Assembly: GCF_900103825.1 (NCBI RefSeq) | Contig: NZ_FNIF01000009.1 | Location: forward strand, 1-64,000 | Source: Paenibacillus sp. yr247 | GTDB lineage: Bacteria > Bacillota > Bacilli > Paenibacillales > NBRC-103111 | DNA length: 64,000 nucleotides | Direction of reading: 5' to 3' | Shown: in pieces, positions 1 to 64,000 of the stretch | Position numbering within the stretch: position 1 is the stretch's first letter | Layout of the letters: every line of letters starts with the position of its first letter | Made by a program: the position numbers and the translations under genes | The notes under the pieces: model-generated | What the model saw: only the letters and a program-made list of their open reading frames with translations | Databases searched by the model: none | Told to the model about the DNA's origin: nothing

Positions 1-338
1 ATATCTCCAACGGTAACGTTTGGAAACTTGAACCTGGAAATTTTGGAATCTCCAGGCGTTAATACGAGGTAGGATAGATCATAAGTCCCTGTAGCGATCG
101 TCATATTGTTTTTGTCGTATATTTGCACCGTAAACGAGCTTTCCCCATTAACTGTAGCGTTTCCAGTATTATTTAAGCTACCTAATACCAGCAATTCGTT
201 GTTTAAATATCCCATGTCTTTGATTTCTAATTGAATGTGACCCACAGGATCGGCAAAAACAGTCGATTGCATAAATAAAAGCGAAAAAATGAATGCGAAC
301 ACACTTAACGAGACTTTGGACATTATTGTTTTTCTCAT
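1..338 (-). CDS. Secreted protein, N-terminal fragment
   Basis: The gene runs off the left edge, so only the first ~112 residues are visible. It starts with ATG at 338, preceded by AAAGGATG. The N-terminus is a typical Sec signal peptide: MRKT, then a hydrophobic stretch ending in FADP, with likely cleavage after the Ala. The mature part is beta-rich and reads like an FxLYD-type or immunoglobulin-like extracellular domain (segments such as LLVLGSLNNTGNATV and SSFTVQIYD). No catalytic motif is visible. I infer an exported small beta-sandwich protein, and the family assignment is a guess. Confidence 0.7.
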   Translation of the reverse strand, partial: MRKTIMSKVSLSVFAFIFSLLFMQSTVFADPVGHIQLEIKDMGYLNNELLVLGSLNNTGNATVNGESSFTVQIYDKNNMTIATGTYDLSYLVLTPGDSKISRFKFPNVTVGD

Positions 339-676
339 CTCAAAATCATCCTTTAGTTTTATTTTTTACAAGATTCGACAATTAATTTGGAAAATCCTTC
401 TTTGTATTCAACCATTTAAAGGAATTATAAAATAAACGAAAATGAAGAAAGGCTCTTTCACGAATTTAGTGTTCGTGAAAGTCGGTTTGAAGTGACGGAT
501 ATTGGATTGGCGTTCTTTCTCGCGGTGATGTCGGCACTTCTCAAGCACAGCACCCACCTTTCAAACCTCCCTACTCAATCAGGTTTACCTACACCACCTA
601 TTCATTTTGTTGTTTAGAGAAGCTTTTTCATTCTTTTTTTAGTTTATTATCATGATGCAAAACTATAAAAACACCA
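339..676. other. Intergenic region with one perfect hairpin
   Basis: No gene was found. It holds a perfect 10-bp inverted repeat at 455-464 and 472-481 (CTTTCACGAA and its complement, 7-nt loop). Neither side carries a clean T-run, so it could be a weak bidirectional terminator between the 677 gene and whatever lies on the plus strand, or a protein-binding site. Confidence 0.5.
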
Positions 677-1498
677 TTATTTTTTCTTCATCATCACAAA
701 AGCATTATACGTAGATAGAAAGGTGTAAAACATCCAAGGATAGTAAATTCCTACATCATAATCAGCGTGCTTCAATTTATTATTGTGTCTAAGATCATAA
801 TTGTTCAGCAGATTAAAGATATCGGAAGTTGCTTTTTTGTTGAACTCCTCTAACTCCGTTCGAATATATTCAAGAGCTCCACCGATCTCAATTAGAGCCG
901 CCTTCTTATCTAATTCCGATGCCCCATATTTCAAGAAACTTTTAGCGGCTCGTCTAATTCTCTTATCGACGTTTTCCTCTTCACCGTACTGAATTGGACT
1001 ATCAACTAAACCTCGAAACTCTTCCTGCACTAGTTCGCGTATTGTACCGTCCTCAAGCAATTCCCAACCACTACCATACCGGGCGAGATGTTTGTTAATT
1101 TTGCTTCTATATACAGATTGCGATTCTGTAATATTAAATTCAGCAAATGCAGGTCCAAGTCCAAATTCATCCACAATTGTTTTTAGAGTCACATTATCAT
1201 GAAGCAACTCAATTGCGTCAAACAAATCAACTTCGGTATAATTAGGCTTCAAATTGTAAAATGGATCAGAGATACGCCGTCCTAAAACAGCTAATGAATA
1301 ATTCTCAAAAGTATTCCCCATGCTACCTTCAACTGTTCGCCCGAAGTTATCTTCGTACCCGAAGAACTCCTTAAAATAATCTTTTTTAGTCAATTCATTC
1401 ACAATGACAACAAATACTGTGCTCAGCTCTTTAAGGCTTAATTTTTCTTTTTCAATTCCAATGCGCTCCGAATAATACATTCTATCAGACATTATCAC
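677..1498 (-). CDS. HEPN-like hypothetical protein
   Basis: A 273-aa soluble, highly charged, helix-rich protein. The C-terminal ~90 residues contain R-H-N-N-K-L-K-H (R, six residues, H) in a helical context followed by aromatic residues. That spacing resembles the Rx4-6H active site of HEPN RNases such as those in abortive-infection proteins. The N-terminal two thirds show no recognised motif. The gene lies 75 bp downstream of the DUF4365-containing gene on the same strand, so the two are probably co-transcribed. A HEPN protein beside a nuclease-like protein is a common shape for anti-phage or toxin modules. The HEPN call rests on one short motif and could be chance. Confidence 0.5.
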   Translation of the reverse strand: MIMSDRMYYSERIGIEKEKLSLKELSTVFVVIVNELTKKDYFKEFFGYEDNFGRTVEGSMGNTFENYSLAVLGRRISDPFYNLKPNYTEVDLFDAIELLHDNVTLKTIVDEFGLGPAFAEFNITESQSVYRSKINKHLARYGSGWELLEDGTIRELVQEEFRGLVDSPIQYGEEENVDKRIRRAAKSFLKYGASELDKKAALIEIGGALEYIRTELEEFNKKATSDIFNLLNNYDLRHNNKLKHADYDVGIYYPWMFYTFLSTYNAFVMMKKK

Positions 1499-1573
1499 TC
1501 ACTCATCCTTTCAAATACTGTTACCCATTCATATAACACGCGTTAAATTTGAGCCGTGAGCGTGAGTCTTCGA

Positions 1574-3355
1574 TTACAGATCCTTATACAATTTATATAT
1601 GGGAAGGTCTTCGTATAACTCCTTCTTTTCTCGATCAAACTGCTTAAACGCTACATTCGCCTCCATTTTGTTCTCCAGTAGGACGTTAGCGCAAAATAAA
1701 AGTTCCATATTATCCTGTTTAGTCCCCTCCAGTTTTAACTGGAAGAGAATTTCAATATCCTCCTCCGCAAGGCTACCATTTAAGCGTTTTTTTATTTGAA
1801 GTCTGTTAATGATTTTTACCGGATCGGGCGGATTCGAAGATTGAGCTCTCTGATACAAATGATCGGCCACATCGAGCAGATCAGCATTTCCGCTTAAGTC
1901 AAAAGCGTTTATACATTTGAGACAAAAATGATTAGTCCAGTTAGAGGCAGCTTCAGTTTCATAAGGATCAAAATGATCGAACGACCTCTTTAATATTTCC
2001 GGGTTTAGATTTACCGATTGCGCCAATGTATCCTCACTAAGTATGGAATAGACGCTATGCGGGAAACCTTTATCTCCAGAATCAGGGTGGATATCAGTGC
2101 GTAACTGAAGCATATCCTCTGCATAGCCGTTAGTTATTAGCACATCCCCTTTTGGATTATAAAATACGAGAACCGACTTATCCCCTAGTTCCACGTTAAT
2201 AAGTTTGGCACTTTCTGGATTCTCAATGTTGATTCCTACTAATTTTTTCTGTTTAATCGATTCTGACAATAAGTGTAAAATCAAACCGAGATCATCAGTA
2301 TCCTCTGCTTCATTAAAAACTGTATGTTCTTGAATCCCTAAATGTTTAAAAAGATTCGATGCTTCTTCAATTTCTTGATGAAGTTGCTTTACATTTTGGA
2401 GCTCAGTTTGTAATTGTTTGCCTTGAGTAATTTCAAATAAACCGCCTGAAAACTGCACGGGATGGCCAGCAAACATATCAAGGAGGAAAGGAATGACTTG
2501 TAATTGTGCGGCTAGAGAATGAAAGCCTAAAAAACGGAAATGAAACATCTTCTTGCTCTGTTCGATTGTAATAGAGAACACTTCTTCAAGAACGAGGATT
2601 GTTTTATCTTCTTCAACGGATATTTTCGTATGAAGATCATATGAATGCCCGTTAACAGTGAACCTTATTACACCTGACGTTCCTAAGGACTGGATTCTAC
2701 CAATATCTAGAGGTATTCGAGTGTCATTCGCCATACCATAGATGGTAAAGTCGTGCTCAAAGACTGAGCTCGTCCTTAAATGATGAGGATTATACGTTAA
2801 ACTAGAGAACGTATATGCTTGGAAAGAGTCCGCAGGGAACAGATTGTTCTTTACAAGGACTTTGGGTTGATACTCTTTCTCTGTTAGAAACTTTCGACAA
2901 ATTGAATAAAGATTCGTCTCCTCAAGTGGACGTAATTCTACGGATTTGGTCTGTTGGTGACCGTACTTCTCAATGATTCGAGTGAGTTCCATCCCTAAGA
3001 GTGATTTATAAAATATTTTAGTCTCACCTGTCATCTTAACTTCAACGACGAGCAGCAAGGCGCCGTCGCTGTTTAGATAATTTCTGTAATGGGCCATTTC
3101 CAACGGAAACGTCCGAGTTCCTTCGTGGAATTGGTCCACCAAAGTACCTTTTACTTGTACCGGAACGATTCCTACCAACGATTCCTTTTTCTCCGATCCA
3201 TCCAGAAATACAGATATGGATCCGTCAAAGGATATTCCCTTATCACCGACAGGAATATCTGCATTCAAGTACGAGCCTGGTTGATGTGCCGCAGCTGTGA
3301 TTGCACCTACAGCTATGCGCTCTATTTGTGAATTGGACAGCGTCATGTTTGCCAT
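1574..3355 (-). CDS. DUF4365-domain (PD-(D/E)XK-like) protein
   Basis: A 593-aa protein. Residues ~15-150 look like DUF4365: an early helix, then GISFDGSISVF, the strand-plus-motif VPVQVKGT (the QxK of a PD-(D/E)XK-type fold), and FPLEMAHYRNYL followed by a hydrophobic strand. The remaining ~430 residues are not recognised; they contain beta-rich and then helical, TPR-like parts. DUF4365 is regarded as a restriction-endonuclease-like fold and is frequent in defence islands. The gene is upstream of and in line with the HEPN-like gene, so a two-gene defence or toxin operon is the best guess. The start codon (ATG at 3355) follows AGAAAAGGAAG. Confidence 0.6.
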   Translation of the reverse strand: MANMTLSNSQIERIAVGAITAAAHQPGSYLNADIPVGDKGISFDGSISVFLDGSEKKESLVGIVPVQVKGTLVDQFHEGTRTFPLEMAHYRNYLNSDGALLLVVEVKMTGETKIFYKSLLGMELTRIIEKYGHQQTKSVELRPLEETNLYSICRKFLTEKEYQPKVLVKNNLFPADSFQAYTFSSLTYNPHHLRTSSVFEHDFTIYGMANDTRIPLDIGRIQSLGTSGVIRFTVNGHSYDLHTKISVEEDKTILVLEEVFSITIEQSKKMFHFRFLGFHSLAAQLQVIPFLLDMFAGHPVQFSGGLFEITQGKQLQTELQNVKQLHQEIEEASNLFKHLGIQEHTVFNEAEDTDDLGLILHLLSESIKQKKLVGINIENPESAKLINVELGDKSVLVFYNPKGDVLITNGYAEDMLQLRTDIHPDSGDKGFPHSVYSILSEDTLAQSVNLNPEILKRSFDHFDPYETEAASNWTNHFCLKCINAFDLSGNADLLDVADHLYQRAQSSNPPDPVKIINRLQIKKRLNGSLAEEDIEILFQLKLEGTKQDNMELLFCANVLLENKMEANVAFKQFDREKKELYEDLPIYKLYKDL

Positions 3356-3474
3356 CTTCCTTTTCTAATGGGATAATTTTTCCAACATTTTCATTGTACA
3401 AAATCTTCAGCACATCTTCAAAGGGGTGATCGATATCATAATTACCTCATTGGACTTCATTTAATAACAACGTG

Positions 3475-3509
3475 AACAAAAAAAGAGCAGGATCTCCCCC
3501 GCTCTTTAA
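3475..3509 (-). terminator. Intrinsic terminator, minus strand
   Basis: AAAGAGC (3482-3488) pairs with GCTCTTT (3501-3507). Read on the minus strand the hairpin is followed by seven T residues. It sits directly after the coding relic at 3531-3653, so it probably ended that lost gene. Confidence 0.75.
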
Positions 3510-3530
3510 ATTATAGCCTCCTACTCTTCC

Positions 3531-3653
3531 CTATTTATCTGCTCTTAGCAAAAAGTTTTTTAAATTATCGAGAGTAACGGCAAATGCAACATTGACCATA
3601 CTCTCCACCCAAAAGCGATGGGAGTGGATTGTGATGAATTTAAAAATCGATCA
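3531..3653 (-). pseudogene. C-terminal coding relic, unidentified
   Basis: On the minus strand an open frame without a start reads ...HRFWVESMVNVAFAVTLDN, LKNFLLRADK and then TAG at 3531. It is followed at once by a good terminator, as a real gene end would be. An in-frame stop lies just upstream, so only the tail remains. I do not recognise the family. The rest of 3510-4073 shows no gene and is probably decayed sequence. Confidence 0.35.
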
Positions 3654-4073
3654 ATTTGATTTGCTTCTTTTAATGAAAGTTTTGCTCACCTACCGGTCAC
3701 CCGATACCATGACAAACCCCTTCCTATTTCGTCTAGGCCTATACGTGTAAAGATGCAGGTTAGGTTTATGGCGCTGACCGTAGGGAAGCTGGATGCCGTA
3801 GGCAGCCATAAAGCTTCAGAAGATCCTTAATCACAGTCACTTCTTTGCTGCTTTCATACTGCGTAGAAGCGGGATACAACGAAGTTTAACGTCATTAAAT
3901 GTATGTTAATTTGTAACATTGGACATCTACTTAGTAGTATCAATTCTCATAAACATGTCTCCTTGAAACTCAGAATATGCTTTATTTTTCTTTTAAAAAA
4001 AGGAGTAGTTCATGGGATCAGAAGAAAGTCCAAGTCTTCCACTGCTAATTGAGCAAGAATAAGTTAAGTACAT

Positions 4074-5581
4074 TTAAAAATATGTGTTTCCAAAATCATA
4101 ACTGACATCGAGAGTTTCATTAGTTTTAATTTCAATTCTCTTCAATTCATGCTTATTAGATTTCAATCTAAATGTCGAGAAATTATCCCAATCTTTCATT
4201 AGTGGTTTCAAAACACTAGTGACATATTCAGATAGATTTTCGTTTAGATTTCTTCTAGTTTTTTCTGACACAATAACAACATAGTAGCTACCTGCGGGTA
4301 CCGAGTTTAATTCATAATTTCCGTAACCATTCGCTTTCACATAATTTAACTTCGTGTTTTCTGGTATTGAACCGATCAATGTAAACAACTTAGCTTCGCT
4401 CTCTGTGATACTATCACTATCGAAGTCTGTAGGGATTAAATAGATCTGGGCCCCAACATCCGGTTTTGTTCCAATGAAATTATTATATTGCCAAGTTACT
4501 GTTCCCTTTAATTTACCAGTACCATTAATTTCGAGTTGAGGTCTTGTAGGTGTCGTCACAGGTTTATCGGTATGTGGTGCTACAGGACTATCTAGCAATC
4601 TTTTCAAATCTGCCTTTGCTTCATCAACTGCTGATAAAGTTGAAACTGTTTTGAAGTTGGGATCAGCACCATTATCAATGAGTATTTTAACTACTTCTGT
4701 AAATCCACGTCCTGCTGCAAATAGTAAACTGTCCAGCCATTTTCATCGGCAACGTTAGGTTTAGCTCCAGCATTTAAAAGTAACTTAACTAATTCAGGAT
4801 GACCAGTTGAGCCAGCGTTTACATCACTAGATGCTTCCATCAAAGGGGTTCCACCTGTTTTATCTTTTAAGTTAGGATCAGCACCAGCATTCAGGAAAAG
4901 CTCAACCATTTCTTTGTTATGATGAGAAGCGGCTAATGACAATGGAGTCCATCCCCATTTACCACCGTCCTGAACATTCACTTTGGCGCCGTTGCTTAGT
5001 AATATTTTAGCAGAGCTTAAGGAATTACCAAGTGCTGCACTTATTAGTGGTGTACCTCCGCTACTATTTACTTCATTAACATCAAGACCACTACTTATTA
5101 ATTGTTGCAATACTGTTACATCATCAGCAGAAGCAGCATCATGGATAGTAGCCTTTTTATCTACGTAAATGCTGATGTTTCTTCGCTTTCCATCCCATAT
5201 TACACTTCCTCCACTTATTTCTGTCACAAATCGTAACGGGATAAATGTGTTACCATTAATAATTTTAGGCGCTTTTTCTAGATCACGACTAACTCCGTTT
5301 ACTGAAGCAGACTTGTTGCCAATCGTCAATTTTATTTCTAGATTTTTTTTAGTCCCTGTAACTTCTTGCCGATCCGAATCCCATTTAATATTCAAACCGA
5401 GCTTCTCAAAAATTGGTCTGAATTGAACTAAAGTTGTACCTTCTTCATTGATTGGGTCTTCATTAAAAGTAATGTGGCTATCATCAACATAAACATCAAT
5501 AGCCGCAAAAGCATTGCCTGGAACTATTAATGTTACTAGTAAAATGAGAGATAATGCTGCGGTAATTATCCGATAATTCAT
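4074..5581 (-). pseudogene. Copper-amine-oxidase-N/ankyrin secreted protein, frameshifted
   Basis: Two open frames form one gene. The upstream part (4691-5581, 296 aa) has a signal peptide, a copper amine oxidase N-terminal-like domain (about residues 28-135: a beta-rich 'protease-inhibitor-like' module common in Paenibacillus exported proteins), and ankyrin repeats from ~145. It stops at 4691 in the middle of an ankyrin repeat. In the next frame the repeat continues without interruption as LLFAAGRGFTEVVKILIDNG and leads into the downstream 177-aa frame (4074-4607), whose beta-rich C-terminal domain is unrecognised. A single-base loss near 4722-4738 explains everything. It is either a real pseudogene or a sequencing error. 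The start has a good AAGGAA box. Confidence 0.8.
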
Positions 5582-6273
5582 ACTGGAAAATTCCTTCTTA
5601 TCATATTTTCTAATATAGCATCATCCCAAGTATTACTCAATTGGAATTAAAACTGAGAATCCCGCTTGATCTTTCTTCAGCGAGGCGTTAGAGCGTTACT
5701 CCATGAACATAGTGCGGCAGTCCATCCGCTCGCTCATAGATAATTCCCCAAATGAAGCGCTCATCCGCCGCGGACCGGTGGAGCCACTGTCAGTGTGCAT
5801 GACATTAATGTCGGCGATGGGTTGATCGTAAGACCTGGGTAAAAGAGCACAATGGACGGCGTGATCCTATCCTCTAAGCTCCTCGACCATCAACCAGGCG
5901 GCCATTACAGGTGGGTTAGTGCCTGTAATGAAAACCGCCATTGACGAAGTATTTGCAGGCCCGCTCAATGAGGAAGGATTGCTGAGGTTCGAGTCATCAA
6001 GACCGTCGAGAACATGGGATTGAGGAATGTCCTTGCCTTGCATACTTCTTCTCCGACGTCAAAGGAGCAAAAAAGAACGGCGCGGCCCCCGTTCTTTACC
6101 ACTAAGTCTATGAGAGTAGAAACTTTAAAATGGCGTACAGGCGATTATAGGAGGGTCATAACATCACCATAATAAAGCTAAAATTTTAATAGTCCCTGCA
6201 ATTAACAAAATACACAAGCAAACAGTTCCGACATTACCTATTAACCATGCTGCTCGATCGTGTCCACCATTCA
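5582..6273. other. Gene-free stretch with a minus-strand terminator
   Basis: No coding region was supported on either strand. A plus-strand 31-codon open frame near 5928 has no ribosome binding site. At 6072-6097, AAAGAACGG pairs with CCGTTCTTT, and on the minus strand a run of T residues follows, so this is an intrinsic terminator for a gene that is no longer recognisable. The stretch looks like decayed sequence. Confidence 0.5.
6066..6097 (-). terminator. Intrinsic terminator, minus strand
   Basis: A 9-bp perfect stem (6072-6080 with 6089-6097), GC-rich loop and T-run on the minus strand. No intact minus-strand gene ends directly here. The nearest upstream gene ends at 6274. Confidence 0.7.
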
Positions 6274-6483
6274 TCATCCTCTCAACTCTTCTTGTATCCT
6301 GCTCAAGATTTCCTCTGTACCTAACCCATTACTTTGATACCTCCGCCATAACTGAAAGAAGCTTTCCTTGCCCATCCGATACCCATGCTTGTATCCCTCG
6401 CCATAGATCCCAGCACCGTGCGCCTTCTCTGCTGCACGGAGCTGCTTAGGCTTCTTCTTCTCGCGTTTCGGTTTGGATGTCAT
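6274..6483 (-). CDS. Small basic hypothetical protein (69 aa)
   Basis: The chosen start is the ATG at 6483, because AAAGGATGAGG lies five bases upstream; a longer frame begins at 6519 without such a site. The first ~25 residues are Lys/Arg-rich (SKPKREKKKPKQLR), followed by a glycine-rich turn and a helical tail. No known family was recognised. The base-rich N-terminus suggests nucleic-acid binding, but that is only inference. Confidence 0.5.
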   Translation of the reverse strand: MTSKPKREKKKPKQLRAAEKAHGAGIYGEGYKHGYRMGKESFFQLWRRYQSNGLGTEEILSRIQEELRG

Positions 6484-6540
6484 CAACCTCATCCTTTCGA
6501 TGGGCAATAAAAAAAGCACTGCGTGAGTGCTCTCAATAAT

Positions 6541-7014
6541 CTAGCTAGATTTCTCGATTATTCTTGGACGACATTCATGCCATACTCGTATTAGATAATC
6601 TTGATTTTCCCTCGCCCATCTCAAGATCACTGTTTGTGAGTGGATAGGTATTTTGCCGCCAATTAATATTGGGTTTTCTATCCTAAACTTAGCCTCGTAC
6701 CGATCCGCTGTTACATGAAAATGTGGAGGGTTATGATCATTTGTATAAATTTCAAATATCATATTTTTCACCCTTCCAACCACTCTCTTTGTCGGTCTAA
6801 ACTCAGTTTTCATGATGAGACTAATTGAAGGGTTTGCCTTTTTCCTTGCAATTTTCAAACGTTGACGTTTTGTTCCATTTAATCTATTGAAGAGGTCATC
6901 CACAATCACTTCTAATAATTCCATGCAATCGCACACCTCCAACCTACATTTTCCAATAAAGGACGAGGCTTGTCTAATCAAGTTTTGATAAAGACCTAAC
7001 TGATAAGATTTCAT
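6541..7014 (-). CDS. DUF4160-domain protein
   Basis: The C-terminal ~90 residues carry the DUF4160 signature: IFEIYTNDHNPPHFHV, then a strand containing ...YEAKFRIEN and a terminal helix with W and R residues. DUF4160 proteins are small (about 80-100 aa) and are often the partner of a DUF2442 protein in putative toxin-antitoxin pairs. No DUF2442 partner is visible here. The extra N-terminal ~65 residues may be spurious; only a weak GAGAG precedes ATG 7014, and an internal start near MKTEFRP would give the usual family length. Confidence 0.65.
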   Translation of the reverse strand: MKSYQLGLYQNLIRQASSFIGKCRLEVCDCMELLEVIVDDLFNRLNGTKRQRLKIARKKANPSISLIMKTEFRPTKRVVGRVKNMIFEIYTNDHNPPHFHVTADRYEAKFRIENPILIGGKIPIHSQTVILRWARENQDYLIRVWHECRPRIIEKSS

Positions 7015-7274
7015 CTCTCTGTTCTAATGATACTTCCATGAATTTATTGTAGTAATCTTCAATGTCACTGCTTATATATTCCCTATTTTGTAGGATGGGA
7101 GACAAGCCTTACCTGCTTACAAAGGAAATACAATTCCATCATCGTTCTTCGTTTCGAACAACTCTTTAACATTTGGGATTTGAGCAAAGAGTTCCCTAAT
7201 GCCTGCGTGATTCACCAAAGCATAGATTAACGATTGTCTCATATAAACAACTCATTAAGGTTTATGTATACGAA

Positions 7275-8198
7275 TTAAGAAGCATCATCATAGGTTTTGC
7301 TCTTTTTACCCTTTTGTTTGAGCAATTCATTTATTCGTTGAATTTGTTCCTGTGTTAAATGTTGCTTCGGCATATAGGATTTGATAGTACTAGTTAAAGC
7401 TCCAACCTTAACCGTTCTAAAATGTGGGGAATTTCCTTCGACTCTGGAGTCAGGATGAGTGAAACATATAATGCCCAAGACATCCAGATCCGTGAAGCCA
7501 TGAGATTTTAAAAAGTTTCGCAACACGTACTCATGTCGATGCATTTGAGCAATTGGATCATCATGAATCTCCCCATGGTCTCGTTCTGTTCCTCTTTCAG
7601 TAAAACTTATAGTGCCAAAGTAGTTCTTGGAATCAATGTGAAAAATACCGTTTTTCCCTATCACGATGTGGTCAAATTCCTGACTTTCCTCACCACCGGA
7701 TAAATAAATTCCATTGAAAACTTCATATTCGTCTCGAATAAATTTTAAATGATAAGCAGTTTCTTCTTCACCTATTTTCCCTTTATTTAAACTTCTTTGA
7801 TCTTTATTCATCTCTTCATTTTCTTGAGGATAATGGTCATGAGCAAATTGCTGGTATCGTATTAAAGTTTGTTCTAACTGATCTAGGATAGCTTCCATCT
7901 TATTCAACTTATTTTTATAACCACCTGATCGTTTGTCAGTGATTCCGATTATATATTCCCAACTCAGGTCCTGAGCTTGAGTCAAATGATCATGCAAGTA
8001 GCCTCTTCGCTCTAGTCCATCTTTATGCAAATCTATCCTTTGACAGAGTTCAAAAATAGAAGATTTTAGCCACGACATCATGCTTACTCGATTCAAATAA
8101 TTCCTTACTGCAATTGCAAATACAATAATGATAGTCATGATTATTATAAATAATAATGGAGGGTGGATTATAAGATAACGAATAAAATTAAAAATCAT
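7275..8198 (-). CDS. NERD-domain membrane-anchored protein
   Basis: The start is the ATG at 8198 with GGAAGGAG ten bases upstream; an upstream TTG at 8237 lacks a site. The N-terminal segment (about residues 3-28) is a single transmembrane helix, followed by a helical region. Around residue 140 a nuclease-related domain begins: GKIGEEETAYHL, EVFNGIYL, then QEFDHIVIG and the H-I-D-S-K-N-Y-F-G strand. The D...D-x-K arrangement is the predicted PD-(D/E)XK-like active site of NERD proteins. The family's role is unsettled (nucleic-acid processing is assumed). It has no evident operon partner. Confidence 0.8.
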   Translation of the reverse strand: MIFNFIRYLIIHPPLLFIIIMTIIIVFAIAVRNYLNRVSMMSWLKSSIFELCQRIDLHKDGLERRGYLHDHLTQAQDLSWEYIIGITDKRSGGYKNKLNKMEAILDQLEQTLIRYQQFAHDHYPQENEEMNKDQRSLNKGKIGEEETAYHLKFIRDEYEVFNGIYLSGGEESQEFDHIVIGKNGIFHIDSKNYFGTISFTERGTERDHGEIHDDPIAQMHRHEYVLRNFLKSHGFTDLDVLGIICFTHPDSRVEGNSPHFRTVKVGALTSTIKSYMPKQHLTQEQIQRINELLKQKGKKSKTYDDAS

Positions 8199-8500
8199 TT
8201 TTTGTGGACTCCTTCCTTGCAATTTAAACGAGTTCAATCGTTGAATATATACGACCCGACTAGATTTGTATTTACACCGATCGCGGCCTTACTTCCCTCG
8301 CCTACAGCTATGATTACCTGGGAAGGTGCCTGAAATCTCTAAAATGGATCTTTGATTAATGTGTTTTTTACTAAAAGAGCGTTTGCTGCTGGGAGCGATC
8401 CTCAACGATTAATACCGGCGAGTTGTAATTTACGCTGCGAGTATAAGATTTCACTCATTAAAATTTCTCCTTTAGATATACTTCATATAAAAGATTCATT

Positions 8501-9184
8501 TCAAATACTTCTTAAATTAGAAATAACTTCAAATATCTCTCCACACTTGACAATTTTATCTTTGTAGATTATTGAAAATTCATCAATCGAACCAACAACT
8601 CTAACAACATTTCTAGCATCGATCACAGTTCTTATAATCTTACCCTTTTTCCTTCTAAGTAGTTTCCATCTCAAATTGTACGGTGCTGCGTAATGATCTA
8701 AATAGAACACTTTGCCTTGAGGATATAGATAATTATCACCCATGTAATCATCGCCTAGCTGCTCAACAAAGTTTCTTGCGTCCGAAGTATATCCGCTGCC
8801 ATGATATGCGCAATAATCATAAACTAAATCCCACAGATTATCAGATGCTTCTTCTCCTGATAAATCAAACATCGCATAATTCTTAATAAAATCATCTCTG
8901 TTTTCGCGGCATTTTTTATTGAGTAGTTTCTTTTGCAATTTATAAGTATTATCTTTTTTTCCATAAATTTGAATATAACTTCTACTAACACCATCAACTC
9001 CAAAAATTTCTTCACGGAGTTGATTATCATTTTTCCATGTCAAAGCTACTGGAATTTTATTAATTACAAATAGTGGCATCTGAATAACTCCCAACTTCCT
9101 TATAAAAGACATCGTTTTATTCAAAACGGTTTCGAAATCATTCTCTATTGGAACTCTGAAATTAATTCTTTGATCAATTCCCAT
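8501..9184 (-). CDS. Hypothetical protein in XRE/nuclease operon
   Basis: A 227-aa protein with no recognised domain. It is rich in aromatic and charged residues (for example YDYCAYHGSGYTSDARNF). Its start overlaps the end of the PD-(D/E)XK-like gene by 40 bp, which indicates translational coupling and a shared function. Together with the XRE regulator and the 47-aa gene it forms a four-gene minus-strand unit. It may be the target-recognition or toxin component of a restriction-like module; that is inference from context only. Confidence 0.55.
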   Translation of the reverse strand: MGIDQRINFRVPIENDFETVLNKTMSFIRKLGVIQMPLFVINKIPVALTWKNDNQLREEIFGVDGVSRSYIQIYGKKDNTYKLQKKLLNKKCRENRDDFIKNYAMFDLSGEEASDNLWDLVYDYCAYHGSGYTSDARNFVEQLGDDYMGDNYLYPQGKVFYLDHYAAPYNLRWKLLRRKKGKIIRTVIDARNVVRVVGSIDEFSIIYKDKIVKCGEIFEVISNLRSI

Positions 9185-9666
9185 TTATTAAGATATAATT
9201 TTGTACTTTCGACTGTAGGTATGAATTTATAAAGATTTTTTCTTTTGTTTTTAGTTGGTTTTAGAACCTCTGTCGGAACAATATAATATTGATTTTTATC
9301 GAACCAGTAAGCGATTAAAAAATCACACTCGTTTTCATGTTCGGACAATGTGAAGTGCGGATTACTCTTTGCATTTTTGGCAGTCGAATGTAATCTCTGT
9401 CTTGTTTTTACTTCAATTCGTATTTTATTATGTGGAGGATTTTTGTGACTGTTGATCAAAACAATATCGCAACCTTTATCTTCTAAATTCTGATAAACAC
9501 TCCATTCAGGAAATTCAGTTAGCATTACATATAAGCGAAATAAAACCGCATTTTCCCCAATTATTTTTAGAACATCCTGCATTCTTTGGGGTAGTCTATC
9601 TTTCTCATATTGATCTTCCATAAGTTTTTCCCCCATGATGGATTGAAAGAATTGTTTTAATCGCAT
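9145..9666 (-). CDS. PD-(D/E)XK-like nuclease domain protein
   Basis: 173 aa. Around residues 63-90 the sequence reads NLEDKGCDIVLIN, then KIRIEVKTRQR. This matches the D...ExK core of PD-(D/E)XK nucleases (restriction enzymes, Holliday-junction resolvase-like folds). The C-terminal half continues with alternating strands (FLIAYWFDKNQYYIVP), also typical. It overlaps the XRE gene by 10 bp upstream and the 227-aa gene by 40 bp downstream. Likely role: DNA cleavage in a small defence or repair module. The exact family is not recognised. Confidence 0.6.
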   Translation of the reverse strand: MRLKQFFQSIMGEKLMEDQYEKDRLPQRMQDVLKIIGENAVLFRLYVMLTEFPEWSVYQNLEDKGCDIVLINSHKNPPHNKIRIEVKTRQRLHSTAKNAKSNPHFTLSEHENECDFLIAYWFDKNQYYIVPTEVLKPTKNKRKNLYKFIPTVESTKLYLNKWELIKELISEFQ

Positions 9667-10052
9667 TTCCTCAAAGCGCGTATTACTTCCACAATTACCT
9701 TTATCTCTTTTTCGTTCAGGAGAATCCCGTCTAAAGTGACACTACTGTCTAGGAGATGTAAATTGGAGAGTTCGAACTGATTCTTCCCAGTTTCCTGCGG
9801 ATCTAAGAATCCAGCTTTTTTCAATAGTAGCTCATAGGGATAATTAAAGGCTTCAGATAAACGCCTTATAGTATCTGTAGAAGGCCGTATTGGAGTTCTA
9901 GTCCTTGGATCTTTACCTCTCTCTAAGTTACCTATATAAGTGTAACTAAGTCCAGAAGCTTCTCCTACATCTCTCAAAGATAACTTTCGTTCTTTTCTTA
10001 ATTGAAGGATAAAATCTGCAAATTCCTGTAGTACATCTACCTCCTGCAACAA
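9657..10052 (-). CDS. XRE-family transcriptional regulator
   Basis: A helix-turn-helix of the Cro/C1 type spans residues ~8-70: LRKERKLSLRDVGEASGLSY, then TYIGNLERGKDP and a DTIRRLSEAFNYPYELLLKKAG segment. There is no ATG in frame. The best start is a TTG at 10052, six bases after AGGAG; TTGs at 10058 and 10049 are alternatives. The product probably binds its own promoter region and controls the downstream PD-(D/E)XK-like and 227-aa genes, as in restriction-modification controllers. The C-terminal tail is helical and may dimerise. Confidence 0.85.
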   Translation of the reverse strand: MLQEVDVLQEFADFILQLRKERKLSLRDVGEASGLSYTYIGNLERGKDPRTRTPIRPSTDTIRRLSEAFNYPYELLLKKAGFLDPQETGKNQFELSNLHLLDSSVTLDGILLNEKEIKVIVEVIRALRKCD

Positions 10053-10083
10053 AAACAACTCCTATGAAAGTATTATTTCATCC

Positions 10084-10227
10084 TTAATAATTATAGCCCT
10101 CAACGTCTAGTTTATTTTTCCAATCGCTTAACGTATCATATAGAAATTTGGCAGTATGAGTTGGCAGTAACTCCTCTCGCCAGATCTGATACTCATGTAT
10201 GTTATCCTCCACTTCAAAGACCTTCAT
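10084..10227 (-). CDS. 47-aa hypothetical protein
   Basis: A short gene missed by length filters. ATG at 10227 follows a run of G residues (CAGGGGGGAT), and the frame ends with TAA at 10084, only ~30 bp before the XRE start. The product is acidic with aromatic residues (it begins MKVFEVEDNIHEYQIW). No family was recognised. Its position suggests it is the first gene of the XRE unit. Confidence 0.5.
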   Translation of the reverse strand: MKVFEVEDNIHEYQIWREELLPTHTAKFLYDTLSDWKNKLDVEGYNY

Positions 10228-10273
10228 TTAATTATCCCCCCTGACTTGAGTTTGAGTGACAGCTAGTGGATTG

Positions 10274-10308
10274 TAAAAAGCCCCTTAGTTCATTTGAACA
10301 AAGGGGCT
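10274..10308 (-). terminator. Intrinsic terminator, minus strand
   Basis: AGCCCCTT (10279-10286) pairs with AAGGGGCT (10301-10308), with GTTCA/TGAAC pairing inside the loop. On the minus strand it is followed by TTTTT. It ends the unit containing the 54-aa gene at 10322. Confidence 0.85.
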
Positions 10309-10321
10309 AATATGTAATAAC

Positions 10322-10486
10322 CTATTTAACCATCTTGATGTCCTCTTCAATCTTTCCTCGAAGAATTACTGTTCCGTGTGTTGCTTTTGTAAGGGCCGGC
10401 TTATTCGAATGTTTGACCTTGCGAATGACTATGACGCGACTTCTCTTTTGCTTGCTGCCAAAGATTCTATTAAACAAGTTTACCAT
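10322..10486 (-). CDS. 54-aa basic protein, paralogue of the 11397 gene
   Basis: ATG at 10486 follows GGAGGCGATTCGAG. The product is small and basic (begins MVNLFNRIFGSKQKR). Its C-terminal part contains THGTVILRGK, which matches SHGTIRLRGK in the 53-aa product at 11397-11558. The two small genes bracket the 286-aa-frame membrane protein, all on the minus strand. They are probably one family that was duplicated. Function is unknown. Confidence 0.6.
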   Translation of the reverse strand: MVNLFNRIFGSKQKRSRVIVIRKVKHSNKPALTKATHGTVILRGKIEEDIKMVK

Positions 10487-10501
10487 CTCGAATCGCCTCC
10501 T

Positions 10502-11302
10502 TTATCTATAGTTTACGACAAATTGTACCAGCTTGTCCATATGGCCAAGCATAGTGAACGGTCTGACTATCTGCTCCCATTCTTCAATATGGGACTCTAC
10601 ATCGATCGAATTGGCAATAGCTATTAGGCAGCCCAGCCGAAGAGTCCCATCATTTCTGAAGAATAAAAGTGTATCGGAGTCTGTATGGTCAAAGTGCTCC
10701 TTCACTTCTTCCCATATCGGATACGTCTTCTCTGTCTCTAAGAACTTGTCTATTGCCTTGTGGTCCATTCTTTCTTGGTCAGTAGAGCAAGAACGTCCCC
10801 ATCTCCAACTTGTGAGTTTATTCTTGCCTCGGTTATTTACGACCAATACTGCTCGAGCCTCAGATGGCTGGATTTGAAAAAGATTACAAACATCATCAAT
10901 AAGTGCTTGAAATAATCCCTCAATTTTATCTGCTTTTTGTTCCGTTGGTGCCTGCCGATTGTTTACCGTTTCCTTGACCTCAGCGATCATCTTTGCATAG
11001 TTATTGCGGGAGCGGTAAGGTTCCTCATTTGGTGCTTCTGATTCCGTTTTCTCTTTTTTATACAAGAGGGCAGAAATGAAAGCTAGTGGTGACGCATAAA
11101 GAATGAGAAGCACAACGAATTTGGCTCGCCCTGCAAGCGTACCCTCTGCTTTCCATTCAACCAAAAGTTTAAACGGCTTGGTCAGAAGATCGTTAAGAGC
11201 GAATAGCTCTTCAACAAAAGCCGGCCCCATAATAATAAGAGCGCCGATAAGTATTCTGCCGGGTATAGTTCCGATCAGGGCTCGTCCCAATTTTCTCATC
11301 AT
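10502..11302 (-). CDS. Two-helix membrane protein with cytosolic sensor-like domain
   Basis: The ATG pair at 11302/11299 follows GGAGGAGG at a slightly long distance (13 nt); a more upstream ATG at 11329 is possible. Two hydrophobic helices lie in the first ~95 residues (IPGRILIGALIIMGPAFV and FVVLLILYASPLAFISALLY). A charged linker follows, then a ~150-residue soluble domain beginning near EGLFQALIDDVCNLFQ that has the look of a GAF-like alpha/beta fold (ARAVLVVNN, ...TLRLGCLIAIANS). No catalytic motif was seen. It is flanked by two paralogous small proteins, which may be its partners. Confidence 0.5.
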   Translation of the reverse strand: MMRKLGRALIGTIPGRILIGALIIMGPAFVEELFALNDLLTKPFKLLVEWKAEGTLAGRAKFVVLLILYASPLAFISALLYKKEKTESEAPNEEPYRSRNNYAKMIAEVKETVNNRQAPTEQKADKIEGLFQALIDDVCNLFQIQPSEARAVLVVNNRGKNKLTSWRWGRSCSTDQERMDHKAIDKFLETEKTYPIWEEVKEHFDHTDSDTLLFFRNDGTLRLGCLIAIANSIDVESHIEEWEQIVRPFTMLGHMDKLVQFVVNYR

Positions 11303-11370
11303 CTTGTTTTGCGTTCCTCCTCCGTACATCTTTACTATACTAAGGAATGTTCTGGCAGGCAATAATAATA

Positions 11371-11389
11371 GCCCCTAAGTTACAGGGGC
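11371..11389 (-). terminator. Weak hairpin between small gene and membrane gene
   Basis: GCCCCT (11371-11376) pairs with AGGGGC (11384-11389). On the minus strand only an AT-rich tail (TATTATTATT) follows, so it may attenuate rather than end transcription. Confidence 0.4.
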
Positions 11390-11396
11390 CATTTGA

Positions 11397-11558
11397 TCAC
11401 TGCTTCCCCCGTAGTCGGATTGTACCATGTGAAGCTGAGGGGATTGGTTTATTTACTTTTAAGTCTATTTCGACCATTTCACGGCCATTGGAGCTGCGAA
11501 TTACCTTTCTATCAGTAACGCTAAGATATGACTTACTCTTTCTTTTTTTTCCGAACAT
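11397..11558 (-). CDS. 53-aa basic protein, paralogue of the 10322 gene
   Basis: ATG at 11558 with AAGGAG eight bases upstream; stop at 11397. The N-terminus is very basic (MFGKKRKSKS). The tail SASHGTIRLRGKQ resembles the tail of the 54-aa protein at 10322-10486. It is the first gene of the minus-strand unit that continues into the membrane protein. It could bind nucleic acid or be a membrane-protein partner; neither is shown by the sequence. Confidence 0.6.
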   Translation of the reverse strand: MFGKKRKSKSYLSVTDRKVIRSSNGREMVEIDLKVNKPIPSASHGTIRLRGKQ

Positions 11559-11663
11559 GCTAATCACTCCTTATGATAAGCATGTCCACTAATAGACTTA
11601 TATAAACTTGATGGATCGGAGCACCAAGCGACCTCATTCATAATATTTCTTCCGTTCGTAAAA

Positions 11664-12611
11664 CTAAGAAACAATTTTACTTTCAATCGACTCAATCCAC
11701 GCTACTTCCGACACTCGAAAAGCAAAATCATCGAAAACGAGTAACTCGTCGCCTTCTAACCGTTTTTTCTCGAAAAAGTTGACTAGCGATTGCAAGTCAG
11801 GATAAGTTGAAACATGGCCTACCCCTTCTTTACCAGATTTCAAAACGATTCGTATCTGGAAGCCTTCACCTTTGTTTTTTTCCTCTTTTTTTGTTCTTTT
11901 AGTTTTTCTTTGGCTCACAGTGTTATCTTTTTCCAGATCTGATTTTATTGCAGATGCAACCGCTGAATGTATTTCGTATCCATACTCAGCTTCACTGAGT
12001 ATTTCCATCTTAATGAAGAGGTGAATGCACTTTTTTATCTCCGTCCCGCGAATATTCGTACATTCAGATAACTTCTCGATTGTTAAATTCTTGACACCGA
12101 TCTGATACATAGTTATCAGCAGTTGTTTCTGTTTGGCACTAAGATTGAAATTATAAGCATGCATTACTGCTGCTACTTGGGATACCAGCCGAGAATTTGG
12201 GTTTGCTTCTATGGCATTCTTTAACAATGCCAATCCATCTTTTTGAAACCCCAAAGCAATTTTCAATAGACCCGAGTAATAAAGATAAGTTTGATCTTTT
12301 AAATCTACAATCTCGGGAGGATCCTGAATAAACTCTCCTGCCATTTCAAATTCCTTCAACTTCAACATGGCGTTCAGTATAACGTAATAATAGATCCCTT
12401 CATCAAGAAATTCATGATCGTATAGATTAAGCAAGCTCCTAGGTGGCATGTCTTGGTAATTTCTCGGAATGTACCATTTCATGAAACGATCTCGTTTACT
12501 CAATTCTTTATAAAACAGCATGTTACTTGTTAATCCCCAATTTCTTTCTCTGACTAGGTAATCGGTACATATTTTTGGCCTCATTCGGCAATCGGAACAA
12601 ATTCTTGTCAT
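11664..12611 (-). CDS. Hypothetical zinc-motif/TPR-like protein
   Basis: 315 aa as read from ATG 12611. The first residues contain C-S-D-C and a further C (possible zinc site), then a helical region resembling TPR repeats (about 60-160), a winged-helix-like stretch (LTIEKLSECTNIRGTEIKKC), a Lys-rich linker, and a compact C-terminal domain. The start codon has no ribosome binding site and lies inside one arm of a 21-bp perfect inverted repeat (12591-12638). So either the start is further in, or translation and transcription are controlled by that palindrome. Function unknown. Confidence 0.55.
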   Translation of the reverse strand: MTRICSDCRMRPKICTDYLVRERNWGLTSNMLFYKELSKRDRFMKWYIPRNYQDMPPRSLLNLYDHEFLDEGIYYYVILNAMLKLKEFEMAGEFIQDPPEIVDLKDQTYLYYSGLLKIALGFQKDGLALLKNAIEANPNSRLVSQVAAVMHAYNFNLSAKQKQLLITMYQIGVKNLTIEKLSECTNIRGTEIKKCIHLFIKMEILSEAEYGYEIHSAVASAIKSDLEKDNTVSQRKTKRTKKEEKNKGEGFQIRIVLKSGKEGVGHVSTYPDLQSLVNFFEKKRLEGDELLVFDDFAFRVSEVAWIESIESKIVS

Positions 12612-12638
12612 CGGTTAATGACAAGAATTTGTTCCGAT
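12591..12638. repeat. 21-bp perfect inverted repeat over a start codon
   Basis: Arms at 12591-12611 and 12618-12638 are exact complements, separated by CGGTTA. The arm core reads GGAACAAATTCTTG. The left arm encodes the first residues of the 12611 gene and includes its ATG. A related half-site (GACAAGAACTTTATGTTCCG) lies near 12737. It could be an operator, a transcript hairpin that hides the start, or a recombination site. Confidence 0.7.
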
Positions 12639-13045
12639 AAAATAAAAAAACCGTAGTTTCTGCAATTGTTTATCGGTCTATATTCTTGACACTCGACATG
12701 AAAAATGTGTTGTTGTTCTGTTGTCGACTACTTCTGACAAGAACTTTATGTTCCGTCTGCCTTGGATGCACCACTTTGATCCAGATGGTTTATAAGTGTT
12801 TTAAAGAGTTCGAATTGATTCGATTGCTGGTCTGTTGCTTTTTCATATTCAGAATTGAAATACGGGGAATGCTCCCAGTGATTCAGTAAATCAACATACG
12901 CCCATCGCAGAATTAATATCTATCCTCATATGGATGAGGGTCATAAGAGCGATCATTATTTTCTATATACGTAAGCGTCAAACCGTACACACCTGTCTAT
13001 CAGCAAAAAAATCTGCCACAATGAATCCATCAAACGAAAGGATGG
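12639..13045. other. Gene-free AT-rich stretch
   Basis: No gene was supported. A plus-strand frame at 12686-12889 has no ribosome binding site and no recognisable content. A partial copy of the 12591 palindrome arm (near 12737) and a short inverted repeat near 12924 (CTCATATGGATGAG) are the only structures seen. Confidence 0.4.
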
Positions 13046-13149
13046 ATTCGCATTGAAGAGACGTTGCAGGAAACTTGGGCCCAACCTATTGCTGCCTATC
13101 AGGCAAGCGGTCAGACCATGAAAGCTTGGTGCGCGGTAGCGCAATCTAA
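13046..13149 (+). mobile_element. IS66-type tnpA relic (partial)
   Basis: The plus-strand frame reads WIRIEETLQETWAQPIAAYQ and then ASGQTMKAWC. This is the typical N-terminal pattern of the small accessory TnpA protein of IS66-family elements (W..RI.AYQASG.S...WC). Only ~35 codons survive, and the relic abuts the stop codon of the dehydrogenase gene at 13150. No inverted ends were found. Confidence 0.55.
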
Positions 13150-14124
13150 TCAGGAACTCGTTGATTCTCCGCCGTCTACATGCAACACCTGACCGGTAAC
13201 AAAACTGGAGTCATCCGATGCTAAGTATACCCAAGTAGGCGCTAACTCAAAAGGCTGTCCAGGTCGATTCATTAGGTTGTTGCCCATACCCCACAGGGCT
13301 GTCTCATCACTGGTCATACTTGACGGGATTAATGGTGTCCAAATTCGTCCTGGTGCGACTGCGTTAACCCTAATACCTTGCTTGATTACACTACTTGCAA
13401 GTGCTCTGGTGAAACCTACTATAGCAGCTTTACTTGCACTATAGTCCAGCAATAGTTTCTGACTGCCATAAGCAACTACTGAAGTTGTATTAATAATAGT
13501 ACTGCCTGCTTTCAAGTGGGGAAGAGCTGCTCTTGTTGTATAGAAATGAGAATATACATTAACCGTAAAGATTTCGTTAAATTGCTCATCTGTAATATCG
13601 GTCAGCGAATTTTGCTGAAATTGGACGCCTACATGATTCACAAGAGTGTCTAACTTTCCAAAAAAGTCAATTGTGTTTTCCACGATATGAATGCAATGCT
13701 GCTTATTACGCAAGTCACCTGGAAGAAGAAGACAACGCTGTCCTAATTGTTCTACGCACGTTTTCGTACGGTGCGCATCCTCATGCTCATCCAAATATGA
13801 AATCGCCACGTCTGCGCCTTCTTTAGCAAATATAACTGCGATAGCAGCTCCCATGCCGCTATCCCCGCCAGTAATCAATGCCACTTTCCCTTTTAACTTT
13901 TCACTACCTTTGTAATGAGGATTTTCAATGATGGGGCGAGGAACCATGAGTTGTTCTATTCCAGGCTGACGAAGCTGCTGTTGCTCTGGAAAATGAATCG
14001 GAATTTCTTCATATTTCGTTATTTTCCCGTAGCTCGGATAAAGTGGGAATGGATCATTTTTTTTATTCTGCTCAAACCATTCCTGCAGCGCTCGAATTTC
14101 GTTCTCAATATTGTTATTGTTCAT
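13150..14124 (-). CDS. SDR-family oxidoreductase (YhdF/YdaD-like)
   Basis: ATG at 14124 follows GAGGAGGACC; a longer frame to 14385 is not supported. The 324-aa protein has an N-terminal ~70-residue extension ([25 protein letters not shown]) typical of the stress-related long SDRs of Bacillus. A Rossmann fold follows with TGGDSGMG at 85-92 (NAD(P) binding), an internal NHVG, the catalytic Ser in [10 protein letters not shown], and YSASKAA (Tyr and Lys). In most members the NxxG motif is NNAG; here it is NHVG. It is likely a cytosolic NAD(P)-dependent alcohol or aldehyde dehydrogenase, substrate unknown. It has no operon partner. Confidence 0.85.
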
Positions 14125-14870
14125 TGCGGAAAGGTCCTCCTCAGCTTTCAATTTCACATAACCTATGCTGTCTTGGCAAAAACTATGCCCTTCACCATTT
14201 ATCGAACTTCGAGGAATCATTTGGGCCAAAATGAAATAGAATGTATCACACATATCTAGAACAAGGAGGAATACTCTGATGAGGAGGTTTATTTTCAGTC
14301 CCCAAATAAGGACGTTACTCATTAATCGTTCAAACGAGAAAGTTACGATGGAATACATGAATTTCTCGTGGCCAATGCCTGTCATTACAATTAGACCACC
14401 CTACTATGCGAATCCCCGTTATGAGCCAGAGTACCCCCTAATTTAAGCATGTCTAGTAATTCGATTTGCACAATAAGAATATCGCGATTGGTGATGATGG
14501 AGGAGCGTGTTTGAGATTGGCCGAGTCTGAGTAAGGTGTATCGACGAGGGAATATAAGATTTTGTGCCGGCCGTCCAAATATGGAAGGTCTTTTTTTATT
14601 TCCCAGCACACCAACCGAGCTTGATCAGCGTTATATGAGTATAGGCAAAGGAGAGCGAATCGCGCCAACTTTCATTTGAAGGAGCGGATTGCTCAGATTC
14701 AACCGGTTCGGGTGTCACTTGTACATGAAGCCAAGTTGCATTGCTTGAAACGTGAGCCTGTATAGATCCAGAAGTAGTGTCAATTCGTTTCATCCACGTA
14801 TAGAGTGGCCTACATATCCTGAGAACGACTATCCCATGGTGTTTGAATGTGGGTTGGGTTTGACGTTTAC
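14125..14870. other. Gene-free stretch
   Basis: Short open frames on both strands lack ribosome binding sites and show no protein-like pattern (for example 14596-14901 minus, 14391-14609 minus). A GGAGG at 14267 on the plus strand precedes no usable gene. The stretch is probably decayed sequence. Confidence 0.4.
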
Positions 14871-14969
14871 CTAATACTGATCCATGTAGTCGTCCGAACA
14901 ATATTTCGTTCCTTTGGCATCAATAATATATCTCTCATCCGTTTCCTTTTTACATTGGGTACAATTCAT
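14871..14969 (-). CDS. 32-aa cysteine-pair mini-protein
   Basis: ATG at 14969 with GAGGAG upstream; stop TAG at 14871. The product begins MNCTQCKKETDE and later has YCSDD, so there are three cysteines, two in a CxxC knuckle. This looks like half of a zinc ribbon, as in very small phage or plasmid proteins. Function unknown. The strong ribosome binding site is the main argument that it is real. Confidence 0.5.
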   Translation of the reverse strand: MNCTQCKKETDERYIIDAKGTKYCSDDYMDQY

Positions 14970-15280
14970 TTTATTTTCTCTCCTCGTAATCAGCATTGGT
15001 GAACGAGAGTATGGCACAAATGTAGACTGTTCAAGCTTTCATGGATTTTCATTATGCAACAAAATTATTATTGTGTTGTCTGGGGCTGAAGCATAGATCG
15101 TAGTATGTAGTCGACTATCTTCATTCTGCAATCGAATGTCCATGAATGGTTCGTGCCTTGACTAGAACCAGGGGGTACTAAAAATTAATGAACTACTCGC
15201 CTTTTCCCCAGAACCTCTCTGCTGTACCTCTCCTAGGCATTTGCTTTCATTTACGAACTTCTATAAAACTTGAATTTTAT
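14970..15280. other. Gene-free stretch beside the truncated IS3 element
   Basis: No gene was found. A plus-strand frame at 14914-15096 has no start signals. The segment probably includes the sequence that replaced the missing end of the IS3-family element. Confidence 0.4.
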
Positions 15281-15829
15281 CTATAATGGTGAGTTACTAC
15301 TCACGTCGAATCCTGACGAACAGAAATGGCTCCCTGACATCGCAATGGCGGATAGATATATCCTTTGGTCCAACACGCGGTATTGTGTAATATCAGTCAC
15401 CCATTTCTGGTTTGGCTTTTCAGCCGTAAATTCACGGTTTAATAGGTTTTCTGCAACGCGTCCATCGGAAACCGCGACTTGGTAAGCAGTAGGATGGAAT
15501 CTCTTACGTCTAATAATGGCTCTTAGTCCCATTTCTTTCATGAGTCGATATACTCTCTTATGGTTAACAAGTTCACCGTATCGACGTTCTAGTTCCATTT
15601 GTATCCTACGATACCCGTATGTACCCTCGCGTAGATCATAGATAGCTTGTATTCGGTCTTTGGTTATGCGATCACGGTTCAGTTGAGACGTGTGTAAATA
15701 CCGGTAATAGCCGCTCCTAGATACTTGCATGACCTCACAAATCCTTTGCACTGTATAACCAGATGCCATCTGTTCTACGACTTTGAACCTGCTTCTTTTT
15801 GTACCTCCTGTATCCAGATTTCCAAGCAC
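15281..15829 (-). pseudogene. IS3-family transposase OrfB, truncated
   Basis: The frame begins with an OrfB-like N-terminus: VEQMASGYTVQRICEVMQVS, then RSGYYRYL and the HTH_21-type region (YGYRRIQMELERRYGELVNH). It reaches the first catalytic Asp in KWVTDITQYRV. After YLSAI the homology stops and an unrelated tail of ~17 residues follows, so the second half of the DDE catalytic domain is gone. The break is near 15345. It overlaps OrfA in another frame, as expected for the programmed frameshift of IS3 elements. It cannot be active. Confidence 0.85.
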
Positions 15830-16170
15830 TTTTTTAGCATTTCATTCTCCCGAGTAAGCTTCTGAAGATGTCTGTCTTCATCCTTGTATACTTCACGTCG
15901 TCCTCTATTATCCATAAGACCGTACTCGCCAAACTGCTTATACTTACGCATCCAGATCTTAACACGATCATGATCTTCTATCCCAAGCTCTTCTGAAATC
16001 TGACGTTTCGTCATTCCTTCTAGCTTCATTTTAATAGCTTTCAATTTCAGTTCTTGGCTGTACGTTTTTAACTTCTGTCCCTTTGTCGCCATGCCAAACA
16101 CCCCCTAAAATAGTTTAGATTAACCCAGGGGTTTTTTCTAATGTCTATTTTAGGGGGTGCGTTCTTTGTC
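15345..16170 (-). mobile_element. IS3-family (IS150-like) remnant
   Basis: It comprises OrfA, the first half of OrfB, and one end. The intact end lies near 16140-16170, where GCACCCCCTAAAATAGAC (minus strand) is the likely terminal repeat; a related CACCCCCTAAAATAG occurs just inside at ~16107-16121. The other end was lost at ~15345. No target duplication can be read because one end is missing. Confidence 0.75.
15775..16092 (-). CDS. IS3-family transposase OrfA
   Basis: 105 aa from ATG 16092, which has GGGGGTG upstream. Residues ~8-60 form the helix-turn-helix of IS3 OrfA: KTYSQELKLKAIKMKLEG, MTKRQISEELGI and VKIWMRKYKQFGEYGL. A short leucine-zipper-like helix follows (LQKLTRENEMLKKCLEI). 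It belongs to a remnant element whose OrfB is truncated, so at most it acts as a repressor of related copies. Confidence 0.85.
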   Translation of the reverse strand: MATKGQKLKTYSQELKLKAIKMKLEGMTKRQISEELGIEDHDRVKIWMRKYKQFGEYGLMDNRGRREVYKDEDRHLQKLTRENEMLKKCLEIWIQEVQKEAGSKS

Positions 16171-16251
16171 CGGTGCTTCCGGTACAAGAAAGATAATACC
16201 ATCTATTTCCAGACTTGTATATATATTTTTATTAATACAGAATAATTGCCC

Positions 16252-16305
16252 TTGCATAGAAGATACGTCTTTGGTATATAATAAAAAAACACAAACAAAT
16301 GTTCT
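16252..16305 (+). promoter_or_regulatory. Promoter with LexA-like box for the UvrX operon
   Basis: TATAAT at 16277-16282 is a good -10; TTGCAT at 16252-16257 is a possible -35 (long, 19-nt spacing). Just downstream, 16292-16305 reads CAAACAAATGTTCT, which matches the Gram-positive LexA consensus CGAAC-N4-GTTCG at 8 of 10 fixed positions. SOS control of the downstream error-prone polymerase is therefore expected. Confidence 0.6.
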
Positions 16306-16322
16306 TATTTTGAGGTGATTAA

Positions 16323-16691
16323 ATGAGTGTCATTACAAAAAATGAGACAGACGAGGATGTTCAATTAATCAAAGAGTATACGTTGCTTCCTATATTGCTT
16401 GATATGTTAGCGCGGGATTCCGAGCAGCTCAAAATTTACAAAGATAAACTTGTATATAGTCATGTTCTGTTTTACTTAAAAGAGGTAGAGAATGCCATCT
16501 ATCCTGAATTGCAAAATGTTAAGAACTATATGAAAAAGCGAGACATTAAGGTACTGAATACATCGACCACTTCTTTAGGAATTAATGTTGAATATAAGGT
16601 CCGCGGTTACATCCACCATTTTACAATGCTTCGAAGCTTAGTAAAGGCTGAACTTATGACAACACTAATGAAAATGCGGAGGTCGTTGTAA
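16323..16691 (+). CDS. Conserved hypothetical protein of UvrX operon
   Basis: 122 aa, helical and charged, with TTGAGGTGA before the ATG. No catalytic motif was recognised. Its stop codon overlaps the start of the polymerase gene (TAATG), so the two are translationally coupled. Similar small genes occur in front of plasmid and prophage Y-family polymerases in Bacillales. A role as a polymerase partner is inferred from position only. Confidence 0.65.
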   Translation: MSVITKNETDEDVQLIKEYTLLPILLDMLARDSEQLKIYKDKLVYSHVLFYLKEVENAIYPELQNVKNYMKKRDIKVLNTSTTSLGINVEYKVRGYIHHFTMLRSLVKAELMTTLMKMRRSL

Positions 16692-17968
16692 TGGTAATGA
16701 GAGAAAAAAGTGATCGCACTATCTACCTCTCAGATTGCCAATCTTTTTACGCAAGTGTTGAAAAGGCTACTCATCCAGGACTTGAAAATCTCCCAGTTGT
16801 AGTTGCTGGGGACCCGGCTAGAAGATCTGGAATTATTTTGGCGGCATGCCCAATCGCTAAAAGCTTTGGGATTACTACGGCTCAGCGTCTTGGAGAAGCA
16901 CTTCAACTTTGTCCGGATGCCATTGTAATGCGTCCGCACATGCAGCGCTATATTGATGTTTCACTTGCGATTACGGATATTTACAAGGATTATACTGATC
17001 TCGTTGAGGTGTTTTCAATCGACGAGCAGTTCCTTGATGTTTCAGGTTCGCTCCATCATTTCGGCTGTAATGCTGAAGAATTAGCTTTGCAAATTCAACA
17101 AAAAGTAGCTGCTTCAATGAACATACGAATTCGCCTCGGAATCGGTCCAACGAAGATATTAGCGAAGCAAGCGACTGACAATTTCGCAAAGAAAAACCAA
17201 AGTGGAATTTTTACACTTGGCAAGGAAGATGTTGAGCGAGTGTTGTGGCCACTCAGTGTTGATAAAATGTATGGTGTCGGCTCACGCATGACTAGACACT
17301 TCGTAACCCTTGGAATGACGACCATTGGTCACGTTGGTAGAACCCCACTTGCAACCCTAAAGCAGAAGTTTCGGGCGCGTTTTGGGAAACAATCTGACAT
17401 TCAAGCAGAAGTTATGTGGCGTACTGCTAACGGGCTTGATGATAGTCCAGTCACACCAGGTACTTTCGATGTAGCCCCGAAATCAATTGGTCACGGAATG
17501 ACATTACCGCGAGACTATACAACTGCAGAAGAGATAGATATTGTTCTACTGGAATTGACGGAAGAGGTTTGCCGTGATGCACGAACAAAAGGCTATACGA
17601 GCGGGACCGTTCATGTTTTCTGCATGTGCTCACCATACGATGCACCTACTGGGTTTAGTCAGCAGCGAAAGATGCCTTTTACAACGAACAATACGTTAAA
17701 AGTGTTTGGATCCGTTCGCGAGATATTTCATCGCAATTGGAATGGTCATCCCGTCCGTAAAGTAGGAGTTACGCTTGGATCACTCGATGATGAGGAAGTA
17801 ACTCAGCTAGATCTCTTTGAGGACTTGACCAAACTGCGGAGACTCGATAGTGTCCTGGATGGAATAAAAGACCGCTTTGGTAATACGGCCATCATTCGAG
17901 CATCTAGTCTTATGAAAGCAGGATTAGCAGCTGACAGGGCTGGAAAAATTGGAGGCCACTATAGATGA
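16691..17968 (+). CDS. uvrX: Y-family DNA polymerase, UvrX-type
   Basis: 425 aa. The Y-family catalytic residues are present: Asp15 in IYLSDCQSFYASVEKA and the Asp111-Glu112 pair in FSIDEQFLDVSGS. The fingers region (AGDPARRSGIILAACPIAK) and the helix-hairpin-helix (LGIGPTKILAKQATD, MYGVGSRMTRHF) follow, and a little-finger domain ends the protein. Length and motif wording match the UvrX/YqjW group of plasmid and prophage UmuC-like polymerases. These do error-prone translesion synthesis after DNA damage. The next gene (YolD-like) overlaps by 4 bp, which is the usual partner arrangement. A LexA-like box lies upstream of the operon. Confidence 0.92.
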   Translation: MVMREKSDRTIYLSDCQSFYASVEKATHPGLENLPVVVAGDPARRSGIILAACPIAKSFGITTAQRLGEALQLCPDAIVMRPHMQRYIDVSLAITDIYKDYTDLVEVFSIDEQFLDVSGSLHHFGCNAEELALQIQQKVAASMNIRIRLGIGPTKILAKQATDNFAKKNQSGIFTLGKEDVERVLWPLSVDKMYGVGSRMTRHFVTLGMTTIGHVGRTPLATLKQKFRARFGKQSDIQAEVMWRTANGLDDSPVTPGTFDVAPKSIGHGMTLPRDYTTAEEIDIVLLELTEEVCRDARTKGYTSGTVHVFCMCSPYDAPTGFSQQRKMPFTTNNTLKVFGSVREIFHRNWNGHPVRKVGVTLGSLDDEEVTQLDLFEDLTKLRRLDSVLDGIKDRFGNTAIIRASSLMKAGLAADRAGKIGGHYR

Positions 17969-18345
17969 GTAAGAAACTAGAACATAACGGTTTATGGGAG
18001 TCTAGTCGGATGATGCTTCCTCAACATAAAGAATCTGCAATAAGAAACCATAAAAAGATACACAGAATTGAGCGACTAGTTCTGGACGAGCAAGAAGTAC
18101 ATCGTATCTCAGCCACGCTCAGCCGTTCACAAATGTATAAGAAAATAATTCAAGTAACAATATACGATGATTACACGCCACGGACATTAACTGGTATTGT
18201 GACAAGCAGCCAGCACAGTGAATTCCGATTGGACACTGTTGATCCGCTTAGTGGAGTAGCAGATTGGGAGTGGATCAGTTATAAAGATGTGTTGAGGGCT
18301 GAACTGAGCACAGTGTGGGCAGAAGAGGAAATGATCGAGCATTGA
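17965..18345 (+). CDS. YolD-like protein
   Basis: 126 aa; its ATG overlaps the uvrX stop. The N-terminal LWESSRMMLPQHKESA is the YolD signature, followed by a small beta-barrel-like domain (IQVTIYDDYTPRTLTGIVTS, then WEWISYKDVLRAEL). YolD-like proteins are found next to UmuC-like polymerases in Firmicutes and are thought to act as their accessory subunit, by analogy with UmuD; that role is presumed, not proven. Confidence 0.88.
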   Translation: MSKKLEHNGLWESSRMMLPQHKESAIRNHKKIHRIERLVLDEQEVHRISATLSRSQMYKKIIQVTIYDDYTPRTLTGIVTSSQHSEFRLDTVDPLSGVADWEWISYKDVLRAELSTVWAEEEMIEH

Positions 18346-18389
18346 AGGCAAGAAGGTTGTTAAAATGCTCATTATCACAACCACAATAA

Positions 18390-18467
18390 CGTTACTGTTA
18401 TCATGAGTGGATTCGTTTTAAAGATTTGATAAAGGTGGAGCTTAGTGAATGTGAATGGGTGGAATAA
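18390..18467 (+). pseudogene. Fragment of a second YolD-like gene
   Basis: The frame reads HEWIRFKDLIKVELSECEW and then TAA. This matches the end of the intact YolD-like protein (WEWISYKDVLRAELSTVW). Only the last ~25 codons remain, suggesting a tandem duplication that decayed or a recombination scar. The terminator immediately follows. Confidence 0.65.
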
Positions 18468-18506
18468 AGCAAAGGGAGTCCGATCTCGGCGCCCTTTGCT
18501 TTTAAT
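18466..18506 (+). terminator. Intrinsic terminator of the UvrX/YolD operon
   Basis: AAGCAAAGGG (18467-18476) pairs perfectly with CCCTTTGCTT (18492-18501), followed by TTTAAT on the plus strand. Confidence 0.85.
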
Positions 18507-18539
18507 ACGCTCCATGTGCTCAACGTCTTTTCCTTTCGG

Positions 18540-18584
18540 AATAAAAAAATAACTCTTCAGGTTTTTCTACACCTTAGGAGTTAT
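18540..18584 (-). terminator. Intrinsic terminator, minus strand
   Basis: ATAACTC...AGGT (from ~18548) pairs with ACCT...GAGTTAT (to ~18582) with two mismatches. On the minus strand it is followed by TTATTTTTTTATT. It lies ~40 bp after the end of the 18621 gene. Confidence 0.7.
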
Positions 18585-18620
18585 GATCAATTAAACGGCT
18601 CTTTTACGTAGCTGTAGTTG

Positions 18621-19832
18621 TTAAAATATTCCGAGAAATTTAGACCGTTTCTTATTAGTTAACTGTGCAGCAGCGATATAATGTCTCACATCGAAGGATA
18701 ACTCGGGGTTCTTTTCTGACAAATCTTGGAGTTGTTTAAGGAAATTGTCCCTTTCTCCCTTCGACTTTGCGGGATCAGTTGCCAATTCATAAAGTTCGAG
18801 TGCCCTATTCTTTATTCCCCTAATTTCTTCCTCACGTTTCTCTTGGCGTACGTCTCGAATAGATATCATAGCTTGTGTAAATAAGGTCTCGAACTCTCTA
18901 TATTCTGGTTTTGAGCTTATAACCTCTCGGATAAGGTTTTGCGCCCTTTCCCTTTCTTCTAGTGACTTATTGCCGTCTATGGCCGTATGAAATAAGTCCA
19001 GTACCTTGCTTCGAGTTTGTTGTATATCTCTTGATTTAACTTCTTCCTTAGCTAACCTAATAGAATCCGTCAAGGATTTTTGATACAAATCAATAATCGG
19101 CAGCTGTTCTGGATAATCTACTTTCAATTCAGCTAGCTTGGCTAGGAAACTCTCCTTTTCTTCTATTGATGTTGCTGTGGAGATTATTTCATCGGAGATC
19201 GTTTTAAGTTTCTTATATAGTCTCTCTGAAGCATCGTTAGCATCTTGTAATGCCTTGATATCGGGTAAAGCTAATGACTCGATTTTACGATTAACAAATC
19301 CGTAGAGTTCTGAACGTACAGCTTCAATTTCATCTTTTATTATTACTTCAATTTTAGCAAGAGCTTCGAAAAACTGGTCACCAGGCGGCACAGCAGTCTT
19401 TTCTGCAGGGGTAAAGCGGTTATGGTTATATAATAGCTGTTTTAGCTGAGGAAGCGTGTAATCGCCGCCCTCGCCTGTTAAGCCGTCGATCATCTTCATC
19501 TTAAACACCGAGATGTAGTTAAACTTATAAGTCACCTTACTTCCGGATTCCAAAACAAGCGGATTAAGGTATTCCATAAAGTCTTTCCGTTTATTGCGCA
19601 CATTATATTCTGGAACTTCAATAATATCAGCTGCTTGTTGTGTAGAATAAGTAGCATCCTTATCCATCAAAAGGATCCTATCTGTAAAAATGCGAACTAA
19701 CCAACCTCTCTTCTTGTATATTTCGTACAAGGATGAAGTTTCATCAAAGGCATCTATTATCAACTCTTTCATTTCGGCCATTTTTGCTTGATCATCTGGT
19801 GAATAGATTACATTTTCATGAGAGCTGCTCAT
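18621..19832 (-). CDS. HTH/coiled-coil DNA-binding protein, candidate Rep
   Basis: The ATG at 19832 is preferred because GGAAGGGG lies eight bases before it; GTG 19841 is also in frame. Near residue 60 a MerR-type helix-turn-helix is visible (YSTQQAADIIEVPEYNVRN), followed by a charged helical body of ~300 residues with coiled-coil segments (EVIIKDEIEAVRSEL, IRDVRQEKREEEIRGIKN). The ~300 bp directly upstream hold at least twelve GCGATTA/TAATCGC repeats. An HTH protein transcribed away from its own iteron array is the usual layout of a plasmid initiator or copy-control protein. No known Rep family was recognised; a partition or regulatory role is an alternative. Confidence 0.6.
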   Translation of the reverse strand: MSSSHENVIYSPDDQAKMAEMKELIIDAFDETSSLYEIYKKRGWLVRIFTDRILLMDKDATYSTQQAADIIEVPEYNVRNKRKDFMEYLNPLVLESGSKVTYKFNYISVFKMKMIDGLTGEGGDYTLPQLKQLLYNHNRFTPAEKTAVPPGDQFFEALAKIEVIIKDEIEAVRSELYGFVNRKIESLALPDIKALQDANDASERLYKKLKTISDEIISTATSIEEKESFLAKLAELKVDYPEQLPIIDLYQKSLTDSIRLAKEEVKSRDIQQTRSKVLDLFHTAIDGNKSLEERERAQNLIREVISSKPEYREFETLFTQAMISIRDVRQEKREEEIRGIKNRALELYELATDPAKSKGERDNFLKQLQDLSEKNPELSFDVRHYIAAAQLTNKKRSKFLGIF

Positions 19833-19918
19833 ATAATGCACCCCTTCCTCGTATAAATCGATATACTTGCTTTATTTTAAAGGGTTTTACCTACTAAAAT
19901 CAATCCGATTACCACCGA

Positions 19919-20202
19919 TAATCGCAAGTTATCGCTATATTTTAAGTGCAATTTATAGAAATGTAAAGGAATTAAGATATATTAATGTAGATTGATATAG
20001 ATTCAACGCGATTAGTTGCGATTAATAGAGATTAAAAACATACCGATAAACAGCGATTAATCCATCTAATCGCTTTATTTTTCTGTAATTTTAGACTTAT
20101 CGCGGCTAATCGGGAGCGATAAAAAGCGATTAGTGTGTAAAATTTCACGGATTACCACTAATCGCTCCTAATCGGTGCCTATCAAAGGTGATTTAGCGAT
20201 TC
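19919..20202. repeat. Iteron array, candidate replication origin
   Basis: The 7-mer GCGATTA or its complement, with one-base variants, occurs at 19919, 19929, 20008, 20018, 20053, 20067, 20097, 20107, 20116, 20126, 20159, 20169 and 20196, in both orientations. Several are exactly ten bp apart (20008/20018, 20097/20107, 20116/20126, 20159/20169), i.e. one helical turn. The flanks are very AT-rich. This is what an initiator-bound origin or a self-regulated promoter looks like. Confidence 0.75.
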
Positions 20203-20835
20203 TTGCATATATTATGGCCTTAAGTCTGCTTTAAATAGAGAATAAATAGATGAGTGTGTTTGAATCTAATATTGTACAGCACAAATAGCCGGTCGGTTCG
20301 TCAACCTTCACAGCCAGGGTCATAATCCTCACAATTCACTTTTAAAGGGTTAATATGTAGAATACCTGTGCGCGCGCATATTCGTAGACCCTTCCGACCA
20401 AGCCCGTTTCCGACCTCTTATAGGGTCTGGCTGCTTGTGCACCTCCGCTTCTCCCGGGTTTACAACTGAATCAGAGGTTTGCCATTAGCTTCAATTTGGT
20501 TGCCGATCTTTCAGTCCTTAATTCTAGTATTCCCGATTTAGTAGTGTTATATACCATTTTGATAGGGGACCATGGGTACTACTGTCCGGAAATAGTAAAG
20601 TTTTAGACTGAAGCAGCCTCTGTAAACACCAACTTCGGCGACCGACTCGACCAACTGAAAGTCCTAGACTGCCTTTTGTGTTTTTAACAGTCAGTCTAAT
20701 TGCCGACTCAATAATAAAAAAGCCACGTTAGATCAACAATTCTGTCTAGTACTTTATTTTCACTGAACCACCACTACGTGTGTTTATTTCTTTTAAGCCA
20801 TATTTAGGGCTGGAACATGTTATGGAATTGAAGCG
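20203..20835. other. Non-coding part of the maintenance region
   Basis: No gene was found on either strand. It contains a CG-alternating patch (GTGCGCGCGCATA near 20370) and several GACTGA/GTCTAA-like short repeats around 20600-20710, none clean enough to name. It lies between the iteron array and the end of the tubZ transcript and may be part of the origin. Confidence 0.4.
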
Positions 20836-20876
20836 ATTCGATTCAGTTACTGATTCAGTTATTGATTCAGTGCATT
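20836..20876. repeat. Tandem 12-bp repeats downstream of tubZ
   Basis: GATTCAGTTACT, GATTCAGTTATT and GATTCAGTGCAT follow one another from ~20841. GATTCA is the same core seen in the repeats upstream of tubR (TTGAATC/GATTCAA), so both may be bound by TubR. Confidence 0.6.
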
Positions 20877-20885
20877 TCAAAATAA

Positions 20886-20916
20886 AAATCCCCCTATCTC
20901 TGATTGATAAGGGGGG
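20886..20916 (-). terminator. Intrinsic terminator of tubRZ
   Basis: CCCCCTATC (20891-20899) pairs with GATAAGGGGG (~20906-20915). On the minus strand ATTTTTATT follows. It lies just after the tubZ stop. Confidence 0.85.
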
Positions 20917-20929
20917 AGTGGAGGAGTTC

Positions 20930-22219
20930 CTATTTAAGTATAGAAAATGGATCTAAATCATCATTTTTAATTTGCTTAGTGCTGGCAACTTCAGAAGCGG
21001 CCGCGAATGGATCGTCTGAAATTGAACCCGTCTGCTCAGATTGCTTCTTTCTCGTAAATCCACTAAGAGCTGAGAGTGCGCTGTCTTCTTGACCTAAGAA
21101 GTCCTCGGCTTTTTCTTGGGCTTCTTTTGCCTTTGTGACCAGCTGATTCACTCTGTTTGGAAACCCTAGACCTGCAACGATTGTGTAGATGGAGAGATCC
21201 TCACCTTTAGGATCTTCATAAGCGGCAACCGGTTTTTCTGTAGCCATTGGGGATAGGCCTTCAATGGTAGTCTCAATCGAATTAATAAAGGACATAGAGA
21301 AAATACGTTTGGCTGTACCAGGATGGGCTACCATACTTACAGCAACTCTAGCCGCTTTACCTAAGTTATATCCATCGGACAAAGTCCCTCGTTCGATGGA
21401 TCTTTTGAAGTCAGGTAAGAATGTCGCTTGATTTGCAGTATCAATTGCATTGGATGCAAATTCTAACTTACCGATCGAGATAAGACCAGGAGTTTTCAAC
21501 GTATTCAGCAGCTCTGAGCTATCAAAATGATAACCGGCGATGGGGTTAAAGCTCGCGGTTACTACGTTGATTTCATGGAGTGCAGTCGCTATGTACTTGT
21601 TGCTGTAATCAAGATATTCGGAAATGCTGGCTTGTGGCTGCTCTTTAATAAAGTCATTATAGAGTTTTTGGTTGTCGACTGCGAGGATGCAGCCTAGATT
21701 ATTCATGGCTTTAGCGAGCATTTGAAGTCTATCCAGAGCATTCTCAATAACGGTAGTGCCCTCGTTATCTCTTGGAAGAGTAATCATGAGACCACAACGA
21801 TCTTTAAATCCATTTGCATAAAGCATTCTTATTGCTTCAAGGATACTTCCCGTACCAGTGCCACCGCCAAGTCCACCAGTGACCCAAACGAAATCTCGAT
21901 CGGCAAAATGTTCTATTGCTTCTCTCTGGATAATGTCTCTATGCTGCTTGAACGCAGCTTCACCAATCGCGATATCTCGGCCGGCACCTTTTTCAAATCC
22001 AGATAGCTGCATCTTACGGACGTTGCTATGCTCTTTAAATTTACGCATATCTACTTCATTGGTATTGATCAAAAGAGCCGTGTACGGATTGTGGCTATTC
22101 GTAATCTGAGTTCGAATTGTGGCGCATTCATAAGCGATTGAACAACCACCCATTCCTAAACCCAAAAACCCAAATTTCAAGCTAAGACTTAAATCATTTC
22201 GTAACAATACGTTTCTCAT
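20930..22219 (-). CDS. tubZ: TubZ-type tubulin/FtsZ-like GTPase
   Basis: 429 aa. The N-terminal FGFLGLGMGGCSIAYECA is the first nucleotide-contacting loop, and GGLGGGTGTGS at ~115-125 is the tubulin/FtsZ signature loop. The rest is diverged from FtsZ. The C-terminal ~60 residues are charged and flexible, as in plasmid TubZ proteins (the tail binds TubR on DNA). TubZ filaments treadmill and carry the plasmid's TubR-tubC complex. The gene is 20 bp downstream of a winged-helix gene (TubR) and downstream of repeat-rich DNA, which is the standard tubC-tubR-tubZ order. ATG 22219 has AAGGTAGGTG upstream. In pXO1-type plasmids the homologue (RepX) is also needed for replication. Confidence 0.9.
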   Translation of the reverse strand: MRNVLLRNDLSLSLKFGFLGLGMGGCSIAYECATIRTQITNSHNPYTALLINTNEVDMRKFKEHSNVRKMQLSGFEKGAGRDIAIGEAAFKQHRDIIQREAIEHFADRDFVWVTGGLGGGTGTGSILEAIRMLYANGFKDRCGLMITLPRDNEGTTVIENALDRLQMLAKAMNNLGCILAVDNQKLYNDFIKEQPQASISEYLDYSNKYIATALHEINVVTASFNPIAGYHFDSSELLNTLKTPGLISIGKLEFASNAIDTANQATFLPDFKRSIERGTLSDGYNLGKAARVAVSMVAHPGTAKRIFSMSFINSIETTIEGLSPMATEKPVAAYEDPKGEDLSIYTIVAGLGFPNRVNQLVTKAKEAQEKAEDFLGQEDSALSALSGFTRKKQSEQTGSISDDPFAAASEVASTKQIKNDDLDPFSILK

Positions 22220-22239
22220 TTGACACCTACCTTTTGATT

Positions 22240-22566
22240 TTATACTTGCCTGTGACTTTGAATATGGAGAATAAGATCTTCTCCTAGTTTAGATAATGTG
22301 TAAAGCCGGGCTCGACCAAACTCTGAAACATCGACGAGTCCTGCCCCTTCTAATCTGGCTGCCATTTCGTCGAGCATATGTCTAGATCCAAGAAGCTTTT
22401 TATCAGTCTGGGTTTGCTGCTGGTAAGTTTCATTAACAAGCTCGCCAAGTAATTCTTTGTTCAAGGAACGATTTTCCTTCTTTAAAATTGCAAGAGCCCA
22501 TTTACCGTGTCCGAGACGGTCAGAAAGAATGGATAGGATCTGCTCTCTCGATAAAATACGTTCCAC
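22240..22566 (-). CDS. tubR: TubR-like winged-helix DNA-binding protein
   Basis: 108 aa, helical N-terminal part (REQILSILSDRLGHGKWALA), then a winged-helix region (LLGSRHMLDEMAARLEGAGL, VDVSEFGRARLYTLSKLGED). Size and position match TubR, the centromere-binding adaptor of type III (TubZ) partition systems. The start is unclear: the GTG at 22566 lies inside its own G-rich ribosome binding site (AGGGGGTGG), so initiation at the ATT four codons in is possible. The repeats directly upstream (22584-22838) are the likely binding sites, which also implies autoregulation. Confidence 0.75.
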   Translation of the reverse strand: MERILSREQILSILSDRLGHGKWALAILKKENRSLNKELLGELVNETYQQQTQTDKKLLGSRHMLDEMAARLEGAGLVDVSEFGRARLYTLSKLGEDLILHIQSHRQV

Positions 22567-22583
22567 CCCCTGTCCATTGTATG

Positions 22584-22838
22584 GATTCGATTCGATTCAA
22601 CTATTGCATCAATACTCAAATCATACTCTATTGGATAATAATTCCGCAAGTACTTTTTAAGAGAGTTATATGTTAATGAGCCCGACGATAAGTTATTAGA
22701 GCAAGATAGAGTAATGATGTAATTAAACAGAGAGTTGAAAGACTCAACAGCTATTGATGCAATACCATAATCTTATTGATTCAATGAACTAGGATTATTG
22801 AATCAATTATTGAATCGATTAGAATCGATTCAATAATT
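22584..22838. repeat. tubC-like centromere repeats
   Basis: A GATTCGATTCGATTCAA cluster lies at 22584-22600, TTGATTCAAT at 22776-22785, and TTGAATCAATTATTGAATCG from 22798. The last leads into a perfect palindrome with 16-bp arms (22805-22820 and 22823-22838; core ATTGAATCGATT). Repeats upstream of tubR that share one core are the expected TubR-binding centromere. Gene-free sequence continues to 23010. Confidence 0.7.
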
Positions 22839-23010
22839 ATGAAATGACCTATATGATCAAACGGCTTACTGTTAGGCTCTTCACTCATGGTCACACGACC
22901 AAAAAACCCATACTATTGAACGTATGGGGGGAGGTGATTAGATGTGTCCACTCTAGAACCTCTCAAGCGGATTTTTTCCTGATAAATGTGTTGGACGAAT
23001 TCACCCTCTG

Positions 23011-23095
23011 GTTAGTGTCCTTGTCATCGTGATATGAACGAATTATTACGAATTATTTCCAACTAATCTAGATTAATCGCTAATGATGAAATACA
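23011..23095. repeat. Long direct repeat, copy 1
   Basis: This copy shares GTTAGTGTCCTT, a diverged middle, and an identical 32-bp core (23051-23082, containing CTAATCTAGATTAATCGCTA) with copy 2 at 24668-24741. Both end in GAAATAC. The core includes an ATTAATCGC iteron-like element. The two copies bracket the genes at 23235-24357 and the 35-aa gene. Confidence 0.8.
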
Positions 23096-23234
23096 TAACA
23101 AAGCAGCGGTGAGCCTGCCGGAATTACATCTTCTACGCGTTCAGATGCGGCAATGTCTCGACTTCCAGGAATACCACTACTGAGCTATGGATCACGGTTT
23201 AAAAAAGATTAAACTGGTCAAAGTGATGAAACAG
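23096..23234. other. Short gene-free spacer
   Basis: Nothing recognisable; it separates direct-repeat copy 1 from the end of the 23235 gene. Confidence 0.4.
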
Positions 23235-23840
23235 TTAGTCAAAATCATGTGAGTAGAAGCGATCTATAAGCGCATTGATAAGCATTTTCTGATTTCCCTT
23301 ACGCAGCTGAGCAACAAAATCCACAAAAAGAATAGAAATCAATTCGGTAAGGGACATTTCAAACTCATGGAATTCGGATGCCGCATCATTTAGAAAAACA
23401 TCTCCCCTCTGGGCTGCATCCCGGCGCAAGTGGATATCGTAAGTGAGCCATCTCTTTCGAACTAGGGAATACTCGCCCGCTTCAGTGCGTTTCATTCGGG
23501 GGAAGTAGATTTTACGCTTACCAAGAAGGTTTTTGACGACGTCCTCCTGAGTAATGCTATTTGCATCGATCTTGACATCGGTCATATTTTCACGAACCGT
23601 AAATAAAAAGTCATCATACAGTATGTGTATCAAATGGTCGATCGTCAGATCGGCAAACGCGCCTTTTGTAATTTTGTTCAAATCGCTGATGAAGACCTCG
23701 GCTCGATCAAGATCTATTTTTTCCGCTCGTACTTCAATTCTTACGAATCGCTTACCACGGGAAAACAGGTCTCCCAAGGTTAAGCCGCTAAGTTTGCGTA
23801 ATCTTTCAGATACCCCGTCACCGACCTTCTCGATACGCAT
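23235..23840 (-). CDS. Hypothetical protein of maintenance region
   Basis: 201 aa from ATG 23840, chosen because GGGGAGG lies nine bases before it (an ATG at 23849 is in frame). No domain was recognised. The sequence is mixed alpha/beta with a basic middle (GKRKIYFPRMKRTEAGEYSL) and a helical end. It overlaps the end of the upstream RHH-like gene by 23 bp, so the two form an operon. Being next to tubRZ, and bracketed by long direct repeats, it is probably a plasmid maintenance or mobilisation accessory protein (inference). Confidence 0.55.
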   Translation of the reverse strand: MRIEKVGDGVSERLRKLSGLTLGDLFSRGKRFVRIEVRAEKIDLDRAEVFISDLNKITKGAFADLTIDHLIHILYDDFLFTVRENMTDVKIDANSITQEDVVKNLLGKRKIYFPRMKRTEAGEYSLVRKRWLTYDIHLRRDAAQRGDVFLNDAASEFHEFEMSLTELISILFVDFVAQLRKGNQKMLINALIDRFYSHDFD

Positions 23841-24357
23841 CGCTATCAACCTCCCCTCTGTAAATGTAGTTCATAATAAGTCGATATGCGGTTTTCCGTA
23901 TAGATAAATTCATCTTCCTCGCGAGCTCCTCAATCAATTCAAAATCTCTTAACAGAGGTTCTGCATGCATATATTGTCCGGTATCACTGTAAACGAGTGG
24001 AGGGAATCTTTCCGGAAAGATGCTGTATTGCTCTAATGCCTTTTTTAGAACATTGGTATTTGAGATTGTTTCGTATTTTCTAGAAGGATCCTTATTTTCA
24101 ATTCGGAGTTCCTTGGCAAGTTTTCGCAGTTCCTCACGTTGATCCGGCGTTACCGGGAATTTTATATCTTTTTTCTTATCAGACCGTTCCCTCCGAGTAC
24201 GTTGTTGATGTGAAGTGAATTCTACTTTAAGTGGTGTCGTAACTACCTGCTTTGATTCTGTTATATTTTGATTGCCAAGTTGCTTGTTCAAATCCGATGT
24301 TGGCATCTTTTTTACAGGATCAGATGGTCGTAATATAGCGTTTAGACTTGTGTTCAA
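23818..24357 (-). CDS. Basic protein with possible RHH-like segment
   Basis: 179 aa from a TTG start at 24357 with GGGAGGGAATAGGA upstream. The N-terminal ~60 residues are disordered and basic (HQQRTRRERSDKKK). The central part, IKFPVTPDQREELRKLAKEL then NTNVLKKALEQY, resembles a ribbon-helix-helix protein with an extended helix. RHH proteins commonly act as relaxosome or partition accessories. The C-terminal part is helical (LIEELARKMNLSIRKTAYRL). It is coupled to the 23235 gene. Confidence 0.5.
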   Translation of the reverse strand: MNTSLNAILRPSDPVKKMPTSDLNKQLGNQNITESKQVVTTPLKVEFTSHQQRTRRERSDKKKDIKFPVTPDQREELRKLAKELRIENKDPSRKYETISNTNVLKKALEQYSIFPERFPPLVYSDTGQYMHAEPLLRDFELIEELARKMNLSIRKTAYRLIMNYIYRGEVDSDAYREGR

Positions 24358-24560
24358 TCCTATTCCCTCCCGTCATTTTTGATTTAAAGGTCTACTATGT
24401 CATCGGTCATAATTCCACAATTCCATTATTCCATCTTTAGGACAAGTATATGGAGAGGGGTGGGATAATAGAACAACAACACCCCTAACCTTATGTTTAA
24501 TATCTGATAAAAAGGTCAATTATGAATAATAACAACATCAAATACTGGGAGGTGTCTCTA

Positions 24561-24668
24561 TTGGCATCGAATGAGATATCAAAAGAGCAAGCCATGAAAC
24601 TAGCTGCCGCAATGTTGAAAAGTTCTGCAAGGATAGGGGCTCCAAAAGTAGCATCGTCGAAGAAATAG
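24561..24668 (+). CDS. 35-aa small protein
   Basis: A TTG start at 24561 lies eight bases after GGGAGG; TAG ends the frame at 24668. The product is Ala/Lys/Ser-rich and helical (EISKEQAMKLAAAMLKSSAR). Direct-repeat copy 2 begins at its stop codon. The good ribosome binding site supports it; function unknown. Confidence 0.45.
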   Translation: MASNEISKEQAMKLAAAMLKSSARIGAPKVASSKK

Positions 24669-24741
24669 TTAGTGTCCTTTTTTCGTGATGTGATCGAATT
24701 ATTTCCAACTAATCTAGATTAATCGCTAGTGAGAAATACTA
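24668..24741. repeat. Long direct repeat, copy 2
   Basis: It shares a 32-bp identical core at 24697-24728 with copy 1 (23051-23082), plus similar flanks on both sides (GTTAGTGTCC at the left, GAAATAC at the right). See copy 1. Confidence 0.8.
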
Positions 24742-24772
24742 ATAATTAAGTGGTGGATATATGTCACGACCA

Positions 24773-24839
24773 TAGAAGTAATGAGTTTTAGTCGTGTCAT
24801 GATATCGATTAGGGCATTGGTTATAGTCGTGACAATGAT
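24773..24839. repeat. GTCGTGACA-type repeats, operator or oriT candidate
   Basis: GTCACGAC at 24773-24780 (inverted), TAGTCGTGTCATGAT at 24789-24803 and TAGTCGTGACAATGAT at 24824-24839 (direct). This cluster sits in the ~850-bp gap between the divergent maintenance and transfer gene blocks, a usual place for oriT or a regulator site. The rest of 24358-25084 holds no gene apart from the 35-aa frame. Confidence 0.5.
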
Positions 24840-25084
24840 CAGTCAAAATGCCTGTATTTGTGCTGATTCTGAGTTTCGCTTAACTATTTTGTATGACGGG
24901 TTTAAATGTTGGAATAATCTTTCTGTATCCGACCCCTGGAACTCCCGAGAAGTTATATAGGTTGACCCCTCCAAATACCCCTACGCTTTTGTTGTCGTAT
25001 GTGATCCCGATTCATCGATCTAAACGAAGGTGTTAGCTGGAAATTGGTACAGGGGTCTTTTTGATCGTTTTACTCTTTTTCGGA

Positions 25085-25181
25085 TTCATTTTTCATTCAC
25101 CTTGATGTATAATCTGATGTGTTCAGATACGTAAGCGGAAGACGCAACGGTATGCCTGTTTAGGCATCGTTGCGTTTTTTA
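25085..25181 (+). promoter_or_regulatory. Promoter and leader terminator of the transfer block
   Basis: TATAAT at 25108-25113 with a weak TTCATT at 25085-25090 (17-bp spacing). The leader carries AAGCGGAAGACGC (25133-25145). From 25142 an intrinsic terminator forms: ACGCAACG pairs with CGTTGCGT, and ATGCC with GGCAT inside, followed by a long T-run (25176-25181 and more). It lies before the first gene of the block, so it is an attenuator-type leader, not a gene end. Confidence 0.75.
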
Positions 25182-25209
25182 TTTTTTAAAGAGAGGTGAA
25201 TCGAGAGGC

Positions 25210-26886
25210 ATGCCTGTAACCAGGGTGATGTTAGAGGACGATGACGACCGTTTGGATGATTTTGATCCTACTCAAACGACTGATCGTTCATCGATACGAT
25301 CTACGAAGCTGTTTTTGGCTGAACTAGAGGATGAGGAAGAACTGGGAGATGATTATCTTCTACCTGAAGATAATGAAAGCACCACGAATTCGCCCGAGAT
25401 TCTGATTTCGAATCAAAAGCGATGGAAAAGAGGGGTGAGCAGTCGACGGGATCGAAAATGGGATTTCGATAGAGTCCAGGATATTGTGCAGAACAATCCG
25501 ACTCGTTTGAGGATTCTCAGCAGCCTCTATGTCCATCGACAATTGGATGTATTCCAAATTGCTCGTATTGCGGCGCCGAAGATGCACATTAAAGCACTAG
25601 GTAATCTGATGAGCGAGATGTATGCCCAAAAGGTCGTATGGCGCGAGAAAGGAGCGGGTCCGGAAAACACAAAAGGCGATAAGAAGAAGTTTTATTACCG
25701 CCTTTCGAAGAGTGGTCTTGAGCTCTTGGTGGAAATTTACCTCAAATGTGACCATTACGCTTATTTCTATCCGGATTTACCGAAGGAGCACTATTTAATC
25801 CAAAACCTGATGATTGGTAAGCAAGATAATCATCACTTTGAAACACAGGAATTCGTCACTCGCTTATTGCAGACGATGAATGCCAACGAGATCTACTTAC
25901 CTCATTGTGAGTGGAAACGGTACCCGCTCCAAGATCCAAGGTTGGAAGGGAAGAAGGCGCCTTATCGTCCCGACTGGTTTTTATTCCGCCCCAATGAGCA
26001 TTACAAGACGCTCGTTGACAACGATCGCACAGGGGATTGCCCGCTGCATGTTCCTGTGGAATCCAGAAAGGAATCGCATAAATCGTTATTAAGTGACCAT
26101 TACAAGGGTTTTGTATCGATTGAGTGCGATTTGAAAACGATGGATCAGCGATTAATCGAAGATAAGTGTCGGAAGTTTCTGTACTCCCTCGATTTTTATC
26201 CTGATAACAATATGGCGTTCTTCTCGGTAAACGGCCGATATGCAAGAGATGCAGTCTTACCCATTAAGAATACGACCATGATGGTCCGACTGAGGAACAC
26301 CAGAAAGGTAATGTTTAAGGTGCTAAAGGATGTCATGCTCAGCGACAAGATTAACGTACTGCATGGTGATGAGCATACATGCCGACTTTCTCTGGAAATG
26401 TTTCTGGAGCGGGATGGTGACTTTCACTCAGTAGCCCCGAGAGGTAAGGAATTCGAATCTTATGTTCATGCGTTATCCAGTACGATGGATACTCAAGTGG
26501 CCTACGTAACGGACGAAGTGAAGAAAATGCAGCTCGCAAGACCACTGCCCGTCATGCCGGATGAAGCTGTTCGGATCACTGGGGATTGGGGGAAAAAATC
26601 ACAGACGTATATGGTCTTCTTTGTACGCCTGGGGTGGTTGAACCCCATTGCAAAAGCAAGCGCGATGTTGGAGTGGATTGAAGAGGGGGAAGAGAATGCG
26701 AAGGTCATCCTCGTATATCCGAATCAAGCAGAAATGGATGAAGAAGTACACTTTGATAACCTGCCGTTCTATTATGTGAACTGGGAGGATGTCGTCCGAA
26801 CCGGTACCTGGGGTCACTTCAAAAAGCCTGAACCCTGTCGCAAGGATGATCGAAGATTGTGGGTATGGAAGGATGTGAACCCATGA
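25210..26886 (+). CDS. Replication-relaxation-family protein
   Basis: 558 aa, ATG 25210 after AGAGAGGTG. The N-terminal ~75 residues are acidic and disordered. A winged helix follows at ~95-180 (RLRILSSLYVHRQLDVFQIA, then KKKFYYRLSKSGLELL). A domain with the pattern of a PD-(D/E)XK fold comes next (APYRPDWFLF, then KGFVSIECDLKTM). This is the make-up of 'replication-relaxation' proteins of Gram-positive plasmids, which sit in transfer regions and are thought to act in relaxosome assembly or plasmid DNA handling. It overlaps the coupling-protein gene by 4 bp, which supports a job in presenting DNA to the VirD4-type ATPase. Confidence 0.7.
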   Translation: MPVTRVMLEDDDDRLDDFDPTQTTDRSSIRSTKLFLAELEDEEELGDDYLLPEDNESTTNSPEILISNQKRWKRGVSSRRDRKWDFDRVQDIVQNNPTRLRILSSLYVHRQLDVFQIARIAAPKMHIKALGNLMSEMYAQKVVWREKGAGPENTKGDKKKFYYRLSKSGLELLVEIYLKCDHYAYFYPDLPKEHYLIQNLMIGKQDNHHFETQEFVTRLLQTMNANEIYLPHCEWKRYPLQDPRLEGKKAPYRPDWFLFRPNEHYKTLVDNDRTGDCPLHVPVESRKESHKSLLSDHYKGFVSIECDLKTMDQRLIEDKCRKFLYSLDFYPDNNMAFFSVNGRYARDAVLPIKNTTMMVRLRNTRKVMFKVLKDVMLSDKINVLHGDEHTCRLSLEMFLERDGDFHSVAPRGKEFESYVHALSSTMDTQVAYVTDEVKKMQLARPLPVMPDEAVRITGDWGKKSQTYMVFFVRLGWLNPIAKASAMLEWIEEGEENAKVILVYPNQAEMDEEVHFDNLPFYYVNWEDVVRTGTWGHFKKPEPCRKDDRRLWVWKDVNP

Positions 26887-29804
26887 TGAATCGGTTATGG
26901 CAGAAGATCGGACAATGGAACTGGAACAAGCACACTCCAATACTCCTTATATGGGTGATGTATGGACTTTTGTACTTGATCTTGCTTTCAGCGCTTGGAA
27001 TGTTGTTTGCAATGGTAATAGGGAACTTCGATATGCCAAGGGCTCGATTGATGGCGCTGATCCCCGTACTTGGTCATTTTATGATCTTTTACAGTCCGCC
27101 AAGCGGGAACCATTATGTGTTGGTTATCGGAACGTTAGTGCTGTCTGCTGCTTCTTGGTTATTCAGCACAAGGCTAAAGGTTTGCACATCGAGTTTGCGG
27201 CGACGAATGTTCTTCTTTGCTTTCTCAGTACTTACTTTTGCGATTGTATTCAATGTGTTTGCGGCCAACTTTTTGAAGCCGATCACCTATGATAAAGTCA
27301 TGCTGCTCGACGGATGGGTATCCGAAAGCAATCGTAAATTTGTAGACAAAGGAGCCCTTAAGCTATTAGGAACCGTGCTCATGCTGCTGCCGATGATCGT
27401 TACCTATAAGTTCGTAACGTGGCTATATGGGGTATACCGAGAGGATACGGTCGTACAGGAATGGTTTGCGGATTACAAGTTTCAGTGGAGCCGTTTAGCC
27501 CGCTTCGGTGAAGATAATGCCATGAAGTTTCCTGACATTACGCTCGCTATCGATGCGATACTCCGTGTTCCTGTTGTTCTCCTTGGTGTATCCAGGCAGT
27601 TAGGAACACTGCTCATTGGTCCTCCAGGGAGCGGTAAGACGAGTTTGAAAATTATCAAAGGCGTTCGTCAGGACTTTGCTCATATGCAGCGGATGATTAA
27701 TGCGTTCCCGGGCTTAGTGAAAAAGCATGGTCTTGGAACAAAAGAGTTTTTACTGGAGATGGGGAAGTACCTCATCGGGACGGTCGTCATCGAGCCTGCA
27801 AAGGATTTGTGTGATAAGAGCTACGCTCTTGCCAAAGAGCACGGGATTCCGGATCGACTCGTTGTCTATCTCGATCCTTCTAATGCGCGTACCCCTGGTT
27901 TCAACTGTATGATTGGCCCCATTGAACAGGTCGCGGAAACCATTACAGCGGTACTCGATGGGATGAGTGAAACCAGTAACGAATTCTTCCGGCAGGCCTG
28001 CAGAACCGTATTGAAACAATATATTTACCTGCTTAAATTTCTGAAGAAAAATGAATGTACGCTGCTAGACCTCGACCAGATGTATCAGGATCCGCGCTTT
28101 ACGAAGGACATGGTGGAGGAAGTGAGGAAAAAAGTTCCTGGCCGTGATGAGATAAGTCGTATGCCCAATGATATGCAGATCTATTGGATGTTGGTTCGGC
28201 GTACGCTGCGCTGGTTCGATAACGATGGTCTGGAGGAGGAGCGGGACCGCGATGGTATGCTGCTCAAATACGAAACTGGCGAACACCAAGGGCGCATCAA
28301 AATAAAGGATAAGCAGTCCGAATTCACACGTCAGACTCGTAACCTACTTGCAGATCTCATTACGAATCCGTACCTCGCCCGGATATTGACCGGACGTAAC
28401 GAAGTTGATCTCGATAAACTGATGGGCAAGGGCGGCGTGCTGCTCTGTAATACAGATAACGGTCTGCTTGGCAATGTATCGGATGCCTTCGGTAAGCTTG
28501 TGTTGATGAGCGTTCAGAATGCGGTATTTCGCCGTAAAGGTGACGAAGATACCCGTCCATTGGTCTCGGTATATGTGGATGAATTCTATGATTATATGAA
28601 CTCTCCTTTCCTGAAATTAGCCGGTCAAGGACGGAAGTACAAAGTGGCTTTTCTTGTTGCTTGCCAGTCGCTGTCGCAGTTTCATGTCAAGTTCAACGAA
28701 GCTTTCGTGAACGCCATGCTCGGAACGATTCGAAATTACATCGTGTATGGTGGGGTAGGGGAATATGATGCTAAAAAGCTCGTTCCGATTTTCGGGACGC
28801 ACGTCGTCGAGGAAGTAGCGGATAAGGAGTCCTTCTCACCGGAAAGCAATAACAATCCGTCTATGAATTACTCTCGCTCCGTAGTACGCGAAGAGAGAGA
28901 GTTGGTTACGGCAAACGAGATCATGTTTAACAAGTTTAAATTTAGCTACATGCGCCTCATTGTAGAGGGGAGTACGTCGAAGGCAGTCAAGGGTGAGGGC
29001 GACTTTGTCGATTTTGGAGATGCCGAAAAGTGGAAAAAGGCGCTTCAACCCGAAGCGGTAAAATACTTCATGCAATACTGGCAAGACGATAACGAAACCA
29101 TATACACCTTTGATATGAACTGGATCGATACATGGGGCGATCATATCGACCCGAACACCAAAGACGTCGCGGCGAGTCTTGAGAAAGGCTACGATAAAGT
29201 ACGCGAGGAAAAAACATTTGAGGAAATCGCACGCACAGATGACACAACTGCCGATCGTTTTGTGGATCTTGAGTTGTCGGGTGAAACGGCAGCATCCCGT
29301 CAAGAGGAAGACAAAGAGGTCACTGTGACCCCGATGCCACGAGCATCCCAGTTTGTTTATCACAAGGGAGGAGCGGGTGAGGTGCCTCAGCGGGGGATAG
29401 ATGAACAGGTCAAGACTTCGAGGCCCGAGCCCAAAAAAGATGATCCTGGAGCGGGTGCGGCGAAAGAGCGATCAAAAGAGGACGGTACTAAGGAATCCGC
29501 AGTAAAAACTCCTCCCGCCAATGCGGTAAGTTTTTCGAGCGTATTTAGCAGACCCGCTTCCCCGTCACCTATGGCGAATGCAACATCGGCTTCCGAGTCA
29601 GAACCGGTACAGGAGAAAGAGACGGAGGAATTGCCTGTTGCCGAAGAGGAAGCAAGTTCTTCTTCTCTACCAGTAGAGAACCGTCAGGATCCATCCGTGA
29701 AGAAAAAGAAGATCGAGTATCTTAAGGATGCTGGAGTGGATGTAAACAGTAAAAAATTCCTGCAGCAGCTGTTTAACGTAACCCGAGATGATGGGAAATC
29801 ATGA
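26883..29804 (+). CDS. VirD4/TraG-type coupling protein (T4CP)
   Basis: 973 aa from ATG 26883, which overlaps the previous stop (ATGA) and has GGAAGGATG upstream. Three to four transmembrane helices lie in the first ~200 residues. Walker A GPPGSGKTS is at ~246-254 and Walker B VSVYVDEF near 562-569, followed by a QSLSQF-type motif and TraG-like end. This is the P-loop ATPase that brings DNA or protein substrates to a secretion channel. The last ~200 residues are a long Pro/Glu/Ser-rich linker ending in a basic helix (KKKKIEYLKDAGVDV), which could bind a substrate or partner. Location: membrane, cytosolic ATPase. It lies between the replication-relaxation gene and the Tad-like genes. Confidence 0.88.
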   Translation: MMNRLWQKIGQWNWNKHTPILLIWVMYGLLYLILLSALGMLFAMVIGNFDMPRARLMALIPVLGHFMIFYSPPSGNHYVLVIGTLVLSAASWLFSTRLKVCTSSLRRRMFFFAFSVLTFAIVFNVFAANFLKPITYDKVMLLDGWVSESNRKFVDKGALKLLGTVLMLLPMIVTYKFVTWLYGVYREDTVVQEWFADYKFQWSRLARFGEDNAMKFPDITLAIDAILRVPVVLLGVSRQLGTLLIGPPGSGKTSLKIIKGVRQDFAHMQRMINAFPGLVKKHGLGTKEFLLEMGKYLIGTVVIEPAKDLCDKSYALAKEHGIPDRLVVYLDPSNARTPGFNCMIGPIEQVAETITAVLDGMSETSNEFFRQACRTVLKQYIYLLKFLKKNECTLLDLDQMYQDPRFTKDMVEEVRKKVPGRDEISRMPNDMQIYWMLVRRTLRWFDNDGLEEERDRDGMLLKYETGEHQGRIKIKDKQSEFTRQTRNLLADLITNPYLARILTGRNEVDLDKLMGKGGVLLCNTDNGLLGNVSDAFGKLVLMSVQNAVFRRKGDEDTRPLVSVYVDEFYDYMNSPFLKLAGQGRKYKVAFLVACQSLSQFHVKFNEAFVNAMLGTIRNYIVYGGVGEYDAKKLVPIFGTHVVEEVADKESFSPESNNNPSMNYSRSVVREERELVTANEIMFNKFKFSYMRLIVEGSTSKAVKGEGDFVDFGDAEKWKKALQPEAVKYFMQYWQDDNETIYTFDMNWIDTWGDHIDPNTKDVAASLEKGYDKVREEKTFEEIARTDDTTADRFVDLELSGETAASRQEEDKEVTVTPMPRASQFVYHKGGAGEVPQRGIDEQVKTSRPEPKKDDPGAGAAKERSKEDGTKESAVKTPPANAVSFSSVFSRPASPSPMANATSASESEPVQEKETEELPVAEEEASSSSLPVENRQDPSVKKKKIEYLKDAGVDVNSKKFLQQLFNVTRDDGKS

Positions 29805-29871
29805 GATATAGTCGTTATATGTAGAAATAGGTCTTGTCAGTGAAGCGAGTTTTCGGTAAGATGGTAATTAA

Positions 29872-29941
29872 TAGAATATTGTCTAATGAGCGATGAAGCG
29901 TAAGACGCACGCAACCTATTGGTTGAGTGCGTCTTTTTTTT
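29872..29941 (+). promoter_or_regulatory. Promoter -10 and leader terminator before the S1 gene
   Basis: TAGAAT at 29872-29877 is a possible -10 without a clear -35. AAGCGTAAGACGC lies at 29896-29908. AAGACGCAC (29902-29910) and CAACC (29912-29916) pair with GTGCGTCTT (29927-29935) and GGTTG (29921-29925), followed by seven T residues. It could end the T4CP transcript, but the sequence shared with the leader at 25133 argues for a leader attenuator as well. Confidence 0.7.
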
Positions 29942-29984
29942 GTTGTATTTATCGCCCAGTGAACCCATTCGAGGAGGTAGTTAC

Positions 29985-30920
29985 ATGAATAACGCAAATG
30001 CAGCCGTTTTGGAGTTATTAAGGGATTCCATGAAAAGAAGGTTCGTCCAGTATGGTGTCCTTGAGAACATCCGTGAAGTAAGACTGGCGAATGATACCAG
30101 CGAGGAGTTGCTACTGATCAACTTTAACGGTGTCACGGTGTACTGCAGAAAGGCAGACTTTGTGAAGCGTGAATTAAAATCGTACAGCGGCTTTCTTCAG
30201 ACCAGTGTGCCGTTCATTGTCAAGAATATTACACCTGACGGCCACGTCATCGTCAACCGTATCGAGGCATTACCGATCGTGAGTCGTGCCTTCATTCGCA
30301 ACGTATCGGAAGGTGACATCGTAACCGGAACCGTAACGGGGGTAACGGCAAATAACGTCGTTTTTGTCGACATTCAAGGTGTTCCTTGCCTGATCCCGCC
30401 GCAAGAGTGGGATAGTTCAAGACCTATAAACCTCCGCGAATTTGTCAAAGTGGGTACGGAGCTCGATCTTCAGGTGTTGACGATCCAAGAACTCCCTAAA
30501 AAGGAGTCCGAAGGCGAAAGTGAAGTAGAAGGCGTGACGGATAACAAGTCTTGGGAATTTGGATACCGGGTTCGCCTGTCGCGTAAAGCCGTCATGTCCG
30601 AAGAGATATCCCGCATTTGGGATCGGATTGAGGACCATTATACAGTGGGGGATTCGACAGTAGCGAAAATCGTTGGTTTTGCCCAGGGGATGAACAGCTA
30701 CTTCCTTGAACTGCCAAAAGGTCTTGTGATTGTAGGTAATCTGCAGAACAATCTGCGACGTCAATACGGCGGCGGTCTCCCTCCAGGTCTCAAAGTTCAT
30801 GTCACAATCGAGAGAATGAATAAGGAACAAAGACGCGGGAAAGCAAAGATTTTCAAACTGGATCCTACGCTCCAATCTGTTCTGCGTAGACCAAATGCGT
30901 TCAACCCTAACTTCTCCTGA
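29985..30920 (+). CDS. S1-domain RNA-binding protein
   Basis: 311 aa from ATG 29985, which follows GAGGAGGTAG; the frame is open further upstream but without signals. Around residues 115-150 an S1 fold is evident: GDIVTGTVTGVTANNVVFVD followed by VPCLIPPQEW. A second, more diverged OB-like unit lies at ~205-305 (DSTVAKIVGFAQGMNSYFLE, LPPGLKVHVTIERM). S1 domains bind RNA or single-stranded DNA. Its place inside a transfer/secretion gene block is unusual; it might bind mRNA leaders of the block, or single-stranded plasmid DNA. Its 3' end overlaps the next gene by 26 bp. Confidence 0.75.
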   Translation: MNNANAAVLELLRDSMKRRFVQYGVLENIREVRLANDTSEELLLINFNGVTVYCRKADFVKRELKSYSGFLQTSVPFIVKNITPDGHVIVNRIEALPIVSRAFIRNVSEGDIVTGTVTGVTANNVVFVDIQGVPCLIPPQEWDSSRPINLREFVKVGTELDLQVLTIQELPKKESEGESEVEGVTDNKSWEFGYRVRLSRKAVMSEEISRIWDRIEDHYTVGDSTVAKIVGFAQGMNSYFLELPKGLVIVGNLQNNLRRQYGGGLPPGLKVHVTIERMNKEQRRGKAKIFKLDPTLQSVLRRPNAFNPNFS

Positions 30921-31842
30921 TGTTCAACCAGTGCGGATATGGAAAGCATTAGATGGCAGTGTTCCACTTTTTGATGATCCGACATTGTCCATCAGGATGC
31001 TTCCCTGGCACAATCGGCCAGATACCCATCTGGAAGTCACGGTTTTCCGCGTCGAAACCGGACAAATAACACAAATGGATGTAGAAGTTGCAGTAACACT
31101 TGCCAAGATGAAGGTGCTGACGGAAAGACAGCTGCGATTACTATATACGGAGCGATATGGTAAAGCTCATAAGCTTGCATCTCGTTTACGGTTTCTTCAG
31201 CAAATCGGCTGGTTTGAAGGCTGGACCATCGAAAGTGAGTATAATAAGCGGGAATATGTGTGGAGCATTGGGATTGGTGCTAAGAACTATTTAGGGTTTG
31301 TCATGGGCATGAGGGACCTGCCCAACCCTATCTCCATTGCACAGAATATTGCTCATTACCTATCGGTGTGTGCAGTCAACGAGCTACGAATCCAGATGCT
31401 CCAGCGGCAGGTTATAAGCGAAGAAAATTTCGTCTTGTATCCTCACATCGCACCCAATGCGGAGAATCCACTCGCAATGGTGGGGATGAATACTCCTGTT
31501 GGTATGATCGTTCTGTATGTCGAACGCCTTCAGCAGACAAAGAAGCCGCTTCGGTACATGAAGATGAAATTGAAGCGATATAAGGACTTGATTGACAATG
31601 GTCGTCTGCCAAGTCCATTTCCTACCGAGCACCCGCCTATTATGGTATGGAGCTGTGGGACGGAAGAGGCTGCCAGAGATATTGTAGGTTCACTCAATGA
31701 GTTGCCTAGTGAAATGATTCATTTGTTCCTGATCGACGAACATATGACGGATTTTCGTTATGCGTTTAGGATCGCCGAAAAGGGCGGCCAAGTAGGTGAT
31801 GTGCTGCTCCAGCCATTTGTATTTGACTTTTTAGACAATTAA
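30895..31842 (+). CDS. Winged-helix protein, replication-relaxation-like
   Basis: 315 aa. A winged-helix region lies at ~60-110 (VAVTLAKMKVLTERQLRLLY, KAHKLASRLRFLQQIGWFEG), followed by a longer alpha/beta domain with strands such as MIVLYVERLQQT and HPPIMVWSCG. The overall layout (wHTH, then a nuclease-fold-like domain) resembles a short relative of the 25210 product. It overlaps the S1 gene by 26 bp. A DNA-binding role in transfer or in control of the operon is inferred. Weak family recognition. Confidence 0.5.
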   Translation: MRSTLTSPDVQPVRIWKALDGSVPLFDDPTLSIRMLPWHNRPDTHLEVTVFRVETGQITQMDVEVAVTLAKMKVLTERQLRLLYTERYGKAHKLASRLRFLQQIGWFEGWTIESEYNKREYVWSIGIGAKNYLGFVMGMRDLPNPISIAQNIAHYLSVCAVNELRIQMLQRQVISEENFVLYPHIAPNAENPLAMVGMNTPVGMIVLYVERLQQTKKPLRYMKMKLKRYKDLIDNGRLPSPFPTEHPPIMVWSCGTEEAARDIVGSLNELPSEMIHLFLIDEHMTDFRYAFRIAEKGGQVGDVLLQPFVFDFLDN

Positions 31843-31853
31843 AGAATACGGGT

Positions 31854-31900
31854 AAATCATATGGACATGGGTGACTATTCATCAAGGTCCATATGATTTT
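31854..31900 (+). terminator. Intercistronic hairpin, 13-bp stem
   Basis: AAATCATATGGAC (31854-31866) is an exact complement of GTCCATATGATTT (31887-31899), with a short T-run at the end. It lies between the wHTH gene and the CpaB-like gene and may reduce read-through. Confidence 0.65.
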
Positions 31901-31955
31901 CTATCGTAAAAGGCGCCGCAATCCGGGAAACCCCGGGGATGGAGGTATAAAGTTC

Positions 31956-32777
31956 ATGAAGGTTCGAGTTACAGTACTATTCACGGTTGGTCTATCGATA
32001 TTTTTCATAGGCTTGTTCTTGTTTCTGTTGCTGTATATCAAAGGGGAAGAGCTCCTGCCAAAGGAGGTTACATACATACCTCGCGGCAAAGCGATCGAAA
32101 AGTACACAGAGATCACGAACAAAGCGATGTTCGACCAACTGTTTCAACCCCAGCAAGTTCTACGGGCTGCGATTGAGCCTAGCATGATTACCCAGGATCG
32201 AATACAAGAGGTTATTGGGAAGACATTGGCTCAGCCAGTGTACCCGGACGAGCATTTAACGACCCATCATATAGGTGATAATCAACTGGTACCCAAGGCG
32301 GGAGAAATTGGCTATCCCATTCCAAGCGAATGGTTCGCAGTACTTGACTGGACAGGGAGGGTCGGTGACGTAGGAGAGATTTGGCTAACGCCGGATGATA
32401 AACTTAAGGCCAAATATCAACAAGCATCAGGGGAAATTAATGGCGCTGTCATTGGCGCACAGGCAAACAACCAAACCAATTTTAATGCACATGTGACGGT
32501 AAAAGCTGATGGAGGAAACGTACCGGATTTACCCGAGCGGCCGCTGAAGAAGCCGCTGCTTACGAGTGTGAAGCTGCGGTACGTCTTTGATGCACAGGCG
32601 AAAGCTGTCAAAAATGCAAAAGACGTGGCTGACCGGTCCGAAGGCACGAATAAGCCGGCAAATGCAAAAATCTTCCTTACTGCTGATCAGTTCGCACAGA
32701 TCAAAAGTGCCGTGGAAGACGGGTATAAACTCATATTCGCCATTCATGATGATGGGGAAAGGGGGCTATCGAATTGA
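31956..32777 (+). CDS. CpaB/RcpC-like SAF-domain protein
   Basis: 273 aa from ATG 31956 with GGAGGT upstream; the longer frame from 31893 overlaps a hairpin and is not supported. One transmembrane helix (about 5-30) precedes a periplasm/outside-facing region. Residues ~60-130 have the SAF pattern: a strand, QQVLRAAIEPSMITQDRIQ, then PVYPDEHLTTHHI. CpaB/RcpC proteins are pilus-assembly factors of Tad systems, and SAF domains resemble beta-clip carbohydrate binders. The next gene starts 4 bp before the stop (TTGA overlap). Confidence 0.75.
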   Translation: MKVRVTVLFTVGLSIFFIGLFLFLLLYIKGEELLPKEVTYIPRGKAIEKYTEITNKAMFDQLFQPQQVLRAAIEPSMITQDRIQEVIGKTLAQPVYPDEHLTTHHIGDNQLVPKAGEIGYPIPSEWFAVLDWTGRVGDVGEIWLTPDDKLKAKYQQASGEINGAVIGAQANNQTNFNAHVTVKADGGNVPDLPERPLKKPLLTSVKLRYVFDAQAKAVKNAKDVADRSEGTNKPANAKIFLTADQFAQIKSAVEDGYKLIFAIHDDGERGLSN

Positions 32778-33862
32778 AAGTAATCATTATTGGTCGGACA
32801 AGCCGACTCCTTCCGCTTGTACAAGGCATTCATGGTGTTACGGATGTACTGTATTCCATTGATGGTGAAAGTAAGGAACCGGGTGCTTATATCCTGGATC
32901 ATGTAAATCCTGAACTGATGGAAAAAATATCTGAACATGCGGCAGCTAACCGTGTGATCTATGTACACAACGTCCGAAGCGGGATTAGTGATGACTATGA
33001 CCGTGCAAAGGAAGCTTGCAAATTAAAAGATATTCCTTTTATCGTGGACCGTGGCGATTCAAATGTGATCGATGAAATTGATCGAATCTTGTTTCCTGAC
33101 CGACATACGGAGCGTGTCCTGCCTTCCATCGCCTTAATTTCGGCTCATCGCGGTGCGGGCGCACATATGATCGCGAAAAGTATCGGAGAAAATTTACTTA
33201 GCAAAACCAATGCAAGCATCGGTATCATCAATATGGATCCGTATGATGTGTCCTCGAATACGGAAGGCTTTTTCCAGCTGTACAAGGAGTACGAAGCCGG
33301 TGGGCTGACGACGAGACGCATCCGGGAAATTGCAGAATCGAAAAATGGTCTTCACATCATTAGTGGTAATCCAAAGCTTGATTTTGCAAGAAAGTATGGC
33401 ATGGATCGTATCGAACAAATTCTCTCGCTGATTCAGCATAGCTTCGACTTGACGATCGTGTTGATTAGCCCCTACTGGGATAACACCCTAACACTTGTTC
33501 CGATCAAGATGATTGGGCGCAAGTATTTGGTTGCAACTAGCAACCAGCAATCTATGAACGAGTTTTATCAATACCTGCCGCAAATTCGTTATCTGTACGG
33601 TATCGACTTACGTGGGACCTCGTTCATTTATAATTTTGAGGGCAACGGCATTGAAACGAAACTTGCGATTAGTACCCAGCTTCAGTCGAGCTCCATTTTG
33701 TCACTTCCGTATGTTCCTAGTACCCATCCAGCAGCAAGTAAACACATTCAACAGGGAATCTCCGCATTTAGCGATATGCTGATGGGTGATTATGACATGC
33801 CGAACCTTCAGGAGAAGGTTCGGAAACGATCATTGTTTGGATTAATACCAGTAAGGGGTTGA
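32774..33862 (+). CDS. CpaE/TadZ-like ATPase homologue with degenerate P-loop
   Basis: 362 aa from TTG 32774. The N-terminal ~110 residues form a receiver-like or atypical alpha/beta domain, as in CpaE/TadZ. The second domain is MinD/ParA-like: IALISAHRGAGAHMIAKSI, IGIINMDPYDVSSNTEGFF, then TIVLISPYWDN. The Walker A position has HRGAGAHM in place of the usual KGGVGKTT, so the key lysines are missing and ATP hydrolysis is doubtful. TadZ proteins localise the Tad machine at the membrane or pole. The position between CpaB-like and TadA-like genes is the standard one. Confidence 0.75.
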   Translation: MKVIIIGRTSRLLPLVQGIHGVTDVLYSIDGESKEPGAYILDHVNPELMEKISEHAAANRVIYVHNVRSGISDDYDRAKEACKLKDIPFIVDRGDSNVIDEIDRILFPDRHTERVLPSIALISAHRGAGAHMIAKSIGENLLSKTNASIGIINMDPYDVSSNTEGFFQLYKEYEAGGLTTRRIREIAESKNGLHIISGNPKLDFARKYGMDRIEQILSLIQHSFDLTIVLISPYWDNTLTLVPIKMIGRKYLVATSNQQSMNEFYQYLPQIRYLYGIDLRGTSFIYNFEGNGIETKLAISTQLQSSSILSLPYVPSTHPAASKHIQQGISAFSDMLMGDYDMPNLQEKVRKRSLFGLIPVRG

Positions 33863-33866
33863 GCCT

Positions 33867-35351
33867 ATGAATCCGGATACCTTGTTCAAACTGGAGGAGC
33901 AGACGGAGATCCAGTTCCATGAAATTGTTGACTATATGAAAAATGGAACGGATGCGAAAAACCCACAGGCGCAAGGGTATGCGAATCAACAGTTCCGCTT
34001 CGCGGTGGGTATTGTAAATGACTTCTTTGACAAGCGCCTCACTAACGCGAAAACAACCGACGAGAAAAAGAAGTACCAAAATCAACAGCATCATGCGACC
34101 CGAGGGCGACCGGAAGAAGTCAATGAAATGAAGCGAATTATTCAGCAAATCATTGAACAGTCTCAGCTTCACGATATGCCGTTCCCTTCCATCTACTTGA
34201 ATTTGGTCGATGCTCTATTTCATGAGACTTGGGGGTTCGGGGTCGTGAGTGTCTGGCTCGAGCAGCACCGAGAAGTCGGAAAATGCCGGTTAAATGGGAC
34301 GGAAGTTTGGTATAAGAAGCCCGGTGAGAGGCACCGGATTCACGAGCAGTATCGGGACATTAAGGAAGTGTACCGACTGATTGACAATCTGGTGCTGAAT
34401 GACGAAGGGGTAGTACTCTCGCGGGATACTCCCTATGCGGAACTTCAGCTGTATGATGGAACCCGGGTTGTCATTACGATACCGCCTATATGCCGTGTGC
34501 CTACTATTGTCTTCCGCCGCACAACCGTTGCGCTCTATACCTTAAATGAACAGGCAAAACTGAAGACCATCGATTCTGAGGCCATTCCCATTTATCAAAT
34601 GATGGCCCGGTGCGGGTGCAAAATTGTACTATCGGGCGAACCAGGGGTAGGAAAAACGACGTTTTTGCTATCCACATTCGCAGAGACGCATTCGGATCAC
34701 ATTACGGTAGCTGCGGAAAATGCCTTTGAAATGATGCTCAAAGCAAGGTTTCTTGACCGTGATATTACTGAATTTGTCGGCGACGACAAGACGATGGTTC
34801 CGGTTATTTTTCCTCGGACACTACGGCAAGACCCCAAGATTTATATGATAGGCGAAATTCGAGAGGTCGAAGCTCCGATGTACAAAGAGGCGGCACGCAA
34901 TTCCACGGGATTCGTCGGTACGACGATGCATGAATATGACTCTACGAACGTTCCCGGGACACTCGCTCGTAAAGAGATTCGCCATGTGAATGGACTGAAT
35001 TACCGGATTGCCCTTACGGATTATGCTTCGGTTATCGATTTCGTACTCATCATGGAGCTGGATGAGGATCAGACGACGATCCGGAATGCAGAAATATCGG
35101 AAATCCGCTTCGATCCTTTAAACTTGTCTGTCACCAGTAAACGAATCATGCTGTTTGATGAAGATACAAAGATATGGCTGTATGACGCTGAAATTGACGA
35201 CCAGCTCCTCCGGCGAATGAAGAAAAAAGATCGCCACGCTTACGCCGCTGGCATGAAGACCTTGGAACGCTTAGCCGAGGATCGGCCTATTCCTAAGGAC
35301 AGGCTATCCAAATCGCTCTCTTGGGGCGAATCATCGGGCAGGGGGGATTGA
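33867..35351 (+). CDS. tadA: TadA/CpaF/VirB11-type secretion ATPase
   Basis: 494 aa. The C-terminal ATPase domain has Walker A GEPGVGKTT at ~257-265, an Asp-box-like segment (DHITVAAENAFEM), the Walker B-like YMIGEIREVEA and a His-containing GFVGTTMHEYDST, all typical of the VirB11/PulE/TadA superfamily. The N-terminal half (about 1-200) is long, as in CpaF. It is a hexameric cytosolic motor for pilus assembly or secretion. It is followed at once by TadB- and TadC-like genes, which places it in a Tad (type IVc) machine, not a classical VirB operon. Confidence 0.85.
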   Translation: MNPDTLFKLEEQTEIQFHEIVDYMKNGTDAKNPQAQGYANQQFRFAVGIVNDFFDKRLTNAKTTDEKKKYQNQQHHATRGRPEEVNEMKRIIQQIIEQSQLHDMPFPSIYLNLVDALFHETWGFGVVSVWLEQHREVGKCRLNGTEVWYKKPGERHRIHEQYRDIKEVYRLIDNLVLNDEGVVLSRDTPYAELQLYDGTRVVITIPPICRVPTIVFRRTTVALYTLNEQAKLKTIDSEAIPIYQMMARCGCKIVLSGEPGVGKTTFLLSTFAETHSDHITVAAENAFEMMLKARFLDRDITEFVGDDKTMVPVIFPRTLRQDPKIYMIGEIREVEAPMYKEAARNSTGFVGTTMHEYDSTNVPGTLARKEIRHVNGLNYRIALTDYASVIDFVLIMELDEDQTTIRNAEISEIRFDPLNLSVTSKRIMLFDEDTKIWLYDAEIDDQLLRRMKKKDRHAYAAGMKTLERLAEDRPIPKDRLSKSLSWGESSGRGD

Positions 35352-35352
35352 C

Positions 35353-36432
35353 TTGCTTGATGGACTGCTTTATACACTGAAAGAAATTCCTAACTTGCTC
35401 CAGACTTACTTGATCTATATTGCAGCTACATTCATTTTGATTGGTTCACTGATAAGCTCGATGATTCTTCTGGCGCAGTTCGCGAAGCTGTATAAAAAGA
35501 TGCACGAAGCCCAGGAGCAATTCAACTCACTGGAGAGTCCCGATCAAGAGATTCGTGATTATTTTGGAAACTTCATTACGAAGACGATAGCCATGCACAT
35601 TCATTCTTTTATAGAACTGTCGCCCTTTGTCACCCGGATTGTTGTCTTGGTTTTTATGCTCGTGAGTATCGGATTGGGGCTTTGGAGCGGGATCAGAGTT
35701 TTCGAAGCAGCGACCTACTGGAAATCAGATTTGCCGCTAAGCCATATGAGCGGATGGATTGCGCTAATCGTTGGCATCGTGGTATCCAGTCTTCCTTTTT
35801 TGCTTCTCCATGCGTTTATCCAGCAACGAAGGGCCAAGCTGAGCCATCAACTGTTACCGTATGTCGAGGATTTTGAAAGGAACTACTTGGTAACCCCGCG
35901 TGTCTATGAGTCGATGAGGGACATGCCGGATAAACTTGGAGAAGGTCATTTGAAGGATATGTCCTTTCGGCTAATTCAGGTCATGCAAAAGAAAGATGTC
36001 GATCGAATTCACTATGAGTTCCGGATGTTTGAACATCAGATCGGCTCTAAATTTTCAGAAATGTTTATTGTGTTGCTGCGTGAAGGCCTTGGTCTTAGCC
36101 ACTTGGAGAAGATTGAGAAGAATCAAGAAGCGAAGCGGGAAACGAAAGACATTCGCGTTGGCCTGCGGGCGCTCATCCAAAAAATGCACGGAATTAAGCG
36201 AGTCGCCCATTCAGATAAGCCTAACAAAAGAGATATTATTCAAGTGGGTTTCCTTACGTTTCCGGTGTTGTACGGTGCCTACTATTATGGGGATAAGCTC
36301 ATGGGGGATCGGGCAAGCCAATTTTTATTCAAAAATACAACGCAAATGGTTTTTTTCATTGGCTCCATCGTCATGGGCATTGTGGCTCTCGCCGTCAACA
36401 TCGTGGTTTCCAGACGAAAGTTTGATGTTTAG
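35353..36432 (+). CDS. tadB: TadB-like inner-membrane platform protein
   Basis: 359 aa from TTG 35353, which has GGGGGG upstream and lies one base after the TadA stop. Hydrophobic helices at ~18-45, 95-120, 135-155 and two near the C-terminus (about 290-355) flank a cytosolic helical domain (HYEFRMFEHQIGSKFSEMF) of the T2SF/GspF type. TadB pairs with TadC to form the platform driven by TadA. Gene order supports the call; sequence similarity is by pattern only. Confidence 0.7.
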   Translation: MLDGLLYTLKEIPNLLQTYLIYIAATFILIGSLISSMILLAQFAKLYKKMHEAQEQFNSLESPDQEIRDYFGNFITKTIAMHIHSFIELSPFVTRIVVLVFMLVSIGLGLWSGIRVFEAATYWKSDLPLSHMSGWIALIVGIVVSSLPFLLLHAFIQQRRAKLSHQLLPYVEDFERNYLVTPRVYESMRDMPDKLGEGHLKDMSFRLIQVMQKKDVDRIHYEFRMFEHQIGSKFSEMFIVLLREGLGLSHLEKIEKNQEAKRETKDIRVGLRALIQKMHGIKRVAHSDKPNKRDIIQVGFLTFPVLYGAYYYGDKLMGDRASQFLFKNTTQMVFFIGSIVMGIVALAVNIVVSRRKFDV

Positions 36433-36463
36433 CAAAAAATCAGGAAAGGGGTGATGCGCCGTT

Positions 36464-37366
36464 ATTGCTTGGTTTGATCTTCATGCATACGATCTGATTT
36501 TGTCCTGCGGGTTTGGATGCACGCTTCTCTCTGTCCTGTTCCTGTTTCTGTCCGTTGGGAAGACGGAGCGCCTTGTTGCCATTCACGAGACTAGAATTTA
36601 TGTACAGCTCGAAGCGAGGCAGAAAATTAGCGCATGGAAAGAGATGTATCAATCCGACTTTGGAAACCACCTATTGGGAACGATGGGATGGAGGAGTAAG
36701 ATCGATGCCACACGGATGATGATGTTTCGGGATGCGGTATCCTTTGCTCTCGCGGCGTTTTTCATCGTCAAACAGTGGATTTCCGGTGGGAATTTGTCTA
36801 CGGAGATTGTTCTCTTACTCCTCATTTATTCCTTGCTGACGCCGGGTACTCATTTCAGTATTCCAAGCACATTTACGTACACGTTCGTCCCAATCTTTCA
36901 AAAGGTACGTCGTTTTCGGGTCAGCAGAGAGTCGGCGATGTTTCTGCAGCTCCTGCGGAACGAAGTAAGCGAGAAAACCGAGCGGCAAGTCATTTCCATC
37001 ATTCAGCAGTATCAAAGTTATTTTAAGGTGCTTCGTAACGATTTGATTGATTTGGAACACGATTTTCCGAAGGGAAAGGACGTGGCGCTAGAACGGTTCA
37101 AATCGAAGCACCCGCAGAACGAAGAGATTAATTACATTTGTTCGATCCTGGACAAGCTTGCTGATGTCGGTTATGCCGAGTGCGCTCAAATGCTGAAGGA
37201 TAACGAAGAAACCTTAAATAAAATGCAAGAAGCTCACTACGAATCTAAAGAGAAAGACTTAAACCAGCTGCTCATGGTGATCAATCTGGGCGGAATTGGG
37301 TTAGCTGCTTTGTGGTTTGTAATCGCTTGTTTCATGTGGTCGTATTCGTTCGACACGAATCCTTAG
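36464..37366 (+). CDS. tadC: TadC-like inner-membrane platform protein
   Basis: About 300 aa. The visible TTG start at 36500 has no ribosome binding site, whereas AAAGGGGTG lies ten bases before an in-frame ATT at 36464 (reading IAWFDLHAYD...), so the gene may start with ATT. Transmembrane segments lie at the N-terminus (CTLLSVLFLFLSVG), near 75-125 and at the C-terminus (GIGLAALWFVIACFMW), around a helical cytosolic part (ESAMFLQLLRNEVSEKTERQ). This is the T2SF-like layout of TadC. Confidence 0.7.
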   Translation: MAWFDLHAYDLILSCGFGCTLLSVLFLFLSVGKTERLVAIHETRIYVQLEARQKISAWKEMYQSDFGNHLLGTMGWRSKIDATRMMMFRDAVSFALAAFFIVKQWISGGNLSTEIVLLLLIYSLLTPGTHFSIPSTFTYTFVPIFQKVRRFRVSRESAMFLQLLRNEVSEKTERQVISIIQQYQSYFKVLRNDLIDLEHDFPKGKDVALERFKSKHPQNEEINYICSILDKLADVGYAECAQMLKDNEETLNKMQEAHYESKEKDLNQLLMVINLGGIGLAALWFVIACFMWSYSFDTNP

Positions 37367-37379
37367 GAGGTGGGTGTGA

Positions 37380-37523
37380 TTGTCTTGGACGTGGAAAAAA
37401 ATCATTGGATTTGGGATTGTCGCTTTTCTTGTAGCCACTCTTCTTCTCGATAGTAGTACCGGTCTTATTACAAAAGAAAAGAATCTTCAAACGACTGCGA
37501 ATAACCGCATCGATAATAAATAA
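37380..37523 (+). CDS. Small membrane (pilin-like) protein, copy 1
   Basis: 47 aa from TTG 37380, nine bases after AGGAGG. It begins MSWTWKKIIGFGIVAF, then a single hydrophobic helix and a short polar tail. It is the first of three tandem paralogues (with 37542 and 39064) directly after the TadC-like gene, where Tad loci encode their major pilin (Flp). Flp pilins are short, with one hydrophobic helix, but carry a G-x-x-x-x-E-Y motif that is not visible here. Structural subunit of the apparatus is the best inference. Confidence 0.6.
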   Translation: MSWTWKKIIGFGIVAFLVATLLLDSSTGLITKEKNLQTTANNRIDNK

Positions 37524-37541
37524 TTTTTGGAGGGATCCCTT

Positions 37542-37700
37542 GTGAGTTGGACATGGAAAAAAGTACTTGGTTTTGGTATCGCGGCATTTTTACTGGCAAC
37601 GTTAGTCCTAAACGGAACAACAGGTTTGTTTTCAAAAGTGAGCACAACGAAAACGCAGTCAGATACTCGCTCAGATTCAGTAAATACCAGCATTAAGTGA
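37542..37700 (+). CDS. Small membrane (pilin-like) protein, copy 2
   Basis: 52 aa from GTG 37542 after GGAGGG. It begins MSWTWKKVLGFGIAAFLLAT and is nearly identical to copy 3 (39064-39222), differing mainly at a few residues in the polar tail. The TnpB element is inserted directly after its stop codon. Confidence 0.65.
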   Translation: MSWTWKKVLGFGIAAFLLATLVLNGTTGLFSKVSTTKTQSDTRSDSVNTSIK

Positions 37701-37745
37701 CGACTCCACACGGCTAAATCCGTGGGCTTCTCGAATCATCGGGAC
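37701..37745 (-). ncRNA. Right end with omega-RNA scaffold (candidate)
   Basis: TnpB elements make a guide RNA from their 3' end into the flank. The right-end hairpin here follows the tnpB stop by ~60 bp. The exact ends of the RNA cannot be set by eye. Confidence 0.5.
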
Positions 37746-37800
37746 TCGTAACCTTGTCCCTCCTCGAAGGCTCCGTCCGAGCCTGTAACTATTTGTATGG

Positions 37801-38889
37801 TTACGAGACTTGCCGCATCGCGCGTGATAGGATATTGATCGCAGCATTCACGTCGCGGTCTATTGTTGCACCGCAATGAGGGCACCGATGCATACGCTCG
37901 GCAAGCGTCTTTTTCACTATTTTGTTGCAGGCAGAGCAGCATTGAGATGTATTGTGCGGATCAACCCGTACAACCTGACGACCGGCACTCTCAGCCTTGT
38001 ACGTCACGAATTGGACAAGTATGCTCCATCCAGCATCCGCTATGCTTTTGGCAAGATGACGGTTTTTCACCATCATTTGCACATTCAATTCTTCGAAAGC
38101 AATGATGTCGTAGTTGTCAACAAGGGTCTTACTGATTTGGTGTGCGTAATCTTTGCGCTGGTTCGCCACACGCTCATGCTGTCTTGCGAGCGCCATGATC
38201 GCTTTCCTTCTGCGCATTGAGCCGTACTGCTTTCTGGATAGCGACTTTTGTTGCCGCTTAAGCTTCGCCTCGTTGTTGCGCAGATGATTCGGCGCTGCAA
38301 ACATTTGTCCGTCTGAGGTTGCCGCCAAATGCTTGATGCCAAGGTCAACACCTACTCGGCGGTTCGTTTCCGGAAGCGGCTCTGCTTCGACTTCGCACGA
38401 CAGACAAGCGTAGTAACGTCCGTTTTTAACCGTAATCGTGCAGGTCTTGATCGTCCCTTGCGGCTGCCGATGCAGTTTGATTCGCACTTGGCCGATCTTG
38501 GACAGTTCGATGTGCTTTCCGTCAAGATCAAATCCGCTCTGCGGATAGGTGAACGAATCGTAGCGGTTTTGCGGCTTAAATCGCGGGAACCCCGCCTTAT
38601 CACCGTTCTTTATGCGGCGAAAGAACGATTGATACGCTTTGTCGAGCCGCCTGGCGACATCTTGCAATACTTGGGAATATACTTCTTTCAATGTCGAGAT
38701 ATGCTGCTTGCGCTCTCGGAACGTGTTCGTTTGTTGTCCGTAGGTCAGCGTCTTTCCTTCCATTTTATAGGCGTGGATGCGTTCGTCCAGCAAACGATTG
38801 TAAAGCAATCGGCAACGTTCAAGAGTGAATTGAATCTTTTCTAGTTGCTCTGTCGTAGGATACAACCGGAATTTGTATGTTCTTACCAA
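37801..38889 (-). CDS. tnpB: TnpB, RNA-guided nuclease of IS605/IS1341 elements
   Basis: 362 aa from TTG 38889, with AGGAGGTG upstream (an ATG at 38894 is out of frame). The N-terminal domain starts RTYKFRLYPTTEQ and contains LLYNRLLDERI. The RuvC-like domain has Asp in GVDLGIKHLA, Glu in IAFEELNVQ and Asp in DRDVNAAINI; a zinc finger (CSACN, CPHCG) lies between the last two. All catalytic residues are present, so it may be active. It would cut empty sites and favour retention of the element. Confidence 0.93.
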   Translation of the reverse strand: MVRTYKFRLYPTTEQLEKIQFTLERCRLLYNRLLDERIHAYKMEGKTLTYGQQTNTFRERKQHISTLKEVYSQVLQDVARRLDKAYQSFFRRIKNGDKAGFPRFKPQNRYDSFTYPQSGFDLDGKHIELSKIGQVRIKLHRQPQGTIKTCTITVKNGRYYACLSCEVEAEPLPETNRRVGVDLGIKHLAATSDGQMFAAPNHLRNNEAKLKRQQKSLSRKQYGSMRRRKAIMALARQHERVANQRKDYAHQISKTLVDNYDIIAFEELNVQMMVKNRHLAKSIADAGWSILVQFVTYKAESAGRQVVRVDPHNTSQCCSACNKIVKKTLAERMHRCPHCGATIDRDVNAAINILSRAMRQVS

Positions 38890-39063
38890 TCATGTTCACC
38901 TCCTGTGCCTATTATATCACAAAAAAGGGAACTAATGTTTGGTTTGTCGAATGCTTGAGGCGTATAAAGCGCCCCGATTTGAAGGTCTTATATCCGCCGC
39001 TGAAGGCGTGGGTTTTACGGCCTGTCTTATAAATCACTAAGATTATAAAGGGAGATGTGAACG

Positions 39064-39222
39064 ATGAGTTGGACATGGAAAAAAGTACTTGGATTTGGTA
39101 TTGCGGCATTTTTACTGGCGACATTGGTATTAAACGGGACTACAGGCCTCCTTTCCAAACTGACGACGACAAAGACCCAATCGGATACTCGCTCCGATGA
39201 GGTTAATACCGGAATTAAGTAG
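39064..39222 (+). CDS. Small membrane (pilin-like) protein, copy 3
   Basis: 52 aa from ATG 39064 after AAGGGAGATG. It starts MSWTWKKVLGFGIAAFLLAT like copy 2, with the same TTGLL and QSDTRSD segments. It is separated from copies 1 and 2 by the TnpB insertion; before that event the three genes were contiguous. Confidence 0.65.
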   Translation: MSWTWKKVLGFGIAAFLLATLVLNGTTGLLSKLTTTKTQSDTRSDEVNTGIK

Positions 39223-39239
39223 TCGCTCGTATACTCCTG

Positions 39240-39269
39240 AGGAGGATAGCCATTGGATGCTATCCTCCT
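39240..39269 (+). other. Perfect hairpin upstream of the 39293 gene
   Basis: AGGAGGATAGC (39240-39250) and its exact complement (39259-39269), 8-nt loop, no T-run. The left arm looks like a ribosome binding site, but the real one (AGGAGAGG) is further on. It could be a transcript processing or stabilising hairpin between differently expressed genes. Confidence 0.55.
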
Positions 39270-39292
39270 CTACATTCAAGGAGAGGATTATT

Positions 39293-39682
39293 GTGAAATT
39301 CACCTTCCAGCAGCTTTTATGGTTACTTATTTCAACTTTGATGACAGTTGCTCTGATTTTGTCTCATGCAGATGCGAAGAACCAGACGTACATAGAGATG
39401 GAAGCAACGGAAGCTATTCTAAAGGCACCGCCTGCTGGCTACATCACACCCGCGATTCAAACTGCGATAAGAGATAACCTCGTGAATACAAGACACTTAG
39501 ATCCTGCCAAGCTAACAATAAGCGGAACGACGAACATTGCTAATCGGAAAGTAAAAGGTTCCGGTGACGAAACGATTTCTCTACAAATATCTTATCCGCG
39601 GGTCATTTATATTTTCTTCGGCTCCGTCATCAATGATTCGTACATAGTTCCTCGAACGATTAATACGGAATATCACCCGTGA
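39293..39682 (+). CDS. Membrane-anchored small protein, TadE/minor-pilin-like candidate
   Basis: 129 aa from GTG 39293, after AAGGAGAGG. One N-terminal hydrophobic helix (LLWLLISTLMTVALILSHAD), then a ~100-residue extracytoplasmic domain with strands (ETISLQISYPRVIYIFFGSV). In Tad loci the genes after the pilin encode TadE/TadF pseudopilins with this layout. The sequence itself shows no signature, so the call rests on position and topology. Confidence 0.55.
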   Translation: MKFTFQQLLWLLISTLMTVALILSHADAKNQTYIEMEATEAILKAPPAGYITPAIQTAIRDNLVNTRHLDPAKLTISGTTNIANRKVKGSGDETISLQISYPRVIYIFFGSVINDSYIVPRTINTEYHP

Positions 39683-39697
39683 AGAAGGAGCAGACAC

Positions 39698-40222
39698 ATG
39701 GCTGTTGTCTTTCGGATTATTATACAATGCTTCATATTTACGCTATTTATCTTTTATGACGTACAGGATCGGGTTCAGTCGATGGGGGAAGCACGCACAT
39801 ATAGTGCGGATATTATCGCCTGTCATGATGCGGCCATACCGAAGCTCGTTGACAAGAGCAAGGGTTACGTCGTGTTTGACGAAGTTGCCGGTCTTGCTAG
39901 CTTTCAGCAGAGTCTCATTCGAAATTTAAACCTGCAACCGAATCTTACTCCTACGAACAATAAGATATTTTATGGGCAGATCAAGATTGTAGGTGTAATG
40001 TTTATTGGGGACGACAAAGTGCCACATGATGCGAGTGGGAAACCTATTTATCCTTATACGTACTCGAACAGCTTGATCTACCGCGGACATTCGATTTCGG
40101 TAGACGAGACACTCTATGGCCCCAGTGTTATCGGTATAATTGAGGCAGGGTATAACACGGAATTAAAGCCGGTTGTGATGAAAACGGCGGTTTATCGATA
40201 TGTTGGGCAATCACTGAATTAG
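39698..40222 (+). CDS. Membrane-anchored protein, second minor-pilin-like candidate
   Basis: 174 aa, ATG 39698 with GAAGGAG upstream. An N-terminal hydrophobic helix (FRIIIQCFIFTLFIFYDV) is followed by a soluble domain of ~145 residues with two Cys only in or near the helix. No signature was found. It is the last gene before the leader terminator at 40343, so it closes the Tad-like block. Confidence 0.55.
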   Translation: MAVVFRIIIQCFIFTLFIFYDVQDRVQSMGEARTYSADIIACHDAAIPKLVDKSKGYVVFDEVAGLASFQQSLIRNLNLQPNLTPTNNKIFYGQIKIVGVMFIGDDKVPHDASGKPIYPYTYSNSLIYRGHSISVDETLYGPSVIGIIEAGYNTELKPVVMKTAVYRYVGQSLN

Positions 40223-40342
40223 ACGGAGAAGATCCACTTTCCTATTTCTGGTGTCTATGATAAACTAGATGAAGATGTACAAGGTTGCTCATTTATTGAG
40301 CTTGATTTCGAAGAATGTCTTCTATGAAGACGTATAGTTATT

Positions 40343-40398
40343 GAGCGGAGGACGCGTTAATGGACCGTATTATGGTCTATTTTAACGTGTTTTTTTTG
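40343..40398 (+). promoter_or_regulatory. Leader terminator before the SLH/adhesin genes
   Basis: GAGCGGAGGACGC (40343-40355) leads into a hairpin: ACGCGTTAA (40352-40360) pairs with TTAACGTGT (40382-40390) and GACC with GGTC inside, followed by a T-run. It also could end the Tad transcript, but the shared element with the leaders at 25133, 29896 and 55951 suggests regulation of the downstream pair. Confidence 0.65.
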
Positions 40399-40457
40399 TT
40401 TGAGCAGCGAAAAATTTTTTAAAGCTCTGCCTAATAGTTGAAATAAGGAGGGATGAT

Positions 40458-41648
40458 ATGACAATGAAAAAAGTATTCATTATGGGAGCGGCATTAAGTG
40501 TTGTAATGTCCTCACTGGCATTCGCAGACGGTAATACATCAAGTTTCCCAGATATGAGAGACCACTGGGCCAAGACTGCTGTGGAAACTGCAGTTAAACA
40601 CAAATATGTTGATGGTTACAGCGATGGATCGTTCCGTCCAGAGAATTATGTGACGGGTGCTGAGTTCATCAAAATGGTAGTGACGGCTTCTGGTTTGATG
40701 GTAGAAGGTTCAACTGAAGGTAGTCAATGGTATGTGCCGTATGTAAAAGCAGCAGTTGCTAAAGGATTCGTTCGCGAAGACACAGTAAATGACAAGTTCT
40801 TGAAGAATCCAATCTCCCGTTTAGAAATGGCCAAGATCGCTGTTCGAGCTACTGATCCTATGCTTCAACAACCGCAAGTAAGTTTGAATGATCAAGGCGT
40901 AATGTACACAGCTACTAGCAAGGGGCTTGTACAGGGATTGAGTGGCGGAGATTTAGCTCCTGAAGGAAGTACAACAAGAGCGCAATCTGTTACTATTATC
41001 GAGCGTATCTTATCTACTAACGCAGGAGAGAAATTACCTATTGATAAGTATGCTATTGGACAAGCTGAACTGCAATTAAAACGCACTAATATGTTTTCAA
41101 TGATTCCTTCGTTCAGTGGGGAGCAAATTGCGGGGCATTCCTGGTCCCCTGAGAAATTGGTTGTAGAAACACCTGATCATAATTACAAAGGTGAAATTGA
41201 TCAAGTTGTCGCCATCGATTTGGAAGATTCAAACGACCCTAATCGTTATATGTTAGGAGACATTAATAGTCTTCGTGTGTATGATGGCGGAGACTTCGCT
41301 AAGAAAATGCCGTATGTAAAGGATTTCCCAAAAAGCTATGTTATTTTGGTCAAATCACATACGGTTTTTAACAATGATACCAGCTCTTACTCTTCAAAAA
41401 TGTATGGCTTAGGAATGAGCTTCACAGGATTTAAAATGCCTAATTCTCAGAACACAATAATTAATGGAGAGTTGCGCACTTTAACTTGGATATTTAAAGA
41501 AAAGTTTGGTGATATGGGCGCTTATATTGTTCCTAAAGATGTAGCCGCTCCTATGGGTGTTGATATTCAGGTTTACGTTCCTGCTATACCTCCTGTAAGT
41601 GATATGACCCACACCATCACATCAACTCAACGTGCTGTACAACAGTAG
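40458..41648 (+). CDS. S-layer-homology (SLH) domain surface protein
   Basis: 396 aa, ATG 40458 after AAGGAGGG. A signal peptide (cleavage near LAFAD) is followed by three SLH modules at about 30-75 (FPDMRDHWAKTAVETAVKHK), 90-140 (YVPYVKAAVAKGFV) and 150-195. SLH modules bind pyruvylated secondary cell-wall polymer and anchor proteins to the wall. The ~200-residue C-terminal region is unrecognised and would face outwards. The gene is followed by the giant adhesin-like gene, so it may be the wall anchor for that protein or for the Tad-like structure. Confidence 0.88.
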   Translation: MTMKKVFIMGAALSVVMSSLAFADGNTSSFPDMRDHWAKTAVETAVKHKYVDGYSDGSFRPENYVTGAEFIKMVVTASGLMVEGSTEGSQWYVPYVKAAVAKGFVREDTVNDKFLKNPISRLEMAKIAVRATDPMLQQPQVSLNDQGVMYTATSKGLVQGLSGGDLAPEGSTTRAQSVTIIERILSTNAGEKLPIDKYAIGQAELQLKRTNMFSMIPSFSGEQIAGHSWSPEKLVVETPDHNYKGEIDQVVAIDLEDSNDPNRYMLGDINSLRVYDGGDFAKKMPYVKDFPKSYVILVKSHTVFNNDTSSYSSKMYGLGMSFTGFKMPNSQNTIINGELRTLTWIFKEKFGDMGAYIVPKDVAAPMGVDIQVYVPAIPPVSDMTHTITSTQRAVQQ

Positions 41649-41678
41649 ATTGATAGTTGCGTTAAGGGGGTGGGGCAT

Positions 41679-44600
41679 TTGCGGTTAGGTTTAATAAAGA
41701 AACACGTGCGGTTAATTAGCTTGATAATGCTAGGCATCATGGGTGTTGAGTCAAATGTTACACAGTATCTAGGCGAGGAGCTTAGTAAAGCCTTTGCTGC
41801 CTCGCCTAGTTCAGTAACATCTTCAATTAGTTTTCCATCTGGTATCGCACAGCAATCAGGCGGTAAGTATTATTCTTCCAATACTTACTTATCTGGTGGA
41901 TCAGTCAGTATTACAAACGTTCCCTCGGGTAACGTCATCACGAGAATACTACATAATGGAGAAGACATCACACCACCTGCGGCCATTGGGGTTAAAGACT
42001 ACTCGGGTCGTGTAAATGATACTCATAGTGGTGCGCTGAAAACTGTAACTTCTATTGGTAACACTTCAGGTACCAAGGGCTACTATGCTTGGTACAGATA
42101 TATACCTGGTGGAGCTCAAGGTCTTAACTGGTATGCAGACGTTGCGGACAAAGATGGGAATATTGTGAAGATAAGTTGCGGTCCTTCTTCTTTTGGGCCT
42201 GCTACATATCATAGGTCTTCGGATCCAACAACGCCTACCGAAAACATTAATGGTTATGACATGCCTACTCTTCCGGGCTGTAGTTCGACCGATTTTCCTG
42301 AATTACAGACACTAAGTTTGGGCGGTATCAGAGATTCGGATAAGCCTTTCAAAACTGACACAGCTGTTGGGGTTCCCGACTCGGCAGTTACTGGTGTGGT
42401 AGCTACGTCTGCTCAGGTGAATGATAGCTTTGGTAGTCCTATCGGCGGACCAAATGGGTATTCGGGATACCCCCGATCAGCAACAATTACAGTAGTTGGT
42501 GTCGATCCCAATGCAAATAGCGCTGGGCAGTATCGTGTAACATTCCAACAGAAGTTTTTGGATGTTTCGGATAAAGAATCTGAACAAGATTTGGCGGCTC
42601 CAGCACCACCAAACGGAGCAAAGGTAATCACCTATTACGAAGCATTTACTGTCGATCTGCAAGGCTCCACTTATGAATATGATGGTAATGTCACTGTTGA
42701 ATATGCGCCACCACCAAACGGAGCAAATCTTAGTAGCGTTGCTATCACGGCACCATCCTGTGTAGAAGTTAACAAATCGGAATCATTCTCATTTAGTTTT
42801 GCTAACACGGGTGGTACTGACGTGACCGTGCCGTTTCAAGCTAAAGTGGTCATCGACGGCTCGACATACCAAACATATGACTATACAGGATTACCTTCAG
42901 GTCAAAGTAAAACTGAAACCTTCACCAAAAATTTTGGTGGAACTTCCAGCTACAATGTGGGAGTCATAGTTGATACTGTTGCTGGAGAAACCAATACTGG
43001 CGATAATAGTAAGTCTGTTACTGTAGCACCGCAAATAAGTTGTGCAGCTGCTCCAACTCCTGAGGTCATCACTGGTGATTTCACATTGGACAAGACCACT
43101 ATGAGTTACGGTCAGAGCAACTCGGCTACACCAGTGGGTGTATCCGTAACAGGTAATAATGGGGGCACGGTATGTGCGATAAGCCAGTTTGGATTTATCT
43201 TTGAACAAAATGGTATAACAAGAGATTACGTCGGAGTTAAATCGTCACCAACTGCCCAAGGCTTTTCCGGACCGCCCTATCCCGGTGGAATGGGACAAGG
43301 ATTTGTTAATGTGACGATGAAACTTGTCACGACTTGTGGGACAACCAAAGTTTTTAATACCAAAAGTTTTGAGATTACAATCGATCCTAATAATAACGCG
43401 CCTTTTGGATCTCCTGGGTGGTTTGCTAATCACAATACCAATAACTATCCGACAATTGATGAGATAGTGGTGGGTAACTACGTTGATCTTGGTGTTATCC
43501 AAGATAAGACTCGTACACCTAATGAGCCTTATGATCCAGAAGGCAATGGATTCTTTCCAACATGGGATTTCGCAGGAAGCTCAGATCCTTGGATTCAAAA
43601 TCTTGGGGACGCCAAGAATGGTTATGGCTTCTACGAGCATGACGAAAGATTCAGCAATATTAAAGCGGATGTCTTAGGCTTCCATACAGTTAGAATGAAA
43701 TTGACTGATACTAAGGGAGCGGAAAGTGGCTGGCGGTCTGCAACCATCAATGTCGTGAAGCCTAATCCAATTGCTGCTTGTGATGCACCAACACAAATGA
43801 AGTCCAATCGGCCTTTGGCTGCGAATGCGATTAATGCGGATAAGAGCCGAAGCCCTTTGGGCCTTGCTATCGATCATTCAAAAGATGAATGGACAAATAA
43901 GCAACCGACTTATCAAAATAGCACAGGTAGCGATATCACCGTTACAGTGACCTTGAATAAGGTATATGACTCGGCTGGATTGGCTTCGGAAAACATTAGC
44001 AGTTGTAACATTATTGTGCATCCTGATCTCCCACCAATTGCAAAAATAAATGCCCCTACCCTGGGCAATCGTGGGGATTCTTACGACATATTAAATCAGT
44101 CGTATAGCCCTGACGGAGATACATTGGTACAGACTATTTGGTATGTCAGGTATGATGCCAATAATGACGGTGTTTTTGACGACGTAACCGAACCCTATTC
44201 TGTTGTTACGGGAACTTTATCCAAGTATGATTTCAAGCCAACTAAAGTTGGTAAGTACAAATTCAAGCTTCGGGCTATCGAGGATTATGGCGCTTGGGCC
44301 GAGGCTGAATCAGGAATTTTGGATGTAATAAACCAAGCTCCAACGGTTTCTTTCGATCTTGCTGGAAATAGCCCTAGCCCAGATCCTAATCCGCCGACGC
44401 TTTATAAGGCTTCGGACATGTTAAATCTTTGGCAGCTGTTTGCTACAAATTCCAATATTCCTTTGAGCAAGACTTCAACCTATAACTGGCAGAATGAGAA
44501 CGAGGCATTGCAATCAGGAGCCGGTAAAGGTAAGGAAATGCAAAATTTTGGGGCAAATGTCATTTCAACCCCTTACGGGTTTGGAGGTGCGACAGCTTAT

Positions 44601-47600
44601 AGCACTCCGTTAAATGATAATGGATTTGGAAAGAATGGTGTCTCGGTTTATAAGGCGATGGCTTATGCAGATCCAAGCTATGCTCAACCATTATTGATAC
44701 CTGACGCCAGTGGGCAGCCTTCGGGGTTTTTAGGCGGCTCAACGCCGATAGAAAGTGATAAGACTCATTTGTACTTTCAATTAGCCGCTGGGACTTATGA
44801 CAATCCTATAGGCACGAGCTTCTATGCTTTGAACAAAAGTAAGATTGGTAGATACCAGCTGGAGCTAGTTTGGTCCACTCCTTGTAGTGGGTGCTTTTCA
44901 TCGGGAACGTACACACATAGATGGCTTGATGGAAATCCTTATGATTACATACTTAACTACAAAAATCTTCCAACGAGCAATCTAATTACAACAAAAACTG
45001 TGCCACATTATCACAACTCTACGCAGGATGGCACTGTGCAGATGCAAGAGACGATACCATACACCTCCGTGAGATCTGTATTTGCGGAAAAAACGGTTTA
45101 TATGCTGTTTACGAAAAATACGCCGACAAAGGTGATCTATGACACAACTGGTGATAGTGATAGAACCTACACTAATTGGTCATACAACTCAATGGCGTGT
45201 TCATTCAAAGCATTAGATGGATCATTTATCGGATGTTTTGATGTGCCTAGTACAAACGGAAGTAGCACAACCACTTTAAAGGATACGATTACCAAAGGTG
45301 ACCATTTGCTATTCTTGTTTGACAGTGATGGATACTACAGCACTAATGGATATTTTGGTAATAGCTTCTCTGAAGTGGATTTGTACGGAAACGTTGTGAA
45401 TACCGGAGCTATTACTGGAAATAATCCGCAGGTTCCAGTGACCTATGAAGCCAAGTATACACAATGGCCAGATAGCTATACTCCAATAAGTTACTCCCCA
45501 AAAAAGTACGTCAATACTAATTGCTGGTTCAATCAAACAGGAACACCATATAAGGATCGTGATGGCAACACCTACTTCTATGAAGAAAAGGTTTGCCAAG
45601 CACCAGATGGTAGTACGATGCGGGGTTATAACGAATTTAACTATCGTGCTTATCCTGAATTAGCATTAGGTATTTACGTGGCCAAGTATAACAAGGATTA
45701 TAAGGTCGTATGGAGAGCTAGAACTGGTGGTAACTCACTGTCCTTTAGTGCTGCATGGACCTTTGACTGGAATGAGAATATCAACACAATGATTGTGAAT
45801 CCTTTAAACAACACAATCATTTCGAAGACTCTCTACACAGTCGGCGGATATTGGGGCGACAGTAGGACTACAATCAATAATACTATTGATATGACAACTG
45901 GTGCAGTTTGGGGTTGGGGCGGGCCTCTAGTTACAGGTATGGGCACAAGCATGCATGTCGACGGTGCCGGTAATTATGCTTGGGGTGCTTGCGCAGCCAA
46001 CATTTACAATCAGTGTAGCGATATTAACACTGGAGGAAATGGTAGAATTCTTCAAGGCAACGTTGGATTCTTTTCCAGTGCAACTGAAACAGTAAACACG
46101 AGAGCTTTCAGCGAATACATGGGTGATGGGTTATTGCTCAGCACGTACATGTGGCATCAGTGGTCGACGGGTTACAACAGTCCGCCTTATGGGCAAACGG
46201 TATATTGGATCGACAAAGGACCTATAGCCGAAGCTCCAGCAATTACACCCAGGTATCAATTTGGGCAATTCTTGTCTAGTCCTGTAATTTCTGATGCCGA
46301 TATTTCGTTCAACTTCAAAACGGAGCAAAATAAGGTTGATACCGAGAAATTTGGGTTTGCGTTTAGAGCGCAGGATGCAATGAATCGTTACGCTCTTGAG
46401 TTCGATGGAACAAATGTGTTTTTATCTAAATACGTCAGCGGAGTACGTACTGTACTAGCAACCTCAGCCTATAACGTACAAGATAGTAAAAGTTATAGCG
46501 TGCAGATCCGCACAGCTGGTAACACAATCAACGTGTGGATTAATAAGGTTAACTATTTTGCTGATATCGTGGATAACACATATCCTGTTAGCGGAAAATT
46601 TGGTCCGTTTGCGGATAAGTCCTTTGTTAACTTTAGCGCAATGACTATGAAGCCTTATGCTGAAACAGACCTATGGGATTCTGCTCACGCGATCTTGGAC
46701 GACAAGACTGGGAAGGCAGAGCTGGATTACAGTAACATTGTTTTCAGTGATCCGGAGAATGACCCAATGGCTGACTCGTTTAACTGGACTTACACGCATA
46801 CACCAATGTTTCTTGATAATGGTGGCGTATCTCCACTAAACGGAAAAAGCTTTAGTTCGGGACAGCCTGTATTCGACAGAGTCGGTAAATGGGATGTTAC
46901 TTTGAAAGCTAAAGATGATCCTTATCCGACATCGGCATTTAAATTCCCGAACATGGCATTTGATGCCTACCGTAAAAATTCAAACACCTTCAAGAAGAGT
47001 ATAGTCGTACACCGCAGACCGATTGCTGTGTTTACAGCCGCGATGCAGCCAACTGGTTTTGTTTCCTTCACAACTGATAGTTACGATCCAGATCATTACA
47101 ATCCGGTTAGTAAAGCGGTTGACAGTGGGTATGAATCCAATCATGGCATATTCGAGGAAAAGTGGTACTATATTGCCCCTGACGGGACACTTTCCCAAAC
47201 AAAATTGGATAAAGTTACTGATTCAGGAACATACACCATAGGCTTGCAGGTAAAGGATGAGTTCGGGGCTTGGTCGTGGCCTGTAACCACTACCTTGGAT
47301 GTGGGATTAAAACCTAACAACCCGCCTAAAGCTGTTCTTACTTACCCATCAGGAACCCAGGACTCACCGGACTATTTATGTATTAACTGTAATCCTACCC
47401 TTGCTTGGAATCAAACAGACATTGACCCAGACACCACCTTCACGGCATTCGAAATTTCAATTACGTCATATAGTCCTGATGGTTGGGGAGGATATTATTC
47501 GAATGAATCCACTACCTCTAAGGTTGTTTCCACAAAAGCAGAAGCTGCCCAATGGTTTGCTAGTAATATTTGGGGAGCTGCTTCGATAAAGTGGAAAGTA

Positions 47601-49013
47601 AAGGTTAGGGTTAAGGATGAAACACTTTGGTCTGCTTGGTCAAATGAAGGTTGGTTTAGCAGTGTAAAACTGCCAACAGTTCAGCTGACATTTCCAAACG
47701 GGACTTACGATAATCCAAGCCCGGTTACAAGTCTTCGTCCTACAATTACGTGGGATCAGAAAGATGAGGCAGCAGGAAGGATCGCTTACCAACAAGTGCG
47801 TGTTATGGCTAAGGACGGTACTATTGTAGCCAGTGCGGATATAAGCGTTCCATTTGCTGACAGGACAAAATTATCCGATAGTTGGACTATGAATGTTGAC
47901 GCTACAAGAGGCGCTAAGCTAAAGGTTCAAGTGCGGGTTATGAATGAGCAGTCTGCATGGTCTACCTGGTCAAATGTGGGATGGTTTACAACAAACAGTC
48001 CACCAGTTGCCACCATGACCACACCGTCAGGAACTCAAGCAACTCCAACGATGTTCACTACCACTAAGCCAACATTTGAATGGACTCAAACAGATCCTGA
48101 TACCGGCACTACCTTTTCTCATTTTGAGATTCAGGTAACGAGTGAAGACAATGCGACAATGGTTCTTGATTCTGGTGTTTTAGTGGAAAACAGCACAAGT
48201 AGCACTGGAAGTTGGACTGCGACATCTGATCTACCAGCAGGGCAAAAGTTAAGAGTTCGTGTAAGGGTGTTTGATGGTTACGTTTGGTCTAATTATTCTC
48301 CACAAACCTGGATGCTTATTGACAGAGCACCTATAGCAGACTTTGATTGGTCTCCTAAGCCGGCCTACGAGGGTGATATCGTTTCACTGATCAATAAGAG
48401 CAGTGACCCGGATAATGACGTGCTTTCGTCTCTTTGGACGATTACGAACCCGGCTGGGGCTATAACGACTCTAACATCTATCAATGGCACCATGAACACG
48501 TTAAATCAACCGGGTACATGGAGCGTCACGCTCAAGGTGACAGATCCTTATGGAGTGACAGCATCCGTAACCAAATCAATCACTGTGCTCGCATTGACCA
48601 TCACAGGTGCAGTGCAGCATACTCCCCAATGGGAGAACAACCGCAAGGCGTACAATCAACTGAAGACCGGTACCGATAATTCACCGTGGGCACCATCCAC
48701 TTTCCTTGCTGGAGAAGAATTCGATTTGGTAGGGATAACAACGAACACGGGATCATCGAGTACGAAAGCGACAAGTGTTATCGTTACGCTCGTTGAAACA
48801 GGTGACCAAACCTCTTTGTCCGCTTCGGATTCAACGTTTACGTCTTGGATCGGTTCGCTCTGGAAGAGCAGCTATGATATGCTGACAGCAGGGACCTATC
48901 ACTTCAAGTTTGTAGCCACGTGGAATAATGGGACTGTAAAGCAAGATATACAGACCATTACCGTGGACAGTCACAGTATTCATGATTACTGGGAACTTAT
49001 TAGATCTAAATAG
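41679..49013 (+). CDS. Giant multidomain adhesin-like surface protein
   Basis: About 2,444 aa. TTG 41679 is preferred (AAGGGGG eight bases upstream); GTG 41670 is in frame. A hydrophobic N-terminus ending at AFAASP suggests export. Domains seen: a CARDB-like unit near 345-455, PKD-like units (PPIAKINAPT..., YSPDGD), a concanavalin/LamG-like unit near 1,540-1,665 (ISFNFKTEQ, FGFAFRAQD), three fibronectin-III-like repeats at ~1,880-2,215 (each with P-T-x-x-W-x-Q and W-S-x-W/Y-S), and a C-terminal PKD (IADFDWSPKPAYEGD). No sortase signal or SLH is present. It probably forms a long surface or secreted fibre; adhesion to cells or polymers is inferred. Its terminator has been split by the transposon at 49036. 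Confidence 0.75.
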   Translation: MRLGLIKKHVRLISLIMLGIMGVESNVTQYLGEELSKAFAASPSSVTSSISFPSGIAQQSGGKYYSSNTYLSGGSVSITNVPSGNVITRILHNGEDITPPAAIGVKDYSGRVNDTHSGALKTVTSIGNTSGTKGYYAWYRYIPGGAQGLNWYADVADKDGNIVKISCGPSSFGPATYHRSSDPTTPTENINGYDMPTLPGCSSTDFPELQTLSLGGIRDSDKPFKTDTAVGVPDSAVTGVVATSAQVNDSFGSPIGGPNGYSGYPRSATITVVGVDPNANSAGQYRVTFQQKFLDVSDKESEQDLAAPAPPNGAKVITYYEAFTVDLQGSTYEYDGNVTVEYAPPPNGANLSSVAITAPSCVEVNKSESFSFSFANTGGTDVTVPFQAKVVIDGSTYQTYDYTGLPSGQSKTETFTKNFGGTSSYNVGVIVDTVAGETNTGDNSKSVTVAPQISCAAAPTPEVITGDFTLDKTTMSYGQSNSATPVGVSVTGNNGGTVCAISQFGFIFEQNGITRDYVGVKSSPTAQGFSGPPYPGGMGQGFVNVTMKLVTTCGTTKVFNTKSFEITIDPNNNAPFGSPGWFANHNTNNYPTIDEIVVGNYVDLGVIQDKTRTPNEPYDPEGNGFFPTWDFAGSSDPWIQNLGDAKNGYGFYEHDERFSNIKADVLGFHTVRMKLTDTKGAESGWRSATINVVKPNPIAACDAPTQMKSNRPLAANAINADKSRSPLGLAIDHSKDEWTNKQPTYQNSTGSDITVTVTLNKVYDSAGLASENISSCNIIVHPDLPPIAKINAPTLGNRGDSYDILNQSYSPDGDTLVQTIWYVRYDANNDGVFDDVTEPYSVVTGTLSKYDFKPTKVGKYKFKLRAIEDYGAWAEAESGILDVINQAPTVSFDLAGNSPSPDPNPPTLYKASDMLNLWQLFATNSNIPLSKTSTYNWQNENEALQSGAGKGKEMQNFGANVISTPYGFGGATAYSTPLNDNGFGKNGVSVYKAMAYADPSYAQPLLIPDASGQPSGFLGGSTPIESDKTHLYFQLAAGTYDNPIGTSFYALNKSKIGRYQLELVWSTPCSGCFSSGTYTHRWLDGNPYDYILNYKNLPTSNLITTKTVPHYHNSTQDGTVQMQETIPYTSVRSVFAEKTVYMLFTKNTPTKVIYDTTGDSDRTYTNWSYNSMACSFKALDGSFIGCFDVPSTNGSSTTTLKDTITKGDHLLFLFDSDGYYSTNGYFGNSFSEVDLYGNVVNTGAITGNNPQVPVTYEAKYTQWPDSYTPISYSPKKYVNTNCWFNQTGTPYKDRDGNTYFYEEKVCQAPDGSTMRGYNEFNYRAYPELALGIYVAKYNKDYKVVWRARTGGNSLSFSAAWTFDWNENINTMIVNPLNNTIISKTLYTVGGYWGDSRTTINNTIDMTTGAVWGWGGPLVTGMGTSMHVDGAGNYAWGACAANIYNQCSDINTGGNGRILQGNVGFFSSATETVNTRAFSEYMGDGLLLSTYMWHQWSTGYNSPPYGQTVYWIDKGPIAEAPAITPRYQFGQFLSSPVISDADISFNFKTEQNKVDTEKFGFAFRAQDAMNRYALEFDGTNVFLSKYVSGVRTVLATSAYNVQDSKSYSVQIRTAGNTINVWINKVNYFADIVDNTYPVSGKFGPFADKSFVNFSAMTMKPYAETDLWDSAHAILDDKTGKAELDYSNIVFSDPENDPMADSFNWTYTHTPMFLDNGGVSPLNGKSFSSGQPVFDRVGKWDVTLKAKDDPYPTSAFKFPNMAFDAYRKNSNTFKKSIVVHRRPIAVFTAAMQPTGFVSFTTDSYDPDHYNPVSKAVDSGYESNHGIFEEKWYYIAPDGTLSQTKLDKVTDSGTYTIGLQVKDEFGAWSWPVTTTLDVGLKPNNPPKAVLTYPSGTQDSPDYLCINCNPTLAWNQTDIDPDTTFTAFEISITSYSPDGWGGYYSNESTTSKVVSTKAEAAQWFASNIWGAASIKWKVKVRVKDETLWSAWSNEGWFSSVKLPTVQLTFPNGTYDNPSPVTSLRPTITWDQKDEAAGRIAYQQVRVMAKDGTIVASADISVPFADRTKLSDSWTMNVDATRGAKLKVQVRVMNEQSAWSTWSNVGWFTTNSPPVATMTTPSGTQATPTMFTTTKPTFEWTQTDPDTGTTFSHFEIQVTSEDNATMVLDSGVLVENSTSSTGSWTATSDLPAGQKLRVRVRVFDGYVWSNYSPQTWMLIDRAPIADFDWSPKPAYEGDIVSLINKSSDPDNDVLSSLWTITNPAGAITTLTSINGTMNTLNQPGTWSVTLKVTDPYGVTASVTKSITVLALTITGAVQHTPQWENNRKAYNQLKTGTDNSPWAPSTFLAGEEFDLVGITTNTGSSSTKATSVIVTLVETGDQTSLSASDSTFTSWIGSLWKSSYDMLTAGTYHFKFVATWNNGTVKQDIQTITVDSHSIHDYWELIRSK

Positions 49014-49015
49014 CG

Positions 49016-49035
49016 AAAGAAGCCGCGATGAAAAG
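49016..49035 (+). terminator. Left half of the adhesin terminator, split by the transposon
   Basis: GAAGCCGCG (49019-49027) is the ascending arm and ATGAAAAG (49028-49035) the loop. The descending arm CGTGGCTTC and T-run are at 55885-55900, beyond the composite transposon. Rejoined with one loop copy they form a 9-bp stem (one G-T pair), 8-nt loop and seven T residues, extended by AAA/TTT. Confidence 0.85.
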
Positions 49036-50731
49036 GAGGCCACTGAAGAACTTGTAGTTTTTCGGAGCAGTTAAGAGGCACGAATCAAAAGACGACCTTC
49101 AATTCCCAGCATTTTGGGGTGAGGGTCGTCTTTTCATTATCTAAACAGGCCTCTATGGTTGGTTTCTTACTTCATCAGCTTCAATATTCGCTTTAGATTA
49201 ACCGTAAATATGGCCATTGCGCCTTGGAGCTCCATCCCTAATAGACCCGAGGATGTGGCTACATCATACCCGTGCCTGTGTTTGAGCTCACTCTTCTTCG
49301 CCTCAACTTTGTAGCGTTCCTTTGCCTTCTCCTTGAAGTACTCACTTTCTTGAAACGCCATTTGTTCGGTGTGCTCGGCGGATTTAATACTCACCGAGTA
49401 GGTTTTGCTTTTCGCTCCTTCGGTATAGCACCCGTCCTTGAAAGGACACCTCTTACACTTTTCCACATCGAAGAAGGTATCAACTTGGTTTGTACCGACA
49501 CCTTTCTTACCGTTTCGTGCTTTCCGAATTGCCATATGGCCAGCCTTGCAAACATACATTCCCGCATCCTTGTTAAACTGGAACTCTTCTTCATGCTTAC
49601 GGTAACCATGCGTTATGGACGGGTTGAGCTTAGAAACAAGTTCAATGGCATTTTCTTTAGTGTACGCGATGTTATCTTTTTCCGAGTACGCCGTATCTCC
49701 AATGACTGTTTTGACTTCCATACCTGTTGCCTTGCTTTTTTCGATCAGTACCTGCAATTGCTTGCCATCATTTTTTTCGCCTGTCGTTATAACCGCGACG
49801 GTAATAATTCGTTCCTCAGTCATGGCAATATGGGTTTTGTAACCAAAAAACGAGGAATCCGCACTCTTATTGACCCACCATTGCATCCTGGTCTTCCGAG
49901 ATCCGCAATTGCTCAAGATCATCTGCGACTGTTTCTTTGAGCAAATTTAGCGGTTCCTTTATCTTAGGCAGCGCACAGACGCCGCTTTCCGCTTCAATTA
50001 CGTCGATGAGTTTCTGGCAATAGGCGATTTCGTCCTCCAGTACATCGCTCGTATTCTTCGTTGGGAACTTGGCTTTGAGAGATTCGTCGACCTTGTAGAT
50101 GGCCTTCCTCAGTTTTCGAGAACGATCTTGCAGGATTTCCCGTGGGGATTTCTGATTGTAACGAGCTTTCGTATGCGTCGCATCGACAATGATCGCTTTG
50201 CTTTGGATGATACCCTTTTCGATTGCGATTTCTACTGTTTTGTTGATCAACATGTCAAGTAGGTTCAGGTCCTTTAGCCGCAGCTTTCGGAACTTGGTTA
50301 ACGAACTGGAGTCAATCACCGACTCTTCCGGTGCCATGCCAAGAAAATACTTGAAGGACATGTCGTACCTCGATCGCTCGACGATGTCAACGTCGGACAG
50401 CTCAAAGATCGCTTTCAAGAGCAAGTATTTGAACATTCGAATCGGGTCGATTGCATTTCGGCCGTTATCCAGACTGTAGCGCTCTTTCAATTCTTCATAT
50501 ACAAATGAGAAGTCAATCAGTTCATTGATCTGACGCAACATATTATCCTTAGGAATAATTAAGTTATAGAGTTCTATATAGGGACTTAAAGTCATTGATT
50601 GTTGGTGTTGAAGAATCGCATTCACCTACTCGGTTTGATGCCTTAATTATACTAAAAAAAAAGGTACAGCCCCCTAAAAAAATTTGAGGAATTGTACCTT
50701 TTTAGTTTTAGAGGACTTTTTCAGTGGCCTC
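49036..50731 (-). mobile_element. IS1182-family element
   Basis: 1,696 bp. Ends GAGGCCACTGAARAA in inverted orientation at 49036 and 50731. It holds one transposase gene (frameshifted) on the minus strand, a hairpin terminator at ~49100-49133 (AAAAGACGACC / GGGTCGTCTTTT) and another hairpin near 50663-50705 (AAAGGTACA / TGTACCTTT). Confidence 0.88.
49167..50625 (-). pseudogene. IS1182-family transposase, frameshifted
   Basis: The upstream frame (49867-50625) has the DUF772-like N-terminal domain: SFVYEELKERYSLDNGRNAI, LLLKAIFELSDVDIVERSRY and the first catalytic region VDATHTKARYN. The downstream frame (49167-49922) holds the rest of the DDE domain: SSFFGYKTHIAM, VIGDTAYSEKDN, and the cysteine-rich insertion (CKRCPFKDGC). 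The frames meet at GGTCAATAAG; removing one A at 49870-49871 gives GGT CAT AAG (G-H-K), the expected family wording. So a single-base insertion has broken an otherwise complete transposase. Movement now would need a transposase in trans. Confidence 0.88.
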
Positions 50732-51019
50732 GCTGCGGCAGCTCCTTTTGTTAACTTTTTTGAATAGCGGAAAGTGCGGGTTAAGGGCCCTTTCTCACAC
50801 GCAACGGCGCTCAGGGTAAACACAGCTTGATGCGGGCAGCGGAAAAAGTGATTTAATACGGGTTTATAGAGTCCCAAAATATAGAAAATAGTGAGGAAAA
50901 ACGGATTTTTACAGTTGCCGGCATCTTCAATAAAGGAATAATATGGTTGCAGCAGCGGCGGCCGAACCTTTGAGTATGAGATTGAGGGGAAGCGGCCGTT
51001 ACCTTTTAGCGGTGATCCG
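50732..51019. other. Gene-free spacer between IS1182 and GH5
   Basis: No gene was supported. A minus-strand frame (50674-51192) has no start signals and covers the damaged GH5 start. The first bases (TGCGGCAGCTCCTTTTG) read like the descending arm and T-run of a terminator whose other arm is missing, which would fit insertion of this IS copy into another terminator loop. Confidence 0.4.
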
Positions 51020-52567
51020 ATGAAAATTAAGGGAGGTGGTGTATCAGGCACAATGATGGAAGGAAGAGGGAGCGGGTACCGGAAGCAAGGGCAATTGGTG
51101 GTCCATAGCCGAGCTGAATGTGTACGTCGCGGACGAATGGAGCGTACGTCAAACGCTGAATACCGTTTCGGGACGCCCACAGCCGACAGCATTGTCTCAG
51201 GGTACCAGAATATATGGATTCAAGCGAGCGACCTGGACAATATTCAAAATATGGGTCTTAATTTCGTCCGCGTTCCGATTTATTGGGAAGTTCTAATGAA
51301 TCGCGACGGCTCGATGAAATCGGACGGCGATTCCTTCGGCAAACTGGATTGGCTCGTCTCCCAATGCCAGCAGCGAGGCATTTATGTGCTGCTTGATCTG
51401 CACGGCGTGCCGGGGAACGACGACGGCTGGCAAAGCGGTGGACGTACCGGCGCAAACGAACTTTGGACGAATGCCACCTATCAGAACTGGACGACACAAA
51501 TTTGGCAGCGGCTGGCCGGGCATTATGCAGGCAATCCGACAGTAGCCGGCTACGACCTGCTGAACGAGCCCGTAAGCAGCAATTCGAATCTTTCGATCAG
51601 CCAGTTTTACAACACGCTTTACCAAGCCGTTCGGGCCGTCGACCCCGACCATATGATTTACATAGAGGCTTTCCCTTATTGGAACAGTATTGTATCTCCC
51701 TCCACGTACGGTTGGACGAACGTCGTTTATGAGCTTCACAATTACGATTGGAACAGCAGCGATTATAACAGCCAATCTTCCTCAATCAACACATGGTTCA
51801 ACGATATCATTTGGCACCAAAACAACTGGAACGTGCCGGTTTATTCCGGAGAATTTACGCTTTTCTCGTTTAATGATCTTTGGGAGAAATGGTTATCCGG
51901 TCTCGATACGCTCGGCGTATCATGGACGAATTGGACCTATAAAGTGACAAGCGGCGGCAACTGGGGCTTGTACCAAAACAATACGAATCCGTATCCGGAT
52001 GTGAACAACGACAGCTCCGGCACCATCTCGTCAAAGCTCAGACAATTCGGCACAAGCAGCTTCCAGGCGAATACAAGTCTCATCAATATCGTGAAAGCGT
52101 ACAGCCGCCTTCCGGGCGCGTCCAGCATCATGGCAAAAGCGAACAATAATTACGTTTCGGCCGATAATGCGGGAGGAAGCCCTCTCATTGCCAACCGTCA
52201 AGTTGTAGGCACATGGGAGAAATTTATCATCGTAACCAATGCGGACGGGACGGTTTCGTTCCTGTCCATGACGAACAACAAGTATGTCACGGCTGACATG
52301 AACCAAGGCGGCAAATTGATCGCCGAAGCTCAGGGTATCAACTCCTGGGAGAAATTCACCAAGGTTACGAACGCGGACGGCACGGTTTCGTTTCAGGCAA
52401 AGGCGAACAATCAATATGTCAGTACCGATTTGAACAGCGGCTCTCCGACGTTAATCGCGGACCGTAGTTCAATCGGCGGCTCCTGGGAAGCGTATACAAT
52501 CGCTTCGGCGCGTGATCCATTGCTAAACAAATTATTTTATTCGGAGGAACGGACATGGGCAAATTAA
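51020..52567 (+). pseudogene. GH5 beta-glucanase with fascin-like tail, damaged start
   Basis: From ~51185 the frame is a good GH5 catalytic domain: GYQNIWIQASDLDNIQNMGL, FVRVPIYWEV, the acid/base Glu in LLNEPVS (near 182), YELHNYDW, and the nucleophile Glu in VYSGEFTLFS (near 278). The C-terminal ~140 residues hold three fascin-like beta-trefoil repeats (NNYVSADNAGGSPLIANRQV). This is the layout of exo-beta-1,3-glucanase-type GH5 enzymes. Before 51185 this frame is meaningless, while the next frame reads WWSIAELNVY (end of an F5/8 type C domain) and DEWSVRQTLN (start of GH5). So a one-base loss near 51140-51190 has cut off the true N-terminus and signal peptide; any product from ATG 51020 would not be exported. 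Confidence 0.75.
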
Positions 52568-55506
52568 AAAAATCTTTGTTGCTGCTGCAGGTTTTGGGTT
52601 TGAGCCTCGCTTTCGCGCCGGCCTGTCAAAGTGCGGCACAAGCTGAAGCTGCAGAGTCAAAGCAAGTCTCAAACGGCGATTCCGTGCAGGTTTGGTTGAC
52701 AGACGTACCGTCCGACACGTGGATTGACCGCCAACATGATGTGGCATTCAGACCGAAGCCGGCGGATCAGCCGCTGACGATCAAGGTCGACGAAAACCGC
52801 AAATATCAAAGCGTGCTTGGTTTTGGTGCGGCTCTGACCGATTCCTCCGCTTGGCTTATCGGGAGCAAGATGTCGGATGTTCAGCGCACAGAGCTGATGA
52901 AAAGCCTATTTGATCCCAAGGACGGTATCGGCCTTAGTTTACTCCGCGTTCCGATGGGTGCTTCTGACTTCTCAGCATCCGGGGACTACTCCTACGACGA
53001 CATGCCGAAGGGAGCAGCGGACCCGACACTGTCCAATTTCTCTATCCAGCATGACACCGCGTACATCATTCCGCAATTGAAGCAGGCTCTCTCGCTCAAC
53101 CCGTCCGCCCAAATCATGGCTAACCCATGGAGCCCGCCCGGTTGGATGAAGACTACCGATTCCATGGAAAAAGGTACTCTTAAGAGCGAAAACTATTCTG
53201 TGCTCGCCAACTATTTTGTGAAGTTCATACAAGGCTACGAAACCAACGGTGTGCCCGTTTCGTACATTTCACCGCAAAATGAACCTCAATACGCCGGCGG
53301 ATATCCCGGTATGATCCTGTCCGCTTCACAAGAAGCGCAGCTCATTCGGGACATCGGTCAGGCGTTTAAGGCTAACGATATTTCCACGCAGATTTTAGCT
53401 TGGGACCATAACTGGGATGTGCCCTCGTATCCGGAGCAGATTTATAGCGATCCCGCTGTCTCCCAGTACTCCCCTGCCACTGCATGGCATTGCTATGGCG
53501 GCAACGTGGCCGTGCAAAGTCAAGTCCACAACGACTATCCGGGTAAAGGCGCTTTGATTACGGAATGCTCCGGGGGGACTTGGCAAGGCGGCGACCAGAA
53601 AGCGTTTCAGGCTACAGTCAATACGTTGATTATCAATGGTATGCGAAATTGGGCGCAGGGAGTCATGCTGTGGAACCTGGCGCTCGACCTCAATCACGGC
53701 CCGACCAACAAGGGGTGTCTCACTTGCAACGGATTGGTTGCCATTGATCCGGCCAGCGGACATGTAACCTACAATGCGGATTACTATGCGCTTGGCCAGG
53801 CCAGCAAGTTTGTGCAGACCGGAGCCTATCGGATTTACTCGAATACCTTCGGGGCAGGAAGCGTAGAGGATGTCGCGTTCGAGAACCCGGACGGATCGAA
53901 GGTGCTGATTGCGTATAATTCGGGGAACAGCGCGAAGACCTTCAGCGTTGCGGACGGAACGCGATCGTTCGACTACACCTTGAACGCCGGCGATGCCGTC
54001 ACGTTTAAGTGGTCGGGACCTCCGCAGAACGGCAATCATGCACCCGCAGCGACCAATGTCCCGGATTCTGCACATGACTTTACATTTCAGTCACTGAAAG
54101 GCTCCGCATCCGATCCGGTCATTGTCACGTACGATCCGGCTTTACCGGCAAACGGGAATTCCATCCGTACCGGAAATAGCCTGATCACATATTCCCTTCC
54201 GTTCGGAGCTTCTATCCAGACCGCAGGAACGGAGACCGTACTGGACCGCAGCCGATGGACCGTCACGGCGTCCTCGAATGGGGATGCGCCCACGAAAGCT
54301 ATCGACGGCAATCTCTCCACAAGGTGGACCTCGGGGCACGGGCTGACGAATGGCGACTGGTTTCAGATCAATTTGGGGACCAAGACGAGCTTCAATCAAA
54401 TCGTCCTTGATACCGGCGCTAACAGTGCCGGCGACTACGTTCGTCAATATCAGGTATATACTTCCAACGACGGCGTCAATTGGGGCAGCGCGATTGTAGA
54501 CGGTACCGGGAGCGGCCAAAAGGTGGCCGTCACGTTGCCGGCCCAGACGGCGCAGTTCATTCGCATCGTCAATACCGGGTCGTCCGGAAGCTGGTGGTCC
54601 ATCGGTGAAATCAATGTATATGCAGCTTCGAATGGAACGGATTCCGGTTCGATTGTAGGGCCGACTGCGGTATCAAACAGCCTACAGTCACAGGCCTGGA
54701 CCAGCCCGGAAGGGGCGCAGGTTGACGTAGTCTACAACGGAACCGACAGCAGCCAGAGTTTCCCGATATCCACCGATAGCTCCGTAACCTATATACTCCC
54801 TGGCGGGGCTGCAGCGATGTTCACAATTACGAATACGTCAAGCCTCCGGCAACCGGCCATAGGCAACTTGACGCCGAACGCAGGCATGGCAGGCCAAACG
54901 ATTACGATCAACGGTGCGAATTTCGGTAACGTACAGGGTCTGGGCACGGTGAATTTCGGGTCGACCCCGAGCTCCATACGGAGCTGGTCGGATTCGAGTA
55001 TCGGCGTTATGGTTCCGAACGGACTTCTATCGGGAACGGTTACGGTTTCTGTGTATGGAAGCAACGGATTATTCGCAGGGAAATCTTCGTTCACCGTCAA
55101 GAATCCGCCTGCGTTGCCGCGAACGGGTTGGGTCGCGACGGCATCGAATGTAAGTCCGTATGGCGATGTGCCCGGAAACATGCTTGACGGTAATGTTAAC
55201 ACTCGGTATAGCTCCGGAACAGGGCAGCACAATGGTCTCTGGATAACGGTGGATATGGGGCAGCCGCAAACATTCGACGAAATTGCGATGGATTCCGGCA
55301 CGAGCGCGGGTGACTATGCGCGGAGCGCAGATGTGTACGTGTCCACGGATGGAACCAACTGGACTAAGGTTTCTACCGTAAATGGAAACGGCCCAGTGGA
55401 AATAGCCGCCTTCCCTGTGCAGACTGCGCGCTATATCAAGGTCGTCAACACTGGCAGTTCGGGAAGCTGGTGGTCCATCGCAGAGTTTAACGTGTACAAA
55501 AGCTGA
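52555..55506 (+). CDS. GH30 glucanase with F5/8C and IPT domains
   Basis: 983 aa, ATG 52555 after CGGAGGAACG, overlapping the GH5 stop by 13 bp. A lipoprotein-like or Sec signal (LGLSLAFAPACQSAAQA) leads to a GH30 (beta/alpha)8 domain: SVLGFGAALTDSSAWLI, PWSPPGWMKTT, acid/base Glu in SPQNEPQ (near 242) and nucleophile Glu in ITECSGG (near 337). A beta-sandwich follows to ~490. Then an F5/8 type C domain (about 560-700), an IPT/TIG domain (about 765-855) and a second F5/8C domain (about 870-983), both ending in SGSWWSI. GH30 enzymes of this type act on beta-1,6-glucans or glucosylceramides; with a GH5 partner, fungal or algal beta-glucan breakdown outside the cell is likely. Confidence 0.88.
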   Translation: MGKLKKSLLLLQVLGLSLAFAPACQSAAQAEAAESKQVSNGDSVQVWLTDVPSDTWIDRQHDVAFRPKPADQPLTIKVDENRKYQSVLGFGAALTDSSAWLIGSKMSDVQRTELMKSLFDPKDGIGLSLLRVPMGASDFSASGDYSYDDMPKGAADPTLSNFSIQHDTAYIIPQLKQALSLNPSAQIMANPWSPPGWMKTTDSMEKGTLKSENYSVLANYFVKFIQGYETNGVPVSYISPQNEPQYAGGYPGMILSASQEAQLIRDIGQAFKANDISTQILAWDHNWDVPSYPEQIYSDPAVSQYSPATAWHCYGGNVAVQSQVHNDYPGKGALITECSGGTWQGGDQKAFQATVNTLIINGMRNWAQGVMLWNLALDLNHGPTNKGCLTCNGLVAIDPASGHVTYNADYYALGQASKFVQTGAYRIYSNTFGAGSVEDVAFENPDGSKVLIAYNSGNSAKTFSVADGTRSFDYTLNAGDAVTFKWSGPPQNGNHAPAATNVPDSAHDFTFQSLKGSASDPVIVTYDPALPANGNSIRTGNSLITYSLPFGASIQTAGTETVLDRSRWTVTASSNGDAPTKAIDGNLSTRWTSGHGLTNGDWFQINLGTKTSFNQIVLDTGANSAGDYVRQYQVYTSNDGVNWGSAIVDGTGSGQKVAVTLPAQTAQFIRIVNTGSSGSWWSIGEINVYAASNGTDSGSIVGPTAVSNSLQSQAWTSPEGAQVDVVYNGTDSSQSFPISTDSSVTYILPGGAAAMFTITNTSSLRQPAIGNLTPNAGMAGQTITINGANFGNVQGLGTVNFGSTPSSIRSWSDSSIGVMVPNGLLSGTVTVSVYGSNGLFAGKSSFTVKNPPALPRTGWVATASNVSPYGDVPGNMLDGNVNTRYSSGTGQHNGLWITVDMGQPQTFDEIAMDSGTSAGDYARSADVYVSTDGTNWTKVSTVNGNGPVEIAAFPVQTARYIKVVNTGSSGSWWSIAEFNVYKS

Positions 55507-55587
55507 GGTTTGGCTAACGGAGCAGACGCAGAAAAAAGAGAGTTGAATCTGCCCCGGCGGCGGTATATGATGTCTTTGACAACCGAA
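55507..55587. other. Spacer between GH30 and the riboswitch
   Basis: No gene. It probably contains the promoter of the lost thiamine gene. TTGACAACC at 55577 may be its -35 region, although no -10 fits before the aptamer. Confidence 0.3.
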
Positions 55588-55685
55588 TAGACACGGGAGC
55601 TTGGTGAAGCCAGGCTGAGAGGATAGCCGTTATGCTGTCGACCGTACAACCTGATCTGGGTAATGCCAGCGGAGGAAACGTCTTA
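55588..55685 (+). ncRNA. TPP riboswitch (THI element), orphan
   Basis: The conserved blocks are in order: GGGAGC, GGCTGAGAGGAT (55613-55624), then GACCG, AACCTGATCTGG (~55648-55659), GTAATGCCAGCGGAGGAA (to ~55677). These are the pyrimidine- and pyrophosphate-binding parts of the TPP aptamer. A thiamine gene should follow, but only ~33 bp remain before the MITE-like element at 55719, ending in AAAGACCGCTTGTTTTCG. That could be the first arm and loop of its terminator. No coding region is controlled by it here. Confidence 0.88.
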
Positions 55686-55718
55686 GCCTTTGTGTATACA
55701 AAGACCGCTTGTTTTCGT

Positions 55719-55876
55719 GAGGCCACTGAAAAAGACACGTTTTTTCCGTTAAGCATTGATTTTCAAGTTTGATGTGGCGGAAAAACAGCAAAAAGATCGT
55801 TTTAAGCCATCTCACAGGCTAAAAACGGTCTTTTTGCATCTTAGAAAAAAGCCGATAGGACTTTTTCAGTGGCCTC
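55719..55876. mobile_element. 158-bp MITE-like copy of the IS1182 element
   Basis: Ends GAGGCCACTGAAAAAG in both orientations, the same as those of the full IS. The inside is non-coding and holds a long stem (AAAAGATCGTTTT, AGCC / GGCT, AAAACGGTCTTTTT). It forms the right boundary of the composite transposon. Confidence 0.85.
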
Positions 55877-55900
55877 ATGAAAAGCGTGGCTTCTTTTTTT
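55877..55900 (+). terminator. Right half of the adhesin terminator
   Basis: Second copy of the loop ATGAAAAG (55877-55884), descending arm CGTGGCTTC (55885-55893) and T-run (55894-55900). The matching ascending arm is at 49019-49027. Confidence 0.85.
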
Positions 55901-55935
55901 GAAATCGAATAGAGAACTTCCTATTATGAATTCTG

Positions 55936-55985
55936 TGATATAATAAGGCTATGCGAAGGACGCTACATAAGTGTCCTTCGTTTTG
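55936..55985 (+). promoter_or_regulatory. Extended -10 promoter and leader terminator
   Basis: TGATATAAT (55936-55944) is an extended -10. Transcription would begin near 55951, right at ATGCGAAGGACGC. CGAAGGAC (55954-55961) pairs with GTCCTTCG (55973-55980), followed by TTTTGTTT. This is an attenuator-type leader for the 56018 gene. Confidence 0.75.
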
Positions 55986-56017
55986 TTTCTAAAGCTATTC
56001 TTGAGGGGAAAGCGCGT

Positions 56018-57397
56018 ATGCAAAAGCTGCACATCATTCTTTCGTTTATTGCCACCTGCACCTCCTGCAATCGTAGGAATGAGATCGTCATTAAAGACTT
56101 CGGATTGTTAACTTATACCGACTTGGAAATGAAATTAGGGGAGCACGATTACACCGTATCACCCATCAAATGTACGAAATGCAATACCTTCACTCTTCCA
56201 TCGATCATGCGGATGTTTGACAAATTACAAAAGGTTGTAGTTTCGGAAGGGAAGATAGGCATTGATGTTCCGGTAATCAACGGAGATAAGGGTGACTTCG
56301 TATATTCGAGAACGGAAGAAGAACAGGCAGAGATCGATCGGGGGATTGCAAAGTGGAAGCAGCACGCCGAGGAACACGCTGAAGCTTTCTGGCAGGCTTT
56401 TGAGGATTATTCTGCTGCACATTGGAACACTCTTTTGATGGAGCTCTCGAAGGAAGAGTATGAGTCGGCCTATCATGGATGCGGATTGGCTCTTCTTGGA
56501 CCAAATGCATCGGTTTTCAAGTACAGACAGGATTCGAATAAGCAGTTAACGGATGACTGTTTAAAACGGCAATTTTGGCGCGCTGCGAACGTTATGATGT
56601 ATGATCGCTTCGTCACTATAGGGATAGAAAGTTGGAATATAAAGAAGGATATCAAATTGTTCGGTCGGGAGAGGGTTCGTTTCCTCATTCTACACCTACC
56701 CATACCTGAAGAGCTAGAGGGGCTGAGGTCACAGGCAATTGGCGAGCTCATAAAAAGGGAGAATACGGATCAAGCTTATTTGTACCAACGTATTGAACAA
56801 CTCTCCAACCGATTAGAACAAGCAAATGGAAAGGCGAATCGTTACCGGCAGGAGGTAACCGATCTCAATGTCAAGCTAGCAGCCGCGTATGATACGATTG
56901 AGGATCTGAAATCATCGAAGGTGGAAGTGAGACAAGAGACCGGACAAACTCAAAAAATAGCTAGGTTAAAGGCGCTTATAGCCGATCTTCGCCTAGAGAA
57001 TCGTGAATTGCGTGAAAAGCTCCCTTTGAACGACTCCACTCCGCCGGGAATTGAGGTGGAACGGACCGATCCAGCAGAACAGATCGTAGAAGCTGACCTC
57101 AACCTTTTACAAGGTAAAACAGTGGCTTTCTTTGGCGGCTGGAAAAAACAGAACGATAGCAATAATCCATGTACGGTGTTATTTCACGATGCCAGAAAGC
57201 AAGATCCCGAGTTTTATCGTATTTTACGTGATGCAGAATTCTATGTAATCTTATGGGAATTCATTTCCCATGAATCCATGTGGGAGATTCGTGAATATGC
57301 AGCCGATCAAGGTAAGTCGGTTCATTTCGTCAAGGGCATGAACATCGAGAGAGGTCTAATGGCCATTGTGAGTGGCATGAATCATCGAAATTACTGA
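56018..57397 (+). CDS. Zinc-ribbon/coiled-coil protein with DUF2325-like end
   Basis: 459 aa, ATG 56018 after GAGGGGAAAG. Two CxxC knuckles near residues 14-17 and 51-54 make an N-terminal zinc ribbon. The middle is helical, with a coiled coil at ~255-340 (YQRIEQLSNRLEQANGKANR, RLKALIADLRLENRELREKL). The last ~95 residues look like DUF2325: TVAFFGGWKKQ, then LFHDARKQD, RDAEFYVILWEFISHESMWE and an SVHFVKG strand. DUF2325 proteins occur with plasmid and phage genes; the biochemical role is unknown. It has its own promoter and leader terminator, like the transfer operons. Confidence 0.65.
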   Translation: MQKLHIILSFIATCTSCNRRNEIVIKDFGLLTYTDLEMKLGEHDYTVSPIKCTKCNTFTLPSIMRMFDKLQKVVVSEGKIGIDVPVINGDKGDFVYSRTEEEQAEIDRGIAKWKQHAEEHAEAFWQAFEDYSAAHWNTLLMELSKEEYESAYHGCGLALLGPNASVFKYRQDSNKQLTDDCLKRQFWRAANVMMYDRFVTIGIESWNIKKDIKLFGRERVRFLILHLPIPEELEGLRSQAIGELIKRENTDQAYLYQRIEQLSNRLEQANGKANRYRQEVTDLNVKLAAAYDTIEDLKSSKVEVRQETGQTQKIARLKALIADLRLENRELREKLPLNDSTPPGIEVERTDPAEQIVEADLNLLQGKTVAFFGGWKKQNDSNNPCTVLFHDARKQDPEFYRILRDAEFYVILWEFISHESMWEIREYAADQGKSVHFVKGMNIERGLMAIVSGMNHRNY

Positions 57398-57550
57398 AAA
57401 ATACATCGCAACGCCAGCCAAAACTATTGATACAAAAGTAGATACGTATGAGATCGCTGTCATTAGTTGTTCTTTCCAAATAAATGCAATACCACAAGCA
57501 TAAATTATGCCTGCCGTTAACCAAAACCAATCTTTATTATTCCATTTCAA
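57356..57550 (-). CDS. Small two-helix membrane protein
   Basis: 64 aa from TTG 57550, eight bases after GGGGAG (the ATG at 57568 lies within that site). Two hydrophobic helices: WFWLTAGIIYACGIAFIW and VSTFVSIVLAGVAMYFSVIS. Its end overlaps the 3' end of the convergent 56018 gene by ~42 bp. Holin-like or exclusion-like roles are possible; nothing specific is visible. Confidence 0.5.
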   Translation of the reverse strand: MKWNNKDWFWLTAGIIYACGIAFIWKEQLMTAISYVSTFVSIVLAGVAMYFSVISMIHATHNGH

Positions 57551-57620
57551 GTCTGTCACTCTCCCCATACCATATATTGCATGATTCAGGGATAAGATTC
57601 AACAAATTTTTACATTTTAA

Positions 57621-57848
57621 TTAATATTCTTCTTTCTGAAGTTCCAGATCAATCTCAATCAACTTTTTCAAATCCTCAACCGACTTGATCTCAATCTGTC
57701 CATCCTGGAAATCTTTCACCCAGCGAGCAATGCCTGCCTGAATGATCTTACGGTACTTTGACTTGGATTCCAAAATTCCTTCAATCAATGCGAGCTCATG
57801 TTTAATAAGCAGCTCTTCTTTATCTTTGTTCGTATTTTCATCTTTCAA
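57621..57848 (-). CDS. 75-aa hypothetical protein
   Basis: TTG start at 57848, nine bases after GGGAG. The product is acidic and helical (KEELLIKHELALIEGILESK, IEIKSVEDLKKLIEID). No known family was recognised. Its start lies ~35 bp from the divergent small-RNA promoter at 57849-57877. Confidence 0.55.
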   Translation of the reverse strand: MKDENTNKDKEELLIKHELALIEGILESKSKYRKIIQAGIARWVKDFQDGQIEIKSVEDLKKLIEIDLELQKEEY

Positions 57849-57877
57849 TTGCGAACACTCCCAACATTCGTTAGAAT
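57849..57877 (+). promoter_or_regulatory. Promoter for a structured small RNA
   Basis: TTGCGA (57849-57854), 17-bp spacer, TAGAAT (57872-57877). The transcript would start near 57884. Confidence 0.6.
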
Positions 57878-57883
57878 AGATAT

Positions 57884-57979
57884 GAGATCATGAGTTCGTA
57901 TAACCGTGGTCACGGCAAACATGATCTCACCGGGAGTGCTCCGGTGACCGAGGAGGACGTTAGCGCGTCCTTCTTTTTT
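57884..57979 (+). ncRNA. Candidate structured small RNA with terminator
   Basis: GAGATCATG (57884-57892) pairs exactly with CATGATCTC (57920-57928) around an inner hairpin CCGTG/CACGG (57904-57915). A second hairpin TCACCGG/CCGGTGA follows (57927-57947). An intrinsic terminator ends it (GGAGGACG 57952-57959 with CGTCCTTC 57966-57973, then six T). No plus-strand gene follows, so the RNA is probably the product. The terminator resembles the operon leader terminators elsewhere in the window. Confidence 0.65.
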
Positions 57980-58019
57980 ATAACTCTATTATGATCTAGA
58001 ATGATATTAGGGCATCAAA

Positions 58020-58050
58020 AAGACCGCCAAATCAAGTGGCGGTTTTTGTG
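58020..58050. terminator. Bidirectional terminator
   Basis: ACCGCCA (58023-58029) pairs with TGGCGGT (58037-58043); T-runs on both strands. The surrounding 57980-58267 has no gene. Confidence 0.75.
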
Positions 58051-58267
58051 TTTGTTATTGAGCTAACTTCCGGTAGCTTGGTGGGGTCACCTCACGAAAG
58101 TTCAGCGAAAGCTGCTGTTCACAAGATTTGGGACCACCTTGGTTCTAGTCTTCCTAAAAACTGTTTACATCGTTTGCAAAAGAACCGAACAATGGTTTGA
58201 AATTAATTTTTTAGTTGATTAACTGATCTTTTAGGAAGAACGATAAGTAAACCAATTTCCGCGAGAA

Positions 58268-58740
58268 TTAAAAAGATGTAATAACACCATGAGTTATTAA
58301 GGTTATTTGGATAGATTGCTCAATGTCTTTAATTTTGTCTTGGTAACCACTAGGAATTTCTACAGTCCCCTTAGCTAATGAATAACTAGGCATGACCGGA
58401 TGTGGAATTAATGATAAATCAAGATCTTTCGCAATTTGATCATATTCAGACAGTTTGCCGTTAACTTCCTTACTCTTATACTTTTCTTCAATCCTTTTAG
58501 ATTGTTCCTCCTTAATCTTTTTAGCATCAATGTCTGCTTGTCTATAGGCTTCATTCTGCGACTTTCATTTTCTGCAGCCACTTTTCTAAGGTCATCCTGG
58601 TAGGCTGCAGATGCATTCTTCTGTTCATTTTTTACTTGTTGCTTATCTGAATTCAACTTAAAGAAAAAAATACCTGAAGAAATCAAGGTAAGTGCTATAC
58701 AGCCAATACAGATTAACATGGATAATTGCCGCAATTTCAA
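58268..58740 (-). pseudogene. Membrane-anchored hypothetical protein, frameshifted
   Basis: TTG 58740 follows AGGGGGA. The product starts with a transmembrane helix (MLICIGCIALTLISSGIFFF) and a charged helical part. The frame breaks near 58556-58562, inside AAENESR. The next frame carries on with the same character (NEAYRQADIDAKKIKEEQSK, ...) to a stop at 58268, giving a ~157-aa protein. It is either a real one-base indel or a sequencing error. No known family. Confidence 0.6.
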
Positions 58741-58901
58741 AAAAAATCCCCCTATTAAAGCGCAGTAGGTATGGTGAACCCCGATAAATTTATTTCTGCT
58801 AGTCAATCGATACAGTCAGAACAAACAAAAACTTCTCAACTACCCTCTAGTGAGCTTTCCCCAACATCTATATTTTTATCTTATGCCCCTCCATGCTGGG
58901 T

Positions 58902-59858
58902 TTATCCATGTTGCCCCTTAATGTACTCATCATATGTCATTTTCTCTAAGTCACGTAATTTCAACTTTTTTAAACGAAATTCAGAAATAATTACATTGAT
59001 ATCACCATTTGTCCAATAGCCATTTCCTGTTGAATTCCCGTTATTCCCATTCATTGAATCAGAGGAAACCATATCGGGTTTAGACGATGTAGCAAAAACA
59101 ATTCCTGCTGCAGTTACACCATAATAAGATGCTGGAGTTATTTGATTAAGACTACGATCTAACCCCCACGAACTACGAAAATTCGGAGCATTAAAATCGA
59201 CTTGCGCGGAATGACCTACTGTCGGCTGATTTTTTATCTTTCTCTCGTTATTTGCAGGAAAAGTTGGAAAGAACTTATTTACCGTTTTATATGTTTGTAT
59301 CTGATCATCTAAATAGACTAGATTGTCTCGTAGTTTTCCTTGCTCAATCCTAGTCTGCAGGTCATCGACACCTTTATTGAATTGTGCTACAGTACCTGGC
59401 TTAAGATTATGCGTGTCGAGTTTCTCCCCACTAGATACATTTAACGATAACTCTTCGCCTTTTAAAGTTCCGGTGAAGATTGTACCATTTGGAAATTGGA
59501 GACTAACTGTGCCATCACTATGTAACCCAGTGAATGATCCGCTATCTCGATTCAGAGAGGACTTGCCGTCTTTATCTGAAATAAGATTGACCATCTGTAG
59601 TTGACCTTGGATTTTCTTATCCACCTCAACCCAATGTAAATACATCGCTTTGTCTTCACCGACATAAACATACTCGTTTTTACTTGGTTGCTGGTAAGAA
59701 GCCGATTGCTTAGCATTATCCTGTTTAGTTGTCACTGAAGTAGTAGCTGCGTCCGAAGTTTTTGTTGATAATGCTTTACTATCTAATGAACAAGCTTGTA
59801 AAACTAACAATGTAGATGTGACTAATGCTAATGTGATCAATTTACTATTTCTAAACAT
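58902..59858 (-). CDS. Lipoprotein, unknown function
   Basis: 318 aa. A lipobox (LLVLQAC, Cys at ~23) shows lipid anchoring. A Ser/Thr/Gln-rich linker to ~60 is followed by a beta-rich part (GEDKAMYLHWVEVDKKIQGQ, GTVSLQFPNGTIFTGTLKGE) resembling a repeated beta-strand domain in Bacillales lipoproteins, then a helical region and a Gly/Asn-rich segment (NGNNGNSTGNGYW). Function unknown; surface-exposed. The neighbouring 58268 gene is on the same strand, so they may form an operon. Confidence 0.7.
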   Translation of the reverse strand: MFRNSKLITLALVTSTLLVLQACSLDSKALSTKTSDAATTSVTTKQDNAKQSASYQQPSKNEYVYVGEDKAMYLHWVEVDKKIQGQLQMVNLISDKDGKSSLNRDSGSFTGLHSDGTVSLQFPNGTIFTGTLKGEELSLNVSSGEKLDTHNLKPGTVAQFNKGVDDLQTRIEQGKLRDNLVYLDDQIQTYKTVNKFFPTFPANNERKIKNQPTVGHSAQVDFNAPNFRSSWGLDRSLNQITPASYYGVTAAGIVFATSSKPDMVSSDSMNGNNGNSTGNGYWTNGDINVIISEFRLKKLKLRDLEKMTYDEYIKGQHG

Positions 59859-59867
59859 ACGGCCCCC

Positions 59868-60072
59868 CTAGCTTAAGAACTTTGCCGGCTGCAAGGGGAA
59901 CTGTTCCAAAGATGATCTCATTATTCCGATTTACGAGCTCTGGGGGTTTAAGAACGGAAGCGACAATGTTCGGGATGCCTTTATCCTGGCACAAATTGCT
60001 AGGGCAATTAAAGAAACAATAAAGCTGAAAGCTTTTCAAAGAGATGTCATTAAAAAAGTGAGAGGAAGATAG
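59868..60072 (+). pseudogene. C-terminal fragment of a RuvC-like resolvase
   Basis: The plus frame reads DLIIPIYELWGFKNGSDNVR, DAFILAQIARAIKE and ends with TAG at 60072. The DNVRDAFILAQIAR pattern is that of the last catalytic helix of RuvC-type Holliday-junction resolvases (D-N-x-x-D-A-x-x-L-A). There is no start; an in-frame stop lies at the left edge. It is opposite in strand to, and starts within 10 bp of, the lipoprotein gene, so insertion of that gene may have cut it. Confidence 0.6.
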
Positions 60073-60075
60073 CAC

Positions 60076-60168
60076 ATGGCCTACATCGAAGCAAAAGGTG
60101 TTCTTGTGAATGCGAATATGAAGAAAGGTGGTAAGCTTCTTATTCAAATTGAGGTCAACGAGGATTAG
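60076..60168 (+). CDS. 30-aa small protein
   Basis: ATG 60076 with GAGGAAG upstream; stop at 60168. The product (starts MAYIEAKGVLVNANMKKG) looks like a single beta-hairpin. It directly follows the RuvC-like fragment and precedes the 60201 gene, so it may be a remnant of a phage-type operon. Confidence 0.4.
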   Translation: MAYIEAKGVLVNANMKKGGKLLIQIEVNED

Positions 60169-60200
60169 AGAATAGAGAAGATTATTTTCATCTGTGGAAG

Positions 60201-61013
60201 ATGATTGAAAAAAACGTTCGTTTTTCTTTGGATAATTTAGTCGTTGCTTATAACGTGACGGTCAATGCTAGGACGAACAAGCCGATTCGTGAATATAAAG
60301 TTGATGATAACGGTGTTGTAACAGAAGTGAAGTCAGAAGGTGAACAAGCTGAAATGGATCTCGGCATTCCTGCAGATAAAGTACCCACGAAAGAAGAGAC
60401 CGAGGAAACCGATCGTAAGCTTATTGATGAGTTTATCTGCAGTGGTCTTGCTCCGCAGTATGAGGATTTGCCTTTTGATTTTCAATTCATTCTTAAACGC
60501 TTTTATGACGGCACAAGGTATGCCAAGATTGCTGCTGATCTGAATATTACCCTCGGCGAGCTCTCCGTGATGCTGGACGAGTACCGAAAAAGAGTAGCTC
60601 CTCTAGCTAAGAAGTGGGATGACTGGCGACAGAATCAGGAAACAACGGTAATAGACAAGCCTGAGGAAGCGGTTGCTGAAACTGTGGCTGGTGAGGTAGT
60701 TGAGTTTATAGAACTAGGGGACCGAAAGAGTAGTGGTAATGATGAAAAAGATCCTAGTCCGGATAAAGAAGACAAAGGCACTCAAATTGGCAAAGACGAG
60801 TTAGAGAATTTTATATTAGGTGGTTATGGTCCAACATTCGAAGATTTGCCCTACGATTTCAAAGAGCTCCTCACTCGTAAGCGTAATGGTGAGACATGGA
60901 TGGAAATCGCACAGTCATTGAAAATAAGTTCAAGTAAGTTGTCTGCTGATTGGAGTGAGTACAAAAAGCGTGTGAAGGCTTTCTTAGATGGAGAAGAGAA
61001 CGGAGCCGCATAA
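60201..61013 (+). CDS. Protein with two copies of an HTH-like module
   Basis: 270 aa; the start is ATG 60201 with GTGGAAGA upstream. Two similar ~70-residue modules are visible at ~70-140 (IDEFICSGLAPQYEDLPFDF, then GTRYAKIAADLNITLGELSV) and ~200-265 (LENFILGGYGPTFEDLPYDF, then GETWMEIAQSLKISSSKLSA). Each ends in EYRKRV or EYKKRV. The second half of each looks like a helix-turn-helix. An acidic linker joins them. Binding to two DNA half-sites is a reasonable inference. The family is not known to me. Confidence 0.6.
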   Translation: MIEKNVRFSLDNLVVAYNVTVNARTNKPIREYKVDDNGVVTEVKSEGEQAEMDLGIPADKVPTKEETEETDRKLIDEFICSGLAPQYEDLPFDFQFILKRFYDGTRYAKIAADLNITLGELSVMLDEYRKRVAPLAKKWDDWRQNQETTVIDKPEEAVAETVAGEVVEFIELGDRKSSGNDEKDPSPDKEDKGTQIGKDELENFILGGYGPTFEDLPYDFKELLTRKRNGETWMEIAQSLKISSSKLSADWSEYKKRVKAFLDGEENGAA

Positions 61014-61034
61014 ACAAAGAGGGAGGAAAAAGAG

Positions 61035-61199
61035 ATGAAATGGAAACAAGAGCTTTTGTGGGTTAAGCGAAATGATCAAGGTGTAGCATTGCGAATTGAG
61101 GAAGAGCGGCCTGAAGGAGTGCCGGATGATCAGTTTTGCGAAGAAGACGAACCCAATAACGGTAAAGATGATGAGAAAGAGAGGCAAGCTGGTTTTTAA
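61035..61199 (+). CDS. 54-aa acidic protein
   Basis: ATG 61035 after GAGGGAGGAAAAAGAG; stop at 61199. It begins MKWKQELLWVKRNDQGVALR and ends in an acidic tail (ERQAGF preceded by DDEKE). It probably shares a transcript with the 60201 gene, 22 bp upstream. Function unknown. Confidence 0.55.
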   Translation: MKWKQELLWVKRNDQGVALRIEEERPEGVPDDQFCEEDEPNNGKDDEKERQAGF

Positions 61200-61201
61200 C
61201 G

Positions 61202-61240
61202 GAAAAACAAATGCCCAAAGGCATCCAACCTTTGGGTATT
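61202..61240 (-). terminator. Intrinsic terminator, minus strand
   Basis: ATGCCCAAAGG (61211-61221) pairs with CCTTTGGGTAT (61229-61239). On the minus strand TTGTTTTT follows. It ends the holin-like gene. Confidence 0.75.
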
Positions 61241-61247
61241 AGAAAAA

Positions 61248-61421
61248 TTAGACTGGTTTTTTATGGTTCATATAAACACCGACTATAGTTGCAATTGTAG
61301 CAACACCGTTACCGATTGCATTTATCTCATTATCGCTAATTATGTCTAAGCCAAAAGCATTAAGAATTAATTTTGCAGCACCTAATAAACCAATACTTAA
61401 TGAAAGATAGTTAATTTGCAT
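61248..61421 (-). CDS. Phage-holin-like small membrane protein
   Basis: 57 aa from ATG 61421, five bases after GGAGGTGG (an earlier ATG at 61436 is inside that site). Sequence: MQINYLSLSIGLLGAAKLIL, then AFGLDIISDNEINAIGNG and a second hydrophobic helix ending in YMNHKK. This is the pattern of small Firmicute phage holins with two helices and a charged end. Holins make pores that let endolysin reach the wall. No endolysin is seen nearby, so this may be a phage-derived orphan. Confidence 0.65.
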   Translation of the reverse strand: MQINYLSLSIGLLGAAKLILNAFGLDIISDNEINAIGNGVATIATIVGVYMNHKKPV

Positions 61422-61501
61422 ATATACCACCTCCAACTTCTAAGAGATGATATATTCTATGGAATTTTTGGTAGAAAGATAGGACGGATTAATCACGGAT
61501 A

Positions 61502-61687
61502 TTAATACATTTTTACCAAGTGAGCTTCAAACTCTTTTTTACCTGTGATCGCAAATTTCTTTAATATATCGTTAGTTTTGTCGGGATTGGTTGTATCAAT
61601 ACCTAGTTCAACCCCATCCCATTCAATCCATTTTATATTAATTCCAGCAGCATCAATTGCACATACGATTTCACAAATTTGATTCAT
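61502..61687 (-). CDS. 61-aa hypothetical protein
   Basis: ATG 61687 with GGAGG four bases upstream. A small alpha/beta protein (NQICEIVCAIDAAGINIKWI, ... FAITGKKEFEAHLVKMY). No recognised family. It is separated from the holin-like gene by ~80 bp. Confidence 0.5.
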   Translation of the reverse strand: MNQICEIVCAIDAAGINIKWIEWDGVELGIDTTNPDKTNDILKKFAITGKKEFEAHLVKMY

Positions 61688-61829
61688 AATCCTCCATGCT
61701 CTTGATCGGTTTTAAGCAGCTTTAAAAGAGTAACATATTCAAAATCAAATGTTTATCGAAATAAGGTTGTAGAAAAATAAAGGTTTTTAGCAAGTGAAGA
61801 ACCTAATGAAGAAGGGAAGTTGGTTTAAT

Positions 61830-62057
61830 ATGACAATTAAATCCGCAGATAGTTTCGCTGCATTTGCTTCGTTAAATCGATATTTTGCACTTATTCAAAG
61901 TTCAAAACCTACGTTACAACAAGCAGAAGAAGCGATTATTTGCTTATGTGAGATCTATGGGGCTGCCAATGAAAAAATATTGTTAGAACGTGGTGATACA
62001 GAATTAATTGAAACTTACAAAGAGATAAAATCTAAAATTATGAAAGAAGTAATCTGA
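61830..62057 (+). CDS. 75-aa hypothetical protein
   Basis: ATG 61830 has GAAGGGAAG upstream; a GTG at 61794 is in frame but without a good site. A helical protein (TIKSADSFAAFASLNRYFAL, LQQAEEAIICLCEIY, IETYKEIKSKIMKE). No family recognised. Confidence 0.5.
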   Translation: MTIKSADSFAAFASLNRYFALIQSSKPTLQQAEEAIICLCEIYGAANEKILLERGDTELIETYKEIKSKIMKEVI

Positions 62058-62060
62058 TTA

Positions 62061-62102
62061 ATAAAAAGATCCCCCATCTCCTAGCAAGAATCACGGGGGA
62101 TC
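62061..62102 (-). terminator. Hairpin with minus-strand T-run
   Basis: GATCCCCC (62068-62075) pairs with GGGGGATC (62095-62102). The T-run (TTTTTATT) is on the minus strand, although no minus-strand gene ends here. On the plus strand it may still end the 61830 transcript. Confidence 0.6.
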
Positions 62103-62144
62103 AAACATACGTTCCTGTTACCTATATTAACACACTGCGGAGGT

Positions 62145-62718
62145 GTGAGGGAATGGGAGCAATGATTTATCTGATGGATACAAACAAACGGCAGCTATGT
62201 TGAGAAAGCTGGCTGCCGAGAAAACAAGTAAGATCAAAGAAATTGAGCAGCATGAAGATAACAAATGTATGGAGAGTATTCTTGATAAATAATATGAGCT
62301 TTCAATACTGCAGGCTGATCGGCGAATTATTAATGAGATGGTTGCTGATTGTGATTGGACGATTGAGTGGCTCGACAGTGGGCGCCGGCCTGGGAATAAG
62401 CGGGGGATTGAGCGGCGTGCCGCATATCAACGAGAGAAGTTAATGGATCCGGTCCGGATGCAGGCTTATGTCTCTCAGAGTTCAGCCGGCAGTCCTGCAA
62501 ACCTCTCAGATTGGCAGAGGTTTCAGATTGAAGATGCTTTGTCCAGGCTTAGTGATTGGGAGCGAGAATGTTATGTCCTGGCACATGGGGAGTGTTTTTC
62601 GTTTAGTGAGATCGCCGGGATGCTTGGGGTTAGTAAAGGATCGGTGGAGGTGTATGTGACTAGGGCTCAGAAGAAAATATCGGAAGATTTGCAGAACAGC
62701 CTATTCCTTGTGGGATAG
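62145..62718 (+). pseudogene. Sigma-like (region 4) phage-type regulator, degraded 5' end
   Basis: The intact part from ATG 62338 (126 aa) has WTIEWLDSGRRPGNKRGIER, then a region-4-like helix-turn-helix near the end: LSRLSDWERECYVLAHGECF, SFSEIAGMLGVSKGSVEVYV, RAQKKI. The frame upstream continues the same protein (GYKQTAAMLRKLAAEKTSKI, ... ADRRIINEM) but is broken by an in-frame TAA near 62290 and needs a frameshift near 62165. The full gene was ~185 aa, like the ArpU/sigma-like late regulators of Firmicute phages. Whether the short product is still made is unclear. Confidence 0.6.
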
Positions 62719-63043
62719 GTTTTTTGTGTAAATTTAATTAAAGTAATTACCATTATGTGCGATATTTCCAAGATTAAATTTAACTAAGCCCGACTGATAG
62801 TCAACATTAACTATGTAATATCAATGGTGTGACAAGAAAGACTTTTAGATCATACCTGTGGAACTGCCCTCCCTGCAACAATTATAGAGGGCTAACTACA
62901 GACTTAGGGAGAATGTAATGCTTTTCCGAAAAAAATGTCAGAAGATTGTGAAAAATGGGCATTTTGTTTGATTCAATCCATATATTTATCATTGTAGAAT
63001 CAAGAAGAAACTGGAATTTAATTTTTCTTTTGGGAGGATAATA
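62719..63043. other. Promoter region of the protease gene
   Basis: No gene was found. It is AT-rich. No unambiguous promoter could be picked; the GGGAGG ribosome binding site for the next gene is at 63032-63037. Confidence 0.4.
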
Positions 63044-64000
63044 ATGAAAAAATGGTTACAATATTTTTCGGTTCTGGCATGTGCTTTTTTATGTTTTTTG
63101 TGCATAGTCGGTTTTTCTTCGGCGGCGCCGCTTCAGGACGCACATCCGCCTATTCATATCAAAAATAACGGTGCCACTCCTAATTATCAAAATGGTTTTG
63201 CGCCTGCGCAAATCAAAAAAATGTACGGTTTGGATCGGTTATCTTCTACTTATACTGGAGCCGGACAAACAATTGCCATAATCGATGCATACGGCAGTCC
63301 GACAATCGTGAACGATCTCCAAGTCTTCAATACTCAGTTCGGCCTTCCTCCTGCAGACCTTACGATTGCTTATCCGAATGGAAAACCGAGCAAGACAGAT
63401 GGCGGCTGGGCGCTGGAGACATCACTCGACGTCGAGTGGGCGCACGCGGTAGCACCACAAGCCAAAATCTTGTTAGTCGTTGCGAAGTCGGCGACTCTTT
63501 CCAATTTGCTTGCAGCGGTAGATTACGCAACCTCTCATGGAGCGCAAGTCGTATCGAACAGTTGGGGCGGTTCCGAATTTTCCAGCGAAGCTAGCTACGA
63601 TTCACACTTCCAACGCTCGGGAGTCGTATACGTCGCTTCGTCGGGAGACAATGGCTCTGGTATGTCCTGGCCCGCCTCGTCGCCTTATGTGCTATCTGTC
63701 GGTGGGACAACATTAAATGCCGATTCGACTGGAAGTTATGTAAGCGAGAGTGGTTGGTCAGGTTCGGGAGGCGGTGCGAGTTCCTATGAATCAAGGCCTA
63801 GTTATGAAGATATTTGGCAAACCGTTGTAGGTTCGCATCGAGGGTCCCCGGATGTTTCGTGGGATGCCGATCCGAACACGGGAGTTGCCGTTTACGACAG
63901 TACGTCGTACTCGGGACAAAAAGGATGGTTCCAAGTCGGCGGAACGAGTTTCGGAGCGCCTTGTTGGTCAGCCATGATCGCTCTTGCCGATCAAGGACGC
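63044..64000 (+). CDS. S53 (sedolisin)-family protease, N-terminal part
   Basis: The gene continues beyond the window; 319 codons are visible. ATG 63044 has GGGAGG upstream. A signal peptide (LACAFLCFLCIVGFSSA) is followed by only ~25 residues before the catalytic domain, so the long Pro-kumamolisin prosegment of many S53 enzymes is absent. The catalytic Glu-Asp pair lies in LETSLDVEWAHA (Glu125, Asp129), the oxyanion Asp near SSGDNGSG (202), and the nucleophile Ser302 in GGTSFGAP. This is a secreted, probably acid-active endopeptidase. The usual Ca-binding site lies in the missing end. No operon partner is visible. Confidence 0.88.
   Translation, partial: MKKWLQYFSVLACAFLCFLCIVGFSSAAPLQDAHPPIHIKNNGATPNYQNGFAPAQIKKMYGLDRLSSTYTGAGQTIAIIDAYGSPTIVNDLQVFNTQFGLPPADLTIAYPNGKPSKTDGGWALETSLDVEWAHAVAPQAKILLVVAKSATLSNLLAAVDYATSHGAQVVSNSWGGSEFSSEASYDSHFQRSGVVYVASSGDNGSGMSWPASSPYVLSVGGTTLNADSTGSYVSESGWSGSGGGASSYESRPSYEDIWQTVVGSHRGSPDVSWDADPNTGVAVYDSTSYSGQKGWFQVGGTSFGAPCWSAMIALADQGR

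What the first reader, a model, noticed from the sequence alone, without database searches (positions are those of the whole stretch)
25085..40222. Coupling protein (VirD4-type) joined to a Tad-type apparatus: possible unusual transfer or secretion system
One plus-strand block encodes a replication-relaxation protein and VirD4-like T4CP (4-bp overlap), an S1 protein, a wHTH protein, then CpaB-, CpaE-, TadA-, TadB- and TadC-like proteins, three tiny pilin-like paralogues and two anchored proteins. No VirB4, VirB6 or VirB8-like gene is visible, so it is not a standard type IV secretion operon. Tad systems usually lack a T4CP. A Tad-derived platform fed by a coupling ATPase on a TubZ plasmid would be a distinct machine for conjugation or effector export. 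Large Bacillus plasmids such as pXO16 are known to use non-canonical transfer genes, so part of this may already be known in that group.
Basis: partly seen in the sequence, partly recalled or inferred. Interest (0 to 1): 0.85.

Follow-up and report, generated by a model that had tools for sequence, protein, structure and literature searches.

The report
Conjugation operon carrying a pilus module
A family of large plasmids in Bacillus- and Paenibacillus-like bacteria keeps part of its DNA-transfer machinery in one gene block with an adhesive-pilus machine and surface proteins, while the likely DNA channel is encoded elsewhere, so the pilus probably helps mating cells hold on to each other.

Summary
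The block is real: Replic_Relax protein, VirD4-like T4CP (4-bp overlap), S1, wHTH, CpaB, CpaE, TadA, TadB, TadC, three tiny pilin-like ORFs and two TadE/F-like proteins, followed by an SLH protein and a 2,447-aa Ig-like surface protein. The T4CP-Tad linkage recurs in Paenibacillaceae, Bacillaceae and Planococcaceae. The reading "no VirB4, so a Tad platform fed by a T4CP" fails: the same genome has a Gram-positive VirB-type operon (VirB2-like pilin, PrgI, VirB4, VirB6-like, hydrolase) on another contig. Its VirB4 is in 28 of 28 genomes tested behind T4CP loci, on the T4CP's contig in 26; among 392 genomes of the order the 17 with strong T4CP matches are the 17 with strong VirB4 matches. Best reading: T4CP and a putative nickase serve that T4SS, and the co-linear Tad module plus surface proteins form a mating-pair module, comparable to the IncI2 TP114 type IV pilus but in monoderms. 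The pilins show no GxxxxE site and 0 of 13 plasmid records hold a prepilin peptidase, so this is a reduced Tad variant. Its role in transfer is inferred, not shown; gene deletions would test it.

The parts
25210..26886 (+). Replic_Relax protein (558 aa): wHTH plus PD-(D/E)xK-like domain with invariant H208, D255, E305, D307, K319, R360; relaxase/nickase candidate
   Evidence: Pfam PF13814 2.5e-5; 32-sequence alignment; AF2 models pLDDT 76 and 81; nuclease-type folds in 24 of 50 fold rows for the domain, tied with Rag GTPases
26883..29804 (+). VirD4-like type IV coupling protein (T4CP)
   Evidence: TraG-D_C 1.3e-9; residues read as Walker A and B invariant in 9 sequences
29985..30920 (+). S1-domain protein (longest ORF starts 29919; likely ATG at 29985)
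   Evidence: PF00575 9.6e-6; found in 34 of 38 T4CP loci
30895..31842 (+). wHTH protein, a second Replic_Relax-like paralogue without the conserved ExD...K residues
   Evidence: profile match to the Replic_Relax alignment, 94% probability; alignment
31893..32777 (+). CpaB/RcpC-like SAF-domain protein
   Evidence: PF08666 1.7e-4
32774..33862 (+). CpaE/TadZ-like protein
   Evidence: no Pfam hit itself; homologues annotated ParA family in L010-L013
33867..35351 (+). TadA-like secretion ATPase
   Evidence: PF00437 3.8e-10; TIGR03819 TadA family 3.4e-17, below its cut-off; G257, K263, T265, E330, H355 invariant in 10 sequences
35353..36432 (+). TadB-like membrane platform protein
   Evidence: T2SSF in 8 of 19 family members at E<=1; place in operon
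36500..37366 (+). TadC-like membrane platform protein
   Evidence: profile-profile match to TadB, 96%; place in operon; no Pfam support
37380..37523 (+). tiny pilin-like protein 1 (47 aa, no leader, no GxxxxE)
37542..37700 (+). tiny pilin-like protein 2 (52 aa from GTG 37542)
37801..38889 (-). IS605-type TnpB inserted in the block (not part of the system)
   Evidence: PF01385 3.8e-26, PF07282 2.7e-25; the TadC-TadE intervals of the 12 other loci are too short to hold one
39064..39222 (+). tiny pilin-like protein 3 (52 aa), near copy of protein 2
39293..39682 (+). TadE-like single-anchor protein (129 aa from GTG 39293)
   Evidence: position and family conservation; Alicyclobacillus member annotated DUF4320
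39698..40222 (+). TadF-like single-anchor protein (174 aa)
   Evidence: position and family conservation
40458..41648 (+). S-layer-homology surface protein
   Evidence: PF00395 1.4e-19
41670..49013 (+). giant surface protein (2,447 aa, Ig/CARDB/PKD-like repeats), putative adhesin
   Evidence: PF25788 2e-14; partial homologues follow the block in two Paenibacillus and one Cohnella contig
20930..22219 (-). TubZ, divergent plasmid replication/segregation gene next to the block
   Evidence: PF21493 1.6e-19; TubZ HMM matches in 30 loci, window included

Best explanation
The block is the relaxosome/coupling part plus the mating-pair part of a conjugative plasmid family whose DNA channel, a Gram-positive type IV secretion system, is encoded in a second operon, mostly 20-40 kb away. 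Proposed working: (1) the Replic_Relax protein, a wHTH plus PD-(D/E)xK-like domain, binds and nicks or remodels the plasmid (inferred); (2) the T4CP translated with it hands the DNA to the VirB4/VirB6-like/PrgI channel of the separate operon, whose glucosaminidase/M23 enzyme opens the wall (partnership shown by co-occurrence; action inferred); (3) the TadA/B/C motor with CpaB and CpaE assembles a thin Tad-like filament from tiny, apparently unprocessed pilins, which together with the SLH-anchored and giant Ig-like surface proteins brings donor and recipient together (inferred). Sharing an operon with the T4CP would let adhesion and DNA delivery come on together (one transcript not shown).
For: VirB-type operon in the same genome on C69: T4SS_pilin 1.2e-11, PrgI 1.5e-6, VirB4 (AAA_10 2.7e-11, P-loop_TraG 7.6e-10), VirB6-like by position, glucosaminidase 2e-31 plus M23 2.3e-24. 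Corresponding operons on Sutcliffiella, L. sphaericus and Metabacillus plasmids. VirB4 in 28 of 28 genomes tested behind T4CP loci, same contig in 26. In 392 genomes of the order, T4CP (>=233 bits) and VirB4 (>=643 bits) mark the same 17. T4CP-Tad linkage: TadA on the T4CP's contig in 23 of 28 genomes at E<1e-60, within the fetched stretch in 26 of 38 loci. Recognisable surface proteins (SLH, LPXTG with sortase, PKD or Ig) lie in or next to the block in six of the eight plasmid loci read, L008-L012 and L015; in L013 and L014 the large downstream genes are annotated hypothetical. Precedent in print: IncI2 TP114 type IV pilus stabilises mating pairs (PMC9045228, abstract); R64 and PAPI-1 (PMC12857230, section 21 part 1). 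pBsph-like plasmids are called conjugative (PMC13239906, passages), and pBsph is reported to hold VirD4, VirB4, VirB6 and pilus-assembly-ATPase homologues (PMC4363355, passages).
Against: No experiment links the Tad genes to transfer. In the own draft assembly T4CP and VirB4 are on different contigs (C52, C69), so one replicon is inferred from relatives. Of 28 genomes, 4 have no TadA match (E<=1e-25) on the T4CP contig (two Robertmurraya, Priestia koreensis DSM 16467, one MAG) and one only a weak match; the same kind of Tad operon sits on contig C21 without a T4CP, so it can exist alone. In the 392-genome set TadA was seen on the T4CP's contig in only 8 of 17 (truncated list). Pilins lack the Flp motif and no prepilin peptidase is on the plasmids, so filament assembly is uncertain. 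pBsph matings were first reported negative (PMC4363355, passages).
Confidence: 0.62

Rival explanations
1. The Tad module is a plasmid-borne adhesion or biofilm trait that merely sits beside the T4CP and has no role in transfer.
For: Same-type Tad operon without a T4CP on own contig C21; Tad without this Replic_Relax, T4CP or VirB4 on a B. amyloliquefaciens plasmid; T4CP and VirB4 without this TadA on the contig in Robertmurraya.
Against: The T4CP-S1-wHTH-Tad order is kept across three families although TadA identity to the window falls to about 18-24% in the plasmid relatives; neutral neighbours would be expected to shuffle. S1 and wHTH were found in 34 of 38 T4CP loci and in neither of the two Tad-only stretches (L016, L017).
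Confidence: 0.22
2. Chimeric translocator: the TadA/B/C motor takes part in moving DNA itself (PAPI-1-like model), or TadA acts as the VirB11-type ATPase of the separate T4SS.
For: TadA also matches VirB11 and TrbB models (2.3e-11, 1.5e-10), and no T2SSE/VirB11-type ATPase was found on C69. A PAPI-1 model of this kind is in print (PMC12857230, section 21 part 1).
Against: Best match is the TadA family; TadB, TadC, CpaB and CpaE come with it as in the stand-alone operon on C21; T4SS/T4CP sets without this TadA exist.
Confidence: 0.1
3. One reading: a Tad platform fed by the T4CP is the sole transfer machine, without VirB4.
For: No VirB4-, VirB6- or VirB8-like gene was recognised in the block.
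Against: VirB-type operon in the same genome, and T4CP-VirB4 co-occurrence.
Confidence: 0.03
4. Export of protein effectors rather than DNA.
For: T4CPs can recruit proteins (established knowledge).
Against: Replic_Relax partner with nuclease-like residues and plasmid location; no dedicated search for effectors was made.
Confidence: 0.03

Closest known systems
IncI plasmids R64 and TP114: T4SS plus type IVb pilus (PMC9045228 abstract; PMC12857230 section 21 part 1)
   Same: One plasmid carries two clusters, a T4SS and a type IV pilus that aids mating-pair contact.
   Different: Gram-negative, PilS/PilV pilins and a shufflon; here a monoderm host, Tad-type motor, tiny apparently unprocessed pilins, and the T4CP sits at the head of the pilus block. 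A shufflon was not looked for.
pBsph-like plasmids of Lysinibacillus sphaericus (PMC13239906 and PMC4363355, passages)
   Same: The L. sphaericus plasmid NZ_CP014857 has Replic_Relax, T4CP, SAF protein, T2SSE-type ATPase (1.0e-8), SLH protein, and a separate PrgI/VirB4/T4SS-protein/hydrolase operon. PMC4363355 lists VirD4, VirB4, VirB6 and one pilus assembly ATPase on pBsph as possibly conjugal.
   Different: In NZ_CP014857 the T4CP and the Tad-like genes are divergent with a replication gene between them, and the T4CP is only 22% identical. That this record is pBsph-like was assumed from its host and genes, not tested.
Tad (type IVc, Flp) pili
   Same: CpaB-CpaE-TadA-TadB-TadC-TadE/F order (family definition recalled).
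   Different: No Flp motif in the pilins and no prepilin peptidase on 13 of 13 plasmid records.
PAPI-1 island transfer system (PMC12857230 section 21 part 1)
   Same: VirB4, T4CP and a type IV pilus together.
   Different: Here a recognisable VirB2-like/PrgI/hydrolase operon is also present.
pXO16 tip locus of Bacillus thuringiensis israelensis (PMC9673590, passages)
   Same: Large Bacillaceae plasmid with unusual transfer genes, two ATPases and a hydrolase, relaxase not identified.
   Different: Not compared by sequence here; the word Tad does not occur in the review's main text.

Membership tests
Gram-positive conjugative T4SS | VirB4 ATPase | tested here: met
   C69 ORF: AAA_10 2.7e-11, P-loop_TraG 7.6e-10; VirB4 alignment matches 28 of 28 related genomes
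Gram-positive conjugative T4SS | VirB3/PrgI and peptidoglycan hydrolase beside VirB4 | tested here: met
   PrgI 1.5e-6, glucosaminidase 2e-31, M23 2.3e-24 in the own genome
Gram-positive conjugative T4SS | VirB6- and VirB8-like proteins | tested here: inconclusive
   own 722-aa protein has no Pfam or NCBIfam hit; Sutcliffiella homologue by position TrbL/VirB6 6.7e-5, below cut-off; 171-aa protein without a family
Gram-positive conjugative T4SS | VirD4-type coupling protein on the same replicon | tested here: met
   same contig as VirB4 in 26 of 28 genomes; in the own draft genome on different contigs
Gram-positive conjugative T4SS | relaxase of a known MOB family | tested here: inconclusive
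   only PLSDB's MOB-suite typing was read: of 13 plasmid records 11 have no relaxase typed, 1 MOBQ, 1 MOBP; the Replic_Relax protein is a candidate only
Tad / type IVc pilus | TadA ATPase with TadB and TadC platform proteins | tested here: met
   TadA: TIGR03819 3.4e-17, below its cut-off; TadB: T2SSF in 8 of 19 members at E<=1; TadC only by profile match to TadB
Tad / type IVc pilus | CpaB and CpaE/TadZ accessory proteins | tested here: met
   SAF 1.7e-4; CpaE by homologues annotated ParA and by position
Tad / type IVc pilus | Flp prepilin with leader and GxxxxE(Y) cleavage site | tested here: not met
   no such motif in the tiny hydrophobic ORFs between TadC and TadE of 13 loci, read by eye
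Tad / type IVc pilus | prepilin peptidase (PF01478) with the locus | tested here: not met
   0 of 13 plasmid records; 3 matches elsewhere in the own genome, on C44 and C49, so a host enzyme is not excluded
IncI-like two-cluster conjugation (T4SS plus type IV pilus) | pilus needed for mating-pair stabilisation | not testable with these tools
   needs mating assays
PD-(D/E)xK nuclease (Replic_Relax domain) | alpha-beta-beta-beta-alpha-beta core with acidic/lysine site | tested here: inconclusive

The most novel reading that the evidence does not exclude
A mating pilus for Gram-positive conjugation: a reduced Tad machine that assembles a filament from 44-65-residue pilins without prepilin processing, under joint control with the coupling protein and a non-HUH (PD-(D/E)xK-type) relaxase, and needed for, or part of, DNA delivery by a T4SS that also has its own VirB2-like pilin.
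Probability: 0.25. Interest if true: 0.85.

Novelty: new variant of a known kind. Interest (0 to 1): 0.6.

Why it matters
Plasmids with this kind of T4CP are mostly typed 'non-mobilizable' by a standard tool (82 of 86 records matched by one T4CP query), yet 12 of 13 plasmid records examined have a VirB4-like match (several weak) and the three whose second locus was read carry a VirB-type operon. If the reading is right, a broad class of large Bacillales plasmids may be conjugative and undercounted, and Gram-positive conjugation, described as lacking VirB2-type pilins and relying on adhesins (PMC12102498, passages), has a type IV pilus module and a VirB2-like pilin. The set of deletions that decides it is small.

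Tried and rejected
Rejected: T4CP plus Tad as the only machine (VirB-type operon found). Rejected: chance neighbourhood. Not resolved: a tree of TadA-like ATPases had 7 of 16 inner branches open and contained wrongly picked ORFs (L003_1, L004_1, L005_1), so it is not used. NCBIfam gave nothing at E<=0.01 for the Replic_Relax, CpaB, CpaE, TadB, TadC, TadE and TadF proteins of the window. PDB sequence search with the Replic_Relax profile returned mainly wHTH regulators, and with the nuclease-like part two chance hits. No HUH-type relaxase was noticed among the fold rows shown, which excludes nothing. The protein search with the window's Replic_Relax returned 6 proteins, the query itself among them. 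Nine paper searches showed, in their listings and the passages I read, no description of a T4CP-Tad operon (open-licence PMC library only); PMC4219350 and PMC13381706 (passages) did not help. Geng et al. 2021, Makart et al. 2018 and Grynberg et al. 2007 were not seen. From memory only: Grynberg et al. 2007 may already have noted Tad-like genes on a Bacillus plasmid; not checked. L042 (labelled Flavobacteriaceae) and L047 (30-residue match) were left out of the genome counts, so 28 of 30 loci genomes were used. In the 392-genome searches only 2 or 3 candidates per genome were scored; weaker matches exist (T4CP in 33 and VirB4 in 79 of 392 at E<=1e-20), and the 17-to-17 agreement holds for thresholds set in the gaps after seeing the lists. 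The TadA list is truncated.
Full report
What is there. The window is the first 64 kb of contig C52 (182,418 bp) of a 6.25-Mb genome whose nearest named relatives at this locus are Paenibacillus agricola, P. periandrae and Cohnella sp. AR92 (T4CP 63-64% identity). On the plus strand from 25210 to 49013 lies one co-linear block: Replic_Relax protein, T4CP, S1 protein, wHTH protein, CpaB-, CpaE-, TadA-, TadB-, TadC-like proteins, three tiny pilin-like ORFs, two single-anchor proteins in the TadE/TadF positions, an SLH protein and a 2,447-aa Ig-like surface protein. A minus-strand IS605 TnpB sits between the second and third tiny ORFs. A TubZ gene lies divergently upstream.

Conservation. A tblastn search of 72,556 plasmid records found the T4CP at 45-46% identity in a Metabacillus and a Cytobacillus plasmid, and more distant members in further Bacillaceae, Planococcaceae, Lactobacillaceae and others. 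Eight plasmid regions were read (L008-L015). All eight have Replic_Relax-T4CP-S1-wHTH and then CpaB, CpaE and TadA on the same strand, in some with extra genes between them. TadB to TadF follow in seven. Recognisable surface proteins come after them in five (L008-L012); in L013 and L014 the large downstream genes are annotated hypothetical. In Priestia koreensis (L015) an SLH and an Ig-like gene come before CpaB, and the fetched stretch ends in TadB. Family HMMs over the window, these loci and 29 loci from the 84,980-species genome collection found the T4CP in 38; all assigned genes lie on the same strand; S1 and wHTH were found in 34 of 38, and TadA within the fetched stretch in 26 of 38; in the other 12 the stretch ends early, is interrupted, or has no Tad gene. 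Five loci show CpaE before CpaB because a second CpaE-like ORF upstream scored higher. A TadA search of the genomes behind 28 loci put TadA (E<1e-60) on the T4CP's contig in 23, a weak match (6.6e-36) in one, and none on that contig in four.

The missing T4SS. The P-loop_TraG profile matched 13 of 14 genomes or plasmid records at E<=0.01, over its cut-off in 5. The best matches lie in ORFs of about 670-800 aa away from the T4CP. In the own genome it is a 700-aa protein on contig C69 in an operon with a VirB2-like T4SS pilin, PrgI, a 294-aa protein, a 722-aa VirB6-like protein (by position and size; no family hit), a glucosaminidase/M23 hydrolase and a 171-aa protein. Sutcliffiella, L. sphaericus and Metabacillus plasmids have a corresponding operon, each with a VirB2-like small protein before PrgI (PF18895 1.9e-5, TrbC 2.2e-4 and PF18895 2.8e-8; the first two below cut-off). 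A VirB4 alignment found the gene in 28 of 28 genomes tested behind T4CP loci and not on the B. amyloliquefaciens plasmid; it shares a contig with the T4CP in 26 of 28, 14-227 kb apart, 20 of the 26 at 20-40 kb. In 392 genomes of the order, the 17 with T4CP matches of at least 233 bits (next 136) are exactly the 17 with VirB4 matches of at least 643 bits (next 246). The thresholds were set in these gaps after seeing the lists, few candidates per genome were scored, and the genomes are not independent; weaker matches of other kinds exist (33 and 79 genomes at E<=1e-20). TadA was seen on the T4CP's contig in 8 of these 17, a lower bound because the list is truncated.

The Tad module. TadA relatives (E<=1e-50) occur in 324 of 392 genomes of the order. 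In the own genome an operon with CpaE-, TadA- and TadB-like genes by HMM, and CpaB-, TadC-, TadE- and TadF-like genes and two 48/49-aa pilins by position and size, lies on contig C21 among what look, by eye, like ordinary chromosomal genes; the T4CP profile matches only C52 in this genome. The tiny hydrophobic proteins of the 13 loci inspected have no leader before the membrane segment and no GxxxxE site (by eye), and prepilin peptidase PF01478 is absent from 13 of 13 plasmid records while the own genome has three, on C44 and C49. So the plasmid module looks like a recruited member of a reduced Tad type. The surface proteins change faster than the motor: in three Paenibacillaceae relatives TadA is 60-62% identical while the giant protein aligns only in parts at 24-45%. 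Anchors also differ: SLH in the window, LPXTG with a sortase in Terribacillus.

Mechanism. Most likely the T4CP and Replic_Relax protein feed plasmid DNA into the separately encoded T4SS, and the Tad-like filament with its surface proteins makes or stabilises mating pairs. Shown: gene content, linkage, co-occurrence. Inferred: every biochemical step. [quoted passage not shown] R64 and PAPI-1 (PMC12857230, section 21 part 1). Gram-positive systems are described as lacking VirB2 pilins and relying on adhesins, with VirB2-like pilins reported for Patescibacteria (PMC12102498, passages).

What is known. PMC4363355 (passages) had listed VirD4, VirB4, VirB6 homologues and one 'pilus assembly ATPase' on pBsph as possibly conjugal, and reported negative matings; PMC13239906 (passages) calls pBsph and its variant p1593 conjugative and reports p1593-dependent mobilisation of IME8. 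The L. sphaericus plasmid read here (NZ_CP014857, taken to be pBsph-like but not compared with it) carries diverged homologues of both clusters. I found no paper describing the T4CP-Tad operon or its spread in nine searches of an open-licence library.

Verdict.

Noticed in passing
window 37801-38889; L051 7704-8786 (C69): TnpB genes of IS605 type: one inside the pilin cluster between two nearly identical pilin genes, another (by sequence likeness, not scanned) a little upstream of the T4SS operon.
   Followed up: partly
L051 9973-10377; L053 11659-12045; L055 14200-14589; L054 24911-25225: VirB2/TrbC-like T4SS pilin genes directly before PrgI in Bacillota T4SS operons, a class described in print as lacking VirB2 pilins; two of these four matches are below the family cut-off.
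   Followed up: partly
L056 5624-12308 (G000 C21): Stand-alone Tad operon of the same reduced type with two 48/49-aa pilins and no T4CP; no prepilin peptidase match on C21.
   Followed up: partly
L010 21183-22724, L013 20269-21795 and others: A second, about 500-aa CpaE-like protein between wHTH and CpaB in many Bacillaceae loci, not seen in the window; profile drift was not excluded.
   Followed up: no
window 51020-55506: GH5 cellulase and GH30 enzyme with F5/8 domains in a stretch of higher G+C (about 53% at 52-56 kb), perhaps a later acquisition.
   Followed up: no
window 16323-18345: Y-family DNA polymerase gene (16691-17968) in a three-ORF plus-strand group near TubZ.
   Followed up: no
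L016, L017: B. amyloliquefaciens and Alicyclobacillus plasmids carry the Tad module without an adjacent T4CP; the first lacks this VirB4, T4CP and Replic_Relax on the whole record, the second lacks Replic_Relax but has a weak VirB4-like match.
   Followed up: partly
Matches to these plasmid genes in records labelled Klebsiella grimontii, Aeromonas sp. Ne-1 and Flavobacteriaceae CP2B; contamination, mislabelling or remote transfer not checked.
   Followed up: no
L010, L011, L013, L014 upstream of TubZ: Recurrent integrase gene, and ThiF (with E2- or MPN-type genes in L010, L011 and partly L013) ubiquitin-like gene sets on these plasmids, as annotated.
   Followed up: no
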